Source of the DNA: Elusimicrobia bacterium GWA2_69_24
GTDB taxonomy: Bacteria; Elusimicrobiota; Elusimicrobia; UBA1565
DNA: 64,000 nucleotides
Direction: 5' to 3'
Assembly: GCA_001799695.1 (NCBI GenBank)
Contig: MGTY01000063.1
Location: forward strand, 1-64,000
In this document: piece by piece, positions 1-64,000 of the stretch
How positions within the stretch are numbered: the stretch's first letter is position 1
Layout: each line of letters starts with the position of its first letter
The notes under the pieces: generated by a model
What the model was told of the DNA's origin: nothing
Databases searched by the model: none
The model's input: the letters and a program-made list of their open reading frames with translations, nothing else
Translations under genes and position numbers: made by a program

Positions 1-14
1 CCCGGGGACGGACT

Positions 15-980
15 TCAATCCGAGAAGGCGGCCGGGGCCTGCTTGCAGAAGGAGGCGGCCTTGCGCCGGCAGGAGGACTTGCAGGTCATCTGATTGGGCG
101 GCCGGCCCGTCTCGGGAAAGCGGTCGCAGCTCCGCTCGCAGACCTCCTGGTTCTGGGAGAGGCAATCCTCTTGGCGGACCGGGACGGACGGCTCGGCCTT
201 GGCCTCGGGCGTACCTGCGGCGGGCTTGAGCACCTTGCCCTTCTTGCGCAGCTCGTCGCGCGCCTTGGTGGTGAACTTCCCCATGGGCAGATACCGGCCG
301 TCGCTGGTGAGCCCGCACTCCCCGCAGCTCAGCCTGCAGTACTCCTCGTCGCCCATTTCGGGGTTCTGGCAGGGGTTGGGCTTGCTGGCGCTCCGCTCTT
401 CCGCGATCTTCTCGATCCGGGCGATGGCGCTCGCATGTTTATCCGAGGCGAGCTCGCAGCGGCGCGAGTCGAACCGGTCGCCGATGGGGTCGCAGACCGG
501 GTCGGCGACGATCTTGGCCTGCACCGCCTTCTCGAACTGCAGCCGCCGCGCGAGGTTCTCCTCGTCCAGACAGCTGAAATCCTCTTCCCCGGTGTCGCGG
601 GTGCGGCCGCAGGACTTGGGCGGGGGATCTGCGGCCGGCGCCGCTACCGCCGGGGACGCGGCCGCCCCCCGCTTCCGGGAGCGGCGTTTGGGTCCGGTCG
701 GGGCGGGGGCGGAGGCGACGGCGGGAACGGCCAGCGGGAGCGCGGTCCCGGTCTCGGCGGCCGCCGTGGAACCGGCCTGGGGCGCCGAAGCCTCGCATTC
801 CTTGAGGCAGTTCGCGCAGACTTCCGGGTACTTCGCTTTGTTGCGGGAACTGCAGACCTTGCGGCAGGGCCGGCAGACCGCCTCGGCGGCTTCGCACACG
901 GCCCCGATCGAGACCAGCAAGCAGAGCGCCAGGAGCACCCTCATGAAGGAAAGGATGCCCGCATCGTGTTTCATTGTCAA
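15..980 (-). CDS. Cys-rich exported hypothetical protein
   Basis: No family recognised. The 321-residue product begins with an export signal: a short polar start, then a hydrophobic run from Met13 (MRVLLALCLLVSIGAVCEA). Cysteines are clustered just after the signal (CRPCRKVC, CANCLKEC), in the middle (CRLSCGECG) and at the C-terminus (CERSCDRF, CKSSCRRK). They look like disulfide or metal-binding knuckles separated by a Pro/Ala linker. I keep the first ATG because it overlaps the stop of the PPC-domain gene by 4 nt (ATGA), implying translational coupling; starting at Met13 (position 944) would give a more ordinary signal peptide. Role unknown, periplasmic or surface location inferred. Confidence 0.75.
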   Translation of the reverse strand: MTMKHDAGILSFMRVLLALCLLVSIGAVCEAAEAVCRPCRKVCSSRNKAKYPEVCANCLKECEASAPQAGSTAAAETGTALPLAVPAVASAPAPTGPKRRSRKRGAAASPAVAAPAADPPPKSCGRTRDTGEEDFSCLDEENLARRLQFEKAVQAKIVADPVCDPIGDRFDSRRCELASDKHASAIARIEKIAEERSASKPNPCQNPEMGDEEYCRLSCGECGLTSDGRYLPMGKFTTKARDELRKKGKVLKPAAGTPEAKAEPSVPVRQEDCLSQNQEVCERSCDRFPETGRPPNQMTCKSSCRRKAASFCKQAPAAFSD

Positions 981-1399
981 GGCAGGTCCAGGAGCTTGAG
1001 CCCGGTGTCCGGATCGGGCTTGCGGACCAGCGGCCAGGGGTAGGACTGGAAGGCCGCCTCCAGGGTCAAAGACACCCGGGCGCTGAAGAGATGCCCCGCC
1101 CGGGCCGCGCCGTCCGGACCCGAAAGAACGACATGCAGGTGCGGCATGGGCCTGCCCTCGGACTCGCTGAGACTGCCGGTGAGGCTGACCACCTCGTACT
1201 CGCCGCGGAGTTCGTGGCGCAGATAGGCCTTCCTGGCCAGGTCATAATAACCGATGACCGGGTCCGCCACCGCGCCGATGCCGGTCAGCGACCCGGAGAC
1301 GACGCCGGTCTCGCCGGCGAAGCGCAGTAGGGCCTCCAGGACGTCCTCCCCCCGCTCCAGCTTGAGGAAATAACGCGAATCGTCTTTCTTGAACCTCAT
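977..1399 (-). CDS. PPC/DUF296-domain protein
   Basis: The 140-residue protein matches the single-domain PPC (DUF296) family in length and layout. It has an N-terminal RYFLKLERGEDVLEAL strand-helix, a GxxxGSLTGIGAV core and the PHLHVVLSGPDG strand typical of the family. In plants the domain sits in AT-hook proteins; bacterial stand-alone members form trimers with no settled biochemical role, so I assign no reaction. It is the first gene of a two-gene operon with the Cys-rich exported protein. An extended -10 (TGG-TATACT) ends 10 nt before its ATG. Confidence 0.85.
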   Translation of the reverse strand: MRFKKDDSRYFLKLERGEDVLEALLRFAGETGVVSGSLTGIGAVADPVIGYYDLARKAYLRHELRGEYEVVSLTGSLSESEGRPMPHLHVVLSGPDGAARAGHLFSARVSLTLEAAFQSYPWPLVRKPDPDTGLKLLDLP

Positions 1400-1409
1400 A
1401 TCGACAACG

Positions 1410-1415
1410 AGTATA
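1410..1415 (-). promoter_or_regulatory. -10 box of the PPC-domain gene
   Basis: On the minus strand this reads TATACT and is preceded by TGG, an extended -10. Only 10 nt separate it from the ATG at 1399, so a start about 7 nt downstream would leave almost no leader. Confidence 0.6.
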
Positions 1416-1456
1416 CCAAAGCTCCCGAGCCGAGCTCTCCTGCGGCGGGGATATAC

Positions 1457-1462
1457 TATAAT
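1457..1462 (+). promoter_or_regulatory. -10 box of the SulP transporter gene
   Basis: A perfect TATAAT lies 8 nt before the TTG start at 1471, with no recognisable -35. The spacing predicts a leaderless transcript, which also supports the TTG as the real start because no Shine-Dalgarno could fit. Confidence 0.6.
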
Positions 1463-1470
1463 CCGTTGTC

Positions 1471-3678
1471 TTGAAGAGCCTGTCCGCCGAACATCTGTCT
1501 GAAGACGCGCTGGGCGGCCTGGCGGCGATGCTCGTGGCCCTGCCGCAGGCGATCGCTTTCGGCGTGGCGATCTACTCCCCCCTGGGAGCGGAAGGCGCGG
1601 CCGCGGGGGCCATCGCCGGCCTCATCGGAGCCGCGGCCATCGGCTTCACGGCCGCGATGTTCGGAGGCACGAACCGGCTCATCAGCGCGCCCTGCGCGCC
1701 GGCGGCGGCCGTCATGGCCACCCTCGGGATGGAACTCGCGGCCGGAGCCGCGCCGGGGGACCCGAACCGCATCGTGCTCCTCCTTACCCTTACGGCCCTG
1801 GCCGCCGGCGGGCTCCAGCTCGCCTTCGGGGCGCTGGGCGGGGGCCGTCTCATCAAGTACATCCCGTACCCGGTAGTCACGGGCTATCTGAGCGGGGTGG
1901 GGGTCCTTATCTTCCTGACCCAGCTCCCCAAACTCTTCGGCTGGCCGCAGGGGACGCCTCTGCTCGACGGCTTGCGCGACCCCGCGCTGCTGCGCGTCCC
2001 GTCGATCGTCGTGGGCCTCGCCGCGGTCCTGGCCATGGTATCCGCCCCCAAGCTCACGCGCAAGGTCCCGGCCCCCATCTTCGGGCTCCTCGGGGGGCTC
2101 TGCGCCTACGCGGCGCTGGCCGCCGCGTTCCCGGAGCTGCGCTCGCTCGACGGCAACGAACTGGTGGTGGGACCCCTGGGCGGCGGGGGCGGAGGGACGG
2201 GGCTGGAGCTCTCCCGGTGGAGCGCGTTCCCCCGCGTGGGCTGGGCGGACCTCCGCGCCGTCGTGGTGCCGGCGCTGACCTTGTCCGTGCTCCTGTCCAT
2301 GGACACGCTCAAGACCTGCGTGGTCCTCGACGCCCTGACGCGCTCCCGGCACGATTCCAACCAGGAGCTCATCGGCCAGGGCCTCGCCAACACGGCCTCC
2401 GCCCTGCTCGGGGGCGTCCCCGGGGCCGGGACCATGGGCGCGACCCTGGTCAACCTGCAGAGCGGCGGCAAGACCCGGCTCTCCGGGGTTCTGGAGGGCG
2501 GGTTCGCTCTCGCGGCCTTCTTCCTGCTGGGGCGGGTCATCGCCTGGGTCCCCATCGCCGCCCTGGCCGGGATCCTCATCGTGGTGGCCTGGCGCATGGT
2601 GGACCGCAACAGCTTCCGTCTGCTCCGCAACCGCTCCACGACCTTCGACTTCGCCGTGATGGCGAGCGTCGTCGGAGTGGCCATCGCCACCGACCTCATG
2701 ATCGCGGCCGGCGTGGGCCTGGCTTTGTCCATCCTCCTCTTCATCCGGGACCAGATCCGCGGCTCGGTCATCCGCCGCAAGGTCCTGGGCAGCCAGCTGT
2801 TCTCCAAGCAGCGGCGCCTGCCCGAAGCCGCGAAGGTCCTGGAGCGGGACGGCGGCAAGACCGTGGCCTGCGAACTGCAGGGCAGCCTCTTCTTCGGCAC
2901 CACGGACCAGCTCTTCTCCGAGCTGGAGTCCGACCTCAAGACCCGGCGCTTCGTGATCCTCGACCTGCGGCGGGTGCAGTCCGTGGACTTCACGGCCGCG
3001 CACATGCTCGAGCAGATCGAGGCCATGCTCGCGGCCCAGGGCGGCAAGCTCCTCCTCAGCAGCCTGCCCTCCACTTTGCCCAGCGGGCAGGACCTGAAAG
3101 CTTACTTCGACGAAATCGGCCTGGTCGCCCCCCAGAAAGGCGCCCGCGTCTTCGACACGATGGACGACGCCCTGGCCTGGGCCGAGGAGCGCATCCTGGA
3201 GGAAGCCGACTGCCCCGCCTGCTCCGAAGAGACGCCTCTCGCACAGGAGGAGATCGACCTCTTCCGGGAGCTCGAGCCCGACCTGCGCCAGGTCCTCGCC
3301 GACTGCCTGACGGAGCGTCCCCTCAAGTCCGGGGAGACGGCATTCCGGCGCGGGGACAAGGGCGACGAGCTCTTCGTCATCCGCCGCGGATCCGTGCGCA
3401 TCGTCCTCCCCCTGGAAGGGGGCCGCGCGCACCATCTCGCTACCTTCGGGCGCGGCGATTTCTTCGGGGAGATCGCCTTCATCGACCGGGGGGAACGCTC
3501 CGCCGACGCGGTGGCCGGCTCCGACACCGACCTCTTCATCCTGCCCCGGACCCGCTTCAACGAAACCGTGAAGGACTTCCCCACCCTCGGAATACGCATC
3601 TTCGCCCGCATCGCCCTGGTGCAGGGGGTCCGCCTGCGCAAAGCCGACCACGAGATCCAGATCCTGCAGGAATCCTAG
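1471..3678 (+). CDS. SulP-family anion transporter with STAS and cyclic-nucleotide-binding domains
   Basis: Inner-membrane SLC26/SulP transporter of 735 residues. The transport core (about 10-425) opens with the family start (LAAMLVALPQAIAFG) and has a later SMDTLKTCVVLDALTRSRHDSNQELIGQG-type segment (about 277-304). A STAS domain follows (about 465-575, with ILDLRRVQSVDFTAA), then an added cNMP-binding domain (about 600-735) with the GDELFVIRRGSVRI and FGRGDFFGEIAF signatures. Substrate is probably sulfate, bicarbonate or another small anion. The C-terminal sensor suggests gating by a cyclic nucleotide, although the GEIAF loop lacks the RTA triplet typical of tight cAMP binders. TTG start chosen from the upstream TATAAT. 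Confidence 0.92.
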   Translation: MKSLSAEHLSEDALGGLAAMLVALPQAIAFGVAIYSPLGAEGAAAGAIAGLIGAAAIGFTAAMFGGTNRLISAPCAPAAAVMATLGMELAAGAAPGDPNRIVLLLTLTALAAGGLQLAFGALGGGRLIKYIPYPVVTGYLSGVGVLIFLTQLPKLFGWPQGTPLLDGLRDPALLRVPSIVVGLAAVLAMVSAPKLTRKVPAPIFGLLGGLCAYAALAAAFPELRSLDGNELVVGPLGGGGGGTGLELSRWSAFPRVGWADLRAVVVPALTLSVLLSMDTLKTCVVLDALTRSRHDSNQELIGQGLANTASALLGGVPGAGTMGATLVNLQSGGKTRLSGVLEGGFALAAFFLLGRVIAWVPIAALAGILIVVAWRMVDRNSFRLLRNRSTTFDFAVMASVVGVAIATDLMIAAGVGLALSILLFIRDQIRGSVIRRKVLGSQLFSKQRRLPEAAKVLERDGGKTVACELQGSLFFGTTDQLFSELESDLKTRRFVILDLRRVQSVDFTAAHMLEQIEAMLAAQGGKLLLSSLPSTLPSGQDLKAYFDEIGLVAPQKGARVFDTMDDALAWAEERILEEADCPACSEETPLAQEEIDLFRELEPDLRQVLADCLTERPLKSGETAFRRGDKGDELFVIRRGSVRIVLPLEGGRAHHLATFGRGDFFGEIAFIDRGERSADAVAGSDTDLFILPRTRFNETVKDFPTLGIRIFARIALVQGVRLRKADHEIQILQES

Positions 3679-3698
3679 AGCCGGAATCGTTTTTTGAC

Positions 3699-3704
3699 TA
3701 TAAT
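3699..3704 (+). promoter_or_regulatory. -10 box of the nfn operon
   Basis: TATAAT inside TTTTTTGACTATAATG, 60 nt before the ATG at 3765. In contrast to most promoters in this window it leaves a leader, and the leader carries a purine-rich GGAAGGA Shine-Dalgarno at 3750-3756. Confidence 0.5.
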
Positions 3705-3764
3705 GTGAAGCGCCTTTGCGGCCGGCGTTCCCGGGCCGCCACCTCACATGGAAGGACGGTCCGC

Positions 3765-4610
3765 ATGTTCCAGGTTCTGAGCAACGATACGCTCGCCGCG
3801 CAGGTACATCGCCTGGTCGTGGAGGCCCCGCGCGTGGCGCGGGCCCGGCTGCCGGGCCAGTTCGTCATCGTCCGGCTCCGGGAAGGCGCCGAGCGCATCC
3901 CCCTCACCATCGCGGACGCGGACGCCCAACGCGGCACCATCACCCTCATCATCCAGGCCGTGGGCGAGAGCACGCGGGACATCGTGGCCGTCCCGGCCGG
4001 CGGCTCCATCCAGAACGTGGCCGGCCCCCTGGGAAAAGCCACCCACATCCAGTCCTGGGGCCGGGTGGCCTGCGTGGGCGGCGGGGTCGGGACCGCCGTG
4101 CTCTACCCCCTGGCCAGGGCCCTGGCCGACGCCGGCAACGAGGTGACCACGCTCATCGGCGGACGCAGCGCCTCCTTCGTCATCCTGCGCGACGAGCTCG
4201 CCGCCTTCTCCAAGGAAGTCCTGGTGACCACCGAGGACGGCTCCCTGGGCACGAAGGGCTTCGTCACCGCGGTTCTCGACGCCCTCATCGCCGACCCGGC
4301 CCGGCGGCCCGCCGCGGTCTTCGCGGTAGGACCGCTCCCGATGATGGCGGCCGTGGCCGAACGGACCAAGCCCCACGGGATCCAGACCATCGTCTCCCTC
4401 AACCCCATCATGGTGGATGGGACGGGCATGTGCGGCGGCTGCCGGGTCACCGTCGGAGGCAAGAGCCGGTTCGCCTGCGTGGACGGCCCGGAGTTCGACG
4501 GCCATCAGGTCGACTACCAGGAGCTCATGGCGCGACTGAAGACCTACGGCGAGCACTCCTGCCGCCTCGAGGCCGCGATCCGTGAACAGGAGAAGGAGGC
4601 CGCGCGATGA
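3765..4610 (+). CDS. nfnA: NfnA-type FAD/NAD-binding ferredoxin-NADP reductase subunit
   Basis: The 281-residue protein belongs to the dihydroorotate-dehydrogenase electron-transfer-like flavoprotein family, which includes NfnA/SudB. Visible features are an FAD-binding beta-barrel start (PGQFVIVRL, ERIPLTIAD), an NAD-binding core (ACVGGGVGTAVLYPLARAL), and a C-terminal [2Fe-2S] site (GTGMCGGCRVTVGGKSRFAC). Together with the overlapping downstream gene it should form an NADH-dependent reduced-ferredoxin:NADP+ oxidoreductase that balances ferredoxin, NADH and NADPH pools. Start at the ATG behind GGAAGGA; the frame is open further upstream, but only across the transporter gene. Confidence 0.9.
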   Translation: MFQVLSNDTLAAQVHRLVVEAPRVARARLPGQFVIVRLREGAERIPLTIADADAQRGTITLIIQAVGESTRDIVAVPAGGSIQNVAGPLGKATHIQSWGRVACVGGGVGTAVLYPLARALADAGNEVTTLIGGRSASFVILRDELAAFSKEVLVTTEDGSLGTKGFVTAVLDALIADPARRPAAVFAVGPLPMMAAVAERTKPHGIQTIVSLNPIMVDGTGMCGGCRVTVGGKSRFACVDGPEFDGHQVDYQELMARLKTYGEHSCRLEAAIREQEKEAAR

Positions 4611-6046
4611 CTCCCGGCAAGCCCACGCTGACGCCCAAGGAACGGATGGCCATCTCCCGGGTCAAGATGCGCGAGCAGGACGCCGGAGCCCGGGCCCGGA
4701 ACTTCAAGGAAGTGAACCAGGGGCTCGACGAATACGCCGCCATGGAGGAAGCCAAGCGCTGCCTCGACTGCAAGAAGCGCCCCTGCGTGGCCGGCTGTCC
4801 CGTGGGTGTGCGCATCCCTGAGTTCATCGTCAAGATCGCCGAAGGCGACCTGGCCGGCGCCGCGGCGATCATGCGCGAGGACAACGCCCTCCCCGCCACG
4901 ACCGGCCGCGTCTGCCCCCAGGAGAAGCAGTGCGAGGAGCTCTGCATCCGGGCCCTGAAGGGCGAACCCGTGGCGGTGGGCTGGCTGGAGCGCTTCATCG
5001 CCGACTGGGCCGCCGCGCACTCGGCCCCCCCCGCCCCTCCCGCCGTCAGGACCGGCCGCAAGGTCTGCGTCGTGGGCAGCGGCCCCGGCGGCCTGACCGC
5101 CGCGGGCGAGCTGGCCCGCCTGGGACATGACGTCACGATCTTCGAAGCCCTGCACGCCCCCGGGGGCGTCCTGCGCTACGGAATACCCGAGTTCCGCCTG
5201 CCCAAGGCCATCGTGGACGCCGAGATCGCCAACCTTGAGGCGCTGGGCGTCAAGATCGAGTGCGACGTCGTGGTGGGCAAGACCGTCACCGTGCCCGAGC
5301 TCCTCAAGGAGTTCGAGGCCTGCTTCGTCGCCAACGGCGCGGGGCTCCCCGTGTTCATGAAGGTCCCCGGGGAGAACCTCAAGGGCGTCTACTCGGCCAA
5401 CGAGTACCTGACCCGGGTGAACCTCATGGGCGCCTACCGCCCCGACGCGCTCACCCCCATCGCCAAGGGCCCGGTCGCCGTGGTGTTCGGCGGCGGCAAC
5501 ACGGCCATGGACGGGGTGCGTACGGCCAAACGCCTGGGCAGCTCCCGGGCCATACTCGCCTATCGCCGCAGCCGGGCCGAGATGCCCGCGCGCGTCGAGG
5601 AGGTCGCGCACTCCGAGCAGGAAGGGGTGGAGCTGATGTTCCTGGTCGCCCCCCTCGAGCTCCTGGGCGACGAACGCGGCTGGGTCCGGGCCGTCCGCCT
5701 GGAGCGCATGGAGCTGGGGGAACCGGACGCTTCCGGCCGGCGCCGGCCCGTGCCGGTCAAGGGAAGCGAATTCGAGCTCCCCTGCGACATCGCGATCGTG
5801 GCCGTGGGCACGAGCGCCAACCCGCTCTTGACCGCCACCTGCCCAGATCTCAAGCTCAACAAATGGGGCAACATCGAGATCGACGCGGACGGGATGACCA
5901 GCATCCCGGGAGTGTTCGCGGGAGGCGACATCGTGCGCGGCGGGGCCACGGTGATCCTGGCCATGGGCGACGGCAAGAACGCGGCCGGAGCCATCGACCG
6001 CTACCTCAAGACGGCCCCGCCCCGCGATGAGCCTGGGAGACCTTAA
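4607..6046 (+). CDS. nfnB: NfnB / GltD-like FeS flavoprotein, NADPH-dependent
   Basis: The 479-residue partner of NfnA, overlapping it by ATGA. The N-terminal FeS region has cysteines in CLDCKKRPCVAGCPVGV (about 45-63) and CPQEKQCEELC. The FAD-binding Rossmann motif is VVGSGPGGLTAAGELARLG (about 150) and the NADPH-binding one VVFGGGNTAMDGVRTAKRLG (about 290). The length is that of the glutamate-synthase small-subunit family. No large glutamate synthase subunit is adjacent and NfnA is fused into the operon, so the bifurcating transhydrogenase role is the better reading than glutamate synthesis. Confidence 0.9.
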   Translation: MTPGKPTLTPKERMAISRVKMREQDAGARARNFKEVNQGLDEYAAMEEAKRCLDCKKRPCVAGCPVGVRIPEFIVKIAEGDLAGAAAIMREDNALPATTGRVCPQEKQCEELCIRALKGEPVAVGWLERFIADWAAAHSAPPAPPAVRTGRKVCVVGSGPGGLTAAGELARLGHDVTIFEALHAPGGVLRYGIPEFRLPKAIVDAEIANLEALGVKIECDVVVGKTVTVPELLKEFEACFVANGAGLPVFMKVPGENLKGVYSANEYLTRVNLMGAYRPDALTPIAKGPVAVVFGGGNTAMDGVRTAKRLGSSRAILAYRRSRAEMPARVEEVAHSEQEGVELMFLVAPLELLGDERGWVRAVRLERMELGEPDASGRRRPVPVKGSEFELPCDIAIVAVGTSANPLLTATCPDLKLNKWGNIEIDADGMTSIPGVFAGGDIVRGGATVILAMGDGKNAAGAIDRYLKTAPPRDEPGRP

Positions 6047-6284
6047 GGACGCGCGGCTGATCTACGCCAAAGGCTTCCTCTTCCTGACCGGGGCCCTCCT
6101 GGCCTCGGGGCTCATCCTCCTCGAGCACCCGTCCTGGCGCCTGGCCGCCCTGCTGGGCCTCGCCGTCTGGTGCGCGTGCCGCTTCTACTACTTCGCCTTC
6201 TACGTCATCGAGCATTACGTCGACGGCGAGCACCGCTTCTCCGGCCTGTGGGATTTCGCGCGGTATCTGACGCGGAGATCCTGA
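6027..6284 (+). CDS. Small two-helix membrane protein in the nfn operon
   Basis: 85 residues with two hydrophobic helices (AKGFLFLTGALLASGLILL and LAALLGLAVWCACRFYYFAFYV), separated by a short Pro/Trp turn, and a basic C-terminus. It overlaps the end of nfnB by 20 nt, so it is probably co-transcribed. Could anchor or accompany the reductase at the membrane, but no family is recognised. Ends 7 nt before the convergent prepilin-like gene. Confidence 0.7.
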   Translation: MSLGDLKDARLIYAKGFLFLTGALLASGLILLEHPSWRLAALLGLAVWCACRFYYFAFYVIEHYVDGEHRFSGLWDFARYLTRRS

Positions 6285-6290
6285 CCCGCC

Positions 6291-7514
6291 TCATCTCCCC
6301 AGCGCCGCCCTGAGCCGCGGGATGGGACAGGTGAGGGTCAGATAGGCGATGATGACGTAGGCGCACGCCGTGAAGACGTAGCTGCGCCAGGGCCCTCCGT
6401 AGACCCCGTTCAAGACCAGTCCCAAGGTGAGGGCGGCCAGAGGCAGGACCCGGGTCAGCGCGAAGCGCAGGTCGATGAGGCGCGCCACGTGGATGACCAG
6501 CAGCGGCAGGGAGGAGACCGCGGCCAAGGCCATGGCCGCCCGGGTCTCCAGGTCGCCGTGGTAGCCGAGGACGGCGAAGTTCACGAAGAACAGGCAATAG
6601 GTCGAAGCCAGCAGCAGGAAGGACCACAGGTCGAAGTGGTCCAGACGGCCCGGCGCTATCCTCTCGTTCATGTACCAGAAGCCGGCGCCGAACAGCAGCA
6701 CCGCCAGGCCGACGAACTTGAAGAGGAGGGAGACCCTCCCCATGGGACCCGGGGCCTGGGGGATGTCCACGATGATGTCCCGGTCCGAGACCAGGTTCCG
6801 CGAGTTCCAGGAGACGCGTTGCCCTTGGACCGCGGTGGGACGCAGGGCGTATTCCGGGATCGCTTCGGCGGACAGCCCTTCGAGGTCCAGCGTCACGTCG
6901 AGGGCCCGGGTCCGGCGCGAGGGCGGCAGGCGCTGGATGAACCGGTCTCGGCCGTAGGCCGTGAACGACACCTCCGCCTCCCGCGCCGCCCCCGGCGACA
7001 GCGTCCCGACCCAGTGGATGCCGCTCTTGTCGTACACCACCCCGACGGCCTCCTCCCGGCGCCGGTCCGCCAGGAAATAGAGGAAGACGTCCCGGGCTTC
7101 GGTCGTTCCCTCAGGGAAGGGGAAATAGAGGCGCACGGGCTCGGCCGCGCCGCCCTGAGGCGGCAGGACGAAACGGCCCTGGAACGCGGCCTCGAAGCGC
7201 GGATAGACCTCCATCCCATAGCGGTCGTGCCTGGCGCTCAGGCGCATCTGTATCCGCGCCGAGTCGAAGTCGGGCTCGCGGCCGCCCGGCTGCGCCTGCG
7301 CCGCAGGCCGCCCTCCCTCGACCCGCGCCGCCGCCGCGGCGCGTTCCGACTCGGCCAGCGCCGCGGCCTCGCGGGCCGCGCGGTTCGCTCCCTGGATGAG
7401 CCTGGCCGCCGTCGGGATCGCGACGGCCGCCAACACCCCCATGATCGCCACGACCACCATGAGCTCGATCAAGGTGAACCCCCGCCCGGAACCCGCGCCC
7501 TTTGGAATCTTCAT
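6291..7514 (-). CDS. Prepilin-type N-terminus fused to a polytopic membrane protein
   Basis: 407 residues with an unusual architecture. The N-terminus is a textbook type IV prepilin signal: GRG|FTLIELMVVVAIMGVLAAVAIP with Glu at mature position 5, followed by the usual Ala-rich helix. Instead of a small pilin head there is a roughly 190-residue soluble, beta-rich domain and then about six membrane helices (from VSLLFKFVGLAVLLFGAGF to the C-terminus). The soluble domain plus helices recall the layout of the CreD inner-membrane family, but I cannot confirm homology. A purine-rich GGAGAGGGGG precedes the ATG. Monocistronic. Confidence 0.8.
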   Translation of the reverse strand: MKIPKGAGSGRGFTLIELMVVVAIMGVLAAVAIPTAARLIQGANRAAREAAALAESERAAAAARVEGGRPAAQAQPGGREPDFDSARIQMRLSARHDRYGMEVYPRFEAAFQGRFVLPPQGGAAEPVRLYFPFPEGTTEARDVFLYFLADRRREEAVGVVYDKSGIHWVGTLSPGAAREAEVSFTAYGRDRFIQRLPPSRRTRALDVTLDLEGLSAEAIPEYALRPTAVQGQRVSWNSRNLVSDRDIIVDIPQAPGPMGRVSLLFKFVGLAVLLFGAGFWYMNERIAPGRLDHFDLWSFLLLASTYCLFFVNFAVLGYHGDLETRAAMALAAVSSLPLLVIHVARLIDLRFALTRVLPLAALTLGLVLNGVYGGPWRSYVFTACAYVIIAYLTLTCPIPRLRAALGR

Positions 7515-7587
7515 GGCCTATCCCCCTCTCCGCCTCCGACCTCGATAGTCTAGGGCGCTCCAGGCGCGGACGCCACCAAACGCTGGG

Positions 7588-8814
7588 TTAATTCTCGGGA
7601 AGGAGGGGCAGGCGCAGCAGGGCCGTAGCGCCCCGGCCGGGGCCGGGGCTTTCGAGGGAGAATCCGCCCCCGTGCTTCTGGACTATCCAGCGGACGATGC
7701 CCAGGCCGAGGCCGAACCCTCGCGCATCCGGCTGGGACTCCGGGTCCGCATCGGACAGGTCCGCGCGGCCGGCTCCCTCCATCCCGCGGCCCGTGTCCCG
7801 GATGAAGACGCAGGCCATGCCGCCGGAGCGCGCCTGGCGGACCGAGAGCATCCCCCCGGAAGGCATGGCCTGGATCGCATTCATGAAAAGGTTGGTGAAG
7901 GCCTGGACCAGATGGCGCTCGCTGCCCAGGACGCGCGTCGTCGGGTCCAGGTCCGGCTCAAGGCGGATGTCGCGCTCCTCCAAGCGGCCGCGCATGGCCG
8001 CCAGGACCTTCTCGATCGGCGCGCTCAAAGACAGAGGCTCCAGCGCTATGTCGACGGGCCGGGTGAATTCCAGGAAGTTGTCCAGTATCTGCGAGGCGCG
8101 CTCCGCCTCTCCCGCGATCACGACCAGCTCCGCCTCCACGTCCTCTCCCCGGCGCAGCATGCCGCGCAGGTTCTCCACGCTCAACAGGATGGTCCCTAGG
8201 GGAGTCTTCACCTCGTGCAGGATGCCCCGGAGGGCCCGCCCCACGAGGGAAAGGCGCTCCAGCCATGCGATGCGGAGCTCGTAGGGCTCGGCGATACTGC
8301 GTTCGATCTGCTGCGCGTAGGCGGCCATGAAGACGCTGAAAAGAGCGATGCCGGCCAGCAGAGCCAGCTTCATCAGGCGGCCGGGGTCCGCCGCGGCGGC
8401 CGCGCCCGGCTGAGAGGCTCCCGTGTACACGGCGCAGACCACCCCCGCCAGGAGGATGCTGAAGACGGGTTCGCGCAGCAAGGTCGAGCTCAGGATGACC
8501 AGGAAGAACGCGATGAAGAGCCCCATGGAATCCCCGGGAAGGGCGTAAGCGGCGGAGGCGGCGAAGCCGACGTCGAGGAGGAACGACCACCGGGCGGCCG
8601 CCCGGGTCCAGCCGACGCGCCGCTCCAGCCCGTAGAGCGCCAGGGCGCATGCCGCATACGCAGGGAAGACGCCCCGGATCCAATCCCAGGCCTTCCCGGC
8701 CTCGGGAGCGTACATGGCGGCGAGCAGGAGGTTCCCGAGCAGGATGGCGCGGAAGAAGAGCAGGTACCTCGTCGAACCGGAGCCGCCGGCGGATCCAGCG
8801 CTGATTCCAGCCAC
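7588..8814 (-). CDS. Membrane sensor histidine kinase
   Basis: 408 residues. About six membrane helices in the first 170 residues form an integral sensor with no periplasmic domain. The kinase core follows: H-box LHEVKTPLGTI with phosphoacceptor His200, N-box NLFMNAIQAMPSGG, G1 DTGRGM and G2 GFGLGLGIVRWIVQKHGG. It starts with GTG and is transcribed divergently from an OmpR-type regulator 25 nt away, the obvious cognate partner. Signal unknown; a membrane-embedded sensor suggests a lipid, redox or membrane-state cue. Confidence 0.9.
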   Translation of the reverse strand: MAGISAGSAGGSGSTRYLLFFRAILLGNLLLAAMYAPEAGKAWDWIRGVFPAYAACALALYGLERRVGWTRAAARWSFLLDVGFAASAAYALPGDSMGLFIAFFLVILSSTLLREPVFSILLAGVVCAVYTGASQPGAAAAADPGRLMKLALLAGIALFSVFMAAYAQQIERSIAEPYELRIAWLERLSLVGRALRGILHEVKTPLGTILLSVENLRGMLRRGEDVEAELVVIAGEAERASQILDNFLEFTRPVDIALEPLSLSAPIEKVLAAMRGRLEERDIRLEPDLDPTTRVLGSERHLVQAFTNLFMNAIQAMPSGGMLSVRQARSGGMACVFIRDTGRGMEGAGRADLSDADPESQPDARGFGLGLGIVRWIVQKHGGGFSLESPGPGRGATALLRLPLLPEN

Positions 8815-8821
8815 GGTCCTT

Positions 8822-8827
8822 TATATA
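8822..8827 (-). promoter_or_regulatory. -10 box of the histidine kinase gene
   Basis: TATATA on the minus strand, 7 nt from the GTG at 8814. It overlaps the -10 of the divergent response-regulator gene almost base for base, so the two promoters must compete for polymerase. Confidence 0.45.
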
Positions 8828-8829
8828 AT
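8824..8829 (+). promoter_or_regulatory. -10 box of the response regulator gene
   Basis: Perfect TATAAT, 10 nt before the ATG at 8840. It implies a leaderless or near-leaderless mRNA and fixes the start at MPSNILIIEDD rather than at upstream in-frame codons inside the kinase gene. Confidence 0.6.
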
Positions 8830-8839
8830 TAACACGGTC

Positions 8840-9541
8840 ATGCCGTCGAACATCCTGATCATCGAAGACGACCCCGCCTTCCGCAAGCAGCTGGCCAAGC
8901 TCCTGGAATCCCGGGGTTTCGCGGTGCGGGCCGCCGCCACCGGCAAGAGCGGCATGTCCGAGGCCTTTCGCACGCCGCCCGACCTGGTGGTCCTGGACCT
9001 CGTCCTGCCGGGGATCGGCGGCACGCAGGTCTGCCGGGCGCTCAAGGACCAGGTCGGTACCGCCGGAGTGCCGATACTGATCCTCACCGGGGAGGATCAG
9101 GAAGGCCAGGAGGTCGCCTGCCTCGACATGGGGGCCGACGACTATCTCATCAAGCCGGTCCAGCCCGAGCGCCTGCTGGCGCATTGCCGCGCCCTATTGC
9201 GGCGTTCCCAGCCGTCCCCCGAGGCCGCCCGGCTGGAAGCGCGGGTCGGCGCCATGACGCTCGATTACGCGGGCAAGCTCGTCCAGCTCGCGGGCCGCCG
9301 GATCAGCCACCTGACCCCGAAGGAGTTCGGCATCCTTTATGACCTGGCCGTCCACAGTCCCCACCCCCGGGACCGGACCTCGCTCTATAAAGACGTCTGG
9401 GGGATGGATCCCCCCTCGGAAGGGAGCCTCAAGACCGTGGAGGTCCACGTGCGGCGAATCCGCCTCAAGATGGCCTGGAGTCCGGAGCAATGGCTCATCA
9501 CCGTCGAGAGCCGGGGCTACAGCCTCATCCCGCCATCCTGA
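8840..9541 (+). CDS. OmpR/PhoB-type response regulator
   Basis: 233 residues. The receiver domain (1-120) has the acidic pocket IIEDD, phosphoacceptor Asp53 in VVLDLVLPG, Thr83 and Lys105 in DDYLIKPV. The C-terminal winged helix (about 135-233) has the family features LTPKEFGILYDL, TVEVHVRRIRLKM and the closing SRGYSL. It should be phosphorylated by the divergently encoded kinase and bind DNA as a dimer; targets are unknown. Its last 25 nt overlap the convergent HemN-like gene. Confidence 0.93.
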   Translation: MPSNILIIEDDPAFRKQLAKLLESRGFAVRAAATGKSGMSEAFRTPPDLVVLDLVLPGIGGTQVCRALKDQVGTAGVPILILTGEDQEGQEVACLDMGADDYLIKPVQPERLLAHCRALLRRSQPSPEAARLEARVGAMTLDYAGKLVQLAGRRISHLTPKEFGILYDLAVHSPHPRDRTSLYKDVWGMDPPSEGSLKTVEVHVRRIRLKMAWSPEQWLITVESRGYSLIPPS

Positions 9542-11247
9542 ACGCCGGCCCGGCTGTAGCCGAGGCCGGAGCGGTCCGACACGCGGATCCAGGGCTTGAG
9601 GGTCAGGCGTCCCGGGGCAGCGCCCGACAGGTGCCGGGCCACGGCCTCGTGGAGGGCGTAGGTCCGCTCCGCGCCGCAGGCCTCGCCGGCCCCCGCCTGC
9701 AGGCTCTGGAACAGATCGCCCAGCCAGCGGACCAGCTTCATTTCCCACGGCGAGAAGGGCCCGGGCCGGAGCCTGGCCACCTGGAGGCCGTAGGATCCCG
9801 CCGAAGAGACGTAGCGCTGCTCCGGGCGGCTGCGCTCCACCCAGACGCCGTACTCCGCGGCGCCGGCGACCAGGCGGACCTGGTTCTCCGGCGAGTTGTG
9901 GGCGTCCAGCATCGCCCGCAAGGCGGGCAGGCCGACGAAGCAGAGCCGCGTGGCCAGACGGTCCTTGAGCGAGTCTTTCGCGCAGAGCAGCCGTCCCTGG
10001 GCGCGCCGGAGGAGGCCGTCGCGGCGGAGGCGCCGCAGGGGGGCCGCGAAACGGGACTCGAAGGAGCGGCCGAACACCTCCCGGAATCTCGCCAAGGACA
10101 GTCCCCATTCGCTGAGCAGGTGATGGGACAGCCAGCGGAACATCTCGTTATCCAGGTCCACCTTCCGGGCGTCGTAGATCCTGGCCTCGGGGTCGAAGGC
10201 TCCCCGCACTGGCCCGCAGGCGTAGGACATCCGGCCGCAAACGTGCGACCGGGCCATGGAGCCGAGCGCGAACAAGGAGCTCCCCCCTAAAGGCGTGTCG
10301 GAGTAGTACCTCTTCTCGACCGGGAGGGAGCGCTTCATGAAGGCGTAGCGGAGGTCCAGCAGCGGCGATTCGTTGACCCGATAGCCCCGGCGCTCCGCGG
10401 CGCGGATCATCCGCTCCGGGACGGCGGCGAAGCTGCGCCGGAGGTCCGCCTGTTCGTAGAACAGGCCGACGCTGCGCCCGTAGCGCGCCATGTGGGGGCC
10501 GAATGGCTTGAGCAGGTAGACGCTGATCTCCTCGGGCCCCAGGTCCGCCGCCCGCTCGAAGGAGCGCAGGAAGGAGGCCGGGGTCTCCCCCTCCAGCCCC
10601 AGGATGAGGTCCACGTTCTGGCCGCGAGGGAAGCCCGCCCGGGCCACGGCCCGCACGGCCCGCTCCACCTGGCCGGCCGTCTGATCCGTCCGCCCCGCCC
10701 GGCGCAGGACCCCGGGGGTCAGAGACTGCACGCCCAGGATCACGCGGTTGAAGCCGTGCTCCCGCAGGACCTCCAGCTTGCGTTCGGAGAAGCTGCTGGG
10801 GTGGAACTCGAAGCTCTTCTCCCCCGCCGGATCGAATCGGAACGCGCCGAAAAGGCCCCGGAAAAGCCGGTCCAACTGCGCGGCGGAAAGGACGCTGGGC
10901 GTGCCGCCGCCCAACAGCAGGTTCCCGAAGCGGACCTTCGCGAACGCCGGGCGGAAGAAACCGATCGCCTCGTCCAACCAGCACAGGTACTCCTCCACCC
11001 GGGACCGGGCGCCCAGCCGCTCGGGAGAGAGGTTGCAAAACCGGCAGAGCCGGCCGCAGAACGGGACGCCGACGTAGAGGTCGAACAGCTCGGCGCGGCC
11101 CTCCCGACGCAGTTCCCGGACCAAGGCGGACCATTCGTTGCGCACGGCGCGCGCGCTCAAGGGCTCCGCCGTCTCGTCCCGGAGCCCGAAGAACCCGGAA
11201 AGGTTATGGTCGAAGAACAGGTCCACGAAGCGGGCATATTCCTTCAT
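9517..11247 (-). CDS. HemN-like radical SAM protein with extra C-terminal domain (nitrogenase-like operon)
   Basis: 576 residues. The radical SAM barrel has CX3CX2C at Cys64/68/71 (VPFCGRLCRFCN), GGGTPS and a HemN-type VQSL segment. It lacks the fourth Cys of true HemN. After the HemN-C-like region comes an extra domain (about 457-576) with a PEQRYVSSAGSYGLQVA core, also seen at the end of the HemN-like enzyme encoded at 42.5-44.2 kb. It is the last gene of the operon and overlaps the nitrogenase-like gene by ATGA. Likely acts on a tetrapyrrole or other large substrate; HemW-like heme chaperoning is less likely given the context. Confidence 0.85.
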   Translation of the reverse strand: MKEYARFVDLFFDHNLSGFFGLRDETAEPLSARAVRNEWSALVRELRREGRAELFDLYVGVPFCGRLCRFCNLSPERLGARSRVEEYLCWLDEAIGFFRPAFAKVRFGNLLLGGGTPSVLSAAQLDRLFRGLFGAFRFDPAGEKSFEFHPSSFSERKLEVLREHGFNRVILGVQSLTPGVLRRAGRTDQTAGQVERAVRAVARAGFPRGQNVDLILGLEGETPASFLRSFERAADLGPEEISVYLLKPFGPHMARYGRSVGLFYEQADLRRSFAAVPERMIRAAERRGYRVNESPLLDLRYAFMKRSLPVEKRYYSDTPLGGSSLFALGSMARSHVCGRMSYACGPVRGAFDPEARIYDARKVDLDNEMFRWLSHHLLSEWGLSLARFREVFGRSFESRFAAPLRRLRRDGLLRRAQGRLLCAKDSLKDRLATRLCFVGLPALRAMLDAHNSPENQVRLVAGAAEYGVWVERSRPEQRYVSSAGSYGLQVARLRPGPFSPWEMKLVRWLGDLFQSLQAGAGEACGAERTYALHEAVARHLSGAAPGRLTLKPWIRVSDRSGLGYSRAGVQDGGMRL

Positions 11248-12551
11248 GGCCGCCTCCGGACGCGCGCCGCGCTGAGCGCGTTCGCCATCCGCTGCGCGAG
11301 CGACAGGGCCCCCTCGAAGCCCAAGAACGGGGTCTCGGTCAGGAAATGCGTGTGCCAGGAGGGGAAGCCGAGCTCGACCGCCGCGGTCCCTTCGCGCAGG
11401 GCCTCGTCGGTGACCGCGAAGGTGCCGCCGACGACGAGTTCCCCCGGCTCGCGCAGGGCCGCCTCCAGGGAGGCGCGGCGCGGCTCGAAGGTCAGTTCCG
11501 GCGCCGCGCGGCGCAAGGCCGCCTCTCCGGCCGCGTGACCCCGCGACCCGGCCGCCGCCGCGAAACGCGGGCGCAGGCCCAGCTCGCGGCAGAAGCCGAG
11601 CATGCCCGCGGCCAGGTGCGGGTCCAGGAAGAGCGAGAGCTCGCGGTTCAGGAAGGCGTAGGGCAGTACCCACTCCAGCGCGGCGAAGACGCGCGCCCGC
11701 TCCCCGCGCACGAGGGTGTCGGCCAGGGCCGGACGCCCCGCGGCCCGCGCGACGCAGCGCAGAAAAGCCTCGGTCCCGTCCAGCCCGAAAGGCAGGTCCG
11801 CGCGCACGAGGCGGGCCCCGGTCCGCTCGGCCAGCACGCGGGCCGCCTCCCGGCCATAAGGAAGGGATATCACCAGGTCGGCCTGCGCGGCTCGCGACAG
11901 CTCCGCAAGACCGCCCTCTCCCGGCCAGAAGCCCACCCGTGGCATGCCGAGCGCCGCCAGCAGGCGGCGGAGCTCGCTGCGGTTGCCGCGATGGTCCCCC
12001 TCGTTGCGGTCCGCCAGCAGCCCGACCACCGCGGCGCTGCCGGCCGCCCGGCCGCCGCGTCCCCGTTCCTTCAGGGGCAGCGCCCCGGCCAGGGCCGCGA
12101 GGGCGGCCGCGTACCCGTCCAGCCAATCCCCCGACAAGGATTCCGAGGGCAGGACCATGACCGGTTTCCCGCCGGCTCCCGCCGCCGGCTTCAAGAGGCG
12201 CTCGTAGGGGAAGCCCGTGACCGCGCAGACCGGCATGGCACTCGCCAGGACCCCCCCGCAGCCCGGGACCGAGCGGATCAGGTCGAGGAGCGCTTCGAGC
12301 CTCCCGCTCTGATCCGCCGCGACGTCGTTGAGCGTGACGTTGGAGAAAACGATCCGGTGCGCCCCCGCCGCGTCCAGCAAGGTCGAGTTCCAGTCGTGCT
12401 TGCCGTGGATGAACTCCGCCTTGTGGAGGATGCAGTCGGGACCGTCCACCAGCAGGAACAGGTCCTCCACCGCGTTGACGAGCAGGTAGACCCCCAGGAG
12501 ATAGGGCAGGTTCAGTCTCCGGGAGAACTCGTCAGGGAGCGTTCTTTTCAT
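11244..12551 (-). CDS. Nitrogenase component-1-like protein (subunit B)
   Basis: 435 residues that read as a divergent member of the NifD/NifK/BchN/BchB superfamily. The N-terminal domain has GPDCILHKAEFIHG (Cys40) and a strand-turn VFSNVTLNDVAADQSGRLE. It continues with CGGVLASAMPVCAVTG (Cys98, Cys109), where nitrogenases place a cluster-ligating Cys. Two further Rossmann-like domains follow (VVGLLADRNEGD; DLVISLPYG). Homocitrate/FeMo-co ligand regions are not evident. It overlaps the other component-1-like gene by 20 nt, suggesting a heterodimer analogous to NifDK or BchNB. No NifH-like reductase gene lies in the window. Confidence 0.72.
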   Translation of the reverse strand: MKRTLPDEFSRRLNLPYLLGVYLLVNAVEDLFLLVDGPDCILHKAEFIHGKHDWNSTLLDAAGAHRIVFSNVTLNDVAADQSGRLEALLDLIRSVPGCGGVLASAMPVCAVTGFPYERLLKPAAGAGGKPVMVLPSESLSGDWLDGYAAALAALAGALPLKERGRGGRAAGSAAVVGLLADRNEGDHRGNRSELRRLLAALGMPRVGFWPGEGGLAELSRAAQADLVISLPYGREAARVLAERTGARLVRADLPFGLDGTEAFLRCVARAAGRPALADTLVRGERARVFAALEWVLPYAFLNRELSLFLDPHLAAGMLGFCRELGLRPRFAAAAGSRGHAAGEAALRRAAPELTFEPRRASLEAALREPGELVVGGTFAVTDEALREGTAAVELGFPSWHTHFLTETPFLGFEGALSLAQRMANALSAARVRRRP

Positions 12552-13923
12552 AGAAATCCAGGCTCGTCACCCCGTCCATCCTCCGGAGGCTGCGCACCGC
12601 CCCCGCGAGGCCCATCTCGAAGATCGACAGCGAGAAGGGCGTCTTGCCGGCGCGCGTGATGCGCCGGTCGAAGAACACGTTGGAGAAGACGGCGCGGCAC
12701 GGCTCCCCGCGCAGGATCCGGCCGAGTTCCCGGGGCGACGAGAACCAGCGGACGCCCCGGCGCGGCGGCCGCGCCTTTCCGGGGGCGCGGTACAGGGCGA
12801 ACCGGACTCCCACCCCCATCTCCCGCAGCACCGGAAGCAGGGGCACTCCGAAGGTGCGGCGGGGATCCGAATAGCGGGCCACGGCCAGCGCGTCGTCCAC
12901 GAGGATGACCGACCGGCCGCGCAGGCGGGACTTCGCCCGCCGGAATCCGGCCTCGGCGTCCGCGCTCAGGCGGGGCCAGGCCTCGCGCAGGAGGCGCGGC
13001 TTGCCCGCGGCTGCGAGCACGGCCTCCAGCCAGCGCCGCGTGCCGGCGAGTCCGTAGGGAGCGGGCGGGGCGACCGCCCGCCGGCCCGCGGCGGCGGCCA
13101 TGGGGACGCCGTCCTCGGAGCGCGTTCGTCCTCCTTTCGCGGAGAGGGCGGCCCGCTCGAACGCGGCCTCCAGCAGCCGGTGCGGCAGCAGCACCTGCAG
13201 GTCCGCGCCGTCCCAGCGGCGGATCTCAGCGACCGAAAAATCCGGCAGCAGCCGCGCGTTCACCCGGACCCCCAATCCGGCGAGCAGCCCGATCAGCTCC
13301 CGGGTTCCCGCCACGTCGGGGAAGCCGACCAGGTTCACCCGGCCCCGCGCGGCGCGGCGGCGCCCCCCCCCGTGGAACTTCGCAAACAGCTTCTCGAACA
13401 GGGTCGCGCGCGGGTCCGCGGCCAGGTTGAGGTAGACCAGACGCTCGCCCAGGGCGGGGGCGCGGCGCCGCACGATTCCCTCCACGTCCTCCCCCGTCAG
13501 AAGCGGCACGCAGTCCGGCACCAGCGCCACCAGACATCCCGCCGGGGCGCCCCGGGCCACGGACGCGAGCAGGGCGTCCAGTTTCTTCGCCCCGCCGAGG
13601 ATGACGTCGCTTTCGTCGAGGTCCGTGCTGAGGGCCGCGGCCACCCGGAGGCGCCCATGGGGCAGCCCCGCGCTGGGATGGACCCAGGGATAGCTGAGGA
13701 AGCTGACGCTCTCCCCGTCCATCCTCGGGGAGGCCATCTGGCATTCAAAATCCCCGTGGGAGACGTACACGCAGGGGTCCTTCAGCGTCAGACTCGCCGC
13801 GAAATCCCGGCGCAGCTGCCGTTCCTGGAAGAAATCGCGCCACGCGGAAGGGTCGCCCCAGGGCGCGATCTCGATGTCCGCGTCGGGGGAACTCAAGCCC
13901 GCCCCCGGACCACCAGTTCCCAC
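12532..13923 (-). CDS. Nitrogenase component-1-like protein (subunit A, NifE/NifD-type)
   Basis: 463 residues. Three blocks line up with NifD/NifE: HGDFEC (Cys61) with the HGPVGC cysteine loop, STDLDESDVILGGAKKL (99-115) with the TSD...DIVFGGDKKL motif, and VPDCVPLLTGEDVEGI (Cys138) with the SECPIGLIGDDI loop. Two P-cluster-type cysteines are thus present, while the first nitrogenase cysteine motif is not obvious (Cys51 may replace it). The rest shows domains 2 and 3 of the fold (RVNLVGFPDVAGTRELIGLL; SVILVDDALAVARY). An alternative TTG start at 13896 would overlap the upstream stop as TTGA. Function probably reductive, on an unknown substrate or cofactor precursor. Confidence 0.75.
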   Translation of the reverse strand: MGTGGPGAGLSSPDADIEIAPWGDPSAWRDFFQERQLRRDFAASLTLKDPCVYVSHGDFECQMASPRMDGESVSFLSYPWVHPSAGLPHGRLRVAAALSTDLDESDVILGGAKKLDALLASVARGAPAGCLVALVPDCVPLLTGEDVEGIVRRRAPALGERLVYLNLAADPRATLFEKLFAKFHGGGRRRAARGRVNLVGFPDVAGTRELIGLLAGLGVRVNARLLPDFSVAEIRRWDGADLQVLLPHRLLEAAFERAALSAKGGRTRSEDGVPMAAAAGRRAVAPPAPYGLAGTRRWLEAVLAAAGKPRLLREAWPRLSADAEAGFRRAKSRLRGRSVILVDDALAVARYSDPRRTFGVPLLPVLREMGVGVRFALYRAPGKARPPRRGVRWFSSPRELGRILRGEPCRAVFSNVFFDRRITRAGKTPFSLSIFEMGLAGAVRSLRRMDGVTSLDFYEKNAP

Positions 13924-15287
13924 ACCCGGGCCAGGACTTCCTTCGAATAGAACAGCTTGCCGCAGATGAGGGCGTTCTTCTCGTGATTGTCCGGGTCATG
14001 CCGGACGCGGAGCTCGTCCCCCCTGCCGACGAGGAGGCCGTGCCTCCGGGCCAGGGCGATCGGCTCGGCGAAAGCGGCGCCGGCGCCCTTGCCGAAGAGC
14101 CGCCGCAGCAGCGCCACGTCGAGCCGGCCCTCCATCTCGATCCGGTCCACGACGAAGGCGCGCGCCGCCTCGCCGCCGCCCATGTCCCAGCCGCGCACCG
14201 GCGGGAACTCCCCTCCCGCGAGCGCCTCCCGGTAGCGCCCGTAGTGGTTCTCCTTGACGTAGGATAGGACGCCCTTGGCGTAGGACCGGGAGGAATAGCC
14301 CAACCCGAGCACGGAACCGTTGCGGTAATCGCGGTCCACCCGCTGCTGAGAATCGCCGACGCGCTCCAACGGCGAGGGGTCCCGCGGATAGCGCCGCGCC
14401 AGGACCCCGGAAGCCAAGGCCAGCATCTCCTCGCGCCGGGCCACGTCGCGCCCCCCCACCTCCCCGACCTCGACCCGATAGGGGGTGGTCCGGATGCAGG
14501 CGAAGGGATACACGGAGACGCTGTCGGGCTCCAGCGCGAGCGCGAAATCGAGGCTCTTGCGGAAGGATACCAGGGTCTGCCCGGGGAGACCGGCGAGCAG
14601 GTCCACGCTCACGTGGCGGACGCCGTGCCGGCGCAGTCCCGTGAAAGCCCGGCGCACCATGGCCTCATCCTGCGTGCGGCGGAAACGGGCCAGGAGCCTC
14701 GGGTCCACGGTCTGCACTCCCAGGGTCGCGCGGCGGACCCCCCAGGCCTCCAGCTCCCGCAGGACTTCCTCGGAGATCGAGGACGGACTGACCTCGGCCA
14801 TCCGCTCCCGGCAGGAGGAGAGGTCGAGGCTGTCGTCGAGGATGCGGAACAGCCGCCGCAGGTCCCCCGCCGACAGCGCCGTGGGGGTGCCCCCGCCCAG
14901 GCAAGCCGTGTCGACGGCCAGCCCCCGCGGGAAGCGCAGCAGACGGAGCTCGGTCTCCAGGGCGTCCAGATACGCCGCGTGGCTGGCGGGACGCATGTCG
15001 GTGACCGACATGCAGTTGCAGAAGACGCACTTGGTGGGGCAGAAGGGGACATGGACGTAGAGCCCCAGGGGCCCGCGGGAGGACCGCGGCGCCCTGGAGA
15101 GCCGCTGCCACGCCCGGCGCACGTCCCGCAGGGTCTTGGGCTGCCAGACCAGGATCGGCGGGTAGGGGCTCCGGAACGAATACCGCCTCAGGAAGGCGGC
15201 CGAGAGCCGGGCCAGGCGCAGGCGCCCCTCGGGATCCGGCCAGAGCGCCTGGAACGCTTCCTGTCCGGCCTTCTCGCGCACGGTCAA
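13893..15287 (-). CDS. HemN-like coproporphyrinogen dehydrogenase family radical SAM protein
   Basis: 464 residues with the complete HemN/HemW cysteine motif CX3CX2CXC (Cys83/87/90/92 in PFCPTKCVFCNC), GGGTPTALS, the VQTVDPRLLARFRRT helix and DLLAGLPGQT. This is the most canonical of the three HemN-like proteins here. It lacks the N-terminal residues of bacterial HemN needed for coproporphyrinogen recognition, so it may be a relative with a new substrate. It overlaps its upstream neighbour by ATGA and the nitrogenase-like subunit downstream by 31 nt. Confidence 0.85.
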   Translation of the reverse strand: MTVREKAGQEAFQALWPDPEGRLRLARLSAAFLRRYSFRSPYPPILVWQPKTLRDVRRAWQRLSRAPRSSRGPLGLYVHVPFCPTKCVFCNCMSVTDMRPASHAAYLDALETELRLLRFPRGLAVDTACLGGGTPTALSAGDLRRLFRILDDSLDLSSCRERMAEVSPSSISEEVLRELEAWGVRRATLGVQTVDPRLLARFRRTQDEAMVRRAFTGLRRHGVRHVSVDLLAGLPGQTLVSFRKSLDFALALEPDSVSVYPFACIRTTPYRVEVGEVGGRDVARREEMLALASGVLARRYPRDPSPLERVGDSQQRVDRDYRNGSVLGLGYSSRSYAKGVLSYVKENHYGRYREALAGGEFPPVRGWDMGGGEAARAFVVDRIEMEGRLDVALLRRLFGKGAGAAFAEPIALARRHGLLVGRGDELRVRHDPDNHEKNALICGKLFYSKEVLARVWELVVRGRA

Positions 15288-18200
15288 CGCGGCTGCCCCT
15301 GGACGGCGGCGGTCTGTTCGCGGGACTGCTGGAGGAGCGCCCGCAGCTCTCCGGGAGCCTTGGGATCCTTCACGCGCAGCCCGGCGTCATAGACCTCCAG
15401 CGCGCGCGCGTTCTCCCCGGCCGCGGCATGGAGCCCGCCCAGCGTGAGGTAGGCGGACAGGAGCGTCTTATCGAGCCGGATCGCGGCGCCCAGGTCTTCC
15501 ATCGCCTCCCGGGTGCGTCCCAACCGGGCCTTGAGCACCCCCCGGTCGCCCAGGACCCGGCCCGAGCCGGGGCTGAGGCGGACCGCGCGGTCCAGGAGCC
15601 GCAGAGCGCGGGACAGGTCCTCGAGCCCCTGGGCGAGGATGGCCATACGCTCGACCTCGGCCGGCCCGGCCTCCGCGGCCTCGGCCCGGTCCAGTCCGGC
15701 CTTCACGGCCTCGGGCTTTCCGAGCTCGGCGTACAGTTCCGTGACGCGGAGGTTCGTCTTCGGGTCCGGTCCCGAACGGGAGACGCGGTCCAGGGCCCGC
15801 AGAGCCACATCCTGGCGCCCGGCGGCGCGGGCCCGGTCCACGAACTCCATCCACGCTCCGGAGGAACGGGGCAGGTCCGCGCCCCGTCGCTCCAGAAGCG
15901 CCAGCGCCGCCTCGTGCTCGTCCACGCGGCCGTAGATCTCCAGCATCCGGTGCAGGGAATCGGAGTCGAGGCCCGTCCGGTCGGCCCGCGCCAGGGCTTC
16001 CACGACCTGGCGCCGGTCCTGGGCCGCCGCGGCGGTCGCGGCCAGCTCAAGCCAGGGGCCGGGCGCCGCCCCGTCGCGCTCCGCCATACGCTTGAGGAAA
16101 GGGACGGCGCTCGCGGGCTGTCCGCAGGAGGAGTACAGGTTCGCCGCCCTCCGGGCGTTCTCCAGCGTGGACATGCGCAGGCGCACGTGGGAGAGCGCCT
16201 CCAGCGCGGTGCTCTGGTCGCCGGCCGAGTTCGCCGCCGCGGCCAGGTCGAGCCAGCGGACGGCATGACCGGGATCCTCGGCGGTCAGGCGCTTGAGGTA
16301 GGGGACGGCCTTGGCTGGCTCCTTCCTGCCCATATGGAAGGCGGCGGCCACCCGCGCCTGTTCGGGGACCATGCCCGCCGGATCCGCCTGGGCCAGGTCG
16401 TCCGGACGCCCCGCGGCCAGAGCGGCCTCGGCCCAAAGGCTCGCCGGCGCCGAGCCGCGGCGGGAGGACAGGAACGCCAGGGCTTTTCCCGGCTCCTTGA
16501 GCGCCAGATAAAGGGCTGCGATGGCCGCCGTGTCTTCCGGCCGGGCGGACCTTTCCGCGGCGGCGAGCGCCGCCAGGGCCGGCGCCTTGTCCTTGCACCG
16601 GAGGGAGCTGGGCACCAGCTTCGCCGCGACGGAGAGGTCCCCGGGACTGGATGACGCCAACCGCTTCAGGACCGCCAGGGCCCGACAACTCTGGCCGATC
16701 CCCTGATAAAGGTCCGCCATCCACTCGAGCTCCCGCGGCCCCGCGCTCTTCTCGCCGCGCGCGAGCGCCGCCGCGGCCAGGTCCGCCCGGTCCGCCCCCG
16801 CGGCCCGGTTCGCGAGCAGTATCCACTCCGAGGCCGGCGGCGCGGGCTCCTGCGGGGCCGACGCGGGGCCGCGGGGACGGCGCCCAAGGATGCGCTGGAG
16901 GCCGATCGGCCGCCGGTCGCCCTCGATGACCCGCAGTCCCAGGCTCCGGCTCAGGACCTTGGTCTCGCGCACCGGCTCCAGAACGAAGGTCTCCGCCATC
17001 CTCTTGCAAAGCGGGTCCGAATAACTGTCACCCAACTCCATGCCGCGGGTGATCATCGCGTCGCGGTCCTCCCGGACCACATAGCAGTCCACGCCCTTGT
17101 AGAAATAGGCCCGGGCCAGGGGGGCCCCGGAGCCGAGGGCGAAGAGACGCTGCAGGGAGAGCGTGACCGCGGGCTTCCCGCCGCGGCGGGCCGGGCCGGC
17201 CAACTGCAGGAGCTCGGCCGAGCCCGGGGCGCCGTCGCCGGGATGGAACGCCACCACGGCGCCCGCGGGCAGGTCTCCGGGCGCCGCCGACAACAGCGCG
17301 TATTCCTGCTGATGCGCGTACAGCGTCCCCAGGAAGTCCCGGTAAAGGAACGGCAAGGCCGCGAGATAGACCCCGGCGAGGACCCGCGCGGCGGCGCGGG
17401 TCCGGGGTCCGAGTTCCTCCGTCAGGCAGTAGAGGCCCCACGCGGCCAGGGCCGCGAATATGAACTGGGTCGCCAGGCCGCTGCTCAGACGGAGCCCCGC
17501 CGTCCCGAGCCCGGGGGCGTACGCGGCGGTGATCCACAAGGCGTAGAACCCGGCGCCCACGAACAGCCGACGGCTCCGGCGGAACGCGTAGAACGCTCCG
17601 ATGAGCCCCAGCACCATGTACAGAGCGGGGGTGACCCCGGGATCGAAAAAGGCGTTGAGCTTGCGCAGGCCCAGGGCGGAGAGCAGCCCGTCCGAGGGGT
17701 GGAGCCACAGCCACTGCCATTGCCCCGCCAGGCGGGAGGCGCCCGGGACGGCCTGCAGGCCGCAGACGGCGAGGGCCAGGACCCCGGCGGCCGCGGCCGC
17801 GGGCTTGCGCCAGGCGCCCGCCGGGAACCCGCGCCGCAGGAGCCACAGGAGGACCCCGGCGCCCACGGGGAAGAGCACCGCCATCTCCGCGCGGGTGTAC
17901 GCGAGCGCCGCGAAACAGACCGCCGCGGCCGGCAGCCAAAGGCCGCGCCGCGTCCGCGCCGCACCCGCGAGGCAGCACAGGGCGGCCAAGGACCAGAACT
18001 CGACCAGGACCCAGGGGCTCTCGGTCACGGACAGACGCATGTGCGCCGGCAGGAAGAGCAGCACCCCGCCGGTCAGGACGGCGGCCCAGCCCGCCCCGGA
18101 CAGGAGATAGACGAGGAGGGACGCCAACAGGACCGAGGCCGCCGAGAAAAGATAGTCCAAGGAGAACACCGACACGACGCCGCCCGTGAGGCGGTCGGCG

Positions 18201-18406
18201 GCGCGGAGGGTCCAGCCGTAGGCGGGTCCCGCGGCCTCGGGGTCGCGCAGGGCGTCCGAGCGGCCCTTGACGGATTCCATCAGGGCGACCCCGGCGCGGT
18301 CGTCCCAGGGAGCATGCGGAAGAAGGGGCTTCACCCACAAGGCGTGCGCGGCGAGTACGGCGAACAGGAGCAGCGCGGCGACATTCGGACGCATACCTCT
18401 ACCCAT
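15284..18406 (-). CDS. GT-C-like polytopic membrane protein with C-terminal TPR array
   Basis: 1040 residues. The first 400 or so contain about ten membrane helices. An Asp-rich first loop follows helix 1 (HAPWDDRAG), as in protein mannosyltransferase/ArnT-like GT-C enzymes. A globular segment follows. From about residue 520 to the end come many TPR-like helix pairs (repeated A-L-x-x-L-x-R patterns, for instance GDRGVLKARLGRTREAMEDLG near 960). The TPR part would be scaffold or substrate-binding. It lies in the nitrogenase-like operon between the SnoaL-like protein and the HemN-like enzyme, with 8-nt and 4-nt overlaps; whether it serves the same pathway is uncertain. Confidence 0.7.
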   Translation of the reverse strand: MGRGMRPNVAALLLFAVLAAHALWVKPLLPHAPWDDRAGVALMESVKGRSDALRDPEAAGPAYGWTLRAADRLTGGVVSVFSLDYLFSAASVLLASLLVYLLSGAGWAAVLTGGVLLFLPAHMRLSVTESPWVLVEFWSLAALCCLAGAARTRRGLWLPAAAVCFAALAYTRAEMAVLFPVGAGVLLWLLRRGFPAGAWRKPAAAAAGVLALAVCGLQAVPGASRLAGQWQWLWLHPSDGLLSALGLRKLNAFFDPGVTPALYMVLGLIGAFYAFRRSRRLFVGAGFYALWITAAYAPGLGTAGLRLSSGLATQFIFAALAAWGLYCLTEELGPRTRAAARVLAGVYLAALPFLYRDFLGTLYAHQQEYALLSAAPGDLPAGAVVAFHPGDGAPGSAELLQLAGPARRGGKPAVTLSLQRLFALGSGAPLARAYFYKGVDCYVVREDRDAMITRGMELGDSYSDPLCKRMAETFVLEPVRETKVLSRSLGLRVIEGDRRPIGLQRILGRRPRGPASAPQEPAPPASEWILLANRAAGADRADLAAAALARGEKSAGPRELEWMADLYQGIGQSCRALAVLKRLASSSPGDLSVAAKLVPSSLRCKDKAPALAALAAAERSARPEDTAAIAALYLALKEPGKALAFLSSRRGSAPASLWAEAALAAGRPDDLAQADPAGMVPEQARVAAAFHMGRKEPAKAVPYLKRLTAEDPGHAVRWLDLAAAANSAGDQSTALEALSHVRLRMSTLENARRAANLYSSCGQPASAVPFLKRMAERDGAAPGPWLELAATAAAAQDRRQVVEALARADRTGLDSDSLHRMLEIYGRVDEHEAALALLERRGADLPRSSGAWMEFVDRARAAGRQDVALRALDRVSRSGPDPKTNLRVTELYAELGKPEAVKAGLDRAEAAEAGPAEVERMAILAQGLEDLSRALRLLDRAVRLSPGSGRVLGDRGVLKARLGRTREAMEDLGAAIRLDKTLLSAYLTLGGLHAAAGENARALEVYDAGLRVKDPKAPGELRALLQQSREQTAAVQGQPR

Positions 18407-19313
18407 CCCCGGCCCAAAAGGGGCCGCAGCCGTCGTTGAGCGCGATGAACGCTTCCTGCAGATGCTCGATCCGGCCCGCGCGCATCCGGACGTCCATCAG
18501 GACCTGCAGCTGAAAGGGGTTCCCGTCCTTGCGGCAGCGGCCCTGGAGCCGCCCCTCGAACACGATGGGCCCGGACGCGCCGCCATGGTCGCGTTCGATC
18601 CTCAGATGCGGTCCGATATAGCGGCGCGCCTGGTTCCGGAAGAAATCACGGATGCCCTCCCCCCGCAGGGGTCCGATACCCGAATAGAACGTCGCCTGGG
18701 GATGCCAGTGGGCCAGCCAGCCCGGAACGTCTCCCGTCGAGAAGCGGACGTTGAACCCTTCCAGGCCTTCCTTCCAGCCGTCCCGGCTGGCGGCCCGCCG
18801 CGGGACCGGAGCCGCCGGCGCGGATGCGCCGCGGTCCTGCGCCGACTCGGGATTTGAGTGAGGCGCATGGGCGGCCGGCCAGGGGGCGGCGGCGTAGTAG
18901 AGCCGGGGATGAGCCCAGCCCCGCGGGGACCGGTCCGCGACCAGGACGTAGTTCCAGCGGTCCTGGGCAGCCGGGAACAGCCGCCGCCGCAGCGCGACGA
19001 GGAGGCTCGCGGGCCCCAGTTTAGGCGAGTGGAACCCCGAGACGAAAACGGCGCCGGCGGTCTCGCTGAGGGTCGGACCCCCGGCATCCGCGCGGGCCTG
19101 GGCCCGGATCAAGGACTCCAGCCCCAGGGCCACGGCGCCGGGCCCGGCACGGCGGCCCGAACCGTCCAGCCAGTCGGTCCCCGGTTGAAAGCAGGAGACG
19201 ATGGCCGAGACCCGTCCGGAGTCGAGCGTCTGGCGGAGGAGTTCCGCGCAGGACTCGGCGCGGACCGGCACGGCCAACCCCGCCAGCAGGACGGCGATCG
19301 GCATGGGTTTCAA
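18399..19313 (-). CDS. Exported protein with C-terminal SnoaL/NTF2-like domain
   Basis: 304 residues with a signal peptide (PIAVLLAGLAVPVRA). The region up to about 140 is a first domain of SnoaL-like size. A Pro/Ala linker follows, then a second NTF2-like domain (about 175-300: WKEGLEGFNVRFSTGDVPGW, a WHPQATFYSGIGPLRG core and GEGIRDFFRNQ helix). SnoaL-like domains bind small molecules and some catalyse isomerisations; no catalytic residues can be assigned. It leads the nitrogenase-like operon. The start is TTG at 19313, or ATG at 19304 if the upstream -10 allows it. Confidence 0.7.
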   Translation of the reverse strand: MKPMPIAVLLAGLAVPVRAESCAELLRQTLDSGRVSAIVSCFQPGTDWLDGSGRRAGPGAVALGLESLIRAQARADAGGPTLSETAGAVFVSGFHSPKLGPASLLVALRRRLFPAAQDRWNYVLVADRSPRGWAHPRLYYAAAPWPAAHAPHSNPESAQDRGASAPAAPVPRRAASRDGWKEGLEGFNVRFSTGDVPGWLAHWHPQATFYSGIGPLRGEGIRDFFRNQARRYIGPHLRIERDHGGASGPIVFEGRLQGRCRKDGNPFQLQVLMDVRMRAGRIEHLQEAFIALNDGCGPFWAGDG

Positions 19314-19319
19314 GACTAA

Positions 19320-19325
19320 ATTGTA
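19320..19325 (-). promoter_or_regulatory. -10 box of the nitrogenase-like operon
   Basis: TACAAT on the minus strand, 6 nt from the TTG start at 19313 (15 nt from the ATG at 19304). It overlaps the divergent -10 of the CRTAC1 operon by two bases, so the two large operons share one short control region. Confidence 0.5.
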
Positions 19326-19329
19326 TCAT
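19324..19329 (+). promoter_or_regulatory. -10 box of the CRTAC1/FeS operon
   Basis: TATCAT, 10 nt before the ATG at 19340. The same hexamer serves the CYTH gene and the radical SAM operon in this window. Predicts a leaderless mRNA. Confidence 0.5.
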
Positions 19330-19339
19330 ATCGATTCGA

Positions 19340-21112
19340 ATGGGGTCCCCCAGACGGGCCGTCATCGTCCTCTCGGCGGCGGCGCTGCTGGCGGCCGCCG
19401 CGGTGCGCGACCTGACCCGCAACAGGACGACGCCCCTCTGGCCGGCCCTGCGGGACTCCGTCCTCCGCCTGGGCCGGGGGCTGCCCTTCGAGCTCACCGA
19501 CGCCACCCGCGCCGCGGGGCTCGTCCACCTGCATCGCAAGCTCGTGCCGCATCCCTCCCTCCGGAACCTCGCCCCCTGGCTGGGTTCTTTGGGCGCCAGC
19601 GTGGCGGTGGTGGACATCGACGCCGACGGCTGGCCGGACGTCTATCTCACCAACTCCGCCGTGGGCTCCCTCAACCCCCTGTTCCGCAACAACGGAGACG
19701 GCACGTTCACCGACATCGCCCGCCGCATCGGCCTGGCGGCCGTCAACAAGGACACGGGCTCGCTGCGCGCCCTCTTCTTCGACTGCGACAACGACGGGGA
19801 CAAGGACCTCCTGCTGACCACCTTCCACGGGGCGCGGCTGCACATCAACGACCAGGGGATGTTCCGCGACGCGACCGCCGGATCGGGGCTGGACTTCCCC
19901 TTCTACGCGCCGGCGTCCAACGTCGTCGACTACGACAACGACGGGCTCCTGGACGTGGTGGTGGGCGGCTATTTCTCACCCAGCGCGGACTTCCTGGCTC
20001 CCAAGGACTACCGGCTCATGCACGCGGGCTTCCACGCCGCCGACAACGGGGGCCGGGCGCGGGTCTTCCACAACGAAGGCCGCGGCAAGTTCTCTCCGGC
20101 GCGCGGCAACCTGGGCCTCTCCTGTCCCCGCTGGGTGCTGGCCGTCGGCGTCTACGACCTGCGCGGCACGGGCCGCCCCGACCTCCATTTCGCCAGCGAC
20201 TACAACCTCAACTGCCTGTACTTCAACGACGGACGCGGCGGCTTCCTGGACGCCAGCGCGGAGCTGGCGGACACGATCAGCATGAGCAACATGAGCTCGG
20301 AGTTCGCCGACCCCTTCAACGACGGCCGCCCCAGCATCTTCGTCGCCAACATCCACTCCCCCCGCTATCTCCCCTACGGCAACCTCCTGTGGTCGCCTTC
20401 GGGACAGGGCCATTACCGCGACATCGCCCGCGAGGCCGGGGTCCGCGAATGCGGCTGGGCCTGGGGCGCCAAGTTCGCGGACCTGGACAACGACACCCTG
20501 CAGGACCTCGTGGTGGTCAACGGCTACATCTCCGGCGACCCGTCTCGCGACTACATGGTGGAGTTCGCGGAGATGGTCCGGCGGCGCCCCGAATACATCG
20601 CGGACACCCGGAACTGGCCCGCCATCGGGAACGCCTCCCAATCGGGCTACCAGCGCAGTTGCGTCTACCACAACGACGGCGCGCGCTTCGGCGACGTCGC
20701 CGGGGCCACCGGGATGCGCGACGACCTCCTCGACGGCCGCGGCGTGGCCGCCATAGACTACCGCAACGACGGCAGCCTCAGCCTGGTGGTCGCCAACCAG
20801 GGCCAGCCCGCCCGCTTCTACCGCAACCGGCAGCGCAACCGCAACCGCTGGGTCGGGTTCGCCCTGCGCGGGACCCGGAGCAACCGGGACGCTTTCGGCG
20901 CCGAGGTCACGGTGCGCCTGCGCGGCGGCAAGATCCTGACCCGCCAGTTCCAGCCCGCCAACGGCTTCATGTCGCAATCCGACGGCCGCCTGCACTTCGG
21001 CCTCGGGCGCCGGCCGGTCGTCGAGTCGGTCGAGGTCCGCTGGCCCGCCGGAGGGCTCCAGCGCCTCGGGCCGGTCGACCTGGACCGCTACCATTCCGTG
21101 GTCGAGCCATGA
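19340..21112 (+). CDS. CRTAC1-type FG-GAP/VCBS and ASPIC-UnbV protein 1
   Basis: 590 residues, anchored or exported through an N-terminal hydrophobic helix. The body consists of FG-GAP/VCBS-type repeats with calcium-loop signatures (VAVVDIDADGWPDVYLTNSA, FFDCDNDGDKDLLLTTF, VVDYDNDGLLDVVV). These should fold as a beta-propeller. It ends with an ASPIC/UnbV domain (from about 505: NRWVGFALRGTRSNRDAFGA ... LHFGLG). The operon holds two paralogs, membrane polyferredoxins and a c-type heme protein, so an envelope role connected to electron transfer or ligand capture is likely, but the family function is not established. Confidence 0.85.
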   Translation: MGSPRRAVIVLSAAALLAAAAVRDLTRNRTTPLWPALRDSVLRLGRGLPFELTDATRAAGLVHLHRKLVPHPSLRNLAPWLGSLGASVAVVDIDADGWPDVYLTNSAVGSLNPLFRNNGDGTFTDIARRIGLAAVNKDTGSLRALFFDCDNDGDKDLLLTTFHGARLHINDQGMFRDATAGSGLDFPFYAPASNVVDYDNDGLLDVVVGGYFSPSADFLAPKDYRLMHAGFHAADNGGRARVFHNEGRGKFSPARGNLGLSCPRWVLAVGVYDLRGTGRPDLHFASDYNLNCLYFNDGRGGFLDASAELADTISMSNMSSEFADPFNDGRPSIFVANIHSPRYLPYGNLLWSPSGQGHYRDIAREAGVRECGWAWGAKFADLDNDTLQDLVVVNGYISGDPSRDYMVEFAEMVRRRPEYIADTRNWPAIGNASQSGYQRSCVYHNDGARFGDVAGATGMRDDLLDGRGVAAIDYRNDGSLSLVVANQGQPARFYRNRQRNRNRWVGFALRGTRSNRDAFGAEVTVRLRGGKILTRQFQPANGFMSQSDGRLHFGLGRRPVVESVEVRWPAGGLQRLGPVDLDRYHSVVEP

Positions 21113-22938
21113 AGTCGGCCCGCCCGCCCTCGAAACTCCTGGCGGCGGGCGCCGCCGTCGTCCTCCTCGGGGCCGCCGCGCTCGACCTGCTGCGCCGCCC
21201 CGGCGGGCCCGCCCAGGAAGCCCCGCCCATCGAAGGAGCCTTCACGCCCGGCGCGAGGTTCCCCTGGCCCCGCTGGCCGCTGCCCTTCGACCTCGTGGAG
21301 TCCGCGGCGCGGGCCGGCCTCGCCAACGTCCACCAGCGGGTGGTCCCCCACCCCTCCCTGGCGAACCTCGCGCCCTGGATCGGGGCCCTCGGGGCCGGGG
21401 TCGCGGTGGTGGATTACGACGAGGACGGCTGGCCGGACGTCTACCTGACCAATTCCGCCGTCGGGTCGAAGAACCGGCTCTACCGCAACGGCCATGACGG
21501 GACCTTCACGGACGTCGCGGAGCGCGCCGGCCTCGCGAACCTCAACGCCGAAGCGGGCTCGCTGCGCCCCCTATTCTTCGATTTCGACGACGACGGCCAC
21601 CAGGACCTGCTCCTGACCACGCATCGCTGCGCCAAGCTCCTGCGCAACGACGGCCGCGGGACCTTCACCGACGTCACTCGCCGTTCCGGCCTGGAGCACT
21701 GCGGCATCGCCATGGCCTCCAACGTGTTCGACTACGACGGCGACGGCCGCCTCGACGTGGTCATCGCCAACTACATGAAGGAGGGCGCGGACATCTTCGA
21801 CCCCAAGGACTACCGCATCATGTTCCGCGGCATGTCCGGGGCCGGCAACGGCGGCCGGGCCGTGGTCTATCATAACGACGGCGGCGGCAGGTTCTCCGCC
21901 GTCCGCGGGAACCTCGGCATCCGCGACGCGGTCTGGACCCTGGCTATCGGGGTCTACGACCTCCGGGGCACCGGCCGCCCGGACCTGCATTTCGCCCTGG
22001 ACTACAACCTGGGACGGCTCTTCATGAACGACGGCGGCCGCTACACCGACGCCAGCGCCGAGATCGCGGACACGACGGGGATGAGCGGCATGTGCTCCGA
22101 GTTCGGCGACCCGTTCAACACCGGAAGACCCGAGCTCTTCGTGACCTACATCACCTCGCTCCCCGCGGAGGAGAAGAACGCGCTCTGGCGCATGCTGCCC
22201 AACGGCCACTTCTCGGACGCGGGCGAGCGCCTGGGGGTCTCCCGCTGCGGCTGGGCCTGGGGAGCGAAATTCGTCGATCTCGACAACGACACTTTGCAGG
22301 ACCTCGTGGTCGTCAACGGCTTCGTCTCCGGCGACCCGAAGAAGAGCTATTCCGACGTCCTCTGGAGGATGGGCCCGGCCGGGCCCTGGATGGAGGACAC
22401 CCGCCGCTGGCCCCCCGTGGGCGACGCCACCCTCGCCGGCTACCAGCACAGCTGCGTCTTCCGCAACACCGGAGCCCGGTTCGAGAACGTGACGGCCCGG
22501 ACCGGGATGAAGGACGACCTCCTGGACGGGCGCGGGGTGGCCGTGATCGACGTCATGAACGACGGCCGCCTCAGCCTGGTCGTGGCCAACCAGGGCCAGC
22601 CCGTCGGCTTCTACCGCGGCGAGCAGCGCGGCCGCAACCATTGGATCGGCTTCTCCCTGCGGGGCACCCGCAGCAACCGCGACGCGCTGGGGGCCGAGGT
22701 GAAGGTCCGCCTGCGCGAGGGGACGGTGCTCACCCGCCAGCTCCAGCCGGCCAACGGCTTCATGAGCCAGTCCGACCCGCGCCTGCATTTCGGGCTGGGG
22801 CCGCGGCCGGAGATCGAGCGCGCCTGGGTCCGCTGGCCCGCCGGCGGGGTCCAGGAACTCGGCAGCCCGGCTCTGGACCGGTACCATCCGGTCGTCGAGC
22901 CGGCCGCCGAAGGTCGATTTGGTAGAATTACTCCATGA
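21109..22938 (+). CDS. CRTAC1-type FG-GAP/VCBS and ASPIC-UnbV protein 2
   Basis: 609-residue paralog of the preceding gene, overlapping it by ATGA. Same layout: N-terminal hydrophobic anchor (LLAAGAAVVLLGAAALDLL), propeller repeats (VAVVDYDEDGWPDVYLTNSA, FDFDDDGHQDLLLTTH, VFDYDGDGRLDVVIAN), a GWAWGAKFVDLDNDTLQDLVV repeat and an ASPIC/UnbV end (GFSLRGTRSNRDALGAEV, LHFGLGPRP). Cysteines in LEHCGI, MCSEFG and SRCGWAWG are shared in part with its paralogs. The last codons cover the -10 of the next gene. Confidence 0.85.
   Translation: MKSARPPSKLLAAGAAVVLLGAAALDLLRRPGGPAQEAPPIEGAFTPGARFPWPRWPLPFDLVESAARAGLANVHQRVVPHPSLANLAPWIGALGAGVAVVDYDEDGWPDVYLTNSAVGSKNRLYRNGHDGTFTDVAERAGLANLNAEAGSLRPLFFDFDDDGHQDLLLTTHRCAKLLRNDGRGTFTDVTRRSGLEHCGIAMASNVFDYDGDGRLDVVIANYMKEGADIFDPKDYRIMFRGMSGAGNGGRAVVYHNDGGGRFSAVRGNLGIRDAVWTLAIGVYDLRGTGRPDLHFALDYNLGRLFMNDGGRYTDASAEIADTTGMSGMCSEFGDPFNTGRPELFVTYITSLPAEEKNALWRMLPNGHFSDAGERLGVSRCGWAWGAKFVDLDNDTLQDLVVVNGFVSGDPKKSYSDVLWRMGPAGPWMEDTRRWPPVGDATLAGYQHSCVFRNTGARFENVTARTGMKDDLLDGRGVAVIDVMNDGRLSLVVANQGQPVGFYRGEQRGRNHWIGFSLRGTRSNRDALGAEVKVRLREGTVLTRQLQPANGFMSQSDPRLHFGLGPRPEIERAWVRWPAGGVQELGSPALDRYHPVVEPAAEGRFGRITP
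22923..22928 (+). promoter_or_regulatory. Internal extended -10 before the polyferredoxin gene
   Basis: TTTGGTAGAAT: TAGAAT with an upstream TGG, 6 nt before the ATG at 22935 and inside the end of CRTAC1 protein 2. A possible second promoter for the downstream part of the operon. Confidence 0.4.
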
Positions 22939-23675
22939 GCCGGCAGCAGTGGCGGAAACTGATCCTCTTCAGCATCTTCCTGGCGATGCCGCCCCTGTTC
23001 TTCTGGTACTCTCCCTGGCACCTCTGGATCGGCGCGCGCCAGGGGATACTCTGCGGCAGCGGCCTGCTGTTCGCGGTAATGTTCCTCTCCGGACTGTTCC
23101 TGGGCCGCGCCTACTGCGGCTGGGCCTGCAGTCCCGCGGGAATCCAGGAAGCCTGGTGCATGGTCCAGGACAAACGCCTGGCCAGCCAGCGCTTTACCTG
23201 GACGAAATGGCTGGTCTGGCTTCCGTGGATGGCCGCCGTGGCCGTGGCCGCTCTCCAAGCGCGCGGCTTTCAAGAGGTCATGCCGCTCATGGACATGGAT
23301 GAGGGGCTGTCCGTGACCGATTCCCACGGCTACACCTGCTATTACAGCGTCCTCTTCATCATCTCGGCCCTGTGCCTCCCTCTCGGCCGGAGGGCCTTCT
23401 GCCATCACTTCTGCTGGATGGGGCCGTTCTGCACCTTGGGGACCTGGGTCCAGGGAGCACTGCGCACGCCCTCCCTCCGCCTGCGCGCCGACCGGGACCT
23501 CTGCGACGGCTGCGGGGAATGCGACGCGGCCTGCCCCATGAGCCTCGAGGTCGCGGCTCTGGTCAAGAGCCGGCGCCTGCGCCATACCGACTGCGTGCTC
23601 TGCGGATCCTGCGTGGACGCCTGCTCCCGCCGCGCCATCGCCTTCGGCTTCGGAAGGCCGGACCCGGTCGGATGA
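22935..23675 (+). CDS. NapH/CcoG-like membrane 4Fe-4S polyferredoxin
   Basis: 246 residues with about four membrane helices and cysteines in the pattern of NapH-type quinol dehydrogenases. The membrane-edge motifs are YCGWACSPAG and FCHHFCWMGPFC. Two C-terminal 4Fe-4S sites follow: CDGCGECDAACP, and CVLCGSCVDAC where Ser replaces the usual Pro. It should relay electrons between the quinone pool and a periplasmic acceptor, here perhaps the heme protein encoded next, which it overlaps by ATGA. Confidence 0.88.
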   Translation: MSRQQWRKLILFSIFLAMPPLFFWYSPWHLWIGARQGILCGSGLLFAVMFLSGLFLGRAYCGWACSPAGIQEAWCMVQDKRLASQRFTWTKWLVWLPWMAAVAVAALQARGFQEVMPLMDMDEGLSVTDSHGYTCYYSVLFIISALCLPLGRRAFCHHFCWMGPFCTLGTWVQGALRTPSLRLRADRDLCDGCGECDAACPMSLEVAALVKSRRLRHTDCVLCGSCVDACSRRAIAFGFGRPDPVG

Positions 23676-24376
23676 CCAAGAACATCGTCATCGGCGCGCT
23701 GGCCGTCCTATGCGCCGCGTTCGCCTGGCTCGCGCTCAACAACCGAGCCTGGATCGGCCGCCTACCCTGCCCGGGCCCCTCGTCCTTCTCCAGGACGGAC
23801 CAGCGCGGGAACATCATGCGCCTGGCCCGGGAAGTCCAGGCGAAATACGGCGACGCCCTGCACCTCCCGCCGCCCCTCAAAGCCCAGCCCGATTTCCCGC
23901 GCGATTTCGCGGACTTCAAGTTCGTCCGCGTCGTGGTGGTGGCTCCGCAGAACCATCGCTATTCCGGGTACCATGTGGTCATGGCCAACGACATCGCGAT
24001 GAAGAGTCCCCCGGACCGGCTGGCCGACGGCTCCAAGATCCTGAAGGTGCAGTTCCCGCTGGTGCGCGACCCCGTGAACAACATCTTCCCGGCGGACCTC
24101 GAATCCGTGTTCATCGTGGAGAAGGACTCCCGGAAGTATCCGAAGGAACTGGAAGGGTTCGCCTTCGACATCTTCGATTTCTACCATAAAAAGCGGCTGG
24201 TCACGACTCCGGAACTGCAGAAGTGGTGCTTCGAGTGCCATCGCGACCGGGCCGGGAAGAACTACCTCTTCTCCCCCCTGCACGGGGGGCTCCGCCAAGT
24301 CGACATCCCCGCGTGGCCGTCCGCCGGCTTCCCCCTCCTCGAATGGAACAAGCCCCGCGTAAACGAACTGCCCTAG
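23672..24376 (+). CDS. Cytochrome P460-like mono-heme exported protein
   Basis: 234 residues with an N-terminal membrane anchor (NIVIGALAVLCAAFAWLAL). The fold markers resemble cytochrome P460: a DFADFKFVRVVVV strand, MANDIAMKSP, SVFIVEKDSRKYP, and one c-type heme site CFECH (Cys186, Cys189, His190) followed by KNYLFSP. P460 enzymes oxidise hydroxylamine or related nitrogen compounds. Their heme cross-link residue cannot be judged from sequence alone, so a plain electron-carrier role is equally possible. It sits between two electron-transfer genes and overlaps the third CRTAC1 gene by 34 nt. Confidence 0.72.
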   Translation: MTKNIVIGALAVLCAAFAWLALNNRAWIGRLPCPGPSSFSRTDQRGNIMRLAREVQAKYGDALHLPPPLKAQPDFPRDFADFKFVRVVVVAPQNHRYSGYHVVMANDIAMKSPPDRLADGSKILKVQFPLVRDPVNNIFPADLESVFIVEKDSRKYPKELEGFAFDIFDFYHKKRLVTTPELQKWCFECHRDRAGKNYLFSPLHGGLRQVDIPAWPSAGFPLLEWNKPRVNELP

Positions 24377-26130
24377 CGGTCCTCCTCGTCTGCCTCGGCC
24401 TCGCGGCCCTCGCGGTCTGGGAATCGGCCCGGCGTCTGCGCCCGGCGCCTCCGCCCCGAGGACCTATCCTGGAATGGGACCGGCCGCCCCTGCCCTTCCG
24501 TCTCACCGACGTCTCCCGGGCCGCGGGGATCACCCATGCGCACCGGAAATTCCGGGCGCACCCCTCGCTGGCGAACATCGCGCCGTGGCTGGTCGCCTAT
24601 GAGGCCGCCGTGGCCGTCGCGGACGTGGACGGCGACGGCTGGCAGGACATCTACCTCACCAGCGGCGAACCGGGATCCCGGAACGCGCTCTACCGCAACA
24701 ACCATGACGGCACCTTCACCGATATCGCCGGACGCGCCGGGCTCGCGGATGTCAATCAGAAGACGGGTTCGGCCCGGCCCCTGTTCTTCGACTACGATAA
24801 CGACGGGAAGAAGGACCTCCTGCTCACCACCTATCACTGCGCCAAGGTCTTCCACAACGAGGGAAACGCCCGGTTCCGCGACGTCACCGCCGCCTCGGGC
24901 CTGCGGCACTGCGGCTTCGCTCCGGCGTCCAACGTGCTCGACTACGACGGGGACGGCTTCCTGGACGTCATCATCGGGGACTACTTCAAGCCCGTGGACC
25001 TGCTCCGCCCCGCGGATTACCGCTTCATGCACCACAGCTACCGCGTCTCGGCCAACGGCGGGACCGCCGCCGTGTACCGCAACAACGCGAACGGCACCTT
25101 CACGCGGGTGCCGGGCGACCTGGGGATGCGCAAGCCCATGTGGAACCTGGCCATCGGGGTCTACGACCTGCGCGGCACGGGCCGGCCCGACCTCCACTTC
25201 GCCCTCGACTACGGGCTCGACGCCCTCTACCTCAACGAAGGCGGCGGCCGCTTCGCGGACGCCAGCGCGGAGCTGTCGGACACCGACAGCATGAGCAGCA
25301 TGAGCTCGGAATTCGGCGACCCCTTCAACGAGGGGCGCCCCATGCTCTTCGTCTCCGAGATATACTCCCGTCCCTTCGTCCCCGAGGGGAACATCCTGTG
25401 GCGCCGCCGGCCCGACGGCCGGTTCGAGGATGTCGCGGACCGGCTGGGGGTCAAGGACTGCGGCTGGGCCTGGGGCCCCAAGTTCGTCGACCTCGACAAC
25501 GACTCGCTCCAGGACCTCGTGGTGACCAACGGCTACGTCTCGGCCAACCGCGGCAAGGACTACTGGGACCTGCTCTCGGTGTTCGTGCGCGAGGAGGGCC
25601 GTGACATGGAGGACTCCCGCGTCTGGCCCGCGATGGCGGACGCCTCCATGGACGGCTACCAGCAGAAGTGCGTGTTCTGGAACCGCGGCGACCGCTTCGA
25701 GAACGTGGTGGCCGGCACCGGGATGAAGCTGGACTTCTCGGACGGCCGGGGACTGGCCGTCATCGATTACCTCAACGACGGCGGCTCCAGCCTGATAGCC
25801 TCCAGCGTCGGCCAGCCCGCCAGGCTTTACCGCGACGAGCCCGCGCGCGGAAACGGCTGGATCGGCTTCCGCCTGCGCGGCACCCGGAGCAGCCGCGACG
25901 CCTTCGGGGCCGAGGTGACGATACGCCTGCGCGGCGGCCGCACCCTGGGCCGCCAGCTCCAGCCCGCCAACGGCTTCCAGAGCCAATCCGACGACCGCCT
26001 GCATTTCGGGCTCGGCCCCGCGCCCGCCATCGAGTCGGTGACCGTGCGCTGGCCCTCCGGCGCCCGGCAGGAGCTGGGGACTCCCGCGCCGGGCCGCTAT
26101 CACGACGTGGTGGAGCCCCGGGGCCCATGA
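24343..26130 (+). CDS. CRTAC1-type FG-GAP/VCBS and ASPIC-UnbV protein 3
   Basis: 595-residue third paralog with an N-terminal helix (ALAVLLVCLGLAALAVW), propeller repeats (VAVADVDGDGWQDIYLTSGE, FFDYDNDGKKDLLLTTYH, VLDYDGDGFLDVIIG) and a terminal ASPIC/UnbV domain (GFRLRGTRSSRDAFGAEV, LHFGLGPAP). Start at ATG 24343, inside the end of the P460-like gene; in-frame codons further upstream would extend into that gene and lose the signal anchor. Overlaps the next gene by ATGA. Confidence 0.85.
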   Translation: MEQAPRKRTALAVLLVCLGLAALAVWESARRLRPAPPPRGPILEWDRPPLPFRLTDVSRAAGITHAHRKFRAHPSLANIAPWLVAYEAAVAVADVDGDGWQDIYLTSGEPGSRNALYRNNHDGTFTDIAGRAGLADVNQKTGSARPLFFDYDNDGKKDLLLTTYHCAKVFHNEGNARFRDVTAASGLRHCGFAPASNVLDYDGDGFLDVIIGDYFKPVDLLRPADYRFMHHSYRVSANGGTAAVYRNNANGTFTRVPGDLGMRKPMWNLAIGVYDLRGTGRPDLHFALDYGLDALYLNEGGGRFADASAELSDTDSMSSMSSEFGDPFNEGRPMLFVSEIYSRPFVPEGNILWRRRPDGRFEDVADRLGVKDCGWAWGPKFVDLDNDSLQDLVVTNGYVSANRGKDYWDLLSVFVREEGRDMEDSRVWPAMADASMDGYQQKCVFWNRGDRFENVVAGTGMKLDFSDGRGLAVIDYLNDGGSSLIASSVGQPARLYRDEPARGNGWIGFRLRGTRSSRDAFGAEVTIRLRGGRTLGRQLQPANGFQSQSDDRLHFGLGPAPAIESVTVRWPSGARQELGTPAPGRYHDVVEPRGP

Positions 26131-27572
26131 TCGAGCGCGCCTTCGTCGAATTCGTCGTGCCTCCGGACGGCTTGGTCCTGCGCTGGGGGGTCTGGTTGGG
26201 CGCGGCCGCCTTCCTGGCCGCGGCCCTGTTCCTGCGCCGCCGGCTGGCCGGCCGCGACCCGTATCCCGCGCTCCGCCGGCTCTACGCCAACCCCGTCGTC
26301 TCCTCCCTGCGCGCGGCCATGGCCGCGGGCTTGATCGCTCTCACGGCCGCCTGCTGGCTGGGCCCGGCGAGCGCCGGGCTCAACCCCGGCGCGGCCGCCC
26401 TCTGGGGCCTATGGTGGCCCGCGCTCGCCTTCCTGCCGTTCCTCGTCGGGCGCGGCTTCTGCGCCGTCTGTCCGGTCATGGCGCTGGGGACCTGGCGCAG
26501 GTCCGTGGGCAGCCTACGGCTGCCCCTGCCCCGGAGCCTCGCCGGGACCGGTTTCCTGCCCGCCGCCCTGGTCTTCCTGGCCTTCGGCGCCGCCAGCCAC
26601 CTCTTCCTGATCGAGCAGCGGCCCTGGGCCGCAGCGCGCTTCATCCTGCTCATGTTCGCCGTGGTCGTCGTCCTGCTCCTCGCGTTCGAGGAATGGGTCT
26701 GGTGCTCCCGCCTCTGCCCCGTGGGAGCCATCCAGGCCTCCCTGGCCCGCTTCGCCTGGCTGCGCTCGTCCCCCAAACCGCCGCCCCAGCTCTGCCGCCT
26801 GGGCCTGACCCCGGATTCCCCGGAGCCCCTCTGCAGCTTCTGCGGGGACTGCTGGAGGGGCCTCGGCCGACCGCCCGCCTTCAGCGTGCGGCCGCCGTTG
26901 TCCGCGGGGGACGGAGCGGCCCTATTCCCCGGCGAGCTGCTCCTCATGTCGGTCTTGCTCGCGCACGTGCTCTTCGAACTGCTGACCACCTGCGACCCGG
27001 TCCGCGCCTACCTCCTCCAGATAGAGCGGGCGATGATCGTCTACGTGCCTCTGGGCGCCCCGCCGCCCTGGACCGCCGGCCTCTCCCTGCAGGCTCTTCT
27101 GGCCGGGGGCACCCTGCTCGCCGCGGCCGCGGTGGCGGGGCTGCGGCCCCTCCTGGCCCATGCCTTCAACGCCGAATCGGCGCGCTTGGCGCCCGGACAG
27201 GCCGACCGCTTCGGAGCGGCCCAGCTCCCCCTCATCGCGGCCGCGTACGCCGGCTTCCACGTCCCCTCCGTCTGGCTCGCGGCGCCGGTCTTGCGGCGCT
27301 TCCTCTCCCTGCTGGCGGGGGGCTCCTGGTCGGACCTCCCCCCCCTCCTCGGGGCGGAGGTCCCCGTGGGGACCTTCCTGGTGCTCCGGCTCTCCTTGCT
27401 CGCCTTGGGACTCGGCTCCTCCTGGCGCTCCCTGGGCCGGGTCCGCGACGCCCTGCCCGGCTCGCCCGAGCTCCAGGAGCGCCTGCGCGCGGAGCGGCTC
27501 TACGCGCTCATCCTCGCCGCAGGCCTGGCGCTCCTCTATCTCGCGCCGAACACCGAGGCGGACCCATGCTGA
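26127..27572 (+). CDS. Polytopic membrane iron-sulfur protein (NosR/NapH-like)
   Basis: 481 residues with about ten membrane helices. Paired Cys motifs typical of the NosR/NapH/RnfA-like polyferredoxin membrane core are present: RGFCAVCPVMALG and CSRLCPVGAIQ. A reduced ferredoxin-like knuckle CSFCGDC follows, without a full CX2CX2CX3CP set. It probably forms a transmembrane electron conduit with the smaller polyferredoxin of the same operon. The C-terminal half is mostly hydrophobic and unrecognised. Confidence 0.75.
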   Translation: MIERAFVEFVVPPDGLVLRWGVWLGAAAFLAAALFLRRRLAGRDPYPALRRLYANPVVSSLRAAMAAGLIALTAACWLGPASAGLNPGAAALWGLWWPALAFLPFLVGRGFCAVCPVMALGTWRRSVGSLRLPLPRSLAGTGFLPAALVFLAFGAASHLFLIEQRPWAAARFILLMFAVVVVLLLAFEEWVWCSRLCPVGAIQASLARFAWLRSSPKPPPQLCRLGLTPDSPEPLCSFCGDCWRGLGRPPAFSVRPPLSAGDGAALFPGELLLMSVLLAHVLFELLTTCDPVRAYLLQIERAMIVYVPLGAPPPWTAGLSLQALLAGGTLLAAAAVAGLRPLLAHAFNAESARLAPGQADRFGAAQLPLIAAAYAGFHVPSVWLAAPVLRRFLSLLAGGSWSDLPPLLGAEVPVGTFLVLRLSLLALGLGSSWRSLGRVRDALPGSPELQERLRAERLYALILAAGLALLYLAPNTEADPC

Positions 27573-28813
27573 AGCGCCCGAGACTCGCCGCCGCCTTCCT
27601 CCTGCCCGCCGCCGCGTGCGCCCTGCTCGTGCTGCAGCCGCGGCCGGACCGGGCGGCCCTCGCGCGCCGGGCCGACGCGGCGTCGGAACTGGGCTGGAGC
27701 CGGATGGTGGAGGGCCTCACCCGTCCGGCCCTGACCGGCATCGGCGGCGGCGGCTGGGTGCGCCTGCGCGACGCGGTCGACGGCCGGACCGTCGAACTCG
27801 GCCCGGGGATGTACGTCGAGAGCCAGGTCTACGACCTCGATTGGTTCCTGCGCGGGATCGCGGACGGCCTGGGGCGTCCCGGCGACGCGGCCCTGGCTTC
27901 CGAGGCGGTCGCCATCCTCCTCAAGACCCAGGACCCGGCAGGCGGACATTGGCCGTGGAGCGACGACGGCTGCGTCCACGAATCCCTGGCCCTGGCGCTG
28001 CTGAGCGCGGGACATCGGGCCGAGGCGGAGCGCGCCCTGCGCTGGGCCATGCGCTGGGCCGAGGCCGGCCACGTCCTCCCGGACGGGACCGTCCTGGAGG
28101 TGGAGAGCGCCCATGTCATGAAGTCGTGGGGGCCCAGCCCGGCGCCCCCCGTGCCGGCCGGGGCCGGCATCCCGCCGCCTCCCCAGCGCATGAAGATCCC
28201 CACCGACACGGCTCCCGACGAACTGCCCATGCTCCTGCGCCTGCTGGCCGCCTCCGGCCAGGAGAGGCGCTATCCGGAGACCGCGCGCCGCCTCCGCCAA
28301 GGGCTGGAACGGGCGATCCGGGACTTCGACTACGGCCCGGAGGAGAGCGCCGATTTCAAGCGCCTCTTCGGCCTCGTCGACTACGGCGCGGCCGTGCGCG
28401 ACGGCCTCCTCCCGCGGGACGCCCTCTACGAACAGTCTCTCCGGCACCTCGGCCATCTCGCCCGGCGCGAAGCCCGCAAGCGGCCCGAGGACCCCTTGGT
28501 GCTCGGGCTCCTGCTCATCGGCGTGGCGGAGACGGAACTGTATCCCGAGATCCCCGACACCGCCGACCGGCTGGCGGCCGGATTACTGTCCTTGCAGAGC
28601 TCGAGCGGGGAATGGGAGATGCCGCCCTTCATCTTCGAGGTGGATTGGGTCTCCTGGGGCAGGATGCTCCGGGACCTGCTCCCCGGGAAACCCCTGCGCC
28701 CACTCGCCTCCGACCGCATCGTCGGACGGCTCGAGAGCCTGCCCACCTACCTGGCGGCCCGGGCCCTGCGCAGCTACGCGCGCCGGGCCCGCCAGCCCTT
28801 GACCGGGAATTGA
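27566..28813 (+). CDS. Exported alpha-toroid-like hypothetical protein
   Basis: 415 residues with an N-terminal signal or anchor (LAAAFLLPAAACALLVLQ). The body is alpha-helical, with repeats such as AVAILLKTQDPAGGHWPWSDDG and LLSLQSSSGEWEMPPFIFEVDW. They resemble the QxxDGxW turns of alpha/alpha-toroid proteins (terpene cyclases, prenyltransferases, glycan lyases). No catalytic acid motif is recognisable. Final gene of the CRTAC1 operon, overlapping the membrane FeS gene by 7 nt. Confidence 0.68.
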   Translation: MLKRPRLAAAFLLPAAACALLVLQPRPDRAALARRADAASELGWSRMVEGLTRPALTGIGGGGWVRLRDAVDGRTVELGPGMYVESQVYDLDWFLRGIADGLGRPGDAALASEAVAILLKTQDPAGGHWPWSDDGCVHESLALALLSAGHRAEAERALRWAMRWAEAGHVLPDGTVLEVESAHVMKSWGPSPAPPVPAGAGIPPPPQRMKIPTDTAPDELPMLLRLLAASGQERRYPETARRLRQGLERAIRDFDYGPEESADFKRLFGLVDYGAAVRDGLLPRDALYEQSLRHLGHLARREARKRPEDPLVLGLLLIGVAETELYPEIPDTADRLAAGLLSLQSSSGEWEMPPFIFEVDWVSWGRMLRDLLPGKPLRPLASDRIVGRLESLPTYLAARALRSYARRARQPLTGN

Positions 28814-28900
28814 GCGCCCTGTGCGCGGTTGTTGAACCCGGCCCGGCATACTGAGGTTGACCCGGCGGCGCGTTGTGCCGCGGGCGAAGGAGGCAACACC

Positions 28901-29296
28901 ATGCCGCTGAGAGCGATGCGGGGGATTTTGGCCGCGATGACGGCGGCCGTCACGATCGCCGCGGTCTCCGTCGGAGTGCGCGCGATGTGCGGTCACTGCG
29001 GCGAAGCAGGCGCGAGCGCGGGCAAGGCGGCCCACTCCCACGGAGACAAGACCGCCGCGCACCAGATGAAGGGCTGTCCATCCCTGGTCGAGGGAGCCGA
29101 GGTCAAGGTGACGAACACGGAGAAAGGGGTCATGATCGAGATCACGGCGAAGGATCCCAAGGCGATAAAGGATATCCAGTCCGCGGCCGCCCGCATGACG
29201 ATGGCGGGCGCTTGTCCGCATTGCGGGATCAAGGGCAAGGCGGACGACAAGGGAGCGAAGAAGGGAACTCCGGCGAACGGACCGGGACGGCAGTAA
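28901..29296 (+). CDS. Small exported Cys/His-rich protein
   Basis: 131 residues: a signal peptide (about 1-28, ILAAMTAAVTIAAVSVG), then CGHCGE, a His-rich stretch (HSHGDKTAAH), CPSLVEGAEVKVTN and a late CPHCGIKG near the lysine-rich tail. Two CxxC-type pairs and histidines suggest metal binding in the periplasm. GGAGG about 10 nt upstream fixes the ATG. A single gene, convergent with the VTC-domain gene. Confidence 0.72.
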   Translation: MPLRAMRGILAAMTAAVTIAAVSVGVRAMCGHCGEAGASAGKAAHSHGDKTAAHQMKGCPSLVEGAEVKVTNTEKGVMIEITAKDPKAIKDIQSAAARMTMAGACPHCGIKGKADDKGAKKGTPANGPGRQ

Positions 29297-29306
29297 CCGG
29301 GGCCCG

Positions 29307-30068
29307 TCAGCGTCCCATCTGCAGCGACCGGAAGGCGATCGACGGGTACAGCGCCTCGACGGCGGAACAGTATTTCGAGTACCTCCGCTCCTCCAGCCCG
29401 AGTCCGGCGCAGGACTCCGCCAGCCATGACGGCATGGCGCAGGGGAGCTTGATCTCCAGGACCGCGATCCCGGAGGGCAGGAAGACGCGGCCGTCCTCCG
29501 GACGGCCGCCCGGGTAGGCGGCCGGGCCCGAGGCGCGCAGGTTCGTGTCGATGGTGACTCGGAGGGAAGGCTTCAGCCGGGACACGAAAGCGACCCGTCC
29601 ATACGTCACCCGGCAGACGGGATACAGCGGTCTGCGGTTGACGAATCCGCTGGGATCCCGGTCGGAGGGGACGCCCTGGAGGCGACGCTCGGGCAGATGG
29701 AGCGGCGCCTGCAGCGAGCCGGCGGGCCAGCGGGAGTGGGTGTAGCGCGTGCGGAGCTTGTGGATGCGGTCCCCGACGCGCCGCTTGACCTCCAGGAAGA
29801 CCGGGGAGTCCGGCTCGCAGCCGCCCGCGCCCCAGGCGCCGTAGAATCGGGCGCGCACCTTGAACCGGGGGTCGACCCCGTCGATCTTCTCATGATAAGA
29901 ATCGAAGCTGTCCGAATCGTAATAGACCGAGTTCACGAGATAGCCCTCGGGGCCCGAATGGGGATCGGGGACGCACGCGTCCGCGATGCGGGCCGTGAAC
30001 GCCGCCGCGGTCCGATGCGGAACCAGGTACTTGCACTCCCGCCGCGGGAGCGGAGTCAGCGGACCCAC
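29307..30068 (-). CDS. VTC-domain (polyphosphate polymerase-like) protein
   Basis: 253 residues with the signatures of the VTC/triphosphate-tunnel fold: RRECKYLVP at the N-terminus, NSVYYDSDSFDSYHEK, KVRARFYG, VFLEVKRR, CRVTYGRVAF and VLEIKLP. These supply the basic and acidic rows of the tunnel that binds polyphosphate or triphosphate. Start GTG at 30068, overlapping the CotH gene by 13 nt. The VTC-CotH-DUF4956 gene set recurs in many bacteria, often with polysaccharide or coat functions, but its reaction is not settled. Confidence 0.85.
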   Translation of the reverse strand: MGPLTPLPRRECKYLVPHRTAAAFTARIADACVPDPHSGPEGYLVNSVYYDSDSFDSYHEKIDGVDPRFKVRARFYGAWGAGGCEPDSPVFLEVKRRVGDRIHKLRTRYTHSRWPAGSLQAPLHLPERRLQGVPSDRDPSGFVNRRPLYPVCRVTYGRVAFVSRLKPSLRVTIDTNLRASGPAAYPGGRPEDGRVFLPSGIAVLEIKLPCAMPSWLAESCAGLGLEERRYSKYCSAVEALYPSIAFRSLQMGR

Positions 30069-32692
30069 GCCGGCCTCCCTTGGGACTCCAGGAAGAGGGC
30101 CTTGCCCTTGCGCGCGGCGGGAGCCGCCCCGCCCGCGGCGGAGAGGATGCGGCTCCGCGGGTCTCCCAGGACGTCGGCTTCCCGCGAATGCAGGAACGCC
30201 GCGTCGTCGAGCCAGGCTTCTCCCCCGCGCTCCCAGCGCCAGTCCTTCATCGCGGCGTCCAAGCCGACGCCGCAGTCCTCCAGACGCACGCCCAGCAGGG
30301 CGACCCGGCCGGCGTCCTCTACGGCGACCCCCTTCCCGGCCCGGGTGATCCGGGACGTCTTGACCACCGCCGTCGCCCCCTTCCCGACCCGGAGGCACGG
30401 CCCGCCGCAATCCTCGAAGCGGGAATCCGCGATCGTCGCGCTGCCGGACTCCAGCCCGAAGCCGTCGCCGCCGTTGCTTCTGAAGATGCTGCCGGAGACC
30501 GAGCCGTGGGAAGCCTCCCAGCGCATCCCTCCGGAGGCGGACCGCTCGAAGACGGTCCCGGAGACGGAGACCGAGGACAGGGCGATGTGGACGGCTCCCG
30601 GTCCGGCCGCGTTGGAGCCGAACCGGCTCCGCCGGATGATCACCCGGTCCACTTCGGAGAGCGTCAGCATCCCCGGGAACCGCTGGGCGTAGCGCCGGCT
30701 GCCGGCGCCTCCTTCCATATCGAGGTGCAGGATCGCGGCCTCCCGCACCCCGGACCCCCACGCCGCCACCGTCCCGAAGGGGCGGTCGGGGACCAAGGGA
30801 CGGATGCGGACGGGGCTCCCCTCCGTGCCCTCGATCCGGAGCGGGCCCCGCACCAGGAGGTCGACCCGCGGGCCCAGCAGCAGGGTCGTCCCCGCCCGGA
30901 TCGTGACGGGCTGGCCGGGCGCATGGAGCCGGGTGGAGGACAGGACCACCCGGCCGGGCCCGAACACGACCGGCTCATGGTCCGGCGGCGGGAACCGGTC
31001 CGGGGGCAGCCCCGCCTCGCGGCGCAGCCGCGCGGCGTGCTCCGCCGGGATCCGGCCGAGGGGCAGGGGCCGGCCGGTCAACCGGGCGGTGAATCCGTAA
31101 TCCTCCGGGCGGCCCTCCAGTCGATGGAAGGCATAGGCGGTGCTCCAGCCGCGCCCGGCAGGCCCGCCCATGCTCGTCAGCAGGATGCGCGAGGCGCCGC
31201 TGCGCAGGTCCTTGGCCATGGCGCCCTGGAGTCCCCTGACCACCACCTCGAAGCCTCCCCCCCAACGGCTCACGACCGCGACCGCCGCGAGGTCCAGCTG
31301 GGCGCGGATCCATACGGTGGATTCTTCGATGGAGCGGACCAGCCCTTCGACGTCGGCGTCCAGAGCCAGGACGCTCACCAGCGAGCGCGACACCGCCTTG
31401 TCCACCGCCCCCATGTCCCCCGCATGCAGGTCCGCGCGGGCGGCGGCCCGGATCTCCTCCCACTTCCGCCGGACCATGCCCGCGGCGCTCTCCTGCGAGC
31501 CGAACCCTCGCAGGAGGGCGTCGAGCTCCTCCACGTACAGGGCCACGTTCCGCGGATCCTCGAGCCAGACCTTGGTAAGGGGGTTCGCGTAATGCAGGAC
31601 CGGCCGCAGGGTGGTGCCAGTCTCCCGGTACATGTCGTACCCGTTCGCATCCACGACGATCGGAGCGAACCGCCCGGAGGCGGAGTCCAGCCAGAGGGCT
31701 AGGTTGTGCACGCTCATGTGCGTGCTGCCCGCGTGGCAGAGGACCGCCAGGCAGCGGGCGAAGGCCTTCCGGTCGACGAGCTCGTTGAGCCGTTCCTGGC
31801 GGGCGGGCGAGGGCTTCTGCAGGATGGTCTCGATGAGCGTCTGGAGGTCGGCCCGCGCCGCCTCCGGGCGGCCGCTGGTGGAGATCTCCCACGTCCGGGC
31901 GTCCGCGAACACCGCCTTGCGCCGGCGGAGCATGGGTCCCGTCCCGTCCTCGAGGCGGAAAAGGCTCCCCGGGCGGCCGACGCCCCGCGCGACCAGCAGG
32001 TCGTCCAGGCGCCATTGCCGGGTATAGAGCCCGAAGTATCTCCGGTTGATGAAGAGGCGGACGAAGTGCTCGCCGACGTTCAGCAGCCCCCAGCGCCGGC
32101 TGAGCTCCACGCTCAGCCAATTACGCAGGGCGGTGGCGTCTTCCGGCGCCGTCAGGATGTGGTCGCGGTAGCCCGAGGCCAGACGGGACTTCGGAAAACG
32201 GATGCGCAGCGAGGGCTTCCAGGCTTGGTGGTGCCAGTTGTTGGTCCCCCGGTAGCCGATCCGGACGGGGATGGCGGCGCCGGATTCGGACTCGAGGGTC
32301 CCGTACACCGCGGGCTTCCGGGGCAGCAGCCCGAGGCCGAAGGGCAGGATGTCATGGTTCAGCCGGTACAGTCCGTCGCGCCTCAGCCAGAGGCGGACCG
32401 AGGGGACGGCGGCGTCGCGGCTGGGCAGGGGGCCGGCGAAGAGCACGTTGGAGAAGGCCGCCAGGTTGTCGGAGACGACCTTGGGATGGAGGATGAGGCG
32501 GGACCAGGGCCGCAGAGGGATCCCGGTCCAGTCGCCCAGGGCCCGGTTGAGCAGGGGAGTGTACAGGGTCAAGGCGCTCAGGACGACCGCGATTAACGCT
32601 CCCAGGGCGAGGCCGGCGGCGGCCAGGGACGCCGGATCGACGGCCCGCGACCGGCCGCCCCTGGAGATAAGGCTAGGGGATATCCACGGCAT
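30056..32692 (-). CDS. CotH-kinase-family protein with right-handed beta-helix region
   Basis: 878 residues. One membrane helix (about 22-45) leads into an extracytoplasmic CotH-like kinase domain (about 110-470), seen in VRIGYRGTNNWHH, KPSLRIRFPK, NWLSVELSRRWGLL and VDANGYDMYRETG. The C-terminal part (about 590-850) has repeated short strands with IxGTxFxxSxxGG and SRFEDCGGPCLRVGKG turns, typical of parallel beta-helix proteins. CotH enzymes phosphorylate Ser in coat proteins; the beta-helix may bind glycan. Overlaps DUF4956 upstream by 20 nt. Confidence 0.83.
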   Translation of the reverse strand: MPWISPSLISRGGRSRAVDPASLAAAGLALGALIAVVLSALTLYTPLLNRALGDWTGIPLRPWSRLILHPKVVSDNLAAFSNVLFAGPLPSRDAAVPSVRLWLRRDGLYRLNHDILPFGLGLLPRKPAVYGTLESESGAAIPVRIGYRGTNNWHHQAWKPSLRIRFPKSRLASGYRDHILTAPEDATALRNWLSVELSRRWGLLNVGEHFVRLFINRRYFGLYTRQWRLDDLLVARGVGRPGSLFRLEDGTGPMLRRRKAVFADARTWEISTSGRPEAARADLQTLIETILQKPSPARQERLNELVDRKAFARCLAVLCHAGSTHMSVHNLALWLDSASGRFAPIVVDANGYDMYRETGTTLRPVLHYANPLTKVWLEDPRNVALYVEELDALLRGFGSQESAAGMVRRKWEEIRAAARADLHAGDMGAVDKAVSRSLVSVLALDADVEGLVRSIEESTVWIRAQLDLAAVAVVSRWGGGFEVVVRGLQGAMAKDLRSGASRILLTSMGGPAGRGWSTAYAFHRLEGRPEDYGFTARLTGRPLPLGRIPAEHAARLRREAGLPPDRFPPPDHEPVVFGPGRVVLSSTRLHAPGQPVTIRAGTTLLLGPRVDLLVRGPLRIEGTEGSPVRIRPLVPDRPFGTVAAWGSGVREAAILHLDMEGGAGSRRYAQRFPGMLTLSEVDRVIIRRSRFGSNAAGPGAVHIALSSVSVSGTVFERSASGGMRWEASHGSVSGSIFRSNGGDGFGLESGSATIADSRFEDCGGPCLRVGKGATAVVKTSRITRAGKGVAVEDAGRVALLGVRLEDCGVGLDAAMKDWRWERGGEAWLDDAAFLHSREADVLGDPRSRILSAAGGAAPAARKGKALFLESQGRPAWVR

Positions 32693-33374
32693 GGCGGACG
32701 ACCCGATACGAGACTCCGAGGTTATCGTTGAGCCGGGCCACGGAATCCAGGATCCGCCGTTCCGTCACGCCGCGGCGCGGCCGCACGGAATACACGACTT
32801 CCCGGACCGCGCCGGCCTGCACCGTCTCGACGTAGGCGAGGCTGAAGGCTTCGAAGAGCTCTCCGAGAAGCGGCCGCAGGGCGGCCTCGTAATCGACGTC
32901 GAGCCGGAACCGCACGGACAGGAGCACCTCCCGGCTCTCGGGGTAGGGGGCGAAATCGAACGCATGCATGAGGTAGACGGCCAGGAGGATCAAGCACGTC
33001 CCGACCGCGCTCATCGCGAAGAACCCGGTCCCGCAGCCCATCCCGATCGAGATGGCGAAGAACACGAACGCGACGTCCAGGGGCGATTTGATCGCCGTCC
33101 GGAACCGGATGATCGAGAGCGCCCCCACCAGCGAGAACGCCCGGGCGATGTCGCTGCCGATGATGGTCATGATGAAGGCGGTCACCATGCCGATCAGGAC
33201 GAACGTATGGACGAGCGGCTGGGAGTAGGACGACCTCGAGCTGATCCGGCGGTACATCAGGCCGATGAGAAGGGACAGGGCGGCGCTCAGGGTCAGCCCG
33301 ACGATGACCTGCCAGACGGATACCACGGAGGTGAGGCTCTCGGGCAGGCGCAGGGTCTTGACCAGTTCGTCCAT
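32673..33374 (-). CDS. DUF4956 membrane protein
   Basis: 233 residues with about four helices (including VIVGLTLSAALSLLIGLMY and GTCLILLAVYLMHAF). The central FSLVGALSIIRFRTAIKSPLDVAF motif is characteristic of DUF4956. A soluble C-terminal ferredoxin-like domain follows. Always found with VTC-domain and often CotH proteins, as here. First gene of the three-gene cassette; a TTTAAT-type -10 lies about 30 nt upstream. Confidence 0.87.
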   Translation of the reverse strand: MDELVKTLRLPESLTSVVSVWQVIVGLTLSAALSLLIGLMYRRISSRSSYSQPLVHTFVLIGMVTAFIMTIIGSDIARAFSLVGALSIIRFRTAIKSPLDVAFVFFAISIGMGCGTGFFAMSAVGTCLILLAVYLMHAFDFAPYPESREVLLSVRFRLDVDYEAALRPLLGELFEAFSLAYVETVQAGAVREVVYSVRPRRGVTERRILDSVARLNDNLGVSYRVVRHAVDIP

Positions 33375-33436
33375 GGCTCCGGCTCAGCGGCCGGCTGGGA
33401 AGTGTATTAAATTCACCGGCCCGATTGCTGGCCGGC

Positions 33437-34342
33437 TCAGCGCACGCCCAGGCGGAGCAGGGGCCGCAGGGGCAGAGGCCGGAGGCGGGTCTCCAGCCCG
33501 CGGTAGACCTTTTGGTAGCGAGGGGCCTGTTCGAGCCTCAGCGCGGGGAACCGCCCCAGAAGATCGTCGGCGATCTCCCGCTGGAGTCGGGCCAGGCGGA
33601 TATTCTCCGCGGCGGAGGACCGCCGGGCATAGCGGAGCTCGTTGATCTCGATCTCGACCTCGCAGAAGTCGACGCGGGCCCAGAGCTTGCGGGCCGTCAC
33701 CCGGTCCACGGAGACGGTGAACACCGGGCCCTCGGGGTCTTGGATGTAGACCCGGTCGCGGTGCTGACGCACCACGACCACGGGGACGAGGTCGGCCGGG
33801 GCGACGCCCAACAGAGCCGGGAACGCCGCGCTCGCGGCTCCCCGGTCCGCGGATTTCAGCATGGCGAGGAACGGATAGACCGGCTCCGACCCGTAGGGCG
33901 CGACCTCGCCCGCGACGCGGTTCTTGACCTTGTACTTGATCTCCTGCGGCGCGCCGGTTTCCGGCGTCGGGACCTTAACCTGGACCCATTCCTTGACCTT
34001 GTAGCGGACGTCCTCCCCCGTGTACCGCCGCCGATGGCGCACCTCCACGTCCTTATCCAGCAGGGCCAGGCCCGGGGTGTCGTAGTAGACGTCGGTAAAA
34101 TCCTCCGAGGCGGACTCCTGGGAGGCTCCCGGGCCGCCGAAGCGCCGCAGGACCCCCGCGTCGCGGTAGCGCTCCGAGATGTACGCCCTCACCGGCTCCA
34201 CCTGGCCGGCCGGCACGACGAGCTTGATATCCTTGTCGATGCGCGCGGGAGCGGCCGCCTCTCCGGAAGCGGCCGGAAGGCTCCCGGCCAGCCACAGGCT
34301 CAGGAAAACTGCGGTCAAACCGCTCACGGGAGGACGCACCAT
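33437..34342 (-). CDS. Exported CYTH/VTC-like protein
   Basis: 301 residues: a signal peptide (SGLTAVFLSLWLAGSLPA), then a triphosphate-tunnel-like fold: DVYYDTPGLALLDKDVEVRHRRRY, EIKYKVKNRVAG, and CEVEIEINELRYA. It is a secreted cousin of the VTC gene three genes downstream and precedes that cassette on the same strand. The start is placed at 34342 because the TATCAT box at 34350-34355 covers the alternative ATG at 34351. Confidence 0.78.
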   Translation of the reverse strand: MVRPPVSGLTAVFLSLWLAGSLPAASGEAAAPARIDKDIKLVVPAGQVEPVRAYISERYRDAGVLRRFGGPGASQESASEDFTDVYYDTPGLALLDKDVEVRHRRRYTGEDVRYKVKEWVQVKVPTPETGAPQEIKYKVKNRVAGEVAPYGSEPVYPFLAMLKSADRGAASAAFPALLGVAPADLVPVVVVRQHRDRVYIQDPEGPVFTVSVDRVTARKLWARVDFCEVEIEINELRYARRSSAAENIRLARLQREIADDLLGRFPALRLEQAPRYQKVYRGLETRLRPLPLRPLLRLGVR

Positions 34343-34349
34343 GGAGGCC

Positions 34350-34355
34350 ATGATA
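34350..34355 (-). promoter_or_regulatory. Extended -10 of the exported CYTH gene
   Basis: TTTGATATCAT on the minus strand (TGA before TATCAT), 7 nt from the ATG at 34342, giving a leaderless mRNA. Confidence 0.5.
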
Positions 34356-34380
34356 TCAAACCCCGCGGCGCGCCCCCGGA

Positions 34381-34686
34381 CTATTCCTCCACGTGCTCGC
34401 GGCCCATGCGCACCAACTGTTCGACATGGACGTCGTCCAGGTGATAGAGGATCCTCTTGCCCTCGCGGCGGCACGCGACGAGACGGGCCTGACGCAGGGT
34501 CTGCAGCTGGTGGGAGACGGCGGAGATCGTGACGCCCAGCGCGGCCGAAAGCTCGCCGACGGCATGCTCCCCTTTGGACAGGATGAGCAGCAGCCGCAGG
34601 CGCCGCGGGTCGCTCAGATGCTGGAAGAGGTCGGCCAGGTCCTGCAGGGACGCCTCATCCAGGCCGCGGGCGAGGGTCGGCTTCAT
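34381..34686 (-). CDS. SmtB/ArsR-family metal-responsive repressor
   Basis: 101 residues: an ArsR winged helix (LSDPRRLRLLLILSKGEHAVGEL, recognition helix TISAVSHQLQTLRQARLV, wing REGKRILYHL). The C-terminal helix has D-x-H-x10-H-x2-E (Asp85, His87, His98, Glu101), the same ligand pattern as the alpha5 zinc site of SmtB. It should release DNA on binding Zn(II) or Co(II). It overlaps the permease stop by ATGA, and an SmtB/CzrA-like operator lies before the operon, so it is probably autoregulated. Confidence 0.9.
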   Translation of the reverse strand: MKPTLARGLDEASLQDLADLFQHLSDPRRLRLLLILSKGEHAVGELSAALGVTISAVSHQLQTLRQARLVACRREGKRILYHLDDVHVEQLVRMGREHVEE

Positions 34687-35942
34687 CCGCGGACCGTGTA
34701 GCCGGCTTTCAGCACGGCCTGGCAGGCCTGCTCTCGGTCGAGCGCCCGTCCCCAGAGCCTGGCCAGGCCCTTCTCGACGTCCACCTCGACGCGCAGGACG
34801 CCCTGGACGCCCTCGAGTCCCCGGCGGACGTGCGCCGCGCAGTTGGCGCAGGTCATCCCTTCCACCTGGAGCGCCAGTTCCTGCGCGCCCGCGGCCCGGG
34901 CGGCGCCGAGACGGCCCTTGAGCCAGTCGCGCAGGTCCAAGAAGGTCCAGCGCAGGAGCAGGGCGGCGAGCGCCGCCGCGGAGACGGTCTGGACGACCAG
35001 CCACAGACCGGAGTCGGCCGCGTGGTGATGCTCCGCCACGTGCCGCACCGTCAGGGCTCCGAACGCGCTCTGGAACAACAGCCCGGCCAGGACGCTCGAG
35101 ACCACGATGGTCCCCAGATAGATGAGCATAACGCGGCGGCCCAGCACCCGGTAGACGGCTCCGATAGTGGACACGTTCGTCGCGGGACCCGCCATCAGGA
35201 AGACCAGCGCGGAGCCGGCCGGCAGGCCCGCCCGGACCAAAGACGCCGCGATGGGGACGGAGCCGTTGGAGCAGACGTACATAGGCACGGCCGCGACCAG
35301 GACCGCCAGCATCCCCAGGGCGCCGCCCAGAGCTGGGAAGGCGGCGAGGTAGTCCGGGGGCACGGCCAGATTGAGCGCGGCCGAGACCAGGATGCCGACG
35401 AGCAGGTAGCGGTAGACGTCGCCGATGAGCTCCGAAACGCCGTAGCGGTACCAGCGCCGCCAGGCCGGCAGGGGCGGCTCGCTGCGCGGACAGGCGGCGG
35501 GCTCCGCCTCCGGGAGCTGTCCCGCGCCCCGGGCACGGGGAGCGAACCAGTGGGTGAGGAAGCCCCCCGCCAGACCCGAGACGAAGGTGACTGCCATCAT
35601 GTAGAGGGCCATGGGCCAGCCCAGGAAGGAGGCGGTGATGAGGAGGCTGTCGGCCCCGGTCTGCGGGGTGCTGATCATGAATCCCACGACCGCGCCGTTG
35701 GTGGCGCCGCTCTTGCGGAGCCCGATGGCCGTCGGGATGACCCCGCAGGAGCACAGCGGCATGGGCACGCCCAGGAAGACGCTCTTGACCACGCTGGCCA
35801 GCCCGGGGGTCCCGATCTGCCGGAGGATGACGTCGGCGGGGAGGGAGTGCTTGAGGAGGGTCGCGATGGCGGCGCCCAGGAAGAGGTAAGGCGCGAGTTC
35901 GGTCAGGATGGTCCAGAGTTCGAGCGGGAATCGGGCGAGCAT
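34683..35942 (-). CDS. SO_0444-type Cu/Zn efflux permease with C-terminal HMA domain
   Basis: 419 residues. An ArsP_1/DUF318-type permease with two helical bundles (GVPMPLCSCGVIPTAIGLRKSGATNG; AAVPMYVCSNGSVPIAASLVRAG; FLMAGPATNVSTIGAVYRVLG) ends in a heavy-metal-associated domain (GMTCANC, Cys365 and Cys368). This is the layout of Cu/Zn efflux permeases. An upstream TTG at 35978 is also in frame but lies within the operator, so the ATG at 35942 is preferred. Operon with the SmtB-like repressor. Confidence 0.85.
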   Translation of the reverse strand: MLARFPLELWTILTELAPYLFLGAAIATLLKHSLPADVILRQIGTPGLASVVKSVFLGVPMPLCSCGVIPTAIGLRKSGATNGAVVGFMISTPQTGADSLLITASFLGWPMALYMMAVTFVSGLAGGFLTHWFAPRARGAGQLPEAEPAACPRSEPPLPAWRRWYRYGVSELIGDVYRYLLVGILVSAALNLAVPPDYLAAFPALGGALGMLAVLVAAVPMYVCSNGSVPIAASLVRAGLPAGSALVFLMAGPATNVSTIGAVYRVLGRRVMLIYLGTIVVSSVLAGLLFQSAFGALTVRHVAEHHHAADSGLWLVVQTVSAAALAALLLRWTFLDLRDWLKGRLGAARAAGAQELALQVEGMTCANCAAHVRRGLEGVQGVLRVEVDVEKGLARLWGRALDREQACQAVLKAGYTVRG

Positions 35943-35960
35943 GAGGTCAGCTCCGCAGAC

Positions 35961-35980
35961 ACTTGAATACTTGTTCAAAT
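35961..35980 (-). promoter_or_regulatory. SmtB/CzrA-type operator
   Basis: Imperfect palindrome ACTTGAATACTTGTTCAAAT. On the other strand it contains TGAACAAGTATTCA, the 12-2-12 type core of SmtB/CzrA operators. It lies 19-38 nt before the permease ATG, a position where the repressor would block initiation. Confidence 0.65.
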
Positions 35981-36031
35981 GTTAACAGTAAAGCGTGTCC
36001 GCGTCAAGGGCACTCCAGCGGGTCCCCGGGG

Positions 36032-37564
36032 TCACCACCAGCGGCCCTCGGCCCCCACGTCGCGCTCCCCCCCGGCGACGTCGAACCAGCGCTTGGCTCG
36101 CTGCGGGCGGCCCGGGAGCCTCCGCCCGCCCTGGCCCACCAGCCTCCCCTCCGGCAAGGCCCCCTCCGCCAGGAGCCGAGCCGCCTCCGCCTCCAGGAGC
36201 GCTGGAGGGGACCCGCCGGAACCCGCTGCCGCGGCGAAAGCCGCCCAGCGCTCCGGCTCGGAACGCAGGCGGCAGTAGGCGGCCGCCAGGCGGCTCGCGC
36301 GGACCAGGTCGCCGGCGCTGAAAGAACGGGTGCTCCGCACCAGCCCTTCCGGATCCGTCTCGATCCCGAAGCGGTCCAGCATGCGGGCCAGGGGGGCGTT
36401 GGGAAGCACGACGAGGTCGAAGAAGGTGATCTGCGCGGCCGGCGAGAAGCGGAGCGCCCAGCCCACGCTTTCCCGGAAGGAGTCGTAATCGTCCCCCGGC
36501 AGGCCGAGAATGAGCTCCAATTCGACGCGGACGTTGGGATGAGCGATCAGGCTGCGGATGTTCCGCGCCGACCGCTCGAGGTCCAAGGGACGGCCGACGC
36601 TGCGCAAGGTCGGGGCATGGGTGGATTGTATCCCCAGGGCCAGCATGACCCGCGGCACCCGCCCCAGGGCCGCGACGGTCCCGGGGTCGAGGAACTCCGG
36701 GCTGAGCTCCAGGTACAGCACCCCGTTCCAGTCCCGGAAGACCTCGAGCACCCGGCGCGCCCGGTCCTGGTCCGCGTTCAGGGTAGGGTCGGTGAGGTAG
36801 ACGGTCCCCGCGAAGCCGGCGCGCCGCAGCGCCGAGACCTCCCCCCGCAGACGGTCCAGAGCGAAGGTCCGCACCGTATGCCGCCCGGCGTGGTAGTCGC
36901 AGTAGACGCAGGCCCCGGCGCAGCCGCGGGACGTCTCCAGGCAGACCATCCCCACCGCGCCCGGACGGACGGAGACCGCGCCGGAAAGGTACGGCGATGG
37001 GAGGGCGCCCAGGTCGGAGACCTCGCGCGCGGCTCCGGTCCACAGCGCCGAGTTTCCGCGGCGCAGCGCGAGACCGGGAACGGACTCCGCCGCCGTGCCG
37101 TCCAGCCAGGCCTCCAGGAGCCCCGCGAAGGGGACTTCCCCCTCCCCGGGGATCGCGCAATCCACGAAGGAGTGCCCGCGCAGGAAATCGCGCAGGCGGG
37201 CGGGGTCGCGCGGCACCTCCGGCCCTCCCAGGACCACGCGGACCCCGGGCTGCCGGGCCTTCAGCGCCTTGCAGGCGCGCAGGACCGCGTTCAGGTTCCA
37301 TAGGTAGCAGCCGAAGGCCGCGACGTCCGGGCGGGTGCGCAGCAGCGCGGCGGCCGCCGCGGGCCCCCGGACGCCGTCTGTGAAGACGCGGTTCTCCATG
37401 ACGCATCTCCCGGCGAGCCCGGGAACGGCCTGCGCGTAGGCGCGGACGGAGCCCAGGCCCAGCGGCAGGTCCGCGAGCAGCCGCACGCAGCCGTAGCGGT
37501 CCTCCGCCCCGCGCGCGCGCGCATGAGGCCAGAAGGTCTCGATATAGGAGAAGGCTACCCTCAC
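36032..37564 (-). CDS. B12-binding-type radical SAM protein, sister copy B (last gene of rSAM operon)
   Basis: 510 residues. The N-terminal Rossmann-like B12-binding-type domain (about 1-150) has VAAFGCYLWN, VVLGGPEVPRDP and PGEGE, but no DxHxxG cobalamin motif. The radical SAM domain has CX3CX2C at Cys215/219/222 (SRGCAGACVYCDYH), with YLTDPTLNAD and LELILGLPGDD. The C-terminal tail has RLVGQGGRRL and ends in RWW, shared with the next gene. Start GTG, one nucleotide after the stop of the upstream paralog. Probably a C-methylase or ring-forming enzyme; substrate unknown. Confidence 0.85.
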   Translation of the reverse strand: MRVAFSYIETFWPHARARGAEDRYGCVRLLADLPLGLGSVRAYAQAVPGLAGRCVMENRVFTDGVRGPAAAAALLRTRPDVAAFGCYLWNLNAVLRACKALKARQPGVRVVLGGPEVPRDPARLRDFLRGHSFVDCAIPGEGEVPFAGLLEAWLDGTAAESVPGLALRRGNSALWTGAAREVSDLGALPSPYLSGAVSVRPGAVGMVCLETSRGCAGACVYCDYHAGRHTVRTFALDRLRGEVSALRRAGFAGTVYLTDPTLNADQDRARRVLEVFRDWNGVLYLELSPEFLDPGTVAALGRVPRVMLALGIQSTHAPTLRSVGRPLDLERSARNIRSLIAHPNVRVELELILGLPGDDYDSFRESVGWALRFSPAAQITFFDLVVLPNAPLARMLDRFGIETDPEGLVRSTRSFSAGDLVRASRLAAAYCRLRSEPERWAAFAAAAGSGGSPPALLEAEAARLLAEGALPEGRLVGQGGRRLPGRPQRAKRWFDVAGGERDVGAEGRWW

Positions 37565-37565
37565 C

Positions 37566-39098
37566 CTACCACCACCTCGGATAGGTCCCGACGTCTTCCC
37601 CGGCGGCGCGGGATTCGATCCAGCGATGGACCCGCGGCGCCCAGTCCGCGAGCCGCCGGCCACCCTGGCCCACGACGCGGATGTCCGGGATGCGCCCCTC
37701 GGCCCGCAGGCGCCGGACCTCGTCCTCCAAAAGCGCGGAAGGCCGCCGGGCGGACGCCCCGGCCGCGCGTTCGAAAGCGCTCCAGCGCTCCGGGTCCGAA
37801 CGCAGGTGCGAATAGGCCGCGACCAGCCAGCTCGCGCGCGCCAGGTCCCGCTCCGGGAAACCGCGGCAGCCGGTCACCAGCCCCGCCGCGTCCGCCTCCA
37901 GCCCGAAGTCCCCCCGGCTGGACGCCAGCGGGGAGTTGGGCAGCAGCACGAGGTCGAAAACGGTCAGGTGCGGCCGCCGCGGGGAGAAGGACAGCACCCA
38001 ATCGATGCTGCCGCGGAAGGACGCGTAGCTTTCCCCGGGGAGGCCCAGGAGCAGCTCCAGCTCGACGCTGACGTTGGGATGGGAGAGCAGGGCGGCGATG
38101 TTCCGCGCGCTCTTGCGGAGATCGCAGGGCCGCCCGACGGCCGCGAGCGCTTCGGGAGACGTCGACTGTATCCCGATCGCCAATGAGGGGGCCGCCATGG
38201 CCGCGATGGCGCGGATGGACCCCGGCGTGAAATCCCCGGGAGTGAGCTCCATGTGCACGGGATTGGGCAGGTCCCGGAGCAGGCGGAAGACGGCGGCGCC
38301 GCGGTCCCGCGCGGCGTTCAGGCTCGGGTCGGTGAGATAGACGCAGCCCTGGAAACCGGAGCGCCGCACGGCCTCCAGGTCCCGCCGCAGGCGCTCCGGG
38401 GGGAAGCGCCGAACACGATGGCGGCCGGCGTGATAATCGCAATAGGAGCAGCGGAACGGACAGCCGCGGGCGGTCTCCAGGGTGAGCATGCCCATGGCTC
38501 CCGGCCGGATGCTCAGCGCGCCGGATGCGTACGGCGCCGGGATGTCCCCGAGCTCGACGACGGGCGCGGCCGGGGGCCCGACCACGACCCCGTCCCCCTG
38601 CCGGAACGCCAGACCCGGGACCGAGACCGGAGCCTTCTTGCGCAGCAGCGCCCGCAGGAGGTCGCGGAAGGCGATCTCTCCCTCCCCGCGGACCAGGAAA
38701 TCGGCCGCCGGGATCCCGGCCAGCAGCGCGCTCAGGGCCGCGGAATCCCTCGGGATATCCGGCCCGCCCAGCACCACGAGGGGCTTGCGCCCCCTGGCGC
38801 CGAGCGCGTCACACACGCGCCGGACGCGTTCGGAGTTCCAGAGGGTGCAGGTGAAACCGACGAGGTCCGGGGCGCCGCGCAGGATCTCCGCCGCGGCCTG
38901 CGCGTCGCTCCCTCCGTCGGGGATGAGGAGGGTGCGCAGCTCCACGCGCCGGGCGAGCGCTGGATCCGCCTCCGCGAAAGCGCGCAGGCAGCCGATCCCC
39001 AGCGCGCCGTCCGCGGACAGCCGCACGCAGCGGTAGCGGTCTTCACCCCCGTCCGTCCGCGTCCAGAAGCTCTCCAGGTAGACCAGCACGACCTTCAT
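37566..39098 (-). CDS. B12-binding-type radical SAM protein, sister copy A
   Basis: 510 residues and clearly paralogous to the downstream gene at equal length. B12-type domain (LVGFTCTLWN, VVLGGPDIPRD, VRGEGE), radical SAM cysteines 213/217/220 (ARGCPFRCSYCDYH), YLTDPSLNAARDRG, LELLLGLPGE and the same C-terminal tail (RVVGQGGRRL ... PRWW). No DxHxxG motif. Overlaps the upstream gene by ATGA. Two near-twin enzymes in tandem suggest two similar modifications at different positions of one substrate. Confidence 0.85.
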   Translation of the reverse strand: MKVVLVYLESFWTRTDGGEDRYRCVRLSADGALGIGCLRAFAEADPALARRVELRTLLIPDGGSDAQAAAEILRGAPDLVGFTCTLWNSERVRRVCDALGARGRKPLVVLGGPDIPRDSAALSALLAGIPAADFLVRGEGEIAFRDLLRALLRKKAPVSVPGLAFRQGDGVVVGPPAAPVVELGDIPAPYASGALSIRPGAMGMLTLETARGCPFRCSYCDYHAGRHRVRRFPPERLRRDLEAVRRSGFQGCVYLTDPSLNAARDRGAAVFRLLRDLPNPVHMELTPGDFTPGSIRAIAAMAAPSLAIGIQSTSPEALAAVGRPCDLRKSARNIAALLSHPNVSVELELLLGLPGESYASFRGSIDWVLSFSPRRPHLTVFDLVLLPNSPLASSRGDFGLEADAAGLVTGCRGFPERDLARASWLVAAYSHLRSDPERWSAFERAAGASARRPSALLEDEVRRLRAEGRIPDIRVVGQGGRRLADWAPRVHRWIESRAAGEDVGTYPRWW

Positions 39099-40879
39099 GC
39101 CTCGGGTCCTCCGGAGCGCGGCGTGGGCCAGCGCCCCCAGACGGTCAGACCCAGCCGGGCCAGCCCGCCCGTGGTCGAGGCCGAGGGCGCGACGGAGGCG
39201 GAGTAGCGCAGGCTCAGGTGCGCGGCCTCGAAGGCCTCGGCCTCGCGGATGAAATCGTCGATGGCCAGCTCCCCGGGGGCGCGGTAGGGCACGTTGAACG
39301 GGTCCAGCCAGCCCTCGGCCCCCGCGGGCAGGCGGAGTCCGAGCTCGGCGCGGCGGAGGAAGGCGCGCGTGAACCGCGCCAGGCAGAAGCGGAACAGGAT
39401 GACCTTGTAGATGGTCTCCGCGCGCTCCGAGACCCAGCGCAGGGTGTCGTGGAACGATTCCCGCGGCTGGAGCGGGTGGCAGAGCAGGAAGACGAAGGGC
39501 GCGATGCCGGAGCGCCAGCAGGACCGCAGCTGCGCGTCGGCCGGCTCGAGCTCGATGCCCTTGGAGAAGGCGTCCAGCTCGCCCTTGGTCACCGTCTCCA
39601 GGCCGAAGAAGAGCTCCTTGCAGCCGGAGGCGGCCAGGTCCCGGAAATGCGCCTCGTCCAGCCCCGCGTCGAACCGGGCCAGGGATTCCCAGGTGTAGGC
39701 CGAGCCGCGCTCGCGCAGGGACCGGGCGAAGCGCCGCAGCACCGCTCCCGGCGCTCCGTTGTCGGAGAGGGTGAAATGAGTGCGCCCGTAGAGGCGGTGC
39801 ATCTCGTCCATGTGGTCCAGGATGCGCGACAGATGGCGGTCCGAGACCCCCTCCTTGGGCGTGGAATGCAGCTCCGTGTAGCCGGGGAAGACGTGATAGC
39901 AGAAGGTGCATTGCGCCCAATGGCAGCCGCGGGTCAGGCGGACCGCGAGCGTCGGCATGGGATAGAGGTCCATGGGCAGGCCGTCATAGACCGGGAACTC
40001 CAGCGCCTCGAGAGGGATGGGAGCGGCCGGAGGCTCCGGAGCCCGGCCGCGCAGGACGACCCCGCCGATCCCTTCCAGACCTCGGCCGGAATCGACCCGG
40101 TCCAGGATCTCCAGGAGCGGGAGCTCCCCCTCGTGCAGCACCGCGGCGTCGAACCGTTCGAAGAAGGCGGCGAACCCGGGCAGGAGCTCGCCCGCCGCCG
40201 TGCACCAGACCCCGCCCGCCACGATCCGGCTGGAGGGGGCCCGCTCCCGCGCCAGGCGCGCCAGGACCAGGGCCGGGATCAGCTGGGAGGCGGAGCAGAG
40301 CGTCACCCCGAACACCTTCGGGGCTCCCCGCGCCAGGACCCGGTCCAGGAATCCCGCGTAGAACTCCTCCAGCACGGGGAAGCGCTCGCGGGACAGGGCC
40401 GCGACGTCCTCCGCCGACCAGGACGGCGGGCGGAAGGTCACGGCGTCCAGGAGTTCGACGAAACCGCGCCAGGCCCCGGGCTCGGCCAGCGGCCGCAGGG
40501 CCTCCGGCAGCTCCGGCAGGGGGACGGTCTCCTTCACGTTCGAGAAGAGGTTCTCGCGCGCGGCGCGGCGATAGAGTTCCCGGGACGGAGAGCGCCCCAG
40601 CTTGAGCCGCAGCGGCGCGGGCTTGGCCGCGTTCATGGCCCGGGCCGCGCGGTCCAGGAAATCTCCGCGCGGGCCGCGCCAGGCCAACTCCCGGAAGCAG
40701 CGCTCCAGGACCTGGGGCCGGCACAGATGGCGATACATGAACTCCATGTTGGCGTCGGCCTGCGCGACGGTGCGCCCGTGCTTGCGGAGGTTCGCGGTCA
40801 GCTGCGGGATGCCGAGCTCGGGATGGGTGACGAGTATGTTGAGGGGCGGGAAGACGAGCACGGCGTCCGGGGCGCTCAT
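39095..40879 (-). CDS. Radical SAM protein with CX4CX2C cluster motif
   Basis: 594 residues. A long N-terminal region (about 1-300) includes a B12-binding-like Rossmann part (VFGVTLCSASQLIPALVLARLA, IVAGGVWCTAAGE, VLHEGELPLLE). The radical SAM domain opens with RGCHWAQCTFCYH, Cys319/324/327: spacing CX4CX2C instead of CX3CX2C. A similar TRGCxW start is known from RiPP-maturation radical SAM/B12 enzymes, where spacing also varies. Followed by ELFFGLETVTKGELD. It follows the possible 37-residue peptide gene with an ATGA overlap. Confidence 0.82.
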   Translation of the reverse strand: MSAPDAVLVFPPLNILVTHPELGIPQLTANLRKHGRTVAQADANMEFMYRHLCRPQVLERCFRELAWRGPRGDFLDRAARAMNAAKPAPLRLKLGRSPSRELYRRAARENLFSNVKETVPLPELPEALRPLAEPGAWRGFVELLDAVTFRPPSWSAEDVAALSRERFPVLEEFYAGFLDRVLARGAPKVFGVTLCSASQLIPALVLARLARERAPSSRIVAGGVWCTAAGELLPGFAAFFERFDAAVLHEGELPLLEILDRVDSGRGLEGIGGVVLRGRAPEPPAAPIPLEALEFPVYDGLPMDLYPMPTLAVRLTRGCHWAQCTFCYHVFPGYTELHSTPKEGVSDRHLSRILDHMDEMHRLYGRTHFTLSDNGAPGAVLRRFARSLRERGSAYTWESLARFDAGLDEAHFRDLAASGCKELFFGLETVTKGELDAFSKGIELEPADAQLRSCWRSGIAPFVFLLCHPLQPRESFHDTLRWVSERAETIYKVILFRFCLARFTRAFLRRAELGLRLPAGAEGWLDPFNVPYRAPGELAIDDFIREAEAFEAAHLSLRYSASVAPSASTTGGLARLGLTVWGRWPTPRSGGPEA

Positions 40880-40989
40880 CGGCAGGCTCGACGGCGCGCA
40901 GTCTTGCGGGCGCCGACGGCACTGTGCCCGGGCACAGTCGATACTGTTCGAGGCCCGCGACCGCCGAAGCCGATGTTATAGAGCTTCAT
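40876..40989 (-). CDS. Possible 37-residue peptide gene in the radical SAM operon
   Basis: An open frame starting MKLYNIGFGGRGPR and ending TARRRACR, between two radical SAM genes. Its ATG overlaps the upstream stop as TGATG and its stop overlaps the downstream start as ATGA, the same coupling used throughout the operon. It is glycine-rich at the front, basic at the back, with one Cys two residues from the end. If translated it is a candidate substrate peptide for the surrounding enzymes. Against this: no Shine-Dalgarno, an 18-bp palindrome lies inside it, and short open frames are common at this GC content. Confidence 0.35.
   Translation of the reverse strand: MKLYNIGFGGRGPRTVSTVPGHSAVGARKTARRRACR
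40921..40938. promoter_or_regulatory. 18-bp perfect palindrome inside the radical SAM operon
   Basis: ACTGTGCCCGGGCACAGT, 42 nt before the ATG at 40879. No T-run follows on either strand, so it is not an intrinsic terminator. It may be an operator or an RNA hairpin that controls the last three genes. Confidence 0.45.
40975..40980 (-). promoter_or_regulatory. Possible internal -10 in the radical SAM operon
   Basis: TATAAC on the minus strand, just inside the 37-residue frame and 36 nt before the palindrome. The local DNA (about 40970-41030) is visibly richer in A+T than the genes around it. It could drive the last three radical SAM genes separately. Confidence 0.3.
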
Positions 40990-42551
40990 CAATAATGTCC
41001 GTCTGTTCGTCTGGGTGTTTGTTTTCCAAGCGCCGTTGTCGTTCGAACCCGACAACGACGCGCGACCCCGCCGCGCGCGTTCGCGGCGAGCCAGGCGCGG
41101 GCCCCCTCCGCCACCCGCTCGGCGGGCACCGGGTCCGGGCCCGCGGCCAGGGGCGTCAGATATTGGAGCGCGCCGCGCTCCCACTCGGCCAGGGAGCGCT
41201 CCATGGGGATCCCCCGGGCTTCCAGGAAATCGGACAAAGAGGACGCCGCCGCCCAGAGCGGGCCGCCGCCCCGGCGCAGCGCGTCCCAGGCCGCGGGATG
41301 CCGGCGGAAGAAACTCAAACGAAGGGCAGTTCGGCGCCCGTCGCGCAGTTCGGCCGCCGAAAAGGTCCTCGTCGAGCGGACGCTGTAGGGAGGCTCCGCG
41401 TCGGCGCGGATGCCCAACTCCCGGCGCCGGCGATGGAACTCGGTCCCGGGGAAGAGCTGCATGGGGAAGACCTGCGCCTCGGGGACGTCCAGCGCGGACA
41501 TCCACTCCAGGCTGCGCCGGTAGCCCCGCAGGTCGTCGCCGGGCAGGCCGAGTATGAGCTGTATCGAGAGCCGGGCCTTCGGAGCCTTGCGCTTTAGGAG
41601 GTCGACGCCCCGGCGCACCGCCGCCTCGTCGAAACGGCGGCCGGCCGCGCGCAGGGCCTTCGGGTTCACGGACTGCACCCCGCCTTCCAGGATGAACCCG
41701 CGGTGGTCGCAGAGGCCGGCGAGCTTGGCGTCGATGTTCCCGAAATAGGCGTTGAACCAGAAGCGCGCCTCCTGCCGGGGATCGGCGGCGCGGATCGCGC
41801 GCAGGACCGCGGCGGCGCGCTCCCGGTGGAGGAACAGGTCGGGATCGGCGAAATGCACCAGCGTCCGGGGATCCATGCGCAGGATGGCCCGGAGCTCGGC
41901 CGCGACCCGCTCCAGGGGAAAGTGCCGCGGCCGGACGCCGTTGGGCCAGGAACAGAAGGCGCACGCGTAGGGGCAGCCCCGGGTGGTCTCGATGGCCGCC
42001 CGGCCCATTCCGGCCCAGGCTTGGGGCAGGGGTCCGGACAGATAGGGGGACGGCAGGGTCTTCAGGTCGCGGATCGGCGTGCGCCCGGCGGTCCGCAGCG
42101 TCCTCCGGCCGCGGCGCAGGACCAGACCGGCCACGTCCTCGAGAGCGCCGCGGCCGAGCCACGCGCGCAGGACGCCGGCGAAGGTCTCCTCCCCCTCGCC
42201 CACGACCACGGCCTCCGCGCCCGTGCGGCGGAGCAGGCGCTCCGGATGGAGCGACGCCTCCTGGCCGCCCAGGACGAGATGGATGCCGGGGATGCGCGCG
42301 CGCAGGAGCGCGGCCAGGCGGACGACGGCCTCCTCGTTGCAGAGCTGGCAATGGAGTCCCGCGGCGTCCGCGCCCGCGGCCTCCAGCCGCCGCGCCAGGG
42401 CGTCCAGGTCGTCCTCCATGGATTCGTCGACGATGGACAGCTCCACCGCGCCCAGGTCCGGCTGCGACTCCGCGTAGGCCTTGAGATAGCCCAGGCCCAG
42501 AGCGTTGGCCCGCTCCTCCCGCGGCAGCAGCGACACGAGGGCCGTCTTCAT
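40989..42551 (-). CDS. B12-binding-type radical SAM protein
   Basis: 520 residues. B12-type N-terminal domain (VSLLPREERANALGLGYLKAYA; GLHCQLCNEEA; LVLGGQEAS; VVVGEGEETF). Radical SAM cysteines 193/197/200 (TRGCPYACAFCSWP), FADPDLFLHRERA and LILGLPGDD. It resembles the core of the three larger enzymes upstream but stops soon after the barrel, without their C-terminal methyltransferase-like domain. The final 20 or so residues come from lower-GC DNA and contain an inverted repeat, so the C-terminus may be a recent extension. Confidence 0.85.
   Translation of the reverse strand: MKTALVSLLPREERANALGLGYLKAYAESQPDLGAVELSIVDESMEDDLDALARRLEAAGADAAGLHCQLCNEEAVVRLAALLRARIPGIHLVLGGQEASLHPERLLRRTGAEAVVVGEGEETFAGVLRAWLGRGALEDVAGLVLRRGRRTLRTAGRTPIRDLKTLPSPYLSGPLPQAWAGMGRAAIETTRGCPYACAFCSWPNGVRPRHFPLERVAAELRAILRMDPRTLVHFADPDLFLHRERAAAVLRAIRAADPRQEARFWFNAYFGNIDAKLAGLCDHRGFILEGGVQSVNPKALRAAGRRFDEAAVRRGVDLLKRKAPKARLSIQLILGLPGDDLRGYRRSLEWMSALDVPEAQVFPMQLFPGTEFHRRRRELGIRADAEPPYSVRSTRTFSAAELRDGRRTALRLSFFRRHPAAWDALRRGGGPLWAAASSLSDFLEARGIPMERSLAEWERGALQYLTPLAAGPDPVPAERVAEGARAWLAANARGGVARRCRVRTTTALGKQTPRRTDGHY
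41035..41056. repeat. Inverted repeat at the end of the radical SAM gene
   Basis: 7-bp arms GTTGTCG and CGACAAC around an 8-nt loop, within the last codons of the upstream radical SAM gene. Not followed by a T-run in the direction of transcription. Confidence 0.4.
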
Positions 42552-44158
42552 AGCGAATACTTCCAGTTGCGGGCCGGTATGCGCGAGCGCACCGACGCGC
42601 CCCCCACCTGGAGCTTCCGGTCCCCGCGCTCGGCCCAGAGCCGCAGGGTCCGCGCGAACAGCGCGGTGAAGGATGCCATGCAGCGGTCCTCCGCGCGCCG
42701 GCCCACTCCCCCGAAGACCCCGCCGACGAGCCGCAGGAGCGCGGCCGAGCCGGGCTCCGGAGCCCCGGCTTCGGAGACCAGCTGCAGGCCGACCCGTCCC
42801 GACTCCCGGAGATAGCGCTGGCCCGGACGCACGCGTTCCAAACGCAGGATGCGGCGTTCGCCGTCGATGGAGACCGGGACCTCGAATTCGCAGGTGTGGG
42901 AGAAATCGAGCCCCGCGGGCCGCGGAACCCCCGCTCCGCTCTGGCAGAGGCAGACTCCCTCGGAAAACGGGGCGGCCCGCGTCCCGTTCCGGGCGCGCAG
43001 CGCGCGCTCCCAGAACGCCAGGCAGTCCGCTCCCATCTCATGGCCCCGATAGCCCGCAGGCCCTTCCTCCCAATAGAAGAGCCGGCCCGCGATGCGCGAG
43101 CGCGCGGCTGGACCGAGGGCGAGGACCGAGTGCGGGCTCAGCGGGAGCCGCGGGTCATCTTCGTCTTCGCGACCGTAGTAATGGGCGGTCGGGCGCGCGC
43201 CGGGGGACTCCACCGAGAAGCACCAGTCCGAGTCTGTCGCCATCGGGCGGGCGACCCCCAGCAGAGGACGGAAGCGATAGCCCCGGGCCGCCGCGAACGG
43301 CGGAAGCCGGCGCGCCAGCCCCTCGAACAGGCCCAAGAGACGCCGCTCCAGCCGGGCGGCCCCTCCGGGCGGCAAGCCTTCGAGATAGGGCGCGGTGGGA
43401 CGGAACAAGTTGACCTGGATCTGGGCGGGCGCGAACCGGGCGGCGGCCGCGAAGGAATCGCATAGGTCGCGGGGACCCTGCCCGGCCAGGCCGGCCAGCA
43501 GGTCGATGTTGAACCCGTCGGGGAAGCCCGCCGCGCGCACGGCCGCCACGGCCCGGGCCACCAGAGCCCGGTCCTGGTAGCCGCGGTCCACGCTGCGCAG
43601 CAAAGACGGGTCGAAGGTCTGGACCCCCATGCTGGCCCGGGTGAAGCCGAGCTCCCGGGCCAAGCGGAGCTTGCGCGCCGAGGCGCCGCGGGGATTGAGC
43701 TCGAAGGTCGCCACCGCGTCCCGGGAGAGCCGGAACGAGGAGTGGAAAGCCTCCATGAGCCTCGCCAGCTGGCGCTCCGAGAGCAGGGTCGGGGTGCCGC
43801 CGCCCAGCGCCATGCTGTGCACTTCGAGGCCGCGGAGCGCGTCCCCCGCGCGGCGCAGCCGGGCCGTCAATCCCACCAGGTAGGCGTCGACCTGCGCCGC
43901 CGACCTCATGCGCTCGCGCTGGATGTCGCAATACCGGCACAGGCTGCGGCAGAAAGGGAGATGCAGGTAGACGTTGAGCCGCGCGCCCCGGGGATCGCGG
44001 CGCAGGCGCTCGGCGTGGCTCCGCCACACGCTCAGGACCTCGCCCTCGCCGAAACCGCGGACGGGCAGGAGATGCAGGAACAGCCCGAACGCCTCCTCCA
44101 GGTCGAGCCGGTCCCCGGCGCAGTCGCGATACAGCTCCCCCGGCGCGGTCTTCCTCAT
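42548..44158 (-). CDS. HemN-like radical SAM protein with extra C-terminal domain (radical SAM operon)
   Basis: 536 residues. HemN-like radical SAM core with Cys70/74/77 (LPFCRSLCRYCD, no fourth Cys), GGGTPTLLSERQL, VQTFDPSLLRSVDRGY and DLLAGLAGQ. The last 115 residues or so (from about 421) form an extra domain with PGQRYLRESGRVGLQLV, matching the C-terminus of the HemN-like enzyme encoded next to the nitrogenase-like genes. ATGA overlaps on both sides. A large, tetrapyrrole-like substrate is plausible from the HemN core. Confidence 0.85.
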   Translation of the reverse strand: MRKTAPGELYRDCAGDRLDLEEAFGLFLHLLPVRGFGEGEVLSVWRSHAERLRRDPRGARLNVYLHLPFCRSLCRYCDIQRERMRSAAQVDAYLVGLTARLRRAGDALRGLEVHSMALGGGTPTLLSERQLARLMEAFHSSFRLSRDAVATFELNPRGASARKLRLARELGFTRASMGVQTFDPSLLRSVDRGYQDRALVARAVAAVRAAGFPDGFNIDLLAGLAGQGPRDLCDSFAAAARFAPAQIQVNLFRPTAPYLEGLPPGGAARLERRLLGLFEGLARRLPPFAAARGYRFRPLLGVARPMATDSDWCFSVESPGARPTAHYYGREDEDDPRLPLSPHSVLALGPAARSRIAGRLFYWEEGPAGYRGHEMGADCLAFWERALRARNGTRAAPFSEGVCLCQSGAGVPRPAGLDFSHTCEFEVPVSIDGERRILRLERVRPGQRYLRESGRVGLQLVSEAGAPEPGSAALLRLVGGVFGGVGRRAEDRCMASFTALFARTLRLWAERGDRKLQVGGASVRSRIPARNWKYSL

Positions 44159-46254
44159 GGGGCCGACCCTTCCAGCCGGGACCAGGTCGCGCTCCCGGAG
44201 CCGAACGCCCGGCGGGGGGGGTCCGGCCGCCAGCCCCCTTTCCGGAGGTCCGCCATGACGGCCGAGACCGGGCGGCCGCGGAAATCGTCGAGGATCGTGA
44301 GACGGGCCCCGGGCCGGCAGCGCCGCCGCAGTCCGGCGAGCCAGGCCCCGGCATCCCCCGGCAAGCCGCTCAGGGCGTTCGCGAAGACGACCCGCCGGTA
44401 GCCCCCGCCCCAATCCGCCGGCCGCGGCAGGGGAGCACGCCTCCCCATGCGGAGTATCCCGCGCACGGGGAGCGGGGAGCCCAGCACGTGACGCGTGTCG
44501 TGGGGGTCTTCGGACAGGAGCACCAACCCCGCCACCCCCTCCAGGCCGGCCTGCAGGTGGGAATCCCGGGCCCAGCAGAAAAGGAGGGTGGGTCCGCCGC
44601 CCGCTCCCCGCAGACTGCGGGCCAAGGCGGGGTTCCGGCAGACGCCGGTGAAGAGCGCGCGGTTCACCGCGGCCTCCAGGACGCGCGCGGGCTCCCCGGC
44701 GGAGCCGAAGCGGGACGCGGCCCAGCGCGCGGCGCCGCGCAGGATGGCCAGCCGGTCGCGCAGGGACACGCGGCGGGCGGGCCATTCCTGGAAAGGCAGG
44801 AGTTCGTTGGGCGGACGCGAGGACTCGATCGTCTCGAACAGCCGGCGCGGGGAGAAGTCGCCCTCCGTTTCGAGCCAGTCCGCCAGCTCCGAGCACAGGC
44901 GCGTGACCGAGCCCTCCTTCCGGGCCTCCGCCGCCTCATCCAGGACCAGCCGGACCGGCCCCAGCCCCAGGAGGAAGACCGCGTCGAAGAGGAGCCTCCG
45001 GGCCGCGCGGATGTCGGCCGCGGAGAAGCCGTCGGTGGAGGTCACGAGGTAGGGAGGCTCCTTCTGCCAGCGCAAGCCGTGCCGCCCACAGTCCCGGGCG
45101 AAGGGCGTGCCGGGCAGGACCATGAGGTGATAGACCTCGCAGGTGTCGACGCCCTGGGACCAGACCCAATCGAGACTGCGGCGGAAACCCGCCAACGTGT
45201 CTCCCGGCAGGCCGAGCACCAGCTGGGTCTTGATGCGCGCGCTGGGGGCTTCCCGCCGCAGCAGGCGCAAGCCGCGCGCGGCCTTCCCGAGGTCGAAGCG
45301 GCGGTTGCAGGGGAAGAAGGCGGCCGGGTTGGCGGACTGGAGCGCCGCCTTGAACGAGAAGGCCGGGCGGTCCGCCAGCCGCGCCCCGACCCGGTCGATG
45401 TGCTCCGGGTTGGTCTCGAATTCGAAGCCGAGCCTGCCTGCGGGGTCCTCGCGCCGGATGAGCCGCAGAAGCCGGGCCCCGGCGGCGCGGTCCTGGAAGA
45501 TGTCGGCGTCGGCGACCAGGACCTTCTTCGCCCCGGTCCGCAGCAGCAACCGGATGTCGGCGCGGATGCGCGCCGGGGAGAATCGCCGGACCCGCGAACC
45601 CTTCCCGGGCCAGGCGCAGAACGCGCAGTCGAAAGGGCAGCCGCGCGCGGTCTCGAGCACGGTCCATTCCCGCCGCCCCGCGCCCGTCAGGCCGCAGGGA
45701 GAGGGCAGGCGGTCCAGGTCGCGCAGCGGAGGGCGCGGCGGATTGACGACCGCGCGGCCCCGCGAGCGGAAGGCCAGGCCCGCGACGCCCGCGAAGCCGG
45801 CGCCGCGGCCCAGGGACCGCGGCCCAGGGACCGCGGCCCGGTCGAGGAGTTCGGCGAACGTCGCCTCCCCCTCGCCGCAAACCACGAGATCCGCGCCGCG
45901 CTCCATGATCCAGGCCGCCGGGTCCGAGGACGCCTCCGGCCCGCCCACCAGGATGAGGACCCCCGGGGCCGCGGCTCGGAGAGCGCGCACGACCCGGCGC
46001 ACCTCCGCGACGTTCCAGGCGTAGCAGGAGAATCCCACGAGGTCCGGCTTCTCGGCCGCGATCCGGCCGGCCAGCGTCTTCGCGCTCGCGGACCCGACGA
46101 TCCACTCCCGCAAGGACACCTCCGCGCGGCCGCGCCGCGGCTTCCGGCAGCCCTCCGCGTAGGCCTTCAGGCACGCCAGGGCCAGCCCGCCCTCGTAGTC
46201 GGCGTTCGCCGAGAGCGCGGCCAGCAGCACGCGCAGCGGCGGGCGCCGCTTCAT
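44155..46254 (-). CDS. Tri-domain B12-type/radical SAM/methyltransferase-like enzyme 3
   Basis: 699 residues, paralog of the two upstream genes. B12-binding-type domain 1-170 (LVGFSCYAWNVAEV, LVGGPEASSDP, VVCGEGE). Radical SAM domain with Cys206/210/213 (ARGCPFDCAFCAWPGKG), VADADIFQDRA and LVLGLPGDT. An alpha-helical middle follows, then a C-terminal domain from about 557 with LLFCWARD, LVLLSEDPHD, WGGGYRRVVFAN and RPGARLTILDD. The last two blocks look like the late strands of a class I methyltransferase, but the N-terminal SAM loop is missing. The linker near residues 140-153 is encoded by a 14-bp tandem repeat. Confidence 0.83.
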   Translation of the reverse strand: MKRRPPLRVLLAALSANADYEGGLALACLKAYAEGCRKPRRGRAEVSLREWIVGSASAKTLAGRIAAEKPDLVGFSCYAWNVAEVRRVVRALRAAAPGVLILVGGPEASSDPAAWIMERGADLVVCGEGEATFAELLDRAAVPGPRSLGRGAGFAGVAGLAFRSRGRAVVNPPRPPLRDLDRLPSPCGLTGAGRREWTVLETARGCPFDCAFCAWPGKGSRVRRFSPARIRADIRLLLRTGAKKVLVADADIFQDRAAGARLLRLIRREDPAGRLGFEFETNPEHIDRVGARLADRPAFSFKAALQSANPAAFFPCNRRFDLGKAARGLRLLRREAPSARIKTQLVLGLPGDTLAGFRRSLDWVWSQGVDTCEVYHLMVLPGTPFARDCGRHGLRWQKEPPYLVTSTDGFSAADIRAARRLLFDAVFLLGLGPVRLVLDEAAEARKEGSVTRLCSELADWLETEGDFSPRRLFETIESSRPPNELLPFQEWPARRVSLRDRLAILRGAARWAASRFGSAGEPARVLEAAVNRALFTGVCRNPALARSLRGAGGGPTLLFCWARDSHLQAGLEGVAGLVLLSEDPHDTRHVLGSPLPVRGILRMGRRAPLPRPADWGGGYRRVVFANALSGLPGDAGAWLAGLRRRCRPGARLTILDDFRGRPVSAVMADLRKGGWRPDPPRRAFGSGSATWSRLEGSAP
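45803..45839. repeat. 14-bp tandem repeat within a radical SAM gene
   Basis: Unit CCGCGGCCCAGGGA, two full copies and a 9-bp third. It codes for the linker before the radical SAM domain. The unit is not a multiple of three, so a gain or loss would shift the frame. Its bases resemble part of the longer palindromic repeats at 46.3 and 50.8 kb. Confidence 0.75.
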
Positions 46255-48482
46255 GACGCCCGGCCCCCTCCGCGGGAGGAAGACGGCGCCGCCCCGGGGA
46301 CCGCGGCCCCTGGGCCGCGGCACTCCACGAGAGTCCACGGGATCCCGCCGGCGCGGGAGACCGTGCGCGGCGCGGTCCGTATCGTCCAGCCAGCCGAGAG
46401 CAGGTCCTTCCGGAGGCCGGCCAGCCGCTCCCGGCGCGTCCGCTCCGGCTCGGCCGCGACCTCCAGCGGATACCGCCCCTGCAGGGAATCCAGGATCATG
46501 AGCCGGGCTCCGGCGGGACAGGCCCGGCGCAGGACCGCGAGCCAGGGGACCGCCTCCTGCCCGGGGAGATAGCTGTAGATGTTGGCGGCCAGGATGCGGG
46601 AGTAGCCCTGTCCCCAGCGCTCCGGCCGGACCAGCGAACGGGGGCGCAGGCCCACCCGCACCGCGTCCTTGACGAGGGGCGACCGCAGCAGTCCGGGATC
46701 GAGGTCGTGCTTGTCTTCCGAAAGCAGGACCAGGCCCTGGACGTCCCGCCGGCGTACCAGGAGTTCGCGGTCGCGCGCCCAGCACAGGAGCAGGGTCCCG
46801 CCCGGAGGCAGCGGCTCCCCCCGGTCCTGGTTGAGGAATTCCGCGATCTCCGTACCCCGGGAAGCCGCTTCCCACCGCGCGCGCCCGGCCGCCGCGTCGA
46901 GGAAGCGGGCCGCCGCGCCCGCGAGGACCGGGTCCCGCTCCTTGAGCCGGGAGAGCGCCCAGCGGCGCGCGGCTTTCAGGGCCGCGATCCGCCGGGGGAC
47001 GGGCAGCTCGTCGGTGTTCCAGTTGCCGGAAGGCAGGAACACCCCTTCCGAGCGGCCGCGGTTCCACTCCGCGAATCCCCGCTCGAACGGACGCCCCGCA
47101 GCCACGGCGTCGGTCAGCTCGCGGCAGGCCTCGGTCGGCCCCGTGCCCGCCTCGTCGAGACGGCCCTGCATGCCTTCCAGGACCGCGCGCAAGGCCCACA
47201 GGTTGAAGACGAAGGCGACCCGCTGCAGGAGCTTGCGGGCCTCCAGGAGGTCCGCCTCGGAGAAGGTAGCGGTGGCGAGGACCCAGTGGGGCGGCTCCGG
47301 ATCCCAGCGCAGGCCGTGGCGGGCGGATTCGCGGTGATAGGTCGTCCCCGGCAGCACGGCCAGCCGGTAAACGTAGACCTCGTCGGCGGCCGTGCGCAGG
47401 GTCCAATCGAGGCTGCGCCGGAACCCGTCGAGCGTGTCTCCGGGCATGCCCAGCATGAGCTCGACCCCGACGGTGCACAGCGGGGCGTGCCGCTGGAGGA
47501 GCCGGATCCCGGCCCCGAAACGCTCCACGCTGAAGACCCGGTTGGCGGCGCGCAGGGCCTCGGGCGTCGTCGATTCCAGGGCGCCCCGGAACAGGAAGCC
47601 GGAGCGGTTGCAGAGGCGGGCGAGCTCCGCGTCCATGTAGCCGTAGTTGGTCTCGAAATGGAACTGCAGGACGCCGCCCGGATCCTCCTCGTGGAACGCC
47701 TTCAGGATGGCCTTGGCCCGCGTCCGGTTCATGAATAGGTCCGCGTCCGCGACGAAGAGCCGGGTGCCCCGGGTCTGCGCCGCGATGGCGCGGATCTCGG
47801 CCCGGACCCGGGCTTCCGAGAAGTAGCGCATCCGCCCGCGAGTGCCCAGCCAGGCGCAGAACGCGCAGGAGAAGGGGCAGCCCCGCGTGGTCTCGATCAC
47901 CCCCCCGTCGAAGGCGAAATCCGCGAAACGGATGATCCCCTGGAGATAGGGCGAAGGGATGGAATCGAGCTCCGCGATGGGGGGTCGCGGCGCGTTGACC
48001 GCGGCCCGGCTCCCGCCGCGGGCCGCCAGCCCGAGGATGTCCTGCGCGGGCAGTCCCGCGCAGAGGCGGCGCAGGAGCTCGGCGAAGGCGGCCTCGCCTT
48101 CGCCGAAAACGACGAAATCCGCGTCGTGGCTGGTCAGCCAGCGCCCGGGGTCCGCCGACACCTCGGGCCCGCCGAGCACGACGCGCAGCCGGGGCGAAGC
48201 CGCGCGCAGGAGAGGCACCAGTTCGCCGATGGTCCCCGCGTTCCAGAAATAGCAGGAGAAGCCCACGAGGTCCGGCTTTCCCTCCAGGATGCTCTCCGCG
48301 ATCGCGGCCGCGGGGCGCGCCCCGAGCACATGCTCCTGGATGGTGATGGGACAGCGCTCGGGCCCGGACCCGGGCCGCGAACCGGCGTACGCCTTGAGGT
48401 AGCCCAGGGGCAGCATCCCGCCGTACGCGTTATCCGGGGACAATGCGACCAAGGACGTCCGGAGGAGGCGCCCCGGCTTCAT
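46251..48482 (-). CDS. Tri-domain B12-type/radical SAM/methyltransferase-like enzyme 2
   Basis: 743 residues. B12-type domain (SLVALSPDNAYGGMLPLGYL, LVGFSCYFWN, VVLGGPEVSADP, VVFGEGE), radical SAM cysteines 202/206/209 (TRGCPFSCAFCAWLG), VADADLFMNRTRA and LMLGMPGDT. The C-terminal domain starts at about 564: LLLCWARD, LVLLSEDKHDLD, WGQGYSRILAAN, CPAGARLMILDSLQG. The final 20 residues or so are low-complexity and are encoded by a palindromic repeat that appears to have provided the stop codon. Frame is open far upstream, but the ATG at 48482 gives the operon's usual 4-nt overlap. Confidence 0.84.
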   Translation of the reverse strand: MKPGRLLRTSLVALSPDNAYGGMLPLGYLKAYAGSRPGSGPERCPITIQEHVLGARPAAAIAESILEGKPDLVGFSCYFWNAGTIGELVPLLRAASPRLRVVLGGPEVSADPGRWLTSHDADFVVFGEGEAAFAELLRRLCAGLPAQDILGLAARGGSRAAVNAPRPPIAELDSIPSPYLQGIIRFADFAFDGGVIETTRGCPFSCAFCAWLGTRGRMRYFSEARVRAEIRAIAAQTRGTRLFVADADLFMNRTRAKAILKAFHEEDPGGVLQFHFETNYGYMDAELARLCNRSGFLFRGALESTTPEALRAANRVFSVERFGAGIRLLQRHAPLCTVGVELMLGMPGDTLDGFRRSLDWTLRTAADEVYVYRLAVLPGTTYHRESARHGLRWDPEPPHWVLATATFSEADLLEARKLLQRVAFVFNLWALRAVLEGMQGRLDEAGTGPTEACRELTDAVAAGRPFERGFAEWNRGRSEGVFLPSGNWNTDELPVPRRIAALKAARRWALSRLKERDPVLAGAAARFLDAAAGRARWEAASRGTEIAEFLNQDRGEPLPPGGTLLLCWARDRELLVRRRDVQGLVLLSEDKHDLDPGLLRSPLVKDAVRVGLRPRSLVRPERWGQGYSRILAANIYSYLPGQEAVPWLAVLRRACPAGARLMILDSLQGRYPLEVAAEPERTRRERLAGLRKDLLSAGWTIRTAPRTVSRAGGIPWTLVECRGPGAAVPGAAPSSSRGGGRAS
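46263..46323. repeat. REP-like palindromic repeat, copy 1
   Basis: 61 bp that match 50832-50892 with only a few differences and no gaps. It holds two GC-rich palindromes: CCTCCGCGGGAGG-like, and CCGGGGACCGCGGCCCCTGG. It covers the 3' end of the tri-domain enzyme 2 gene. Confidence 0.85.
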
Positions 48483-50656
48483 GCCGCCTTCCCCTCCAGC
48501 CGGTACCAGGCCACCCCGTTGGGGGACATCGACCGCTCGGGAGGGGCGACGGGCTCCCAGCCCGAGGCGGAGAGCGCCCCGCCCGCGGCCGCGGCCGCGT
48601 CCTCGGGGGAACGCGGTTCGGGACCGAGAGCGGGGTCCAGCGGGCTCCAGCCCAGCATGTCGTCGAGGATGAGCAGGCGGCAGCCGGGCGCGCAGCGGCG
48701 CCGGAGCCGCTTCAGCCAAGCGGACCGCGCCGGAGCCGGCAGGAAGGAGAAGGTCTGCGAGAACACGACGCGCGAGCAGCCCTCGCCCCATAGCTCGGAG
48801 CGCGGGTCCTTCCCGGGCTCCGTCCGGACCCGGACCACGTGCCGCAGGGGGAGCGGGGAGCCCAGGACGGGGTTGAGGTCTCGCTCCTCCTCCGTCAGGA
48901 GCACGACCCCCTGGAAATTCTCCAGCCGCACGTGGCGGTCCACGTCCCTCGCCCAGCACACCAGCAGGGCCCCCCCGCCGGACGGAGCCGCCGCCCCCTC
49001 CTTCATGAAGCGGGACAGGGCGGCGTCGAAAGCCGCCTCCCGCCAGAGCACGCGATGCAGTGCCATGCGCAGGAAGCGCTCCATCCTCTCCCGGAGCCGG
49101 GCCGGCGCGCGCACCAGGCGCTGCCGTGCCCAACGCGCGAACCCGGAGAGGAGGGCCGCCCGCTCCCGGGGGGTGAGGACCTCCTCGGGGCGCTCGATGA
49201 AGGCCAGCCGCTCCTTGAGCATCCGCGCTTCCAGCTTCGCGTGCTCCGCTTCGAACGGATAGACCCGGCGCGCCTCCAGCCAGCGCGCGGCGTCCTCGCA
49301 GGCGCGGACCAGGTTCCCGCGCCCCGCACCGGAGGCCGGGCGCAGGGCCAGCAGCGCGTCGCGCACCGGCCAGAGGTTCATCAGGAGCGAGGACCGGTGC
49401 ACCGCCCGCCGGGCGCCGCGGAACGCCGCCGCCGGGAAGGTGGGGGTGGCCTCCACGAGATAGGGCGCCTGCGCGGCCCAGCGCAGGCCCAGACGCCGCG
49501 CCGAACGCATGAAGGCGGTCCCGGGCAGCACCATGAGATGGAACGCGCGGCAATAGTCGAAGCCCTGCTCCAGGACCCACTCCAGCGTCTCGCGGTAGCC
49601 CTCCGGGGTGTCCCCGGGCATGCCCAGGATCAGCTCGATGCCCACCTGGGCCTTGGGCGCGCGGCGCCGCAGCAACCGCACGCCCCGCGTGAACGCGGGC
49701 AGGTCGCAGCGCCGCCGGGCTTCCCGGAATACCGCCTTGTTGGTGGACTGCAGCCCGGCCGTGATGTTGAAGCCGCGCTTGTCCGCGAGAGCGGCGAGCT
49801 CCGCGTCGAAATGGCCGGGATTGGTCAGGAACTCGAACTGCAGGGTGTCCCGCGGGTCCTCCTCGCGGAAGATGCGCAGGATGCGCTTGGCCCGGGCGCG
49901 ATCGAGGAACAGGTCGGCGTCCGCCAGGCACAAGCGGATCCCGCCGCCCTGCGCCACCGCGCCGCGCACCTCCTGCCGAACGCGCTCCTCGGGGAAATAG
50001 CGCACCTTGCCGCCTTTCCCCGGCCAGGAGCAGAAGGCGCAGTCGAACGGGCAGCCGCGCGCGGTCTCGAGCACCATGCATTCCCGGCGCTGCCGGTCGA
50101 CCCGCAGGATGCCGCTCAGATACGGAGAGGGGAGCGTCTCCAGGTCCGCGGGGGGGCGCGGCGGGTTGGCGACGGGTCCGTCCGCCGCGCGATAGGCGAG
50201 CCCCGGCACGCCGGCGAGGCTGCCGCCCGTCATGGCCTTGCCCAGCAGCTCCGCGAAGGTGAGCTCGCCTTCCCCGAACACGACGGCGTCCGCCGGAAGC
50301 CGGCCCAGGGCTCCCGCCGGGTCCGGGGAGACCTCCGGACCTCCGAGCACGACCAGCGTCCCCGGGGCGCGGCGCTTGACGATGGCGGCGACCTCCCCCA
50401 CCGTCTTGACGTTCGATGCGTAGCAGGTCAGGCCGACCAGCCCGGGCTCCCCGGCCAGGACCTCGGCCGCGATGGCCTCCGGCGGGGTCTGGGTCTGGAC
50501 CCACTCCGAGATACCGATCTCCACGCGGTCGGAGCCCAGCCCCGGCCGGGACTGGGCGTAGGCCTTGAGCATGGCCAGGGGCAGCCGCCAGTCGAAGTCG
50601 GTGTCCGCCGAGGGGATGCCCAACAACACGCGGAAAGGGGGCTCCCGGCCCGTCAT
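48479..50656 (-). CDS. Tri-domain B12-type/radical SAM/methyltransferase-like enzyme 1
   Basis: 725 residues. B12-type domain (LLGIPSADTDFDWRLPLAML, LVGLTCYASN, VVLGGPEVSPDP, VVFGEGE), radical SAM cysteines 202/206/209 (ARGCPFDCAFCSWPGKG), LADADLFLDRARA, FEFLTNPGH and LILGMPGDT. Domain three from about 564: LLVCWARD, VVLLTEEERDLN, WGEGCSRVVFSQT, APGCRLLILDDMLG. The arrangement is the same as in its two paralogs, with domain three starting at the same residue as in enzyme 2. Likely carries out one of a series of related SAM/B12 reactions. ATGA overlaps on both sides. Confidence 0.84.
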   Translation of the reverse strand: MTGREPPFRVLLGIPSADTDFDWRLPLAMLKAYAQSRPGLGSDRVEIGISEWVQTQTPPEAIAAEVLAGEPGLVGLTCYASNVKTVGEVAAIVKRRAPGTLVVLGGPEVSPDPAGALGRLPADAVVFGEGELTFAELLGKAMTGGSLAGVPGLAYRAADGPVANPPRPPADLETLPSPYLSGILRVDRQRRECMVLETARGCPFDCAFCSWPGKGGKVRYFPEERVRQEVRGAVAQGGGIRLCLADADLFLDRARAKRILRIFREEDPRDTLQFEFLTNPGHFDAELAALADKRGFNITAGLQSTNKAVFREARRRCDLPAFTRGVRLLRRRAPKAQVGIELILGMPGDTPEGYRETLEWVLEQGFDYCRAFHLMVLPGTAFMRSARRLGLRWAAQAPYLVEATPTFPAAAFRGARRAVHRSSLLMNLWPVRDALLALRPASGAGRGNLVRACEDAARWLEARRVYPFEAEHAKLEARMLKERLAFIERPEEVLTPRERAALLSGFARWARQRLVRAPARLRERMERFLRMALHRVLWREAAFDAALSRFMKEGAAAPSGGGALLVCWARDVDRHVRLENFQGVVLLTEEERDLNPVLGSPLPLRHVVRVRTEPGKDPRSELWGEGCSRVVFSQTFSFLPAPARSAWLKRLRRRCAPGCRLLILDDMLGWSPLDPALGPEPRSPEDAAAAAGGALSASGWEPVAPPERSMSPNGVAWYRLEGKAA

Positions 50657-52554
50657 GGCCGCAGGAGCTCCTGGTCCGCGGGATACGCCGCGAGCTGCTC
50701 CCGGAAAGTCCCCACGCAATGCGGATAATGGGGGCAGCCCAGGCAGGTCTCGGGCTTCACAAAACTCTGGTGGAGGATGTAGAGCTTGATGGAATCCGCG
50801 ATCCTGGCGCCGGCGATGACCGGCGAACGCTGCCCCCTCCGCGGGAGGTTGACGGCGCCGCCCCGGGGACCGCGGTCCCCGGGCCGCGGCACCCGCCGCT
50901 GGATGCAGACCGGGAAGGCGGCCAGGGACCGGGACCGCACCTCGCGCAGGATCTGCTCGTAGGAGGGGGCCAGGTCCGCGTAGGGCAGGTTCATGCTGTC
51001 GGGGTCCTTGGGCCGGAGCGGGAGGATGCTGAAGGGGAGCTTCATCTCCTGGAGCGCCCAGCGCTCCAGCTTGGCGACGGAGCGCAGGTTCTGCTTCATC
51101 AGATTGGTGTGGAGATAGACCTCCGCCCCGCCCACGCGGCGCAGGTTCACGATACCCGCCACCACGTCGCGGAAGCTCCCGGGGCGGCGGGTCAGGGCGT
51201 CGTGCTCGTCGGGGTCGCTGGAGTACACGGGGATGGGGAAGGACGTGGCGCCGGCCTCCACCAGCCGGCGCGCGAAGCCCGCGTCGGCCAGGAGCGTCCC
51301 GGAAGTCATGACCTCCACCTCCCGGAAGCCGCAGCGGCGGCAGAGGCGCAGGATGTCCAGTATGCGGGGATGCAGGAGCGGCTCGTTGCCCAGGAGGGCG
51401 ACCCGGGTCCGCCCCACCTTGAGGTTCTGCCGCATCGCGGCCTCCACCTCGTCGAAGCTCTGCCCGGGGTCCGCCACCTTGGCCTTGCAGAAGATGCAGT
51501 CCAGCAGGCAGCCGGAGCGCAGGAAATAGAACATGCGGTCCAGGTCCGGCAGGCGCAGGCGCAGGAAGCGGTCCTGCCCGCGGAAATCGGCCAATAGCAG
51601 CCCGCGCTTGATGGCCGGGTTCTCGGAGCGGTCATGGAACCCGCGGATAGGCTTCTTGAAGAAGGCGCAGAGGCTCAGGGCCAGATGCACGTTGTTGAGC
51701 CAGAGGCCCCGGGCCGCCCCGGTGAGGGCCGCGTTCGCGCGGGCAAGCCGTTCCCCCGGGCTCCGGAACAGGGCGTCCAGCCCGTCGAGGCCGCGCGCCG
51801 CGACCGCCGGGAAAGCCGCGCGGAGGCCCGGCCAGGGACCGTCGCCATGGGCGGGCCTCCAGACCAGCGCTCCGTCCGGACCCAGCCGGAGCTCGTTGGC
51901 CAGGAGCTCCGGCACCGGGTCCTCGTAGAGATTGAGCACGTCGAGCGGCTGGGGCCGGTCCCCGTGCTTCTGATTGAGCCCGCCCAGCCATTCCGACAGG
52001 CCGGCACGGAGCTTCCCCTCGGAGCCCGGCGGCCAGAGGACGCCGAGCTCCAGGCGCAGGCGCACCTTGGCCGGAGCCAGGGCTTCCAGCGCCTTGAGGC
52101 GGGGCCGCAGCGCCGGGAGGTCGCGCGGTCCGAGCACGGCTTCGAACACGCCCAGGACGCCCGCGGCCCGGAGGCGCCGCAGTTGGGCCGCGCTGCGCGC
52201 CAGCCCGGGTCCCTCCCGGGGACCGGCCCGGACCACGACCTCGGCTTCCAGCTCGCGGAGGGACCGGAGCAGCCCCGCGGGCACCGGCTCGGGGGTATCG
52301 AAGCTGAGGGAAAGCTCCCGCCCCTGCTCCAGCGCGGCGCGGTGGAGCTCACGGAGCGGGGCCAGCCAGAGGCCGCGGCGCCCCCACAACCCGCTGCCGC
52401 GCAAGGTCACCCGCAAGCGCAGGGGTCTGGAGGCGAGGAGGAGTCCGAGGGACTTCTCCAGGACGGCGCGCACCAGGGTCCGCCCGCCCTCGCGCGGCAC
52501 GACCGTCAAGCCGTGCAGGACCCCGCCGGTGGACCCGACCTCGATCAGCCTCAC
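50653..52554 (-). CDS. SPASM-like radical SAM protein, first gene of the rSAM operon
   Basis: 633 residues. The radical SAM motif is unusually late: Cys349/353/356 in RSGCLLDCIFCKAK, then LLGNEPLLHP, EVMTSGTLLADA and HTNLMKQN. An additional cluster site closes the protein (CLGCPHYPHC, Cys604/607/613), as in SPASM/twitch enzymes. The 340 residues in front look like a second, cysteine-poor alpha/beta barrel. Residues about 555-575 come from an inserted palindromic repeat. SPASM enzymes often act on peptides, which fits a peptide-modification pathway. GTG start fixed by a TATCAT box 7 nt upstream. Confidence 0.83.
   Translation of the reverse strand: MRLIEVGSTGGVLHGLTVVPREGGRTLVRAVLEKSLGLLLASRPLRLRVTLRGSGLWGRRGLWLAPLRELHRAALEQGRELSLSFDTPEPVPAGLLRSLRELEAEVVVRAGPREGPGLARSAAQLRRLRAAGVLGVFEAVLGPRDLPALRPRLKALEALAPAKVRLRLELGVLWPPGSEGKLRAGLSEWLGGLNQKHGDRPQPLDVLNLYEDPVPELLANELRLGPDGALVWRPAHGDGPWPGLRAAFPAVAARGLDGLDALFRSPGERLARANAALTGAARGLWLNNVHLALSLCAFFKKPIRGFHDRSENPAIKRGLLLADFRGQDRFLRLRLPDLDRMFYFLRSGCLLDCIFCKAKVADPGQSFDEVEAAMRQNLKVGRTRVALLGNEPLLHPRILDILRLCRRCGFREVEVMTSGTLLADAGFARRLVEAGATSFPIPVYSSDPDEHDALTRRPGSFRDVVAGIVNLRRVGGAEVYLHTNLMKQNLRSVAKLERWALQEMKLPFSILPLRPKDPDSMNLPYADLAPSYEQILREVRSRSLAAFPVCIQRRVPRPGDRGPRGGAVNLPRRGQRSPVIAGARIADSIKLYILHQSFVKPETCLGCPHYPHCVGTFREQLAAYPADQELLRP
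50832..50892. repeat. REP-like palindromic repeat, copy 2
   Basis: 61 bp, nearly identical to copy 1 at 46.3 kb. Its centre is a perfect 20-bp palindrome CCGGGGACCGCGGTCCCCGG. It is translated in frame between the barrel and the C-terminal cysteine cluster of the SPASM-like enzyme. Confidence 0.85.
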
Positions 52555-52561
52555 GGCTTAT

Positions 52562-52567
52562 ATGATA
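52562..52567 (-). promoter_or_regulatory. -10 box of the radical SAM operon
   Basis: TATCAT on the minus strand, 7 nt before the GTG at 52554 and directly after the stop codon of the 1395-residue gene. The likely main promoter for the 16.5-kb operon, giving a leaderless first cistron. Confidence 0.55.
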
Positions 52568-55500
52568 CTAAGACTTAGGCGCCGGCGGCGGCGGGACCGC
52601 GACCAGGCGCGCCTTCCAGTAACCGCCCTCGGTGAAGCAGCCCCAGCCCCAGCGGATCCAGCCCAGCAATGAGGACGCCAGCCATAGCGCCCAACAGAGC
52701 ATGGCCAGCCGGTAGACCATGAGCGGCACGGAGAAGGCCCAGGCCCGCGGCAGGACGGCGCCCGCCCGGTCCTGATACCACAACAGCTCGTGCGCGGAAG
52801 AGCCGTTCCCGCCGATCTGCATGTCGGGCAGGCCGAGCAGGCCCTGGGCGATCGAGGAGAACAGGCAGGCGAAAGCCACGAGGGTCAGGAGCCCCAGCCC
52901 CGCCTGCAGGACGTCGAAGCTCTCGTAATGGCCGAGGACGTTGCGCTTGCGCCAGCCCAGGGCCAAAAACCACAGGGCGACGACCGCGGCGACCGGGACG
53001 GGGGTCTGGGTCAGCCCCAAGGACAGCAGGAACCATTCCCGCGCTCCCAGCGGCGTCAAGCGGATCTTCCCCAGGCCCAGGCTGACCAGACCGAAGACGA
53101 CGAGCAGGCTCCAGAACAGCACGGCCGGCCCCATCCGCGGCCCTCCGACGAAGAGCGTCCAGCGGTCCTCGGGCATGGACACGGAGAGGTTCGCGTTCAC
53201 GCTCCCCAGACCCAGGTCCACCTTGGGGGTCCGGTAGGCCATGCCGATGCCCTTGGGCTCCCGCCAACTGAATTCCGCAATGTGCGTCCCTGGGCGGACG
53301 GGGAAGGTGACGTTGAGGCCCTCCTGCCGCACCGGCTCCGCGTTCCCGTCGATCTTGACTCCCTGGAGCTCCGCCCCGGGCGGCAGGACGAGGGTGTGCT
53401 GGCCGCCGCGGTTGGAACGCATGTGCAGCTCCAGCGTGGAATCCGTGGCCCGTATTCCCGGCGCCGCGCGCAGGGCGACCCGGTCGAAGGTGATGGTCTG
53501 GCCGGGAACGCCCTCCGGCCGCTGGACGCGGATCTTGACCGACTCCCCCGGCCAGGGCCGCCATTCGCGGACCCGCGCGCCGGAATCGTCCGGGGCATGG
53601 ACCGCGGGGATGCCCTCGGGTTGGGTGTTCCAGATGGGGCTGGCGTCCAGCCGCCAGACTTCGACCCAGGGCGACTTCCCGGGAGCCCGCAGTTCCAGGA
53701 CCGGGGCCTGCTCCAGCACCGAGCTCCACTGGACCTGCGCGGTCTGCGGGCCCATGCTGACCAGGGCCTTGCCCTTGGCGGTGCGCACGTTGGCGGAGGT
53801 GATGGATTCCCCGTCGAGGAGCGGGATCTCGAGCACCACGGCGGAACCTACCGGGGTCAGGCGCTCGACCGTGGTCGCGACCTGCCACGACAGCCCCAGG
53901 CTCAGCGTCCGCTCGACGCGCACGAAGGGCGGGAGGTTGGTCGCCTCCATGGCCGAAGCCGCCGCGGAGCGCCCCCCCCGCCGGGTGAGCTGGAGGTTGT
54001 CCTCCGCCTGCCCGTCCTCGTGGACCCCGTCCAGGATCCACCCCGCGACGGAGGACTCCACGCGGTGCGGCTTGAGGGGCAGCGGTAGCTGCAGGGTCTC
54101 GCGCTCGGGGATCGGCCCCTCCATGCGGACTTCGTGGCTGCCCCGGGACAAAGCGACCCAGAGCGTGCCGTCCGGAGACAGCATGAGCGGCGCCCACGCG
54201 CCGTCGAGCTCGACCCGCGCCGGCAGCCATTGCTTCGCCCCGCCCGGCAGGGGGACCGCGGTCTGCGCGTCGGCGTTGATGCGCAGGCGCAGTTCGAGGA
54301 GTTCGCCGGAGGCCCGCAGGCTCATCTTGGGCATGTCCGCGCAATCGGGCGAGCACTCGGGCTCGGCCAGGAGCCGCCGCTTGAGCTCTTGCAGGATCTC
54401 CGGCGTCGGGGTGTCGGACGGCGCCGGGCTCTTCGCCGAGGTGGGGAAAGCGCCCGCCGCCAGCAGGAGGAGCGGCAGGAGCGCGCCCGCGGCCTTACGC
54501 CAGCCCTCGCGGGAACCCAGGGTCTTGAGCCAATCCTCCACGGGCAGATTGAAGAAGAGCAGGGCCAGGGCGATGACCAGACCCACGCGCAGCAGGGAGA
54601 GCATGAAGTTCAGCCACGGCGGGATCCATAGCAGGAAGAGCCGCTGGCCCCCGCGCACCGGTCCCCGCCAGGACAGGGATATCTCGTTCCAGGTCCAGCT
54701 GGGCAGGCCGGGCCCCGTGGAGACCTGCGACTTGGGGTCCGGGGCGTAGAGGTTGTACAGGCGGCTCGACACCTGCGGGGCCGCCTGCTTCGCTTCGGAC
54801 TCCATGGAATTCAGCCGCGAGAGGGAACCCCGGAGCGCCTTCGCCCGCGAAGCCCGCTTCATCGGCGCCTTGCCGGCGAAGTTCCCGCCGCCGCCCGCCA
54901 TCCGGCCGCCTTCCCCGGAATCGAAATCCGAAGTTTGTTCCGCAGCCGGGGAAGCCGGCTCCTCGGCGAGGGCACCCATCTGCATCATGTCCATCATCGT
55001 GATGCCGCCGCTCCCGCCGCGCAGCGAACCCCGCTCTAGCTGGGGATACAGGGCGTTGCGCACCTGCAGGATCAGGAAGGGGATGCTGACGAGCAGGAGG
55101 ACGACCCACACCGCGTAGCGGTAGGCGCGGACCCAGCGCAGGAACACCCCTTCCGGCAGGGCGCGCACCAGAGCTTCCCCGGCCAGGGCGAAGAGCCAGA
55201 CGTAGCGCGGGGCGGAGGGCTCATGCCACACGAGCCCGGCCGCGACCAGCCCGGCCGCCCCCCAGCGCCAGCCCCACAGCTTTCCGATGGAGAAGGCCAG
55301 GATGAGGACCAGGAAGAAATCGAGCAGGGTCCAGCGCGCCACCCAGGTGGGATACGCCTTGTCCACTCCCCAGGCGTGGACCAGCCGCCAGCCCGGAGGC
55401 GTATGGATGCTCCCCTTGACCCGGTCGAAATCGTGGTTCCAGCTCACGGCGGGCACGGCGGTCCGGCCGGGGATGCGGCTGTCCGCGCTTACGTCGAGGG

Positions 55501-56755
55501 TCCCCTGCCGGATCTCGATGCCCGCGGGGCCCCCGCTGGAAAGGGCGTTGAGGAACTGGTCTTCGCCGGAGACCGCGGCCCGGCCGAGCTGCGTGCCCGG
55601 GGCCATCTCCAGGCGCCAGCTGCGCCGCAGGGTGCCCGCGATCCTGTCCTGCACCGTCATTCCCCCCCCGTTGAAATCCAGCCAGAAGGTCCGGTCCAGG
55701 CTCAGGCGGTCCGCGGCCGGGTCCGCGTCTCCCCGGCGCCGCTCCACGAGCTTCATCGTGCTGCCGGGACGCATGAGATAGGCGGCGAACTGCCGCCAGT
55801 CCTCGGGCAGTTCCGTCTGCTGGGGGTCGATCGCCGGCACCCCTTCCACGGACGCGAGGCGGAAGGAATCGTACGGGACGAATACCCAGGCTTCGTCGGA
55901 ATCCCAGGCTCCCCCGGGCTCGGAGAGGGTGACGGCCGCGGCGGGCCCTTCGTGCCGGCCCTCCAGGCTCACGACCCAGTTCCCGGGCCGGACCTGCACG
56001 CGGAGCCGTCCATCGGGGTCGAGGCGCGCGGGCAGCGGGGACTGCAGGGCCATGGGGACGAAGCCCTCGGGCAGGGCCCGGCCCAGGACCACCTCCCGGT
56101 TCTCGCCGGAGACCTTGAGCTGGACCTGGGTCAGCAGGCGCAGCGGCACGTCGTCCTCCAGGCGGCGGTGGACGATGATGTCCATGCGCTTCTCCCCCGC
56201 CTGGACCCCGTGCGTGCGCTGCAGCCAGACCCGTCCCTGCTCGTCCCGCATCGGGAAGCGCGCCGCCGCCCCCCGCACGCTGAGGGAAAGGAGGCCGGTG
56301 TCGTTGGGGACCTGGAGGATCTCGGGGAGGGCGTCCCAGCGGAACGAGCCGCTCACCGTATGGCGGCCGTCGGAAAGGCGCAGAGCCGGGGAGCCGCCCC
56401 TCAGGATGACGGGGGCGGGGGTCCCGTCCACCGTCGTCTCCTGGGGCCAGCGCTTCGCGTCGCCGGGGAGCGCGACCCAGGCCTCGCCGTACACCCGCCA
56501 GGACTGGGTGAAGGCGCCGCCCTTATCGTCGAGGGAGAGCTCGAGGCGGGAAGGCCAGAGGCAGCGATGCTCGCCGCCCGAGCCGTTGAGGGCGGGGCAC
56601 TTCGCCTGTTCCTGCCCGTGCAGTGCCCAGCCGATCCACGGCTTGAGGGGTTCCGGGACGTCCTGGGGCGCCAGCGGACCGGCCGCCCGCAGCGGCGTCG
56701 GCGGGATGAACGCAAGAAAGCCGGCGCAGGACAGCACCGCGAGAAGAGTTCTCAT
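52568..56755 (-). CDS. Large duplicated membrane protein (1395 residues)
   Basis: No family recognised. After a signal peptide the protein has two similar modules. The first is a beta-rich extracytoplasmic region (about 25-470), then about five membrane helices (from WVARWTLLDFFLVLILAFSIG). A Gly/Met-rich soluble linker follows (about 590-690), with more helices. The second module is another beta-rich region (about 770-1190), then a further set of about six helices to the C-terminus. CPALNGSGGEHRC and CSPDCADMPKMSLR sit at matching points, and both lead into an amphipathic ELxLRLxxxxQTxxPLPGxAKxW-like stretch. Probably envelope-spanning. Start has a GGGGGA Shine-Dalgarno. Confidence 0.75.
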   Translation of the reverse strand: MRTLLAVLSCAGFLAFIPPTPLRAAGPLAPQDVPEPLKPWIGWALHGQEQAKCPALNGSGGEHRCLWPSRLELSLDDKGGAFTQSWRVYGEAWVALPGDAKRWPQETTVDGTPAPVILRGGSPALRLSDGRHTVSGSFRWDALPEILQVPNDTGLLSLSVRGAAARFPMRDEQGRVWLQRTHGVQAGEKRMDIIVHRRLEDDVPLRLLTQVQLKVSGENREVVLGRALPEGFVPMALQSPLPARLDPDGRLRVQVRPGNWVVSLEGRHEGPAAAVTLSEPGGAWDSDEAWVFVPYDSFRLASVEGVPAIDPQQTELPEDWRQFAAYLMRPGSTMKLVERRRGDADPAADRLSLDRTFWLDFNGGGMTVQDRIAGTLRRSWRLEMAPGTQLGRAAVSGEDQFLNALSSGGPAGIEIRQGTLDVSADSRIPGRTAVPAVSWNHDFDRVKGSIHTPPGWRLVHAWGVDKAYPTWVARWTLLDFFLVLILAFSIGKLWGWRWGAAGLVAAGLVWHEPSAPRYVWLFALAGEALVRALPEGVFLRWVRAYRYAVWVVLLLVSIPFLILQVRNALYPQLERGSLRGGSGGITMMDMMQMGALAEEPASPAAEQTSDFDSGEGGRMAGGGGNFAGKAPMKRASRAKALRGSLSRLNSMESEAKQAAPQVSSRLYNLYAPDPKSQVSTGPGLPSWTWNEISLSWRGPVRGGQRLFLLWIPPWLNFMLSLLRVGLVIALALLFFNLPVEDWLKTLGSREGWRKAAGALLPLLLLAAGAFPTSAKSPAPSDTPTPEILQELKRRLLAEPECSPDCADMPKMSLRASGELLELRLRINADAQTAVPLPGGAKQWLPARVELDGAWAPLMLSPDGTLWVALSRGSHEVRMEGPIPERETLQLPLPLKPHRVESSVAGWILDGVHEDGQAEDNLQLTRRGGRSAAASAMEATNLPPFVRVERTLSLGLSWQVATTVERLTPVGSAVVLEIPLLDGESITSANVRTAKGKALVSMGPQTAQVQWSSVLEQAPVLELRAPGKSPWVEVWRLDASPIWNTQPEGIPAVHAPDDSGARVREWRPWPGESVKIRVQRPEGVPGQTITFDRVALRAAPGIRATDSTLELHMRSNRGGQHTLVLPPGAELQGVKIDGNAEPVRQEGLNVTFPVRPGTHIAEFSWREPKGIGMAYRTPKVDLGLGSVNANLSVSMPEDRWTLFVGGPRMGPAVLFWSLLVVFGLVSLGLGKIRLTPLGAREWFLLSLGLTQTPVPVAAVVALWFLALGWRKRNVLGHYESFDVLQAGLGLLTLVAFACLFSSIAQGLLGLPDMQIGGNGSSAHELLWYQDRAGAVLPRAWAFSVPLMVYRLAMLCWALWLASSLLGWIRWGWGCFTEGGYWKARLVAVPPPPAPKS

Positions 56756-56831
56756 GAAGATCCCCCAGAGCAGGTAGCTTATCCGTCTCGGAAGGCCCCT
56801 GCAAGCGCTTCTTAGCCTAGCGCGCGGCGCG

Positions 56832-57395
56832 TCACTTGACGATCTTCAGCACGGCCCGGAAGCAGGGGTCCGTGCAGCGCTCCAGGAGCTCGAACAACGC
56901 GGTCTCCACGGTGGTGATGACGACGCCCGCCTGGCGCAGCCGGGCCAGCGCGGCCGCGTGGTCGACTTCCTTGCGGGAGCCGGCCGCGTCCGCGCAGAGG
57001 TGGACCTGGTAGCCCGCCGCGGCGAGGTCGAGCGCGGTCTGCAGGACGCACACGTGGCTCTCGATGCCGCAGAGGAGCGCCTGGCGGCGGCCGGTGGCCT
57101 CGAGCGCGGACAGGAACTTCGGCTCGCCGCAGTTGGAGAAACTGGTCTTCACGACGGGGAGCGCGCCCGCGCCGAGCGCCGAACGCAGGACGGGATGGGT
57201 CGCGCCGATGGCGGCCGGGTTCTGCTCCGTCACGATGAGGGGCAGGCCCAGGGCTTGGGCGCCCGCGATCAGCCGCCGCGCCCCGCCCAGGACCCGCTCG
57301 CGGACCGCGGGCTCGTACACGCCCACGAGCTTCTCCTGGATGTCGATGACGATGAGTACGGCGCGGTCCCGCTGCAGCAAGGTCTCATAGCGCAT
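56832..57395 (-). CDS. Isochorismatase-family hydrolase
   Basis: 187 residues, full length for the family. The cysteine-hydrolase triad is visible: Asp18 (VLIVIDIQEKL), Lys83 (VVKTSFSNC) and Cys116 (CGIESHVCVLQTALDL), plus the cis-peptide region before the Cys. Closest in style to YcaC-like amidohydrolases with unknown substrate; a nicotinamidase role would require metal-binding residues that are not seen. Three nt behind the GH114-like gene, with GAGGAG as Shine-Dalgarno. Confidence 0.9.
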   Translation of the reverse strand: MRYETLLQRDRAVLIVIDIQEKLVGVYEPAVRERVLGGARRLIAGAQALGLPLIVTEQNPAAIGATHPVLRSALGAGALPVVKTSFSNCGEPKFLSALEATGRRQALLCGIESHVCVLQTALDLAAAGYQVHLCADAAGSRKEVDHAAALARLRQAGVVITTVETALFELLERCTDPCFRAVLKIVK

Positions 57396-57398
57396 GCT

Positions 57399-58292
57399 CT
57401 ACTCCTCGGGGAACCAGGGCTGGCGCACCAGCCGGTCCAGGTCGCGGTTCCCGCAATACATGAGATAGCCCTGGGCGTGCGCCCGCTCGTAGGCGAGCTC
57501 CTTCTTCGCGGGCTTGGTCACGAAATCCAGGATGAAGACGGTCTTCTCGGCCTTGACGGCGAGGTCCAGGAAGCGCTCGATCTTCTCGGTGACCCGGGGC
57601 GGGGTGGGCCGGCTTTCCGCTTCGTAGCCGAAATAGGCCCCGTCGCGGAGTATGCCGTTCACCGCGGCGAGATACGACTCGTCGGCCAGCAGCTCCTCGC
57701 CGTTCTGCGGGTACACGGCGAACCCGGTGAGGCCGCGGCTCTGGCGGGCGTAGCGGATGAGCCCCAGGACGAAGCGCTTCATCTCGTCCGGGGCGGTCTT
57801 GCGGCCCTGAGCGTCGAAGAACTTATAGGCGTCCACGCCGTCCAGGACCACTCCGTCGAAGCCGGCGTCGAGGATCCGGTCCAGGTAGCTGTCCGGCCCG
57901 CCGTAGATGAGCCTCTGCCACTCGCCTTCCCAGAAGCGGACGCGCCCCCGGTCCAGCCAGACGGGAGGGTCGTCCCCCCAGGAACGCTTCCAATAATAGC
58001 GGAAGTCCTGCGCCTCGGCGATCGGGAGATGGGCCAGGACCGTGCGGGGTCTGCCGGCCTTCCTCATCCGGGCGACCTCCTCCCGCGTCAGCCGCTTCTG
58101 GTCGCTCCCGTCCCGGGAGTAGTCCAGGATCAGTATGTCGAACGGAGCGGCCGCCAGTTCGTCGGGTTTGAGCCTCCGGAGCTGGACCGCGAAATGCGGG
58201 CCGCCGAGATGCGGGGGACGCTTCTGCGCCTCCCGGGCGTTCGCCGGCAGTGCGGCCGCGGCCAGCAGGACCGCCTCCATAAGGAGCCTCAT
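57399..58292 (-). CDS. GH114-like (endo-alpha-1,4-polygalactosaminidase family) exported protein
   Basis: 297 residues: a short signal peptide (LLMEAVLLAAAALPANA), then a TIM-barrel-like domain: FDILILDYSRDG, VLAHLPIAEAQDFRYYW, WLDRGRVRFWEGEW, ILDAGFDGVVLDGVDAY and GFAVYPQNGEELL. The DGVVLDGVD strand carries the conserved acidic residues of this family. Probably cleaves an amino-sugar polymer outside the cytoplasm. Expressed from a near-consensus promoter as a leaderless mRNA. Confidence 0.83.
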   Translation of the reverse strand: MRLLMEAVLLAAAALPANAREAQKRPPHLGGPHFAVQLRRLKPDELAAAPFDILILDYSRDGSDQKRLTREEVARMRKAGRPRTVLAHLPIAEAQDFRYYWKRSWGDDPPVWLDRGRVRFWEGEWQRLIYGGPDSYLDRILDAGFDGVVLDGVDAYKFFDAQGRKTAPDEMKRFVLGLIRYARQSRGLTGFAVYPQNGEELLADESYLAAVNGILRDGAYFGYEAESRPTPPRVTEKIERFLDLAVKAEKTVFILDFVTKPAKKELAYERAHAQGYLMYCGNRDLDRLVRQPWFPEE

Positions 58293-58299
58293 GCCGTCG

Positions 58300-58328
58300 A
58301 TTGTCGTGTTTGTGGCCCCCCTTGTCAA
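58300..58328 (-). promoter_or_regulatory. Promoter of the GH114-like gene
   Basis: Minus-strand TTGACA (58323-58328), a 17-nt spacer and GACAAT (58300-58305). The start codon lies 7 nt beyond. The best sigma-70 type promoter in the window. Confidence 0.7.
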
Positions 58329-58350
58329 TGGTGTCGCCGGTTGCTCTAAT
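58322..58350 (+). promoter_or_regulatory. Promoter of the GH1 gene
   Basis: TTGTCA (58322-58327), a 17-nt spacer with TG just before, and TCTAAT (58345-58350), 8 nt from the ATG at 58359. Its -35 shares five bases with the -35 of the divergent GH114-like gene. Confidence 0.65.
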
Positions 58351-58358
58351 AACACGCC

Positions 58359-59639
58359 ATGCCGCGCTTCCCGGACGGATTCCTGTGGGGCGCCGCGACC
58401 GCCGCCTACCAGGTCGAGGGCGGCAACGCGGGCTCCACCTTCGCCGCGTGGGAGAAGGTCCGGGGCTGGGAGCCGTGCGGCCTCGCCGCCGATTCCTGGC
58501 GGCGCTGGCCGGAGGACATCCGCTGCCTGCGCGAACTGGGGCTCGGAGCCTACCGCTTCTCCGTCGAATGGTCCCGGGTGGAGCCGCGTCCCGGGGAATA
58601 CGACGAGGCGGCTCTCGCCCGCTATCGGGAGCAGGTCCGCGCCCTGGCCGAGGCCGGCATCCGGCCCATGGTGTGCCTCCATCATTTCTCCGAGCCGGCC
58701 TGGCTCTACGAGCTGGAGCCGTCGGGCTGGACCTCCCCGCGCTGCGCCGGATACTTCCTGCGCTTCGTCGAGCGGGTCCTGGCCGCGTTCCAGGGCGAGG
58801 TCCGCGACTGGCTCACCTTCAACGAGCCCATGGTCTGGCTGCTCCTGGGCTACGGGCTGGGGCATTTCCCTCCGGGCCTCAGGTCCCTCTTCTCCCTGGA
58901 GCGCGTCCTCGGGGAGAACGGCCCCCAGGGCACGGTCCTGCGCGCCCACGAGGAGGCCTACCGCCTCATCCATCGCGCCGTGCCGGCTGCCCGGGTGTCC
59001 GTGGCCCAGAACATCGTCGACCTCCGGCCGGCGAGCGGGGACCCCGCGGACGCGCGGGCCGTGCGGGACCTCGACCTGCTCATGCACGGCCGCTTCCTCG
59101 ACCGGGCGCATGCGGCCAAGACCCTCGACTTCATCGGAGTCAACTACTACACCGGGATCTTCGTGCGCGCCGCGCGCCTGCCGCTCTTCCCGGCCGGGGC
59201 CCTGCCGGGCTACGCGGAGCTGGAGCGGGCGCTGGGACCGCGGCTGTTCCGCCTGCTGGGCGGCCGGCGCGGGGAGGCGCCCCGTTCGGACATGGGCTGG
59301 GAGGTCGTACCGGAGGGGCTCGGCCGGGTCGTCCGGCGGGTCTGGGCGGCCTACGGCCTGCCCATCTTCATCACCGAGAACGGCGTGGCGGACGGGACCG
59401 GGGAGCTGCGCGCGGCGTTCCTCCAAGACCACCTGGCGGCTCTGCGCGGGGAGATCGAACGAGGCGCGCGGGTCCTGGGCTACCTGCACTGGAGCCTGCT
59501 CGACAACTACGAATGGGGGAGCTTCCGCCCGCGGTTCGGGCTATACTCGGTGGACCGCGCCGGAGACTTCGCCCGCCGTCCGGCCCCCGGGGCGCGGGCC
59601 TACGCGGACATCGTCCGCGAGAACGAAGGAGGACTCTGA
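58359..59639 (+). CDS. Glycoside hydrolase family 1 protein (beta-glycosidase)
   Basis: 426 residues, cytoplasmic (no signal peptide). Family start FLWGAATAAYQVEGG, acid/base Glu156 in TFNEP, nucleophile Glu340 in ITENG, and the closing WSLLDNYEWG. All catalytic residues are present, so it should hydrolyse a beta-linked glucoside, galactoside or mannoside. Shorter than typical (about 450) because some active-site loops are trimmed. Ends in TGATG with the SseB-like gene. Confidence 0.93.
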   Translation: MPRFPDGFLWGAATAAYQVEGGNAGSTFAAWEKVRGWEPCGLAADSWRRWPEDIRCLRELGLGAYRFSVEWSRVEPRPGEYDEAALARYREQVRALAEAGIRPMVCLHHFSEPAWLYELEPSGWTSPRCAGYFLRFVERVLAAFQGEVRDWLTFNEPMVWLLLGYGLGHFPPGLRSLFSLERVLGENGPQGTVLRAHEEAYRLIHRAVPAARVSVAQNIVDLRPASGDPADARAVRDLDLLMHGRFLDRAHAAKTLDFIGVNYYTGIFVRAARLPLFPAGALPGYAELERALGPRLFRLLGGRRGEAPRSDMGWEVVPEGLGRVVRRVWAAYGLPIFITENGVADGTGELRAAFLQDHLAALRGEIERGARVLGYLHWSLLDNYEWGSFRPRFGLYSVDRAGDFARRPAPGARAYADIVRENEGGL

Positions 59640-60364
59640 TGGGACCTGAAGTTCACAACGAGGCGCTCGAGAAGGCGCTGCGGGAATCGGCCGGAGGCTG
59701 CACGGAAGAACTCCGCAGCCGGATATTCTCCGAGCTCCTGCGCGGCCGGCTCATCGTCGAAGTGGCGGGCCCGCCGGCCGGGCCGCAGGCCGGGCTCTCC
59801 CTGATCGGGGTCCGCGGCCCGGACGGGCGCCGCGGCTTGCCGGTGTTCACGAGCCGCGAACGGCTCACCCTCTGGAAGCCGGAGGCCGGCCACGCGGCCG
59901 CCATCCCGGCTCAGGGGCTTTTCGGCATGGCCCGGGACGCCGGCTTCGACGCGATCGTCGTCAATCTCCCGGACCCGGCTTGGGAGATATCCAAGGCGGA
60001 CGCCGCGCTCCTCGCGCAGGGCCAGGTCCCGGGGCCCCGGGACGCCCAGGTCCGCTGCGAGATCCGTCCGGCCCCGGCGGCGCTCCCCGCGGCCGCCCTC
60101 GACTTCGCGCGTGGCAAGCTGATCACCCTTCCCGAAGTATCCTGCGCCTATTTCTTCACGCTGGCGTTCGCCGATTCCCCTCCCGGCCTGGCGCTCGGAG
60201 TGGGGCTCTCCATCCATCCAGAGACCTGGAAGTCCGCCTGCGGCGCCATCGAGAAGTCCCTGGCCGGCATGCCCCCGCTCGCCGAAGGGTTCCGCGTCAT
60301 CCCCCTGGAGAAAGAGATGCTCAAGGCGGTGCGCCGGCTGGGGCTGCGCGTGCTGGACCGCTGA
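59639..60364 (+). CDS. SseB-family protein
   Basis: 241 residues. The N-terminal SseB-type domain has LRGRLIVEVAGPP, a PVFTSRERLTLWKP strand-turn and GFDAIVVNLPDP; the C-terminal half has LGVGLSIHP and ends in a small alpha/beta domain. SseB-like proteins are widespread and poorly understood. One-nt stop/start overlap (TGATG) with the GH1 gene puts it in the same operon. Confidence 0.8.
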   Translation: MGPEVHNEALEKALRESAGGCTEELRSRIFSELLRGRLIVEVAGPPAGPQAGLSLIGVRGPDGRRGLPVFTSRERLTLWKPEAGHAAAIPAQGLFGMARDAGFDAIVVNLPDPAWEISKADAALLAQGQVPGPRDAQVRCEIRPAPAALPAAALDFARGKLITLPEVSCAYFFTLAFADSPPGLALGVGLSIHPETWKSACGAIEKSLAGMPPLAEGFRVIPLEKEMLKAVRRLGLRVLDR

Positions 60365-60374
60365 CGCGCCGTTC

Positions 60375-60394
60375 GGCCCAAGCCGGCATGGGCC
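60375..60394. repeat. Short inverted repeat after the SseB gene
   Basis: GGCCCA and TGGGCC arms with an 8-nt loop, 10 nt past the stop. No T-run, so only a weak terminator candidate. It lies in the 100-nt gap before the transporter gene. Confidence 0.3.
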
Positions 60395-60448
60395 AAATAC
60401 CTCTTCTCGCGGGGCCTACGGACCCCGGCGCATCCGCGCCGCATCGGC

Positions 60449-60454
60449 TATCCT
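60449..60454 (+). promoter_or_regulatory. -10 box of the transporter gene
   Basis: TATCCT, 10 nt before the ATG at 60465, in the same near-leaderless position as other promoters of the window. Confidence 0.4.
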
Positions 60455-60464
60455 GACAGCGCAC

Positions 60465-62684
60465 ATGCTTAAAAGGGCGCTATCCGCGCTGCTCTGCCTG
60501 TCGCTGGGCGGCCAGACCGCTTTCGCCGGGATCGTCACCGGCGTGGCGCGCCTCCCCGCCTCCGGCCCGACCTCCTCCCCGGCGGTCGTCCTGAACCTCT
60601 CCGGCCTGGCGCCGGGCGCGCTCCTCGCGCCCGCGGCGTTCGGCCCGGCGTCCTTGGGGAACTCCCCCCTCTTCCTGCCGCAGCCGCTCTCGTCCATCCG
60701 TACGGACCCTTCCCGCGCCATCGTCCCGGCGGCGGCCCTGGGGTCGCCGAGCTCCGCGCGCGGAGTCTCCGCTTCCTTTGCGGGTGCCGCGATGAAAACC
60801 CCGGCCCAGGCCGCGGCGCCCGGACAGTCCGCCCCCGCGCCCGAGAAGGACCCGGTCGGCCGCCGGCTGTCTTCCATCGAGTCCGAGGTGCGCAAGGCCG
60901 GGGAGTCCCTCGCCTCCGAATCCGGCGAGGACGCGCACTCCGCGGCGGACCTGGGGTTCCGGGCCTTGACCGGCGAGAAGGGGATCGACGCCGCCGCGGA
61001 AGTCCCGGTGCCCGCGGGCCCGGCCCACGGCTCCCCGCGGCTCCAAGCTCCGGGGACGGACCCCTCCGGGGATACTGCCGCCGCGCAGACGCCGGAGGAC
61101 GTCCCCGCCCCGCGAGCCTCCCTGGCCGGGAGCCTGCGCGCCCGGCTGCGGGTCTTCGCCGACGACGAGCGCAACCGCTCCTTCTGGCGCTACCTGGCGG
61201 GCTACGCCACCTACCTCGTCGGCGTGGAGATGTACATCGTCGGCCTGCCGTTTTTGATCTCCTCGTTCACGCGCAACACCCTGCGGGAGAACGGCGACCT
61301 GCGGGCCGCCAACGCGGAAGCTCTCCAGGCCCTGGTCCGGGAGAACCGCAGCCTGGCCCGCATCGCCCATTGGACCTCCCAGGCGGTCAGCTACGTCTGC
61401 GTGCCCCTGTTCGCGCGCGATGCCGAGGCGGGCCCCCGGAAATGGCTCCTGCGCTCCTCCTTCATCCGCGTCGGCCTGCTGTCGCTCATCCCGGCGGTGT
61501 TCTTCGCCTCGGGCATCTTCTCGGTGCAGGCCGCGGCCTGGACCCTGTTCGGCATCATCGCGGTGCACTCCTTCTTCCTCGGCATATTCGCCACCATGGA
61601 GGCCGGCACCACCACCAAGATCATCGGGGACAAGAGCGTCACCCCGGCCGAGCGCATGAAGGCGAACGCCCTGTTGACCCTGGTGGCCGCCGCCATCGCC
61701 GTCGTCGCCCCGGCCTTCGCGGGGCCGCTCGCCCACATCGGCAACCTGTTCGGCAAGGAGGGGGTCGGGGGGGCGGTCATCTTCGGCATCTACGCCCTTA
61801 CCGTGGGCATCGCCGGGCTGATCTTCGCCGGGATCGGCATCATCGGACGGAAGGCCATGGCGCGGCAGGAGACCGCCGGCAGGGAGACCGCGCCCGCCGA
61901 GGCGGCCAAGCCCCATATCGTGAAGGACCTGTGGTCCGCGCTCCAGGACGGGACCCGCCTCATCCTCAAGAGCCGCTTCCTGCGCACGATGCTGCTCCTC
62001 AACCTGGTCGTCTCGCTGTTCTCCGACCCCCTCATCTTCAACGTCCTCCCGGAATTCGTCGAAGGACTGCTCAAGGCGAACCCCGCGGCCGTAGACGGCC
62101 TGCTGGGCGTCCCGGTGCTCGGCTGGTTCGTCAAGAGCCTGAGCACCACCCCCATGGGCTATTTCGGCCTGCTGGTGGCCGCCGGAAGCTTCGGCAGCAT
62201 ACTCGCCAGCCTGCTCCTCAAGCCGCTGCGCAGGCTCTTTCTCAGGCTCGGGTTCAAAACGGAGGAGTCGCTCACCATCCCCTTCTATCTTCTGGCGGCC
62301 CTGGAGGTCCCGGCGTTCTGGGCCATGACCCTGCTGCCCGGGGTCTGGAGCGTGCTGGGACTCTACGCCTTCCAGCTCTTCGCCGTCAGCTTCGCGAGCA
62401 TGATCATCATGGGCATCCATCAGAAGACGCTGGGCGCCTACTCCGCCTCGGACCTCAACAAGGTCCTCGCCGCGGAGTCCTTCCTGACCATACTCGCGGC
62501 CATCGCCTCTACGTGGTTCTACGGATTCGTCCTCACCGACATCTCCATCCGCACCGCGCTGCTCATCGCGGCCGGAGCCACCACCGTCATGGGGGCCCTG
62601 CACGCCGCGGCCCCCTGGATGTTCTTCACCAAGGAGCAGCGCCGGGGCACGAAAGCCTCCCGCAGCGACCTCATCGACGCGTAG
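60465..62684 (+). CDS. MFS-like transporter with long exported-type leader region
   Basis: 739 residues in two parts. Residues 1-22 are a signal peptide (LSALLCLSLGGQTAFAG), followed by about 200 residues rich in Ala, Pro, Ser and Gly. From about 245 on there are ten to twelve membrane helices in a major-facilitator-like layout (YLAGYATYLVGVEMYIVGLPFLIS; MEAGTTTKIIGDKSVTPAERMKANAL; LNLVVSLFSDPLIFNVLPEFV). A cleavable signal before a polytopic transporter is unusual. Substrate unknown. Monocistronic. Confidence 0.78.
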   Translation: MLKRALSALLCLSLGGQTAFAGIVTGVARLPASGPTSSPAVVLNLSGLAPGALLAPAAFGPASLGNSPLFLPQPLSSIRTDPSRAIVPAAALGSPSSARGVSASFAGAAMKTPAQAAAPGQSAPAPEKDPVGRRLSSIESEVRKAGESLASESGEDAHSAADLGFRALTGEKGIDAAAEVPVPAGPAHGSPRLQAPGTDPSGDTAAAQTPEDVPAPRASLAGSLRARLRVFADDERNRSFWRYLAGYATYLVGVEMYIVGLPFLISSFTRNTLRENGDLRAANAEALQALVRENRSLARIAHWTSQAVSYVCVPLFARDAEAGPRKWLLRSSFIRVGLLSLIPAVFFASGIFSVQAAAWTLFGIIAVHSFFLGIFATMEAGTTTKIIGDKSVTPAERMKANALLTLVAAAIAVVAPAFAGPLAHIGNLFGKEGVGGAVIFGIYALTVGIAGLIFAGIGIIGRKAMARQETAGRETAPAEAAKPHIVKDLWSALQDGTRLILKSRFLRTMLLLNLVVSLFSDPLIFNVLPEFVEGLLKANPAAVDGLLGVPVLGWFVKSLSTTPMGYFGLLVAAGSFGSILASLLLKPLRRLFLRLGFKTEESLTIPFYLLAALEVPAFWAMTLLPGVWSVLGLYAFQLFAVSFASMIIMGIHQKTLGAYSASDLNKVLAAESFLTILAAIASTWFYGFVLTDISIRTALLIAAGATTVMGALHAAAPWMFFTKEQRRGTKASRSDLIDA

Positions 62685-62713
62685 GGAGACTAGGCTGCCC
62701 TTCGGTCTCACGA

Positions 62714-63223
62714 CTACGGCGTTTCGTCTTTGCCCCCTTCCAGCGAGCGCGACAACCGGAGGCAGTAGAGCAGCGGGAGAGCGCCGAAAATACCGAAGGA
62801 ACAGTCGAGCAGCCTCCAGTAGAAGGGGATCCCGCGCAGGGGCCCGGCGATGAGCGCCACCGGGAGGACCAAGGCGCAGCAAACCACGCCCGCCTGCAGC
62901 ACCCACCGGTTCCTGGTCGGATCGCGCAGCGGCCCGATGAAGAATATCGCGATGGCGACGTGGGCGAAACCCAGCCAATCCGTTCCGTACGCGATCCACG
63001 GATATGCGGCGTAACTGCGCTCAAGACCCACACGGACCGTCGCGATCCACAGGCGCAACCCGCCCAAACTCTCCATCGGAGCATCGGCCGCGATTCCCAG
63101 CATTGCGGACAGGAACCCGAGCTCGCGCGACAGAGGGAAGGCCGTCAGGCCGCTCAGGATAAGCCCAACGATGAAGACAATGAGCGCCGCGCGATAGCGA
63201 ACGATCAAAGCGGAGCGGTCCAT
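62714..63223 (-). CDS. Small polytopic membrane protein
   Basis: 169 residues with about five hydrophobic helices (AALIVFIVGLILSGLTAFPL; IAYGTDWLGFAHVAIAIFFIG; VLQAGVVCCALVLPVALIAG; IFGALPLLYCLRL). No family recognised with certainty. The frame is also open to 63277, which would add 18 residues and overlap the BchE-like gene; I prefer the ATG at 63223 because it starts just before the first helix and has GGCAGG upstream. Confidence 0.65.
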   Translation of the reverse strand: MDRSALIVRYRAALIVFIVGLILSGLTAFPLSRELGFLSAMLGIAADAPMESLGGLRLWIATVRVGLERSYAAYPWIAYGTDWLGFAHVAIAIFFIGPLRDPTRNRWVLQAGVVCCALVLPVALIAGPLRGIPFYWRLLDCSFGIFGALPLLYCLRLSRSLEGGKDETP

Positions 63224-63263
63224 GCCTGCCACGCAACCAGAGTAATACGGAACAGCGCAGCCG

Positions 63264-64000
63264 TCAAGGGAGCGCATCTACTTTCGATTTTCCCGATCTC
63301 CCGGCGAGTCCTGCCGACTCGGCGACCAGCTGAGCCGCGCCGCGCGTCGAGTTTCCGGCCTCCACGCCGTCCTGCGGCGCCCCCCAGAACCGCTCCAGTG
63401 TCGGCCCAGTCGCCGTGTGCCGATCCCGGAGCAACCAGCTGCCGATCTCGTACGGCCAGACGCGGCGGCCCATCTCGCCGTACCAACGCATGGCGTGACG
63501 AAGCTTTCGGTCGGGCTGCAGGAAGGTGCGCCATAAGGCCTTGGGCCGAAGCTGCACCAGGGCCTCGATCAGCTTCACCCACAATAGGACGCGCCAGGGA
63601 GCCACGTTTCTCGTGGAGAGCACTTGATGCTTGTAGTCCCAGAGGCTTTGGTCGGTTTGAATGACTAGCCGCCCGCCGGCCAGGCGGGAATAGGGAGTCC
63701 AGCGATGCGGCGTGACATAGAGCGCTTGCAGCTGATCCGGGTCATACGACAGCAACTGCCGCAAGCCCCTCCAATAATCGGCATCAGTCTCCTCCTCGAA
63801 ACCCACGACCCACGTCGACATAGACAAGATGCCGTTCTCGCGCAGAAGACGGATGGCCTCGCGGTCCTTCGTAGTGGTGCCTCCCTTTCGGATCACCTTG
63901 AGCGTCGCTTCGTTGGTGTTTTCCATCCCCAGGAGAAATCGTATCCAGCCGGCTTTCTTGTAACGTGGGAGGATGTCGGCATCTCGCACGATGTCGTCGG
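63264..64000 (-). CDS. BchE-like B12-radical SAM protein, 3' part (runs off the window)
   Basis: About 245 C-terminal residues of a larger gene; the 5' end lies beyond the window and the frame stays open to the edge. DADILPRYKKAGWIRFLLGMEN, GGTTTKDREAIRLLRENGI, WVVGFEEETDADYW and PDQLQALYVTPHRWTPYS correspond to the second half of the radical SAM barrel in BchE (anaerobic Mg-protoporphyrin monomethyl ester cyclase) and relatives. The cluster cysteines would be upstream. BchE-like proteins also include hopanoid and phosphonate methylases, so the substrate cannot be assigned. Confidence 0.8.
   Translation of the reverse strand, partial: DDIVRDADILPRYKKAGWIRFLLGMENTNEATLKVIRKGGTTTKDREAIRLLRENGILSMSTWVVGFEEETDADYWRGLRQLLSYDPDQLQALYVTPHRWTPYSRLAGGRLVIQTDQSLWDYKHQVLSTRNVAPWRVLLWVKLIEALVQLRPKALWRTFLQPDRKLRHAMRWYGEMGRRVWPYEIGSWLLRDRHTATGPTLERFWGAPQDGVEAGNSTRGAAQLVAESAGLAGRSGKSKVDALP

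What the first reader, a model, noticed from the sequence alone, without database searches (positions are those of the whole stretch)
36032..52554. Nine consecutive radical SAM genes in one translationally coupled operon
All nine genes lie on the minus strand and carry a radical SAM cluster motif. Successive genes join by ATGA overlaps, one TGATG and one 1-nt gap. Four subfamilies are mixed: SPASM-like, B12-type with a C-terminal extension, HemN-like, and compact B12-type. Such density points to a multi-step pathway building one complex product through radical methylation, cyclisation or rearrangement. I know of no characterised pathway with this set. I recall reports of radical SAM-rich loci beside nitrogenase paralogs in groundwater Elusimicrobia, but not of a defined product.
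Basis: partly seen in the sequence, partly recalled or inferred. Interest (0 to 1): 0.93.

Follow-up and report, generated by a model that had tools for sequence, protein, structure and literature searches.

The report
Radical SAM array beside nitrogenase-like genes
A bacterium from an order that includes named groundwater Elusimicrobia carries nine tightly packed radical SAM enzyme genes that likely work, together with nitrogenase look-alike proteins, on a small His-Xaa-Ser repeat peptide, which would give the still unexplained nitrogenase look-alikes of this phylum a job that can be tested.

Summary
The nine radical SAM genes are there (36032-52554, minus strand), with two corrections. R7 has CX4CX2C instead of CX3CX2C and scores below the Pfam cut-off. 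The R6/R7 junction is a 109-nt gap whose TGATG opens only a 37-codon frame; the other junctions are six ATGA overlaps and one 1-nt gap. The window also holds a NifD/NifK-like pair between two HemN-like radical SAM genes (9517-15281).

R1, the first gene, is the best anchor. It occurs in 13 of 340 phylum genomes; all 13 also have the His-Xaa-Ser (HXS) peptide maturase HxsB and nitrogenase-like genes. R1 lies within 15 kb of a nitrogenase-like gene in 6 of 13 (0.37 expected) and within 25 kb of HxsB in 5 of 13 (0.20 expected). In one relative, HxsB, the HxsA4 repeat peptide, NifDK-like genes and R1 lie in one 12-gene same-strand run. I read the array as a likely tailoring operon of an expanded HXS/nitrogenase-like pathway.

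Against it: no Hxs gene lies on the window's own contig, three of seven array-type loci show glycan genes instead when R2-R4 relatives alone are followed, and the nine-gene order was found nowhere else. Substrate and chemistry are inferred.

The parts
50653..52554 (-). R1: radical SAM protein (633 aa), CLLDCIFC, predicted second, cysteine-motif-free barrel in the N-terminal half, four C-terminal cysteines (550, 604, 607, 613) invariant in 10 aligned members
   Evidence: Pfam 61.6 bits; HxsC 59.2 bits, cut-off 267.9; alignment A3; AlphaFold model and structure comparison
48479..50656 (-). R2: B12-binding + radical SAM with C-terminal extension (725 aa)
   Evidence: Pfam; alignment A1
46251..48482 (-). 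R3: B12-binding + radical SAM; extension predicted to have a class I methyltransferase fold (743 aa)
   Evidence: Pfam; model pLDDT 69.4; structure comparison
44155..46254 (-). R4: B12-binding + radical SAM with C-terminal extension (699 aa)
   Evidence: Pfam; alignment A1
42548..44158 (-). R5: HemN-like radical SAM (536 aa)
   Evidence: Pfam 54.7 bits; STM4012 model 132.6 bits, cut-off 380
40989..42551 (-). R6: compact B12-binding + radical SAM (520 aa)
   Evidence: Pfam
40876..40989 (-). 37-codon open frame in the R6/R7 gap (TGATG start, ATGA end); coding status doubtful
40921..40938 (.). 18-bp perfect palindrome in the R6/R7 gap, possible operator
   Evidence: 10 palindromes of 16 bp or more in the window
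39095..40879 (-). R7: radical SAM-like with CX4CX2C (594 aa)
   Evidence: Pfam 21 bits, below 29.5; motif in 9 of 9 aligned members
37566..39098 (-). R8: compact B12-binding + radical SAM (510 aa)
   Evidence: Pfam; 51% identical to R9
36032..37564 (-). R9: compact B12-binding + radical SAM (510 aa)
   Evidence: Pfam
13893..15281 (-). HemN-like radical SAM gene of the nitrogenase-like block
   Evidence: Pfam 72.9 bits; STM4012 163.8 bits, cut-off 380
12532..13896 (-). NifD-like protein
   Evidence: PF00148 79.3 bits; best NCBIfam nifE 37.5 bits, cut-off 505.1
11244..12551 (-). NifK-like protein
   Evidence: PF00148 129.4 bits; best NCBIfam vnfK 41 bits, cut-off 873.95
9517..11247 (-). HemN-like radical SAM gene of the nitrogenase-like block
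   Evidence: Pfam Radical_SAM 58.4 and HemN_C 25.5 bits

Best explanation
The block is nine tightly packed radical SAM genes, six of them with a B12-binding domain, that likely act as a tailoring operon on a ribosomally made His-Xaa-Ser repeat peptide (HxsA4), in a pathway that would also use the nitrogenase-like proteins encoded in the same genome. Shown: the nine genes and their domains, the NifDK-like pair in the window, and, on another contig of the same draft genome, an HxsA4 gene, two HxsB genes, two NifH-like proteins and six more NifDK-like matches. Shown for relatives: R1 homologs recur beside Hxs and nitrogenase-like genes. Inferred: HxsB and its partners would first act on the (Ser-His-Gly)n repeat; the B12-type proteins (R2-R4, R6, R8, R9) would then methylate or remodel unactivated carbons; R5 would add a C1 unit or a ring in the HemN manner; R1 would hold peptide on its motif-free barrel and form a cross-link with its active one; R7 would do a related radical step; the NifH/NifDK-like proteins would supply a low-potential reduction of the modified peptide or of a cofactor built on it.
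Against: No HxsA, HxsB or HxsD match lies on the window's contig; in this genome they are on C9, and 37 kb separate R1 from the NifDK-like pair. R1 is below the HxsC cut-off (59.2 against 267.9). In 5 of 13 R1 genomes neither a PF00148 nor an HxsB gene lies near R1 on its contig within 25 kb and no NifH-like gene was seen (G000, G041, G051, G052, G188; G051 and G052 contigs are only 3 and 11 kb). R3 relatives in G035, G026 and G036 sit near glycosyltransferase, epimerase or DegT genes, and G024's and G054's show no Hxs or Nif link. HxsB also occurs in 46 genomes without a PF00148 match at 1e-25. Known nitrogenase-like enzymes act on small molecules, not peptides (recalled).
Confidence: 0.48

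Rival explanations
1. The array builds or modifies a small molecule such as a tetrapyrrole: nitrogenase-like proteins reduce a ring as in chlorophyll or F430 synthesis, B12 radical SAM proteins methylate or cyclise it in a BchE-like way and HemN-like proteins act on side chains; Hxs genes would be neighbours for another reason.
For: [quoted passage not shown] R5 and two more window genes are HemN-like. C9's NifH-like proteins score 245-265 bits on CfbC and 247-266 on nifH.
Against: BchE and HemN models are far below cut-off (best 59.8 of 481.35 and 113 of 324.95 in R1-R9). 44 of 56 PF00148 genomes carry HxsB, which this reading does not predict.
Confidence: 0.24
2. The array makes an unusual glycan or sugar: B12 radical SAM proteins methylate or rearrange sugars, as their relatives in glycan loci may do.
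For: R3 relatives in G035, G026 and G036 lie near glycosyltransferase, epimerase or DegT genes. A gut Clostridia locus with R7-like and R2-R9-like proteins has a GT2 gene (L056), and one with R2-R9-like proteins only has an epimerase gene (L045).
Against: No glycosyltransferase was found among the scanned neighbours of the array; a GH114-like gene and a GH1 gene lie upstream. R1 homologs recur in Hxs/Nif loci.
Confidence: 0.13
3. The block is two or more functional units (R1-R6 and R7-R9) or a set of duplicated genes without one joint product.
For: 109-nt gap with palindrome and hairpin at R6/R7; R2/R3/R4/R6 and R8/R9 are paralogs.
Against: R2-R4-like and R7-like genes overlap by 4 nt in G041 and G030. 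One R1 homolog (54%) and two R7 homologs (54% and 52%) list the same longest contig length, 27645, from JGI, which suggests one contig. No promoter-like site was found at the gap.
Confidence: 0.1

Closest known systems
His-Xaa-Ser (HXS) RiPP systems: HxsA, HxsB, HxsC, HxsD (NCBIfam)
   Same: R1 homologs lie near HxsB in 5 of 13 genomes; the genome has HxsA4, HxsB and HxsD over cut-off on C9; R1's best NCBIfam model is HxsC, below cut-off
   Different: No Hxs gene on the window's contig; nine radical SAM proteins, six with B12-binding domains, and nitrogenase-like proteins are not part of the HxsABCD set as recalled
Radical SAM-rich loci with a nitrogenase paralog in Elusimicrobia (Meheust et al. 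2020, title seen in reference lists, content recalled)
   Same: Same phylum, radical SAM arrays and NifDK-like genes in one genome and window
   Different: The tie to an HXS peptide is what this work adds; I could not read the paper to see whether it notes it
B12-dependent radical SAM methylases of RiPPs (TIGR03975; PoyC recalled)
   Same: B12-binding plus radical SAM domains
   Different: R2-R4 and R6-R9 score 46-76 bits on TIGR03975, cut-off 281.85; no such precursor found
IsrBHDK of Rhodobacter capsulatus (PMC11423573, passages)
   Same: A nitrogenase-like enzyme working with a radical SAM enzyme
   Different: One radical SAM gene and a small sulfonate substrate; here arrays of 9, 14 and 13 matches

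Membership tests
HXS RiPP system | HxsA repeat precursor at the locus | tested here: not met
   The only match in this genome is on C9:22764-23141, none on the window's contig; no short-period repeat array in the window
HXS RiPP system | HxsB and HxsD at the locus | tested here: not met
   Two matches each in this genome, all on C9
HXS RiPP system | HxsC radical SAM protein | tested here: not met
   R1 59.2 bits on TIGR03977, cut-off 267.9
HXS RiPP system | Modification of the repeat peptide | not testable with these tools
   Needs expression and mass spectrometry
B12-dependent radical SAM proteins | B12-binding (PF02310) plus Radical_SAM (PF04055) over cut-off | tested here: met
   R2, R3, R4, R6, R8, R9 (6 of 9 genes)
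KedN5 subfamily (NF033712) | Curated cut-off 700 bits | tested here: not met
   Best 161.3 bits, R3
Radical SAM superfamily (R7) | CX3CX2C and Pfam cut-off | tested here: inconclusive
   21 bits in hmmscan, cut-off 29.5; conserved CX4CX2C instead; five of seven non-self homologs of E below 1e-50 carry PF04055 with or without PF02310 in the database's own annotation, counting only those listed with it alone or with B12:
Nitrogenase (NifDK) | PF00148 fold family | tested here: met
   79.3 and 129.4 bits, cut-off 28.6
Nitrogenase (NifDK) | Curated nifD/nifK/nifE/nifN cut-offs | tested here: not met
   Best 37.5 of 505.1 and 41 of 873.95
Group VI nitrogenase homologs | Placement in a nitrogenase tree | not tested
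   The name is taken over from PMC11257099; no tree of these proteins was built
BchE / HemN tetrapyrrole enzymes | Curated cut-offs | tested here: not met
   R1-R9: BchE best 59.8 of 481.35, hemN best 113 of 324.95

The most novel reading that the evidence does not exclude
The nitrogenase paralog of Elusimicrobiota is a peptide-pathway enzyme: NifH/NifDK-like proteins and dozens of radical SAM proteins, R1-R9 among them, jointly convert a (Ser-His-Gly)n HxsA4 peptide into a heavily remodelled, perhaps metal-binding product. It would be the first nitrogenase relative known to work in RiPP biosynthesis.
Probability: 0.3. Interest if true: 0.93.

Novelty: new variant of a known kind. Interest (0 to 1): 0.72.

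Why it matters
What the nitrogenase paralog of Elusimicrobiota does is open, with tetrapyrrole modification as the suggestion I saw in print. A tie to one encoded precursor peptide would make it testable with ordinary expression and mass spectrometry. It would also show how far a radical SAM peptide pathway can expand: arrays of 9, 14 and 13 Radical_SAM matches on three contigs of one draft genome.

Tried and rejected
The 37-codon ORF as a RiPP precursor: its frame is open for 721 codons, it overlaps a palindrome, and tblastn at 1e-5 gave no match in the first 11 loci, a weak test for so short a query. HxsA-type repeats in the window: none among 17 tandem-repeat rows, periods 11-21. A shared operator: the palindrome has no second copy within 4 mismatches in the window; in six other stretches of this genome (L019-L024) only two, both in L021, with 2 and 4 mismatches. 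Whole-array synteny: not found in the loci examined. The R3 extension in the protein database: only the window's own protein among the 7991 candidates scored. Specific NCBIfam names for R1-R9: none over its cut-off. Tetranucleotide agreement of C9 and C122 with the window (r 0.956-0.994) does not separate them from sister genomes (0.947 and 0.975 for L018 and L013), so the bin itself is not confirmed by it. Fold comparisons cannot exclude families that are not listed.

Counting limits. Gene calls in relatives come from my own codon-score script, which may misplace starts or merge genes. P values ignore relatedness. The HxsB table was cut by the tool, so 11 of 31 is a lower bound; its expectation is rough. 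G188 and G213 count as R1 genomes on partial matches. The tree used 57 chosen rows; G026's relative was dropped because my caller missed it. My notebook says about 16 and 17 radical SAM hits for C9 and C122; recounting one search gives 14 and 13. Contexts of R3 relatives in G039 and G051 were not examined for glycan genes; G054's and G024's were read by eye.
Full report
WHAT IS THERE. The window is the first 64 kb of a 97-kb contig (C63) of a 4.2-Mb draft genome, 85% complete. At 36032-52554, minus strand, lie nine consecutive genes, R1 (upstream) to R9. Pfam Radical_SAM is met by eight of nine; R7 is at 21 bits against 29.5. R2, R3, R4, R6, R8 and R9 also pass the B12-binding domain. No NCBIfam model reaches its cut-off in any of the nine. 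R7 carries CX4CX2C in 9 of 9 aligned members. Six of eight junctions are ATGA overlaps and one is a 1-nt gap. The R6/R7 gap of 109 nt holds an 18-bp perfect palindrome next to a GC dip to 38% and a 12-pair hairpin at the end of R6; its TGATG leads into a 37-codon frame only. Controls weaken a regulatory reading: ten palindromes of 16 bp or more in the window, a fold z-score of -1.71, and no promoter-like site there.

SURROUNDINGS. The same window has NifK-like and NifD-like genes (11244-12551, 12532-13896) between two HemN-like radical SAM genes; the four overlap one another. The genome has 93 Radical_SAM matches, 89 of them over the cut-off alone or with neighbours in the frame; 14 lie in C9:12.6-34 kb and 13 in C122:34.8-56.1 kb. 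C9 also has two NifH-like proteins, six PF00148 matches, two HxsD over cut-off, two HxsB over cut-off and one HxsA4. No NifH match lies on the window's contig.

RELATIVES OF R1. The family counts 10 proteins, the window's own among them, plus one weak hit, among 7991 scored candidates of a 5.8-billion database; the three with a source name that gives an organism are Elusimicrobia or Elusimicrobiota. In 340 phylum genomes 13 have R1 at E <= 1e-40, the own genome included. All 13 have HxsB and PF00148. Nearest PF00148 on R1's contig: G040 1.2 kb, G030 2.9, G025 3.7, G032 4.2, G024 9.3, G213 13.8, G000 37.0; none on the contig in G041, G051, G016, G052, G039, G188. Nearest HxsB: G016 7.1 kb, G025 7.2, G030 11.3, G040 13.1, G213 23.3; none on the contig in the other eight. 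G039 has a NifH-like gene about 4 kb away by phmmer. In G040 C95 a 12-gene same-strand run with gaps of at most 61 nt holds HxsB, HxsA4, two NifDK-like genes, the R1 homolog and seven more radical SAM candidates: five of these seven pass Pfam, one is below cut-off (25.9 bits) and one was seen by motif only. G030 C8 (54 kb) holds R1, Hxs genes, several Nif-like genes, two genes similar to R5 and to the window's HemN-like gene, and two R2-R4-like genes plus the start of an R7-like gene 157 nt from a NifH-NifD-like gene. G041 C20 has the same trio on a contig with HxsA, HxsB, HxsD and PF00148 genes.

R7. At E <= 1e-40 the R7 alignment finds 11 of 340 phylum genomes, with weak members. Nine of the 11 have HxsB and five have PF00148 at 1e-25.

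WIDER TEST. HxsB: 90 of 340 genomes, 0 of 14 control genomes. PF00148 at E <= 1e-25: 56 of 340, 3 of 14 controls. Both: 44 (Fisher P 1.5e-19, relatedness ignored). Of the 12 PF00148 genomes without HxsB, ten have much stronger matches (best E below 1e-70), as I would expect of true nitrogenases; the others are G008 and G010, and G010 has HxsA and HxsD. Forty-six HxsB genomes have no PF00148 match at this threshold. Among 31 genomes with both and without R1, PF00148 lies within 25 kb of HxsB in 11 (1.1 expected). So the tie does not hang on R1.

B12-TYPE PROTEINS. R3 relatives were found in 15 of 57 near genomes at E <= 1e-30, the own included. In G001, G002, G004 and G007 they share a contig with HxsA (4 of 4) and HxsD (3 of 4), and these four have no PF00148 match at 1e-25. 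In G030 and G041 they lie on contigs with Hxs and Nif-like genes; in G010 beside NifH and NifDK-like genes. In G035, G026 and G036 they lie near glycosyltransferase, epimerase or DegT genes; in G054 and G024, read by eye, neither Hxs nor Nif nor a clear glycan link was seen; G039 and G051 were not examined. Gut Clostridia have arrays of about 640-aa proteins similar to R2-R9; three (L044, L049, L056) also hold R7-like CX4CX2C proteins, and GT2 (L056) or epimerase (L045) genes occur nearby. In a 57-row tree R2, R3, R4, R6 and the G024 protein form a group (99/95) inside a 17-row clade (97/90) with the Hxs-locus and Nif/Hxs-contig proteins and three proteins from G035, G036 and G054; R8/R9 branch just outside (91/60). 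B12-type proteins alone therefore do not fix the substrate; R1 is the stronger clue.

MECHANISM. Shown: genes, domains, co-location. Predicted: folds. Inferred: the array tailors the HXS peptide by radical methylation, C1 transfer and cross-linking, with nitrogenase-like proteins as a low-potential reductase. By the membership tests the window's array is not itself an HXS system, since no Hxs gene lies on its contig; the claim is that it works with one.

LITERATURE. Ten searches were made. Only joined nitrogenase-like, RiPP and radical SAM: 0 papers. The library lacks most subscription papers, and Meheust et al. 2020 is not held. Seen: passages of PMC11257099, PMC11423573 and PMC12176620 (debate whether group VI holds an active-site cluster); reference-list passages of PMC9391474; abstract and passages of PMC9062424 (HXS motif and HxsB/HxsC). 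The group VI name for the proteins here is taken over, not tested by a tree.

VERDICT. The multi-step radical pathway is partly supported and gains a likely, unproven substrate.

Noticed in passing
genome contigs C9:12640-33987 and C122:34775-56105 (L019-L023): Two further radical SAM arrays in the same draft genome, with 14 and 13 Radical_SAM matches.
   Followed up: partly
L022:13709-18061 (contig C122): A 1450-aa right-handed beta-helix repeat protein (PF13229 270.8 bits) directly before the C122 radical SAM array; it could be a substrate or a bystander.
   Followed up: partly
L152:10880-13291 (G025 contig C5): One open frame joins an HxsA-like (SHG)n repeat to a B12-binding domain; a true fusion or a frame error.
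   Followed up: no
L044, L049, L056 (gut Clostridia MAGs): Arrays of about 640-aa R2-R9-like proteins together with R7-like CX4CX2C proteins.
   Followed up: partly
L030:3013-16643 (G010 contig C64): NifH, two NifDK-like genes and several radical SAM genes, one fused to a methyltransferase domain, on one strand.
   Followed up: partly
window 34381-36030: ArsR-type regulator and ArsP-like permease genes downstream of R9; the only promoter-like site of the scanned region (36007-35979) lies before them.
   Followed up: no
window 19340-28813: Three FG-GAP/ASPIC-UnbV proteins with two 4Fe-4S proteins.
   Followed up: no
window 29307-33374: VTC, CotH kinase and DUF4956 genes in a row.
   Followed up: no
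window 52568-58280: Upstream of R1 on the same strand: a 1389-aa protein without Pfam match (13-nt gap to R1), an isochorismatase-family gene and a GH114-like gene; they may share the transcript.
   Followed up: partly
L013:11078-13063 (G004 contig C33): A B12 radical SAM relative reads as two adjacent open frames inside the Hxs locus.
   Followed up: no
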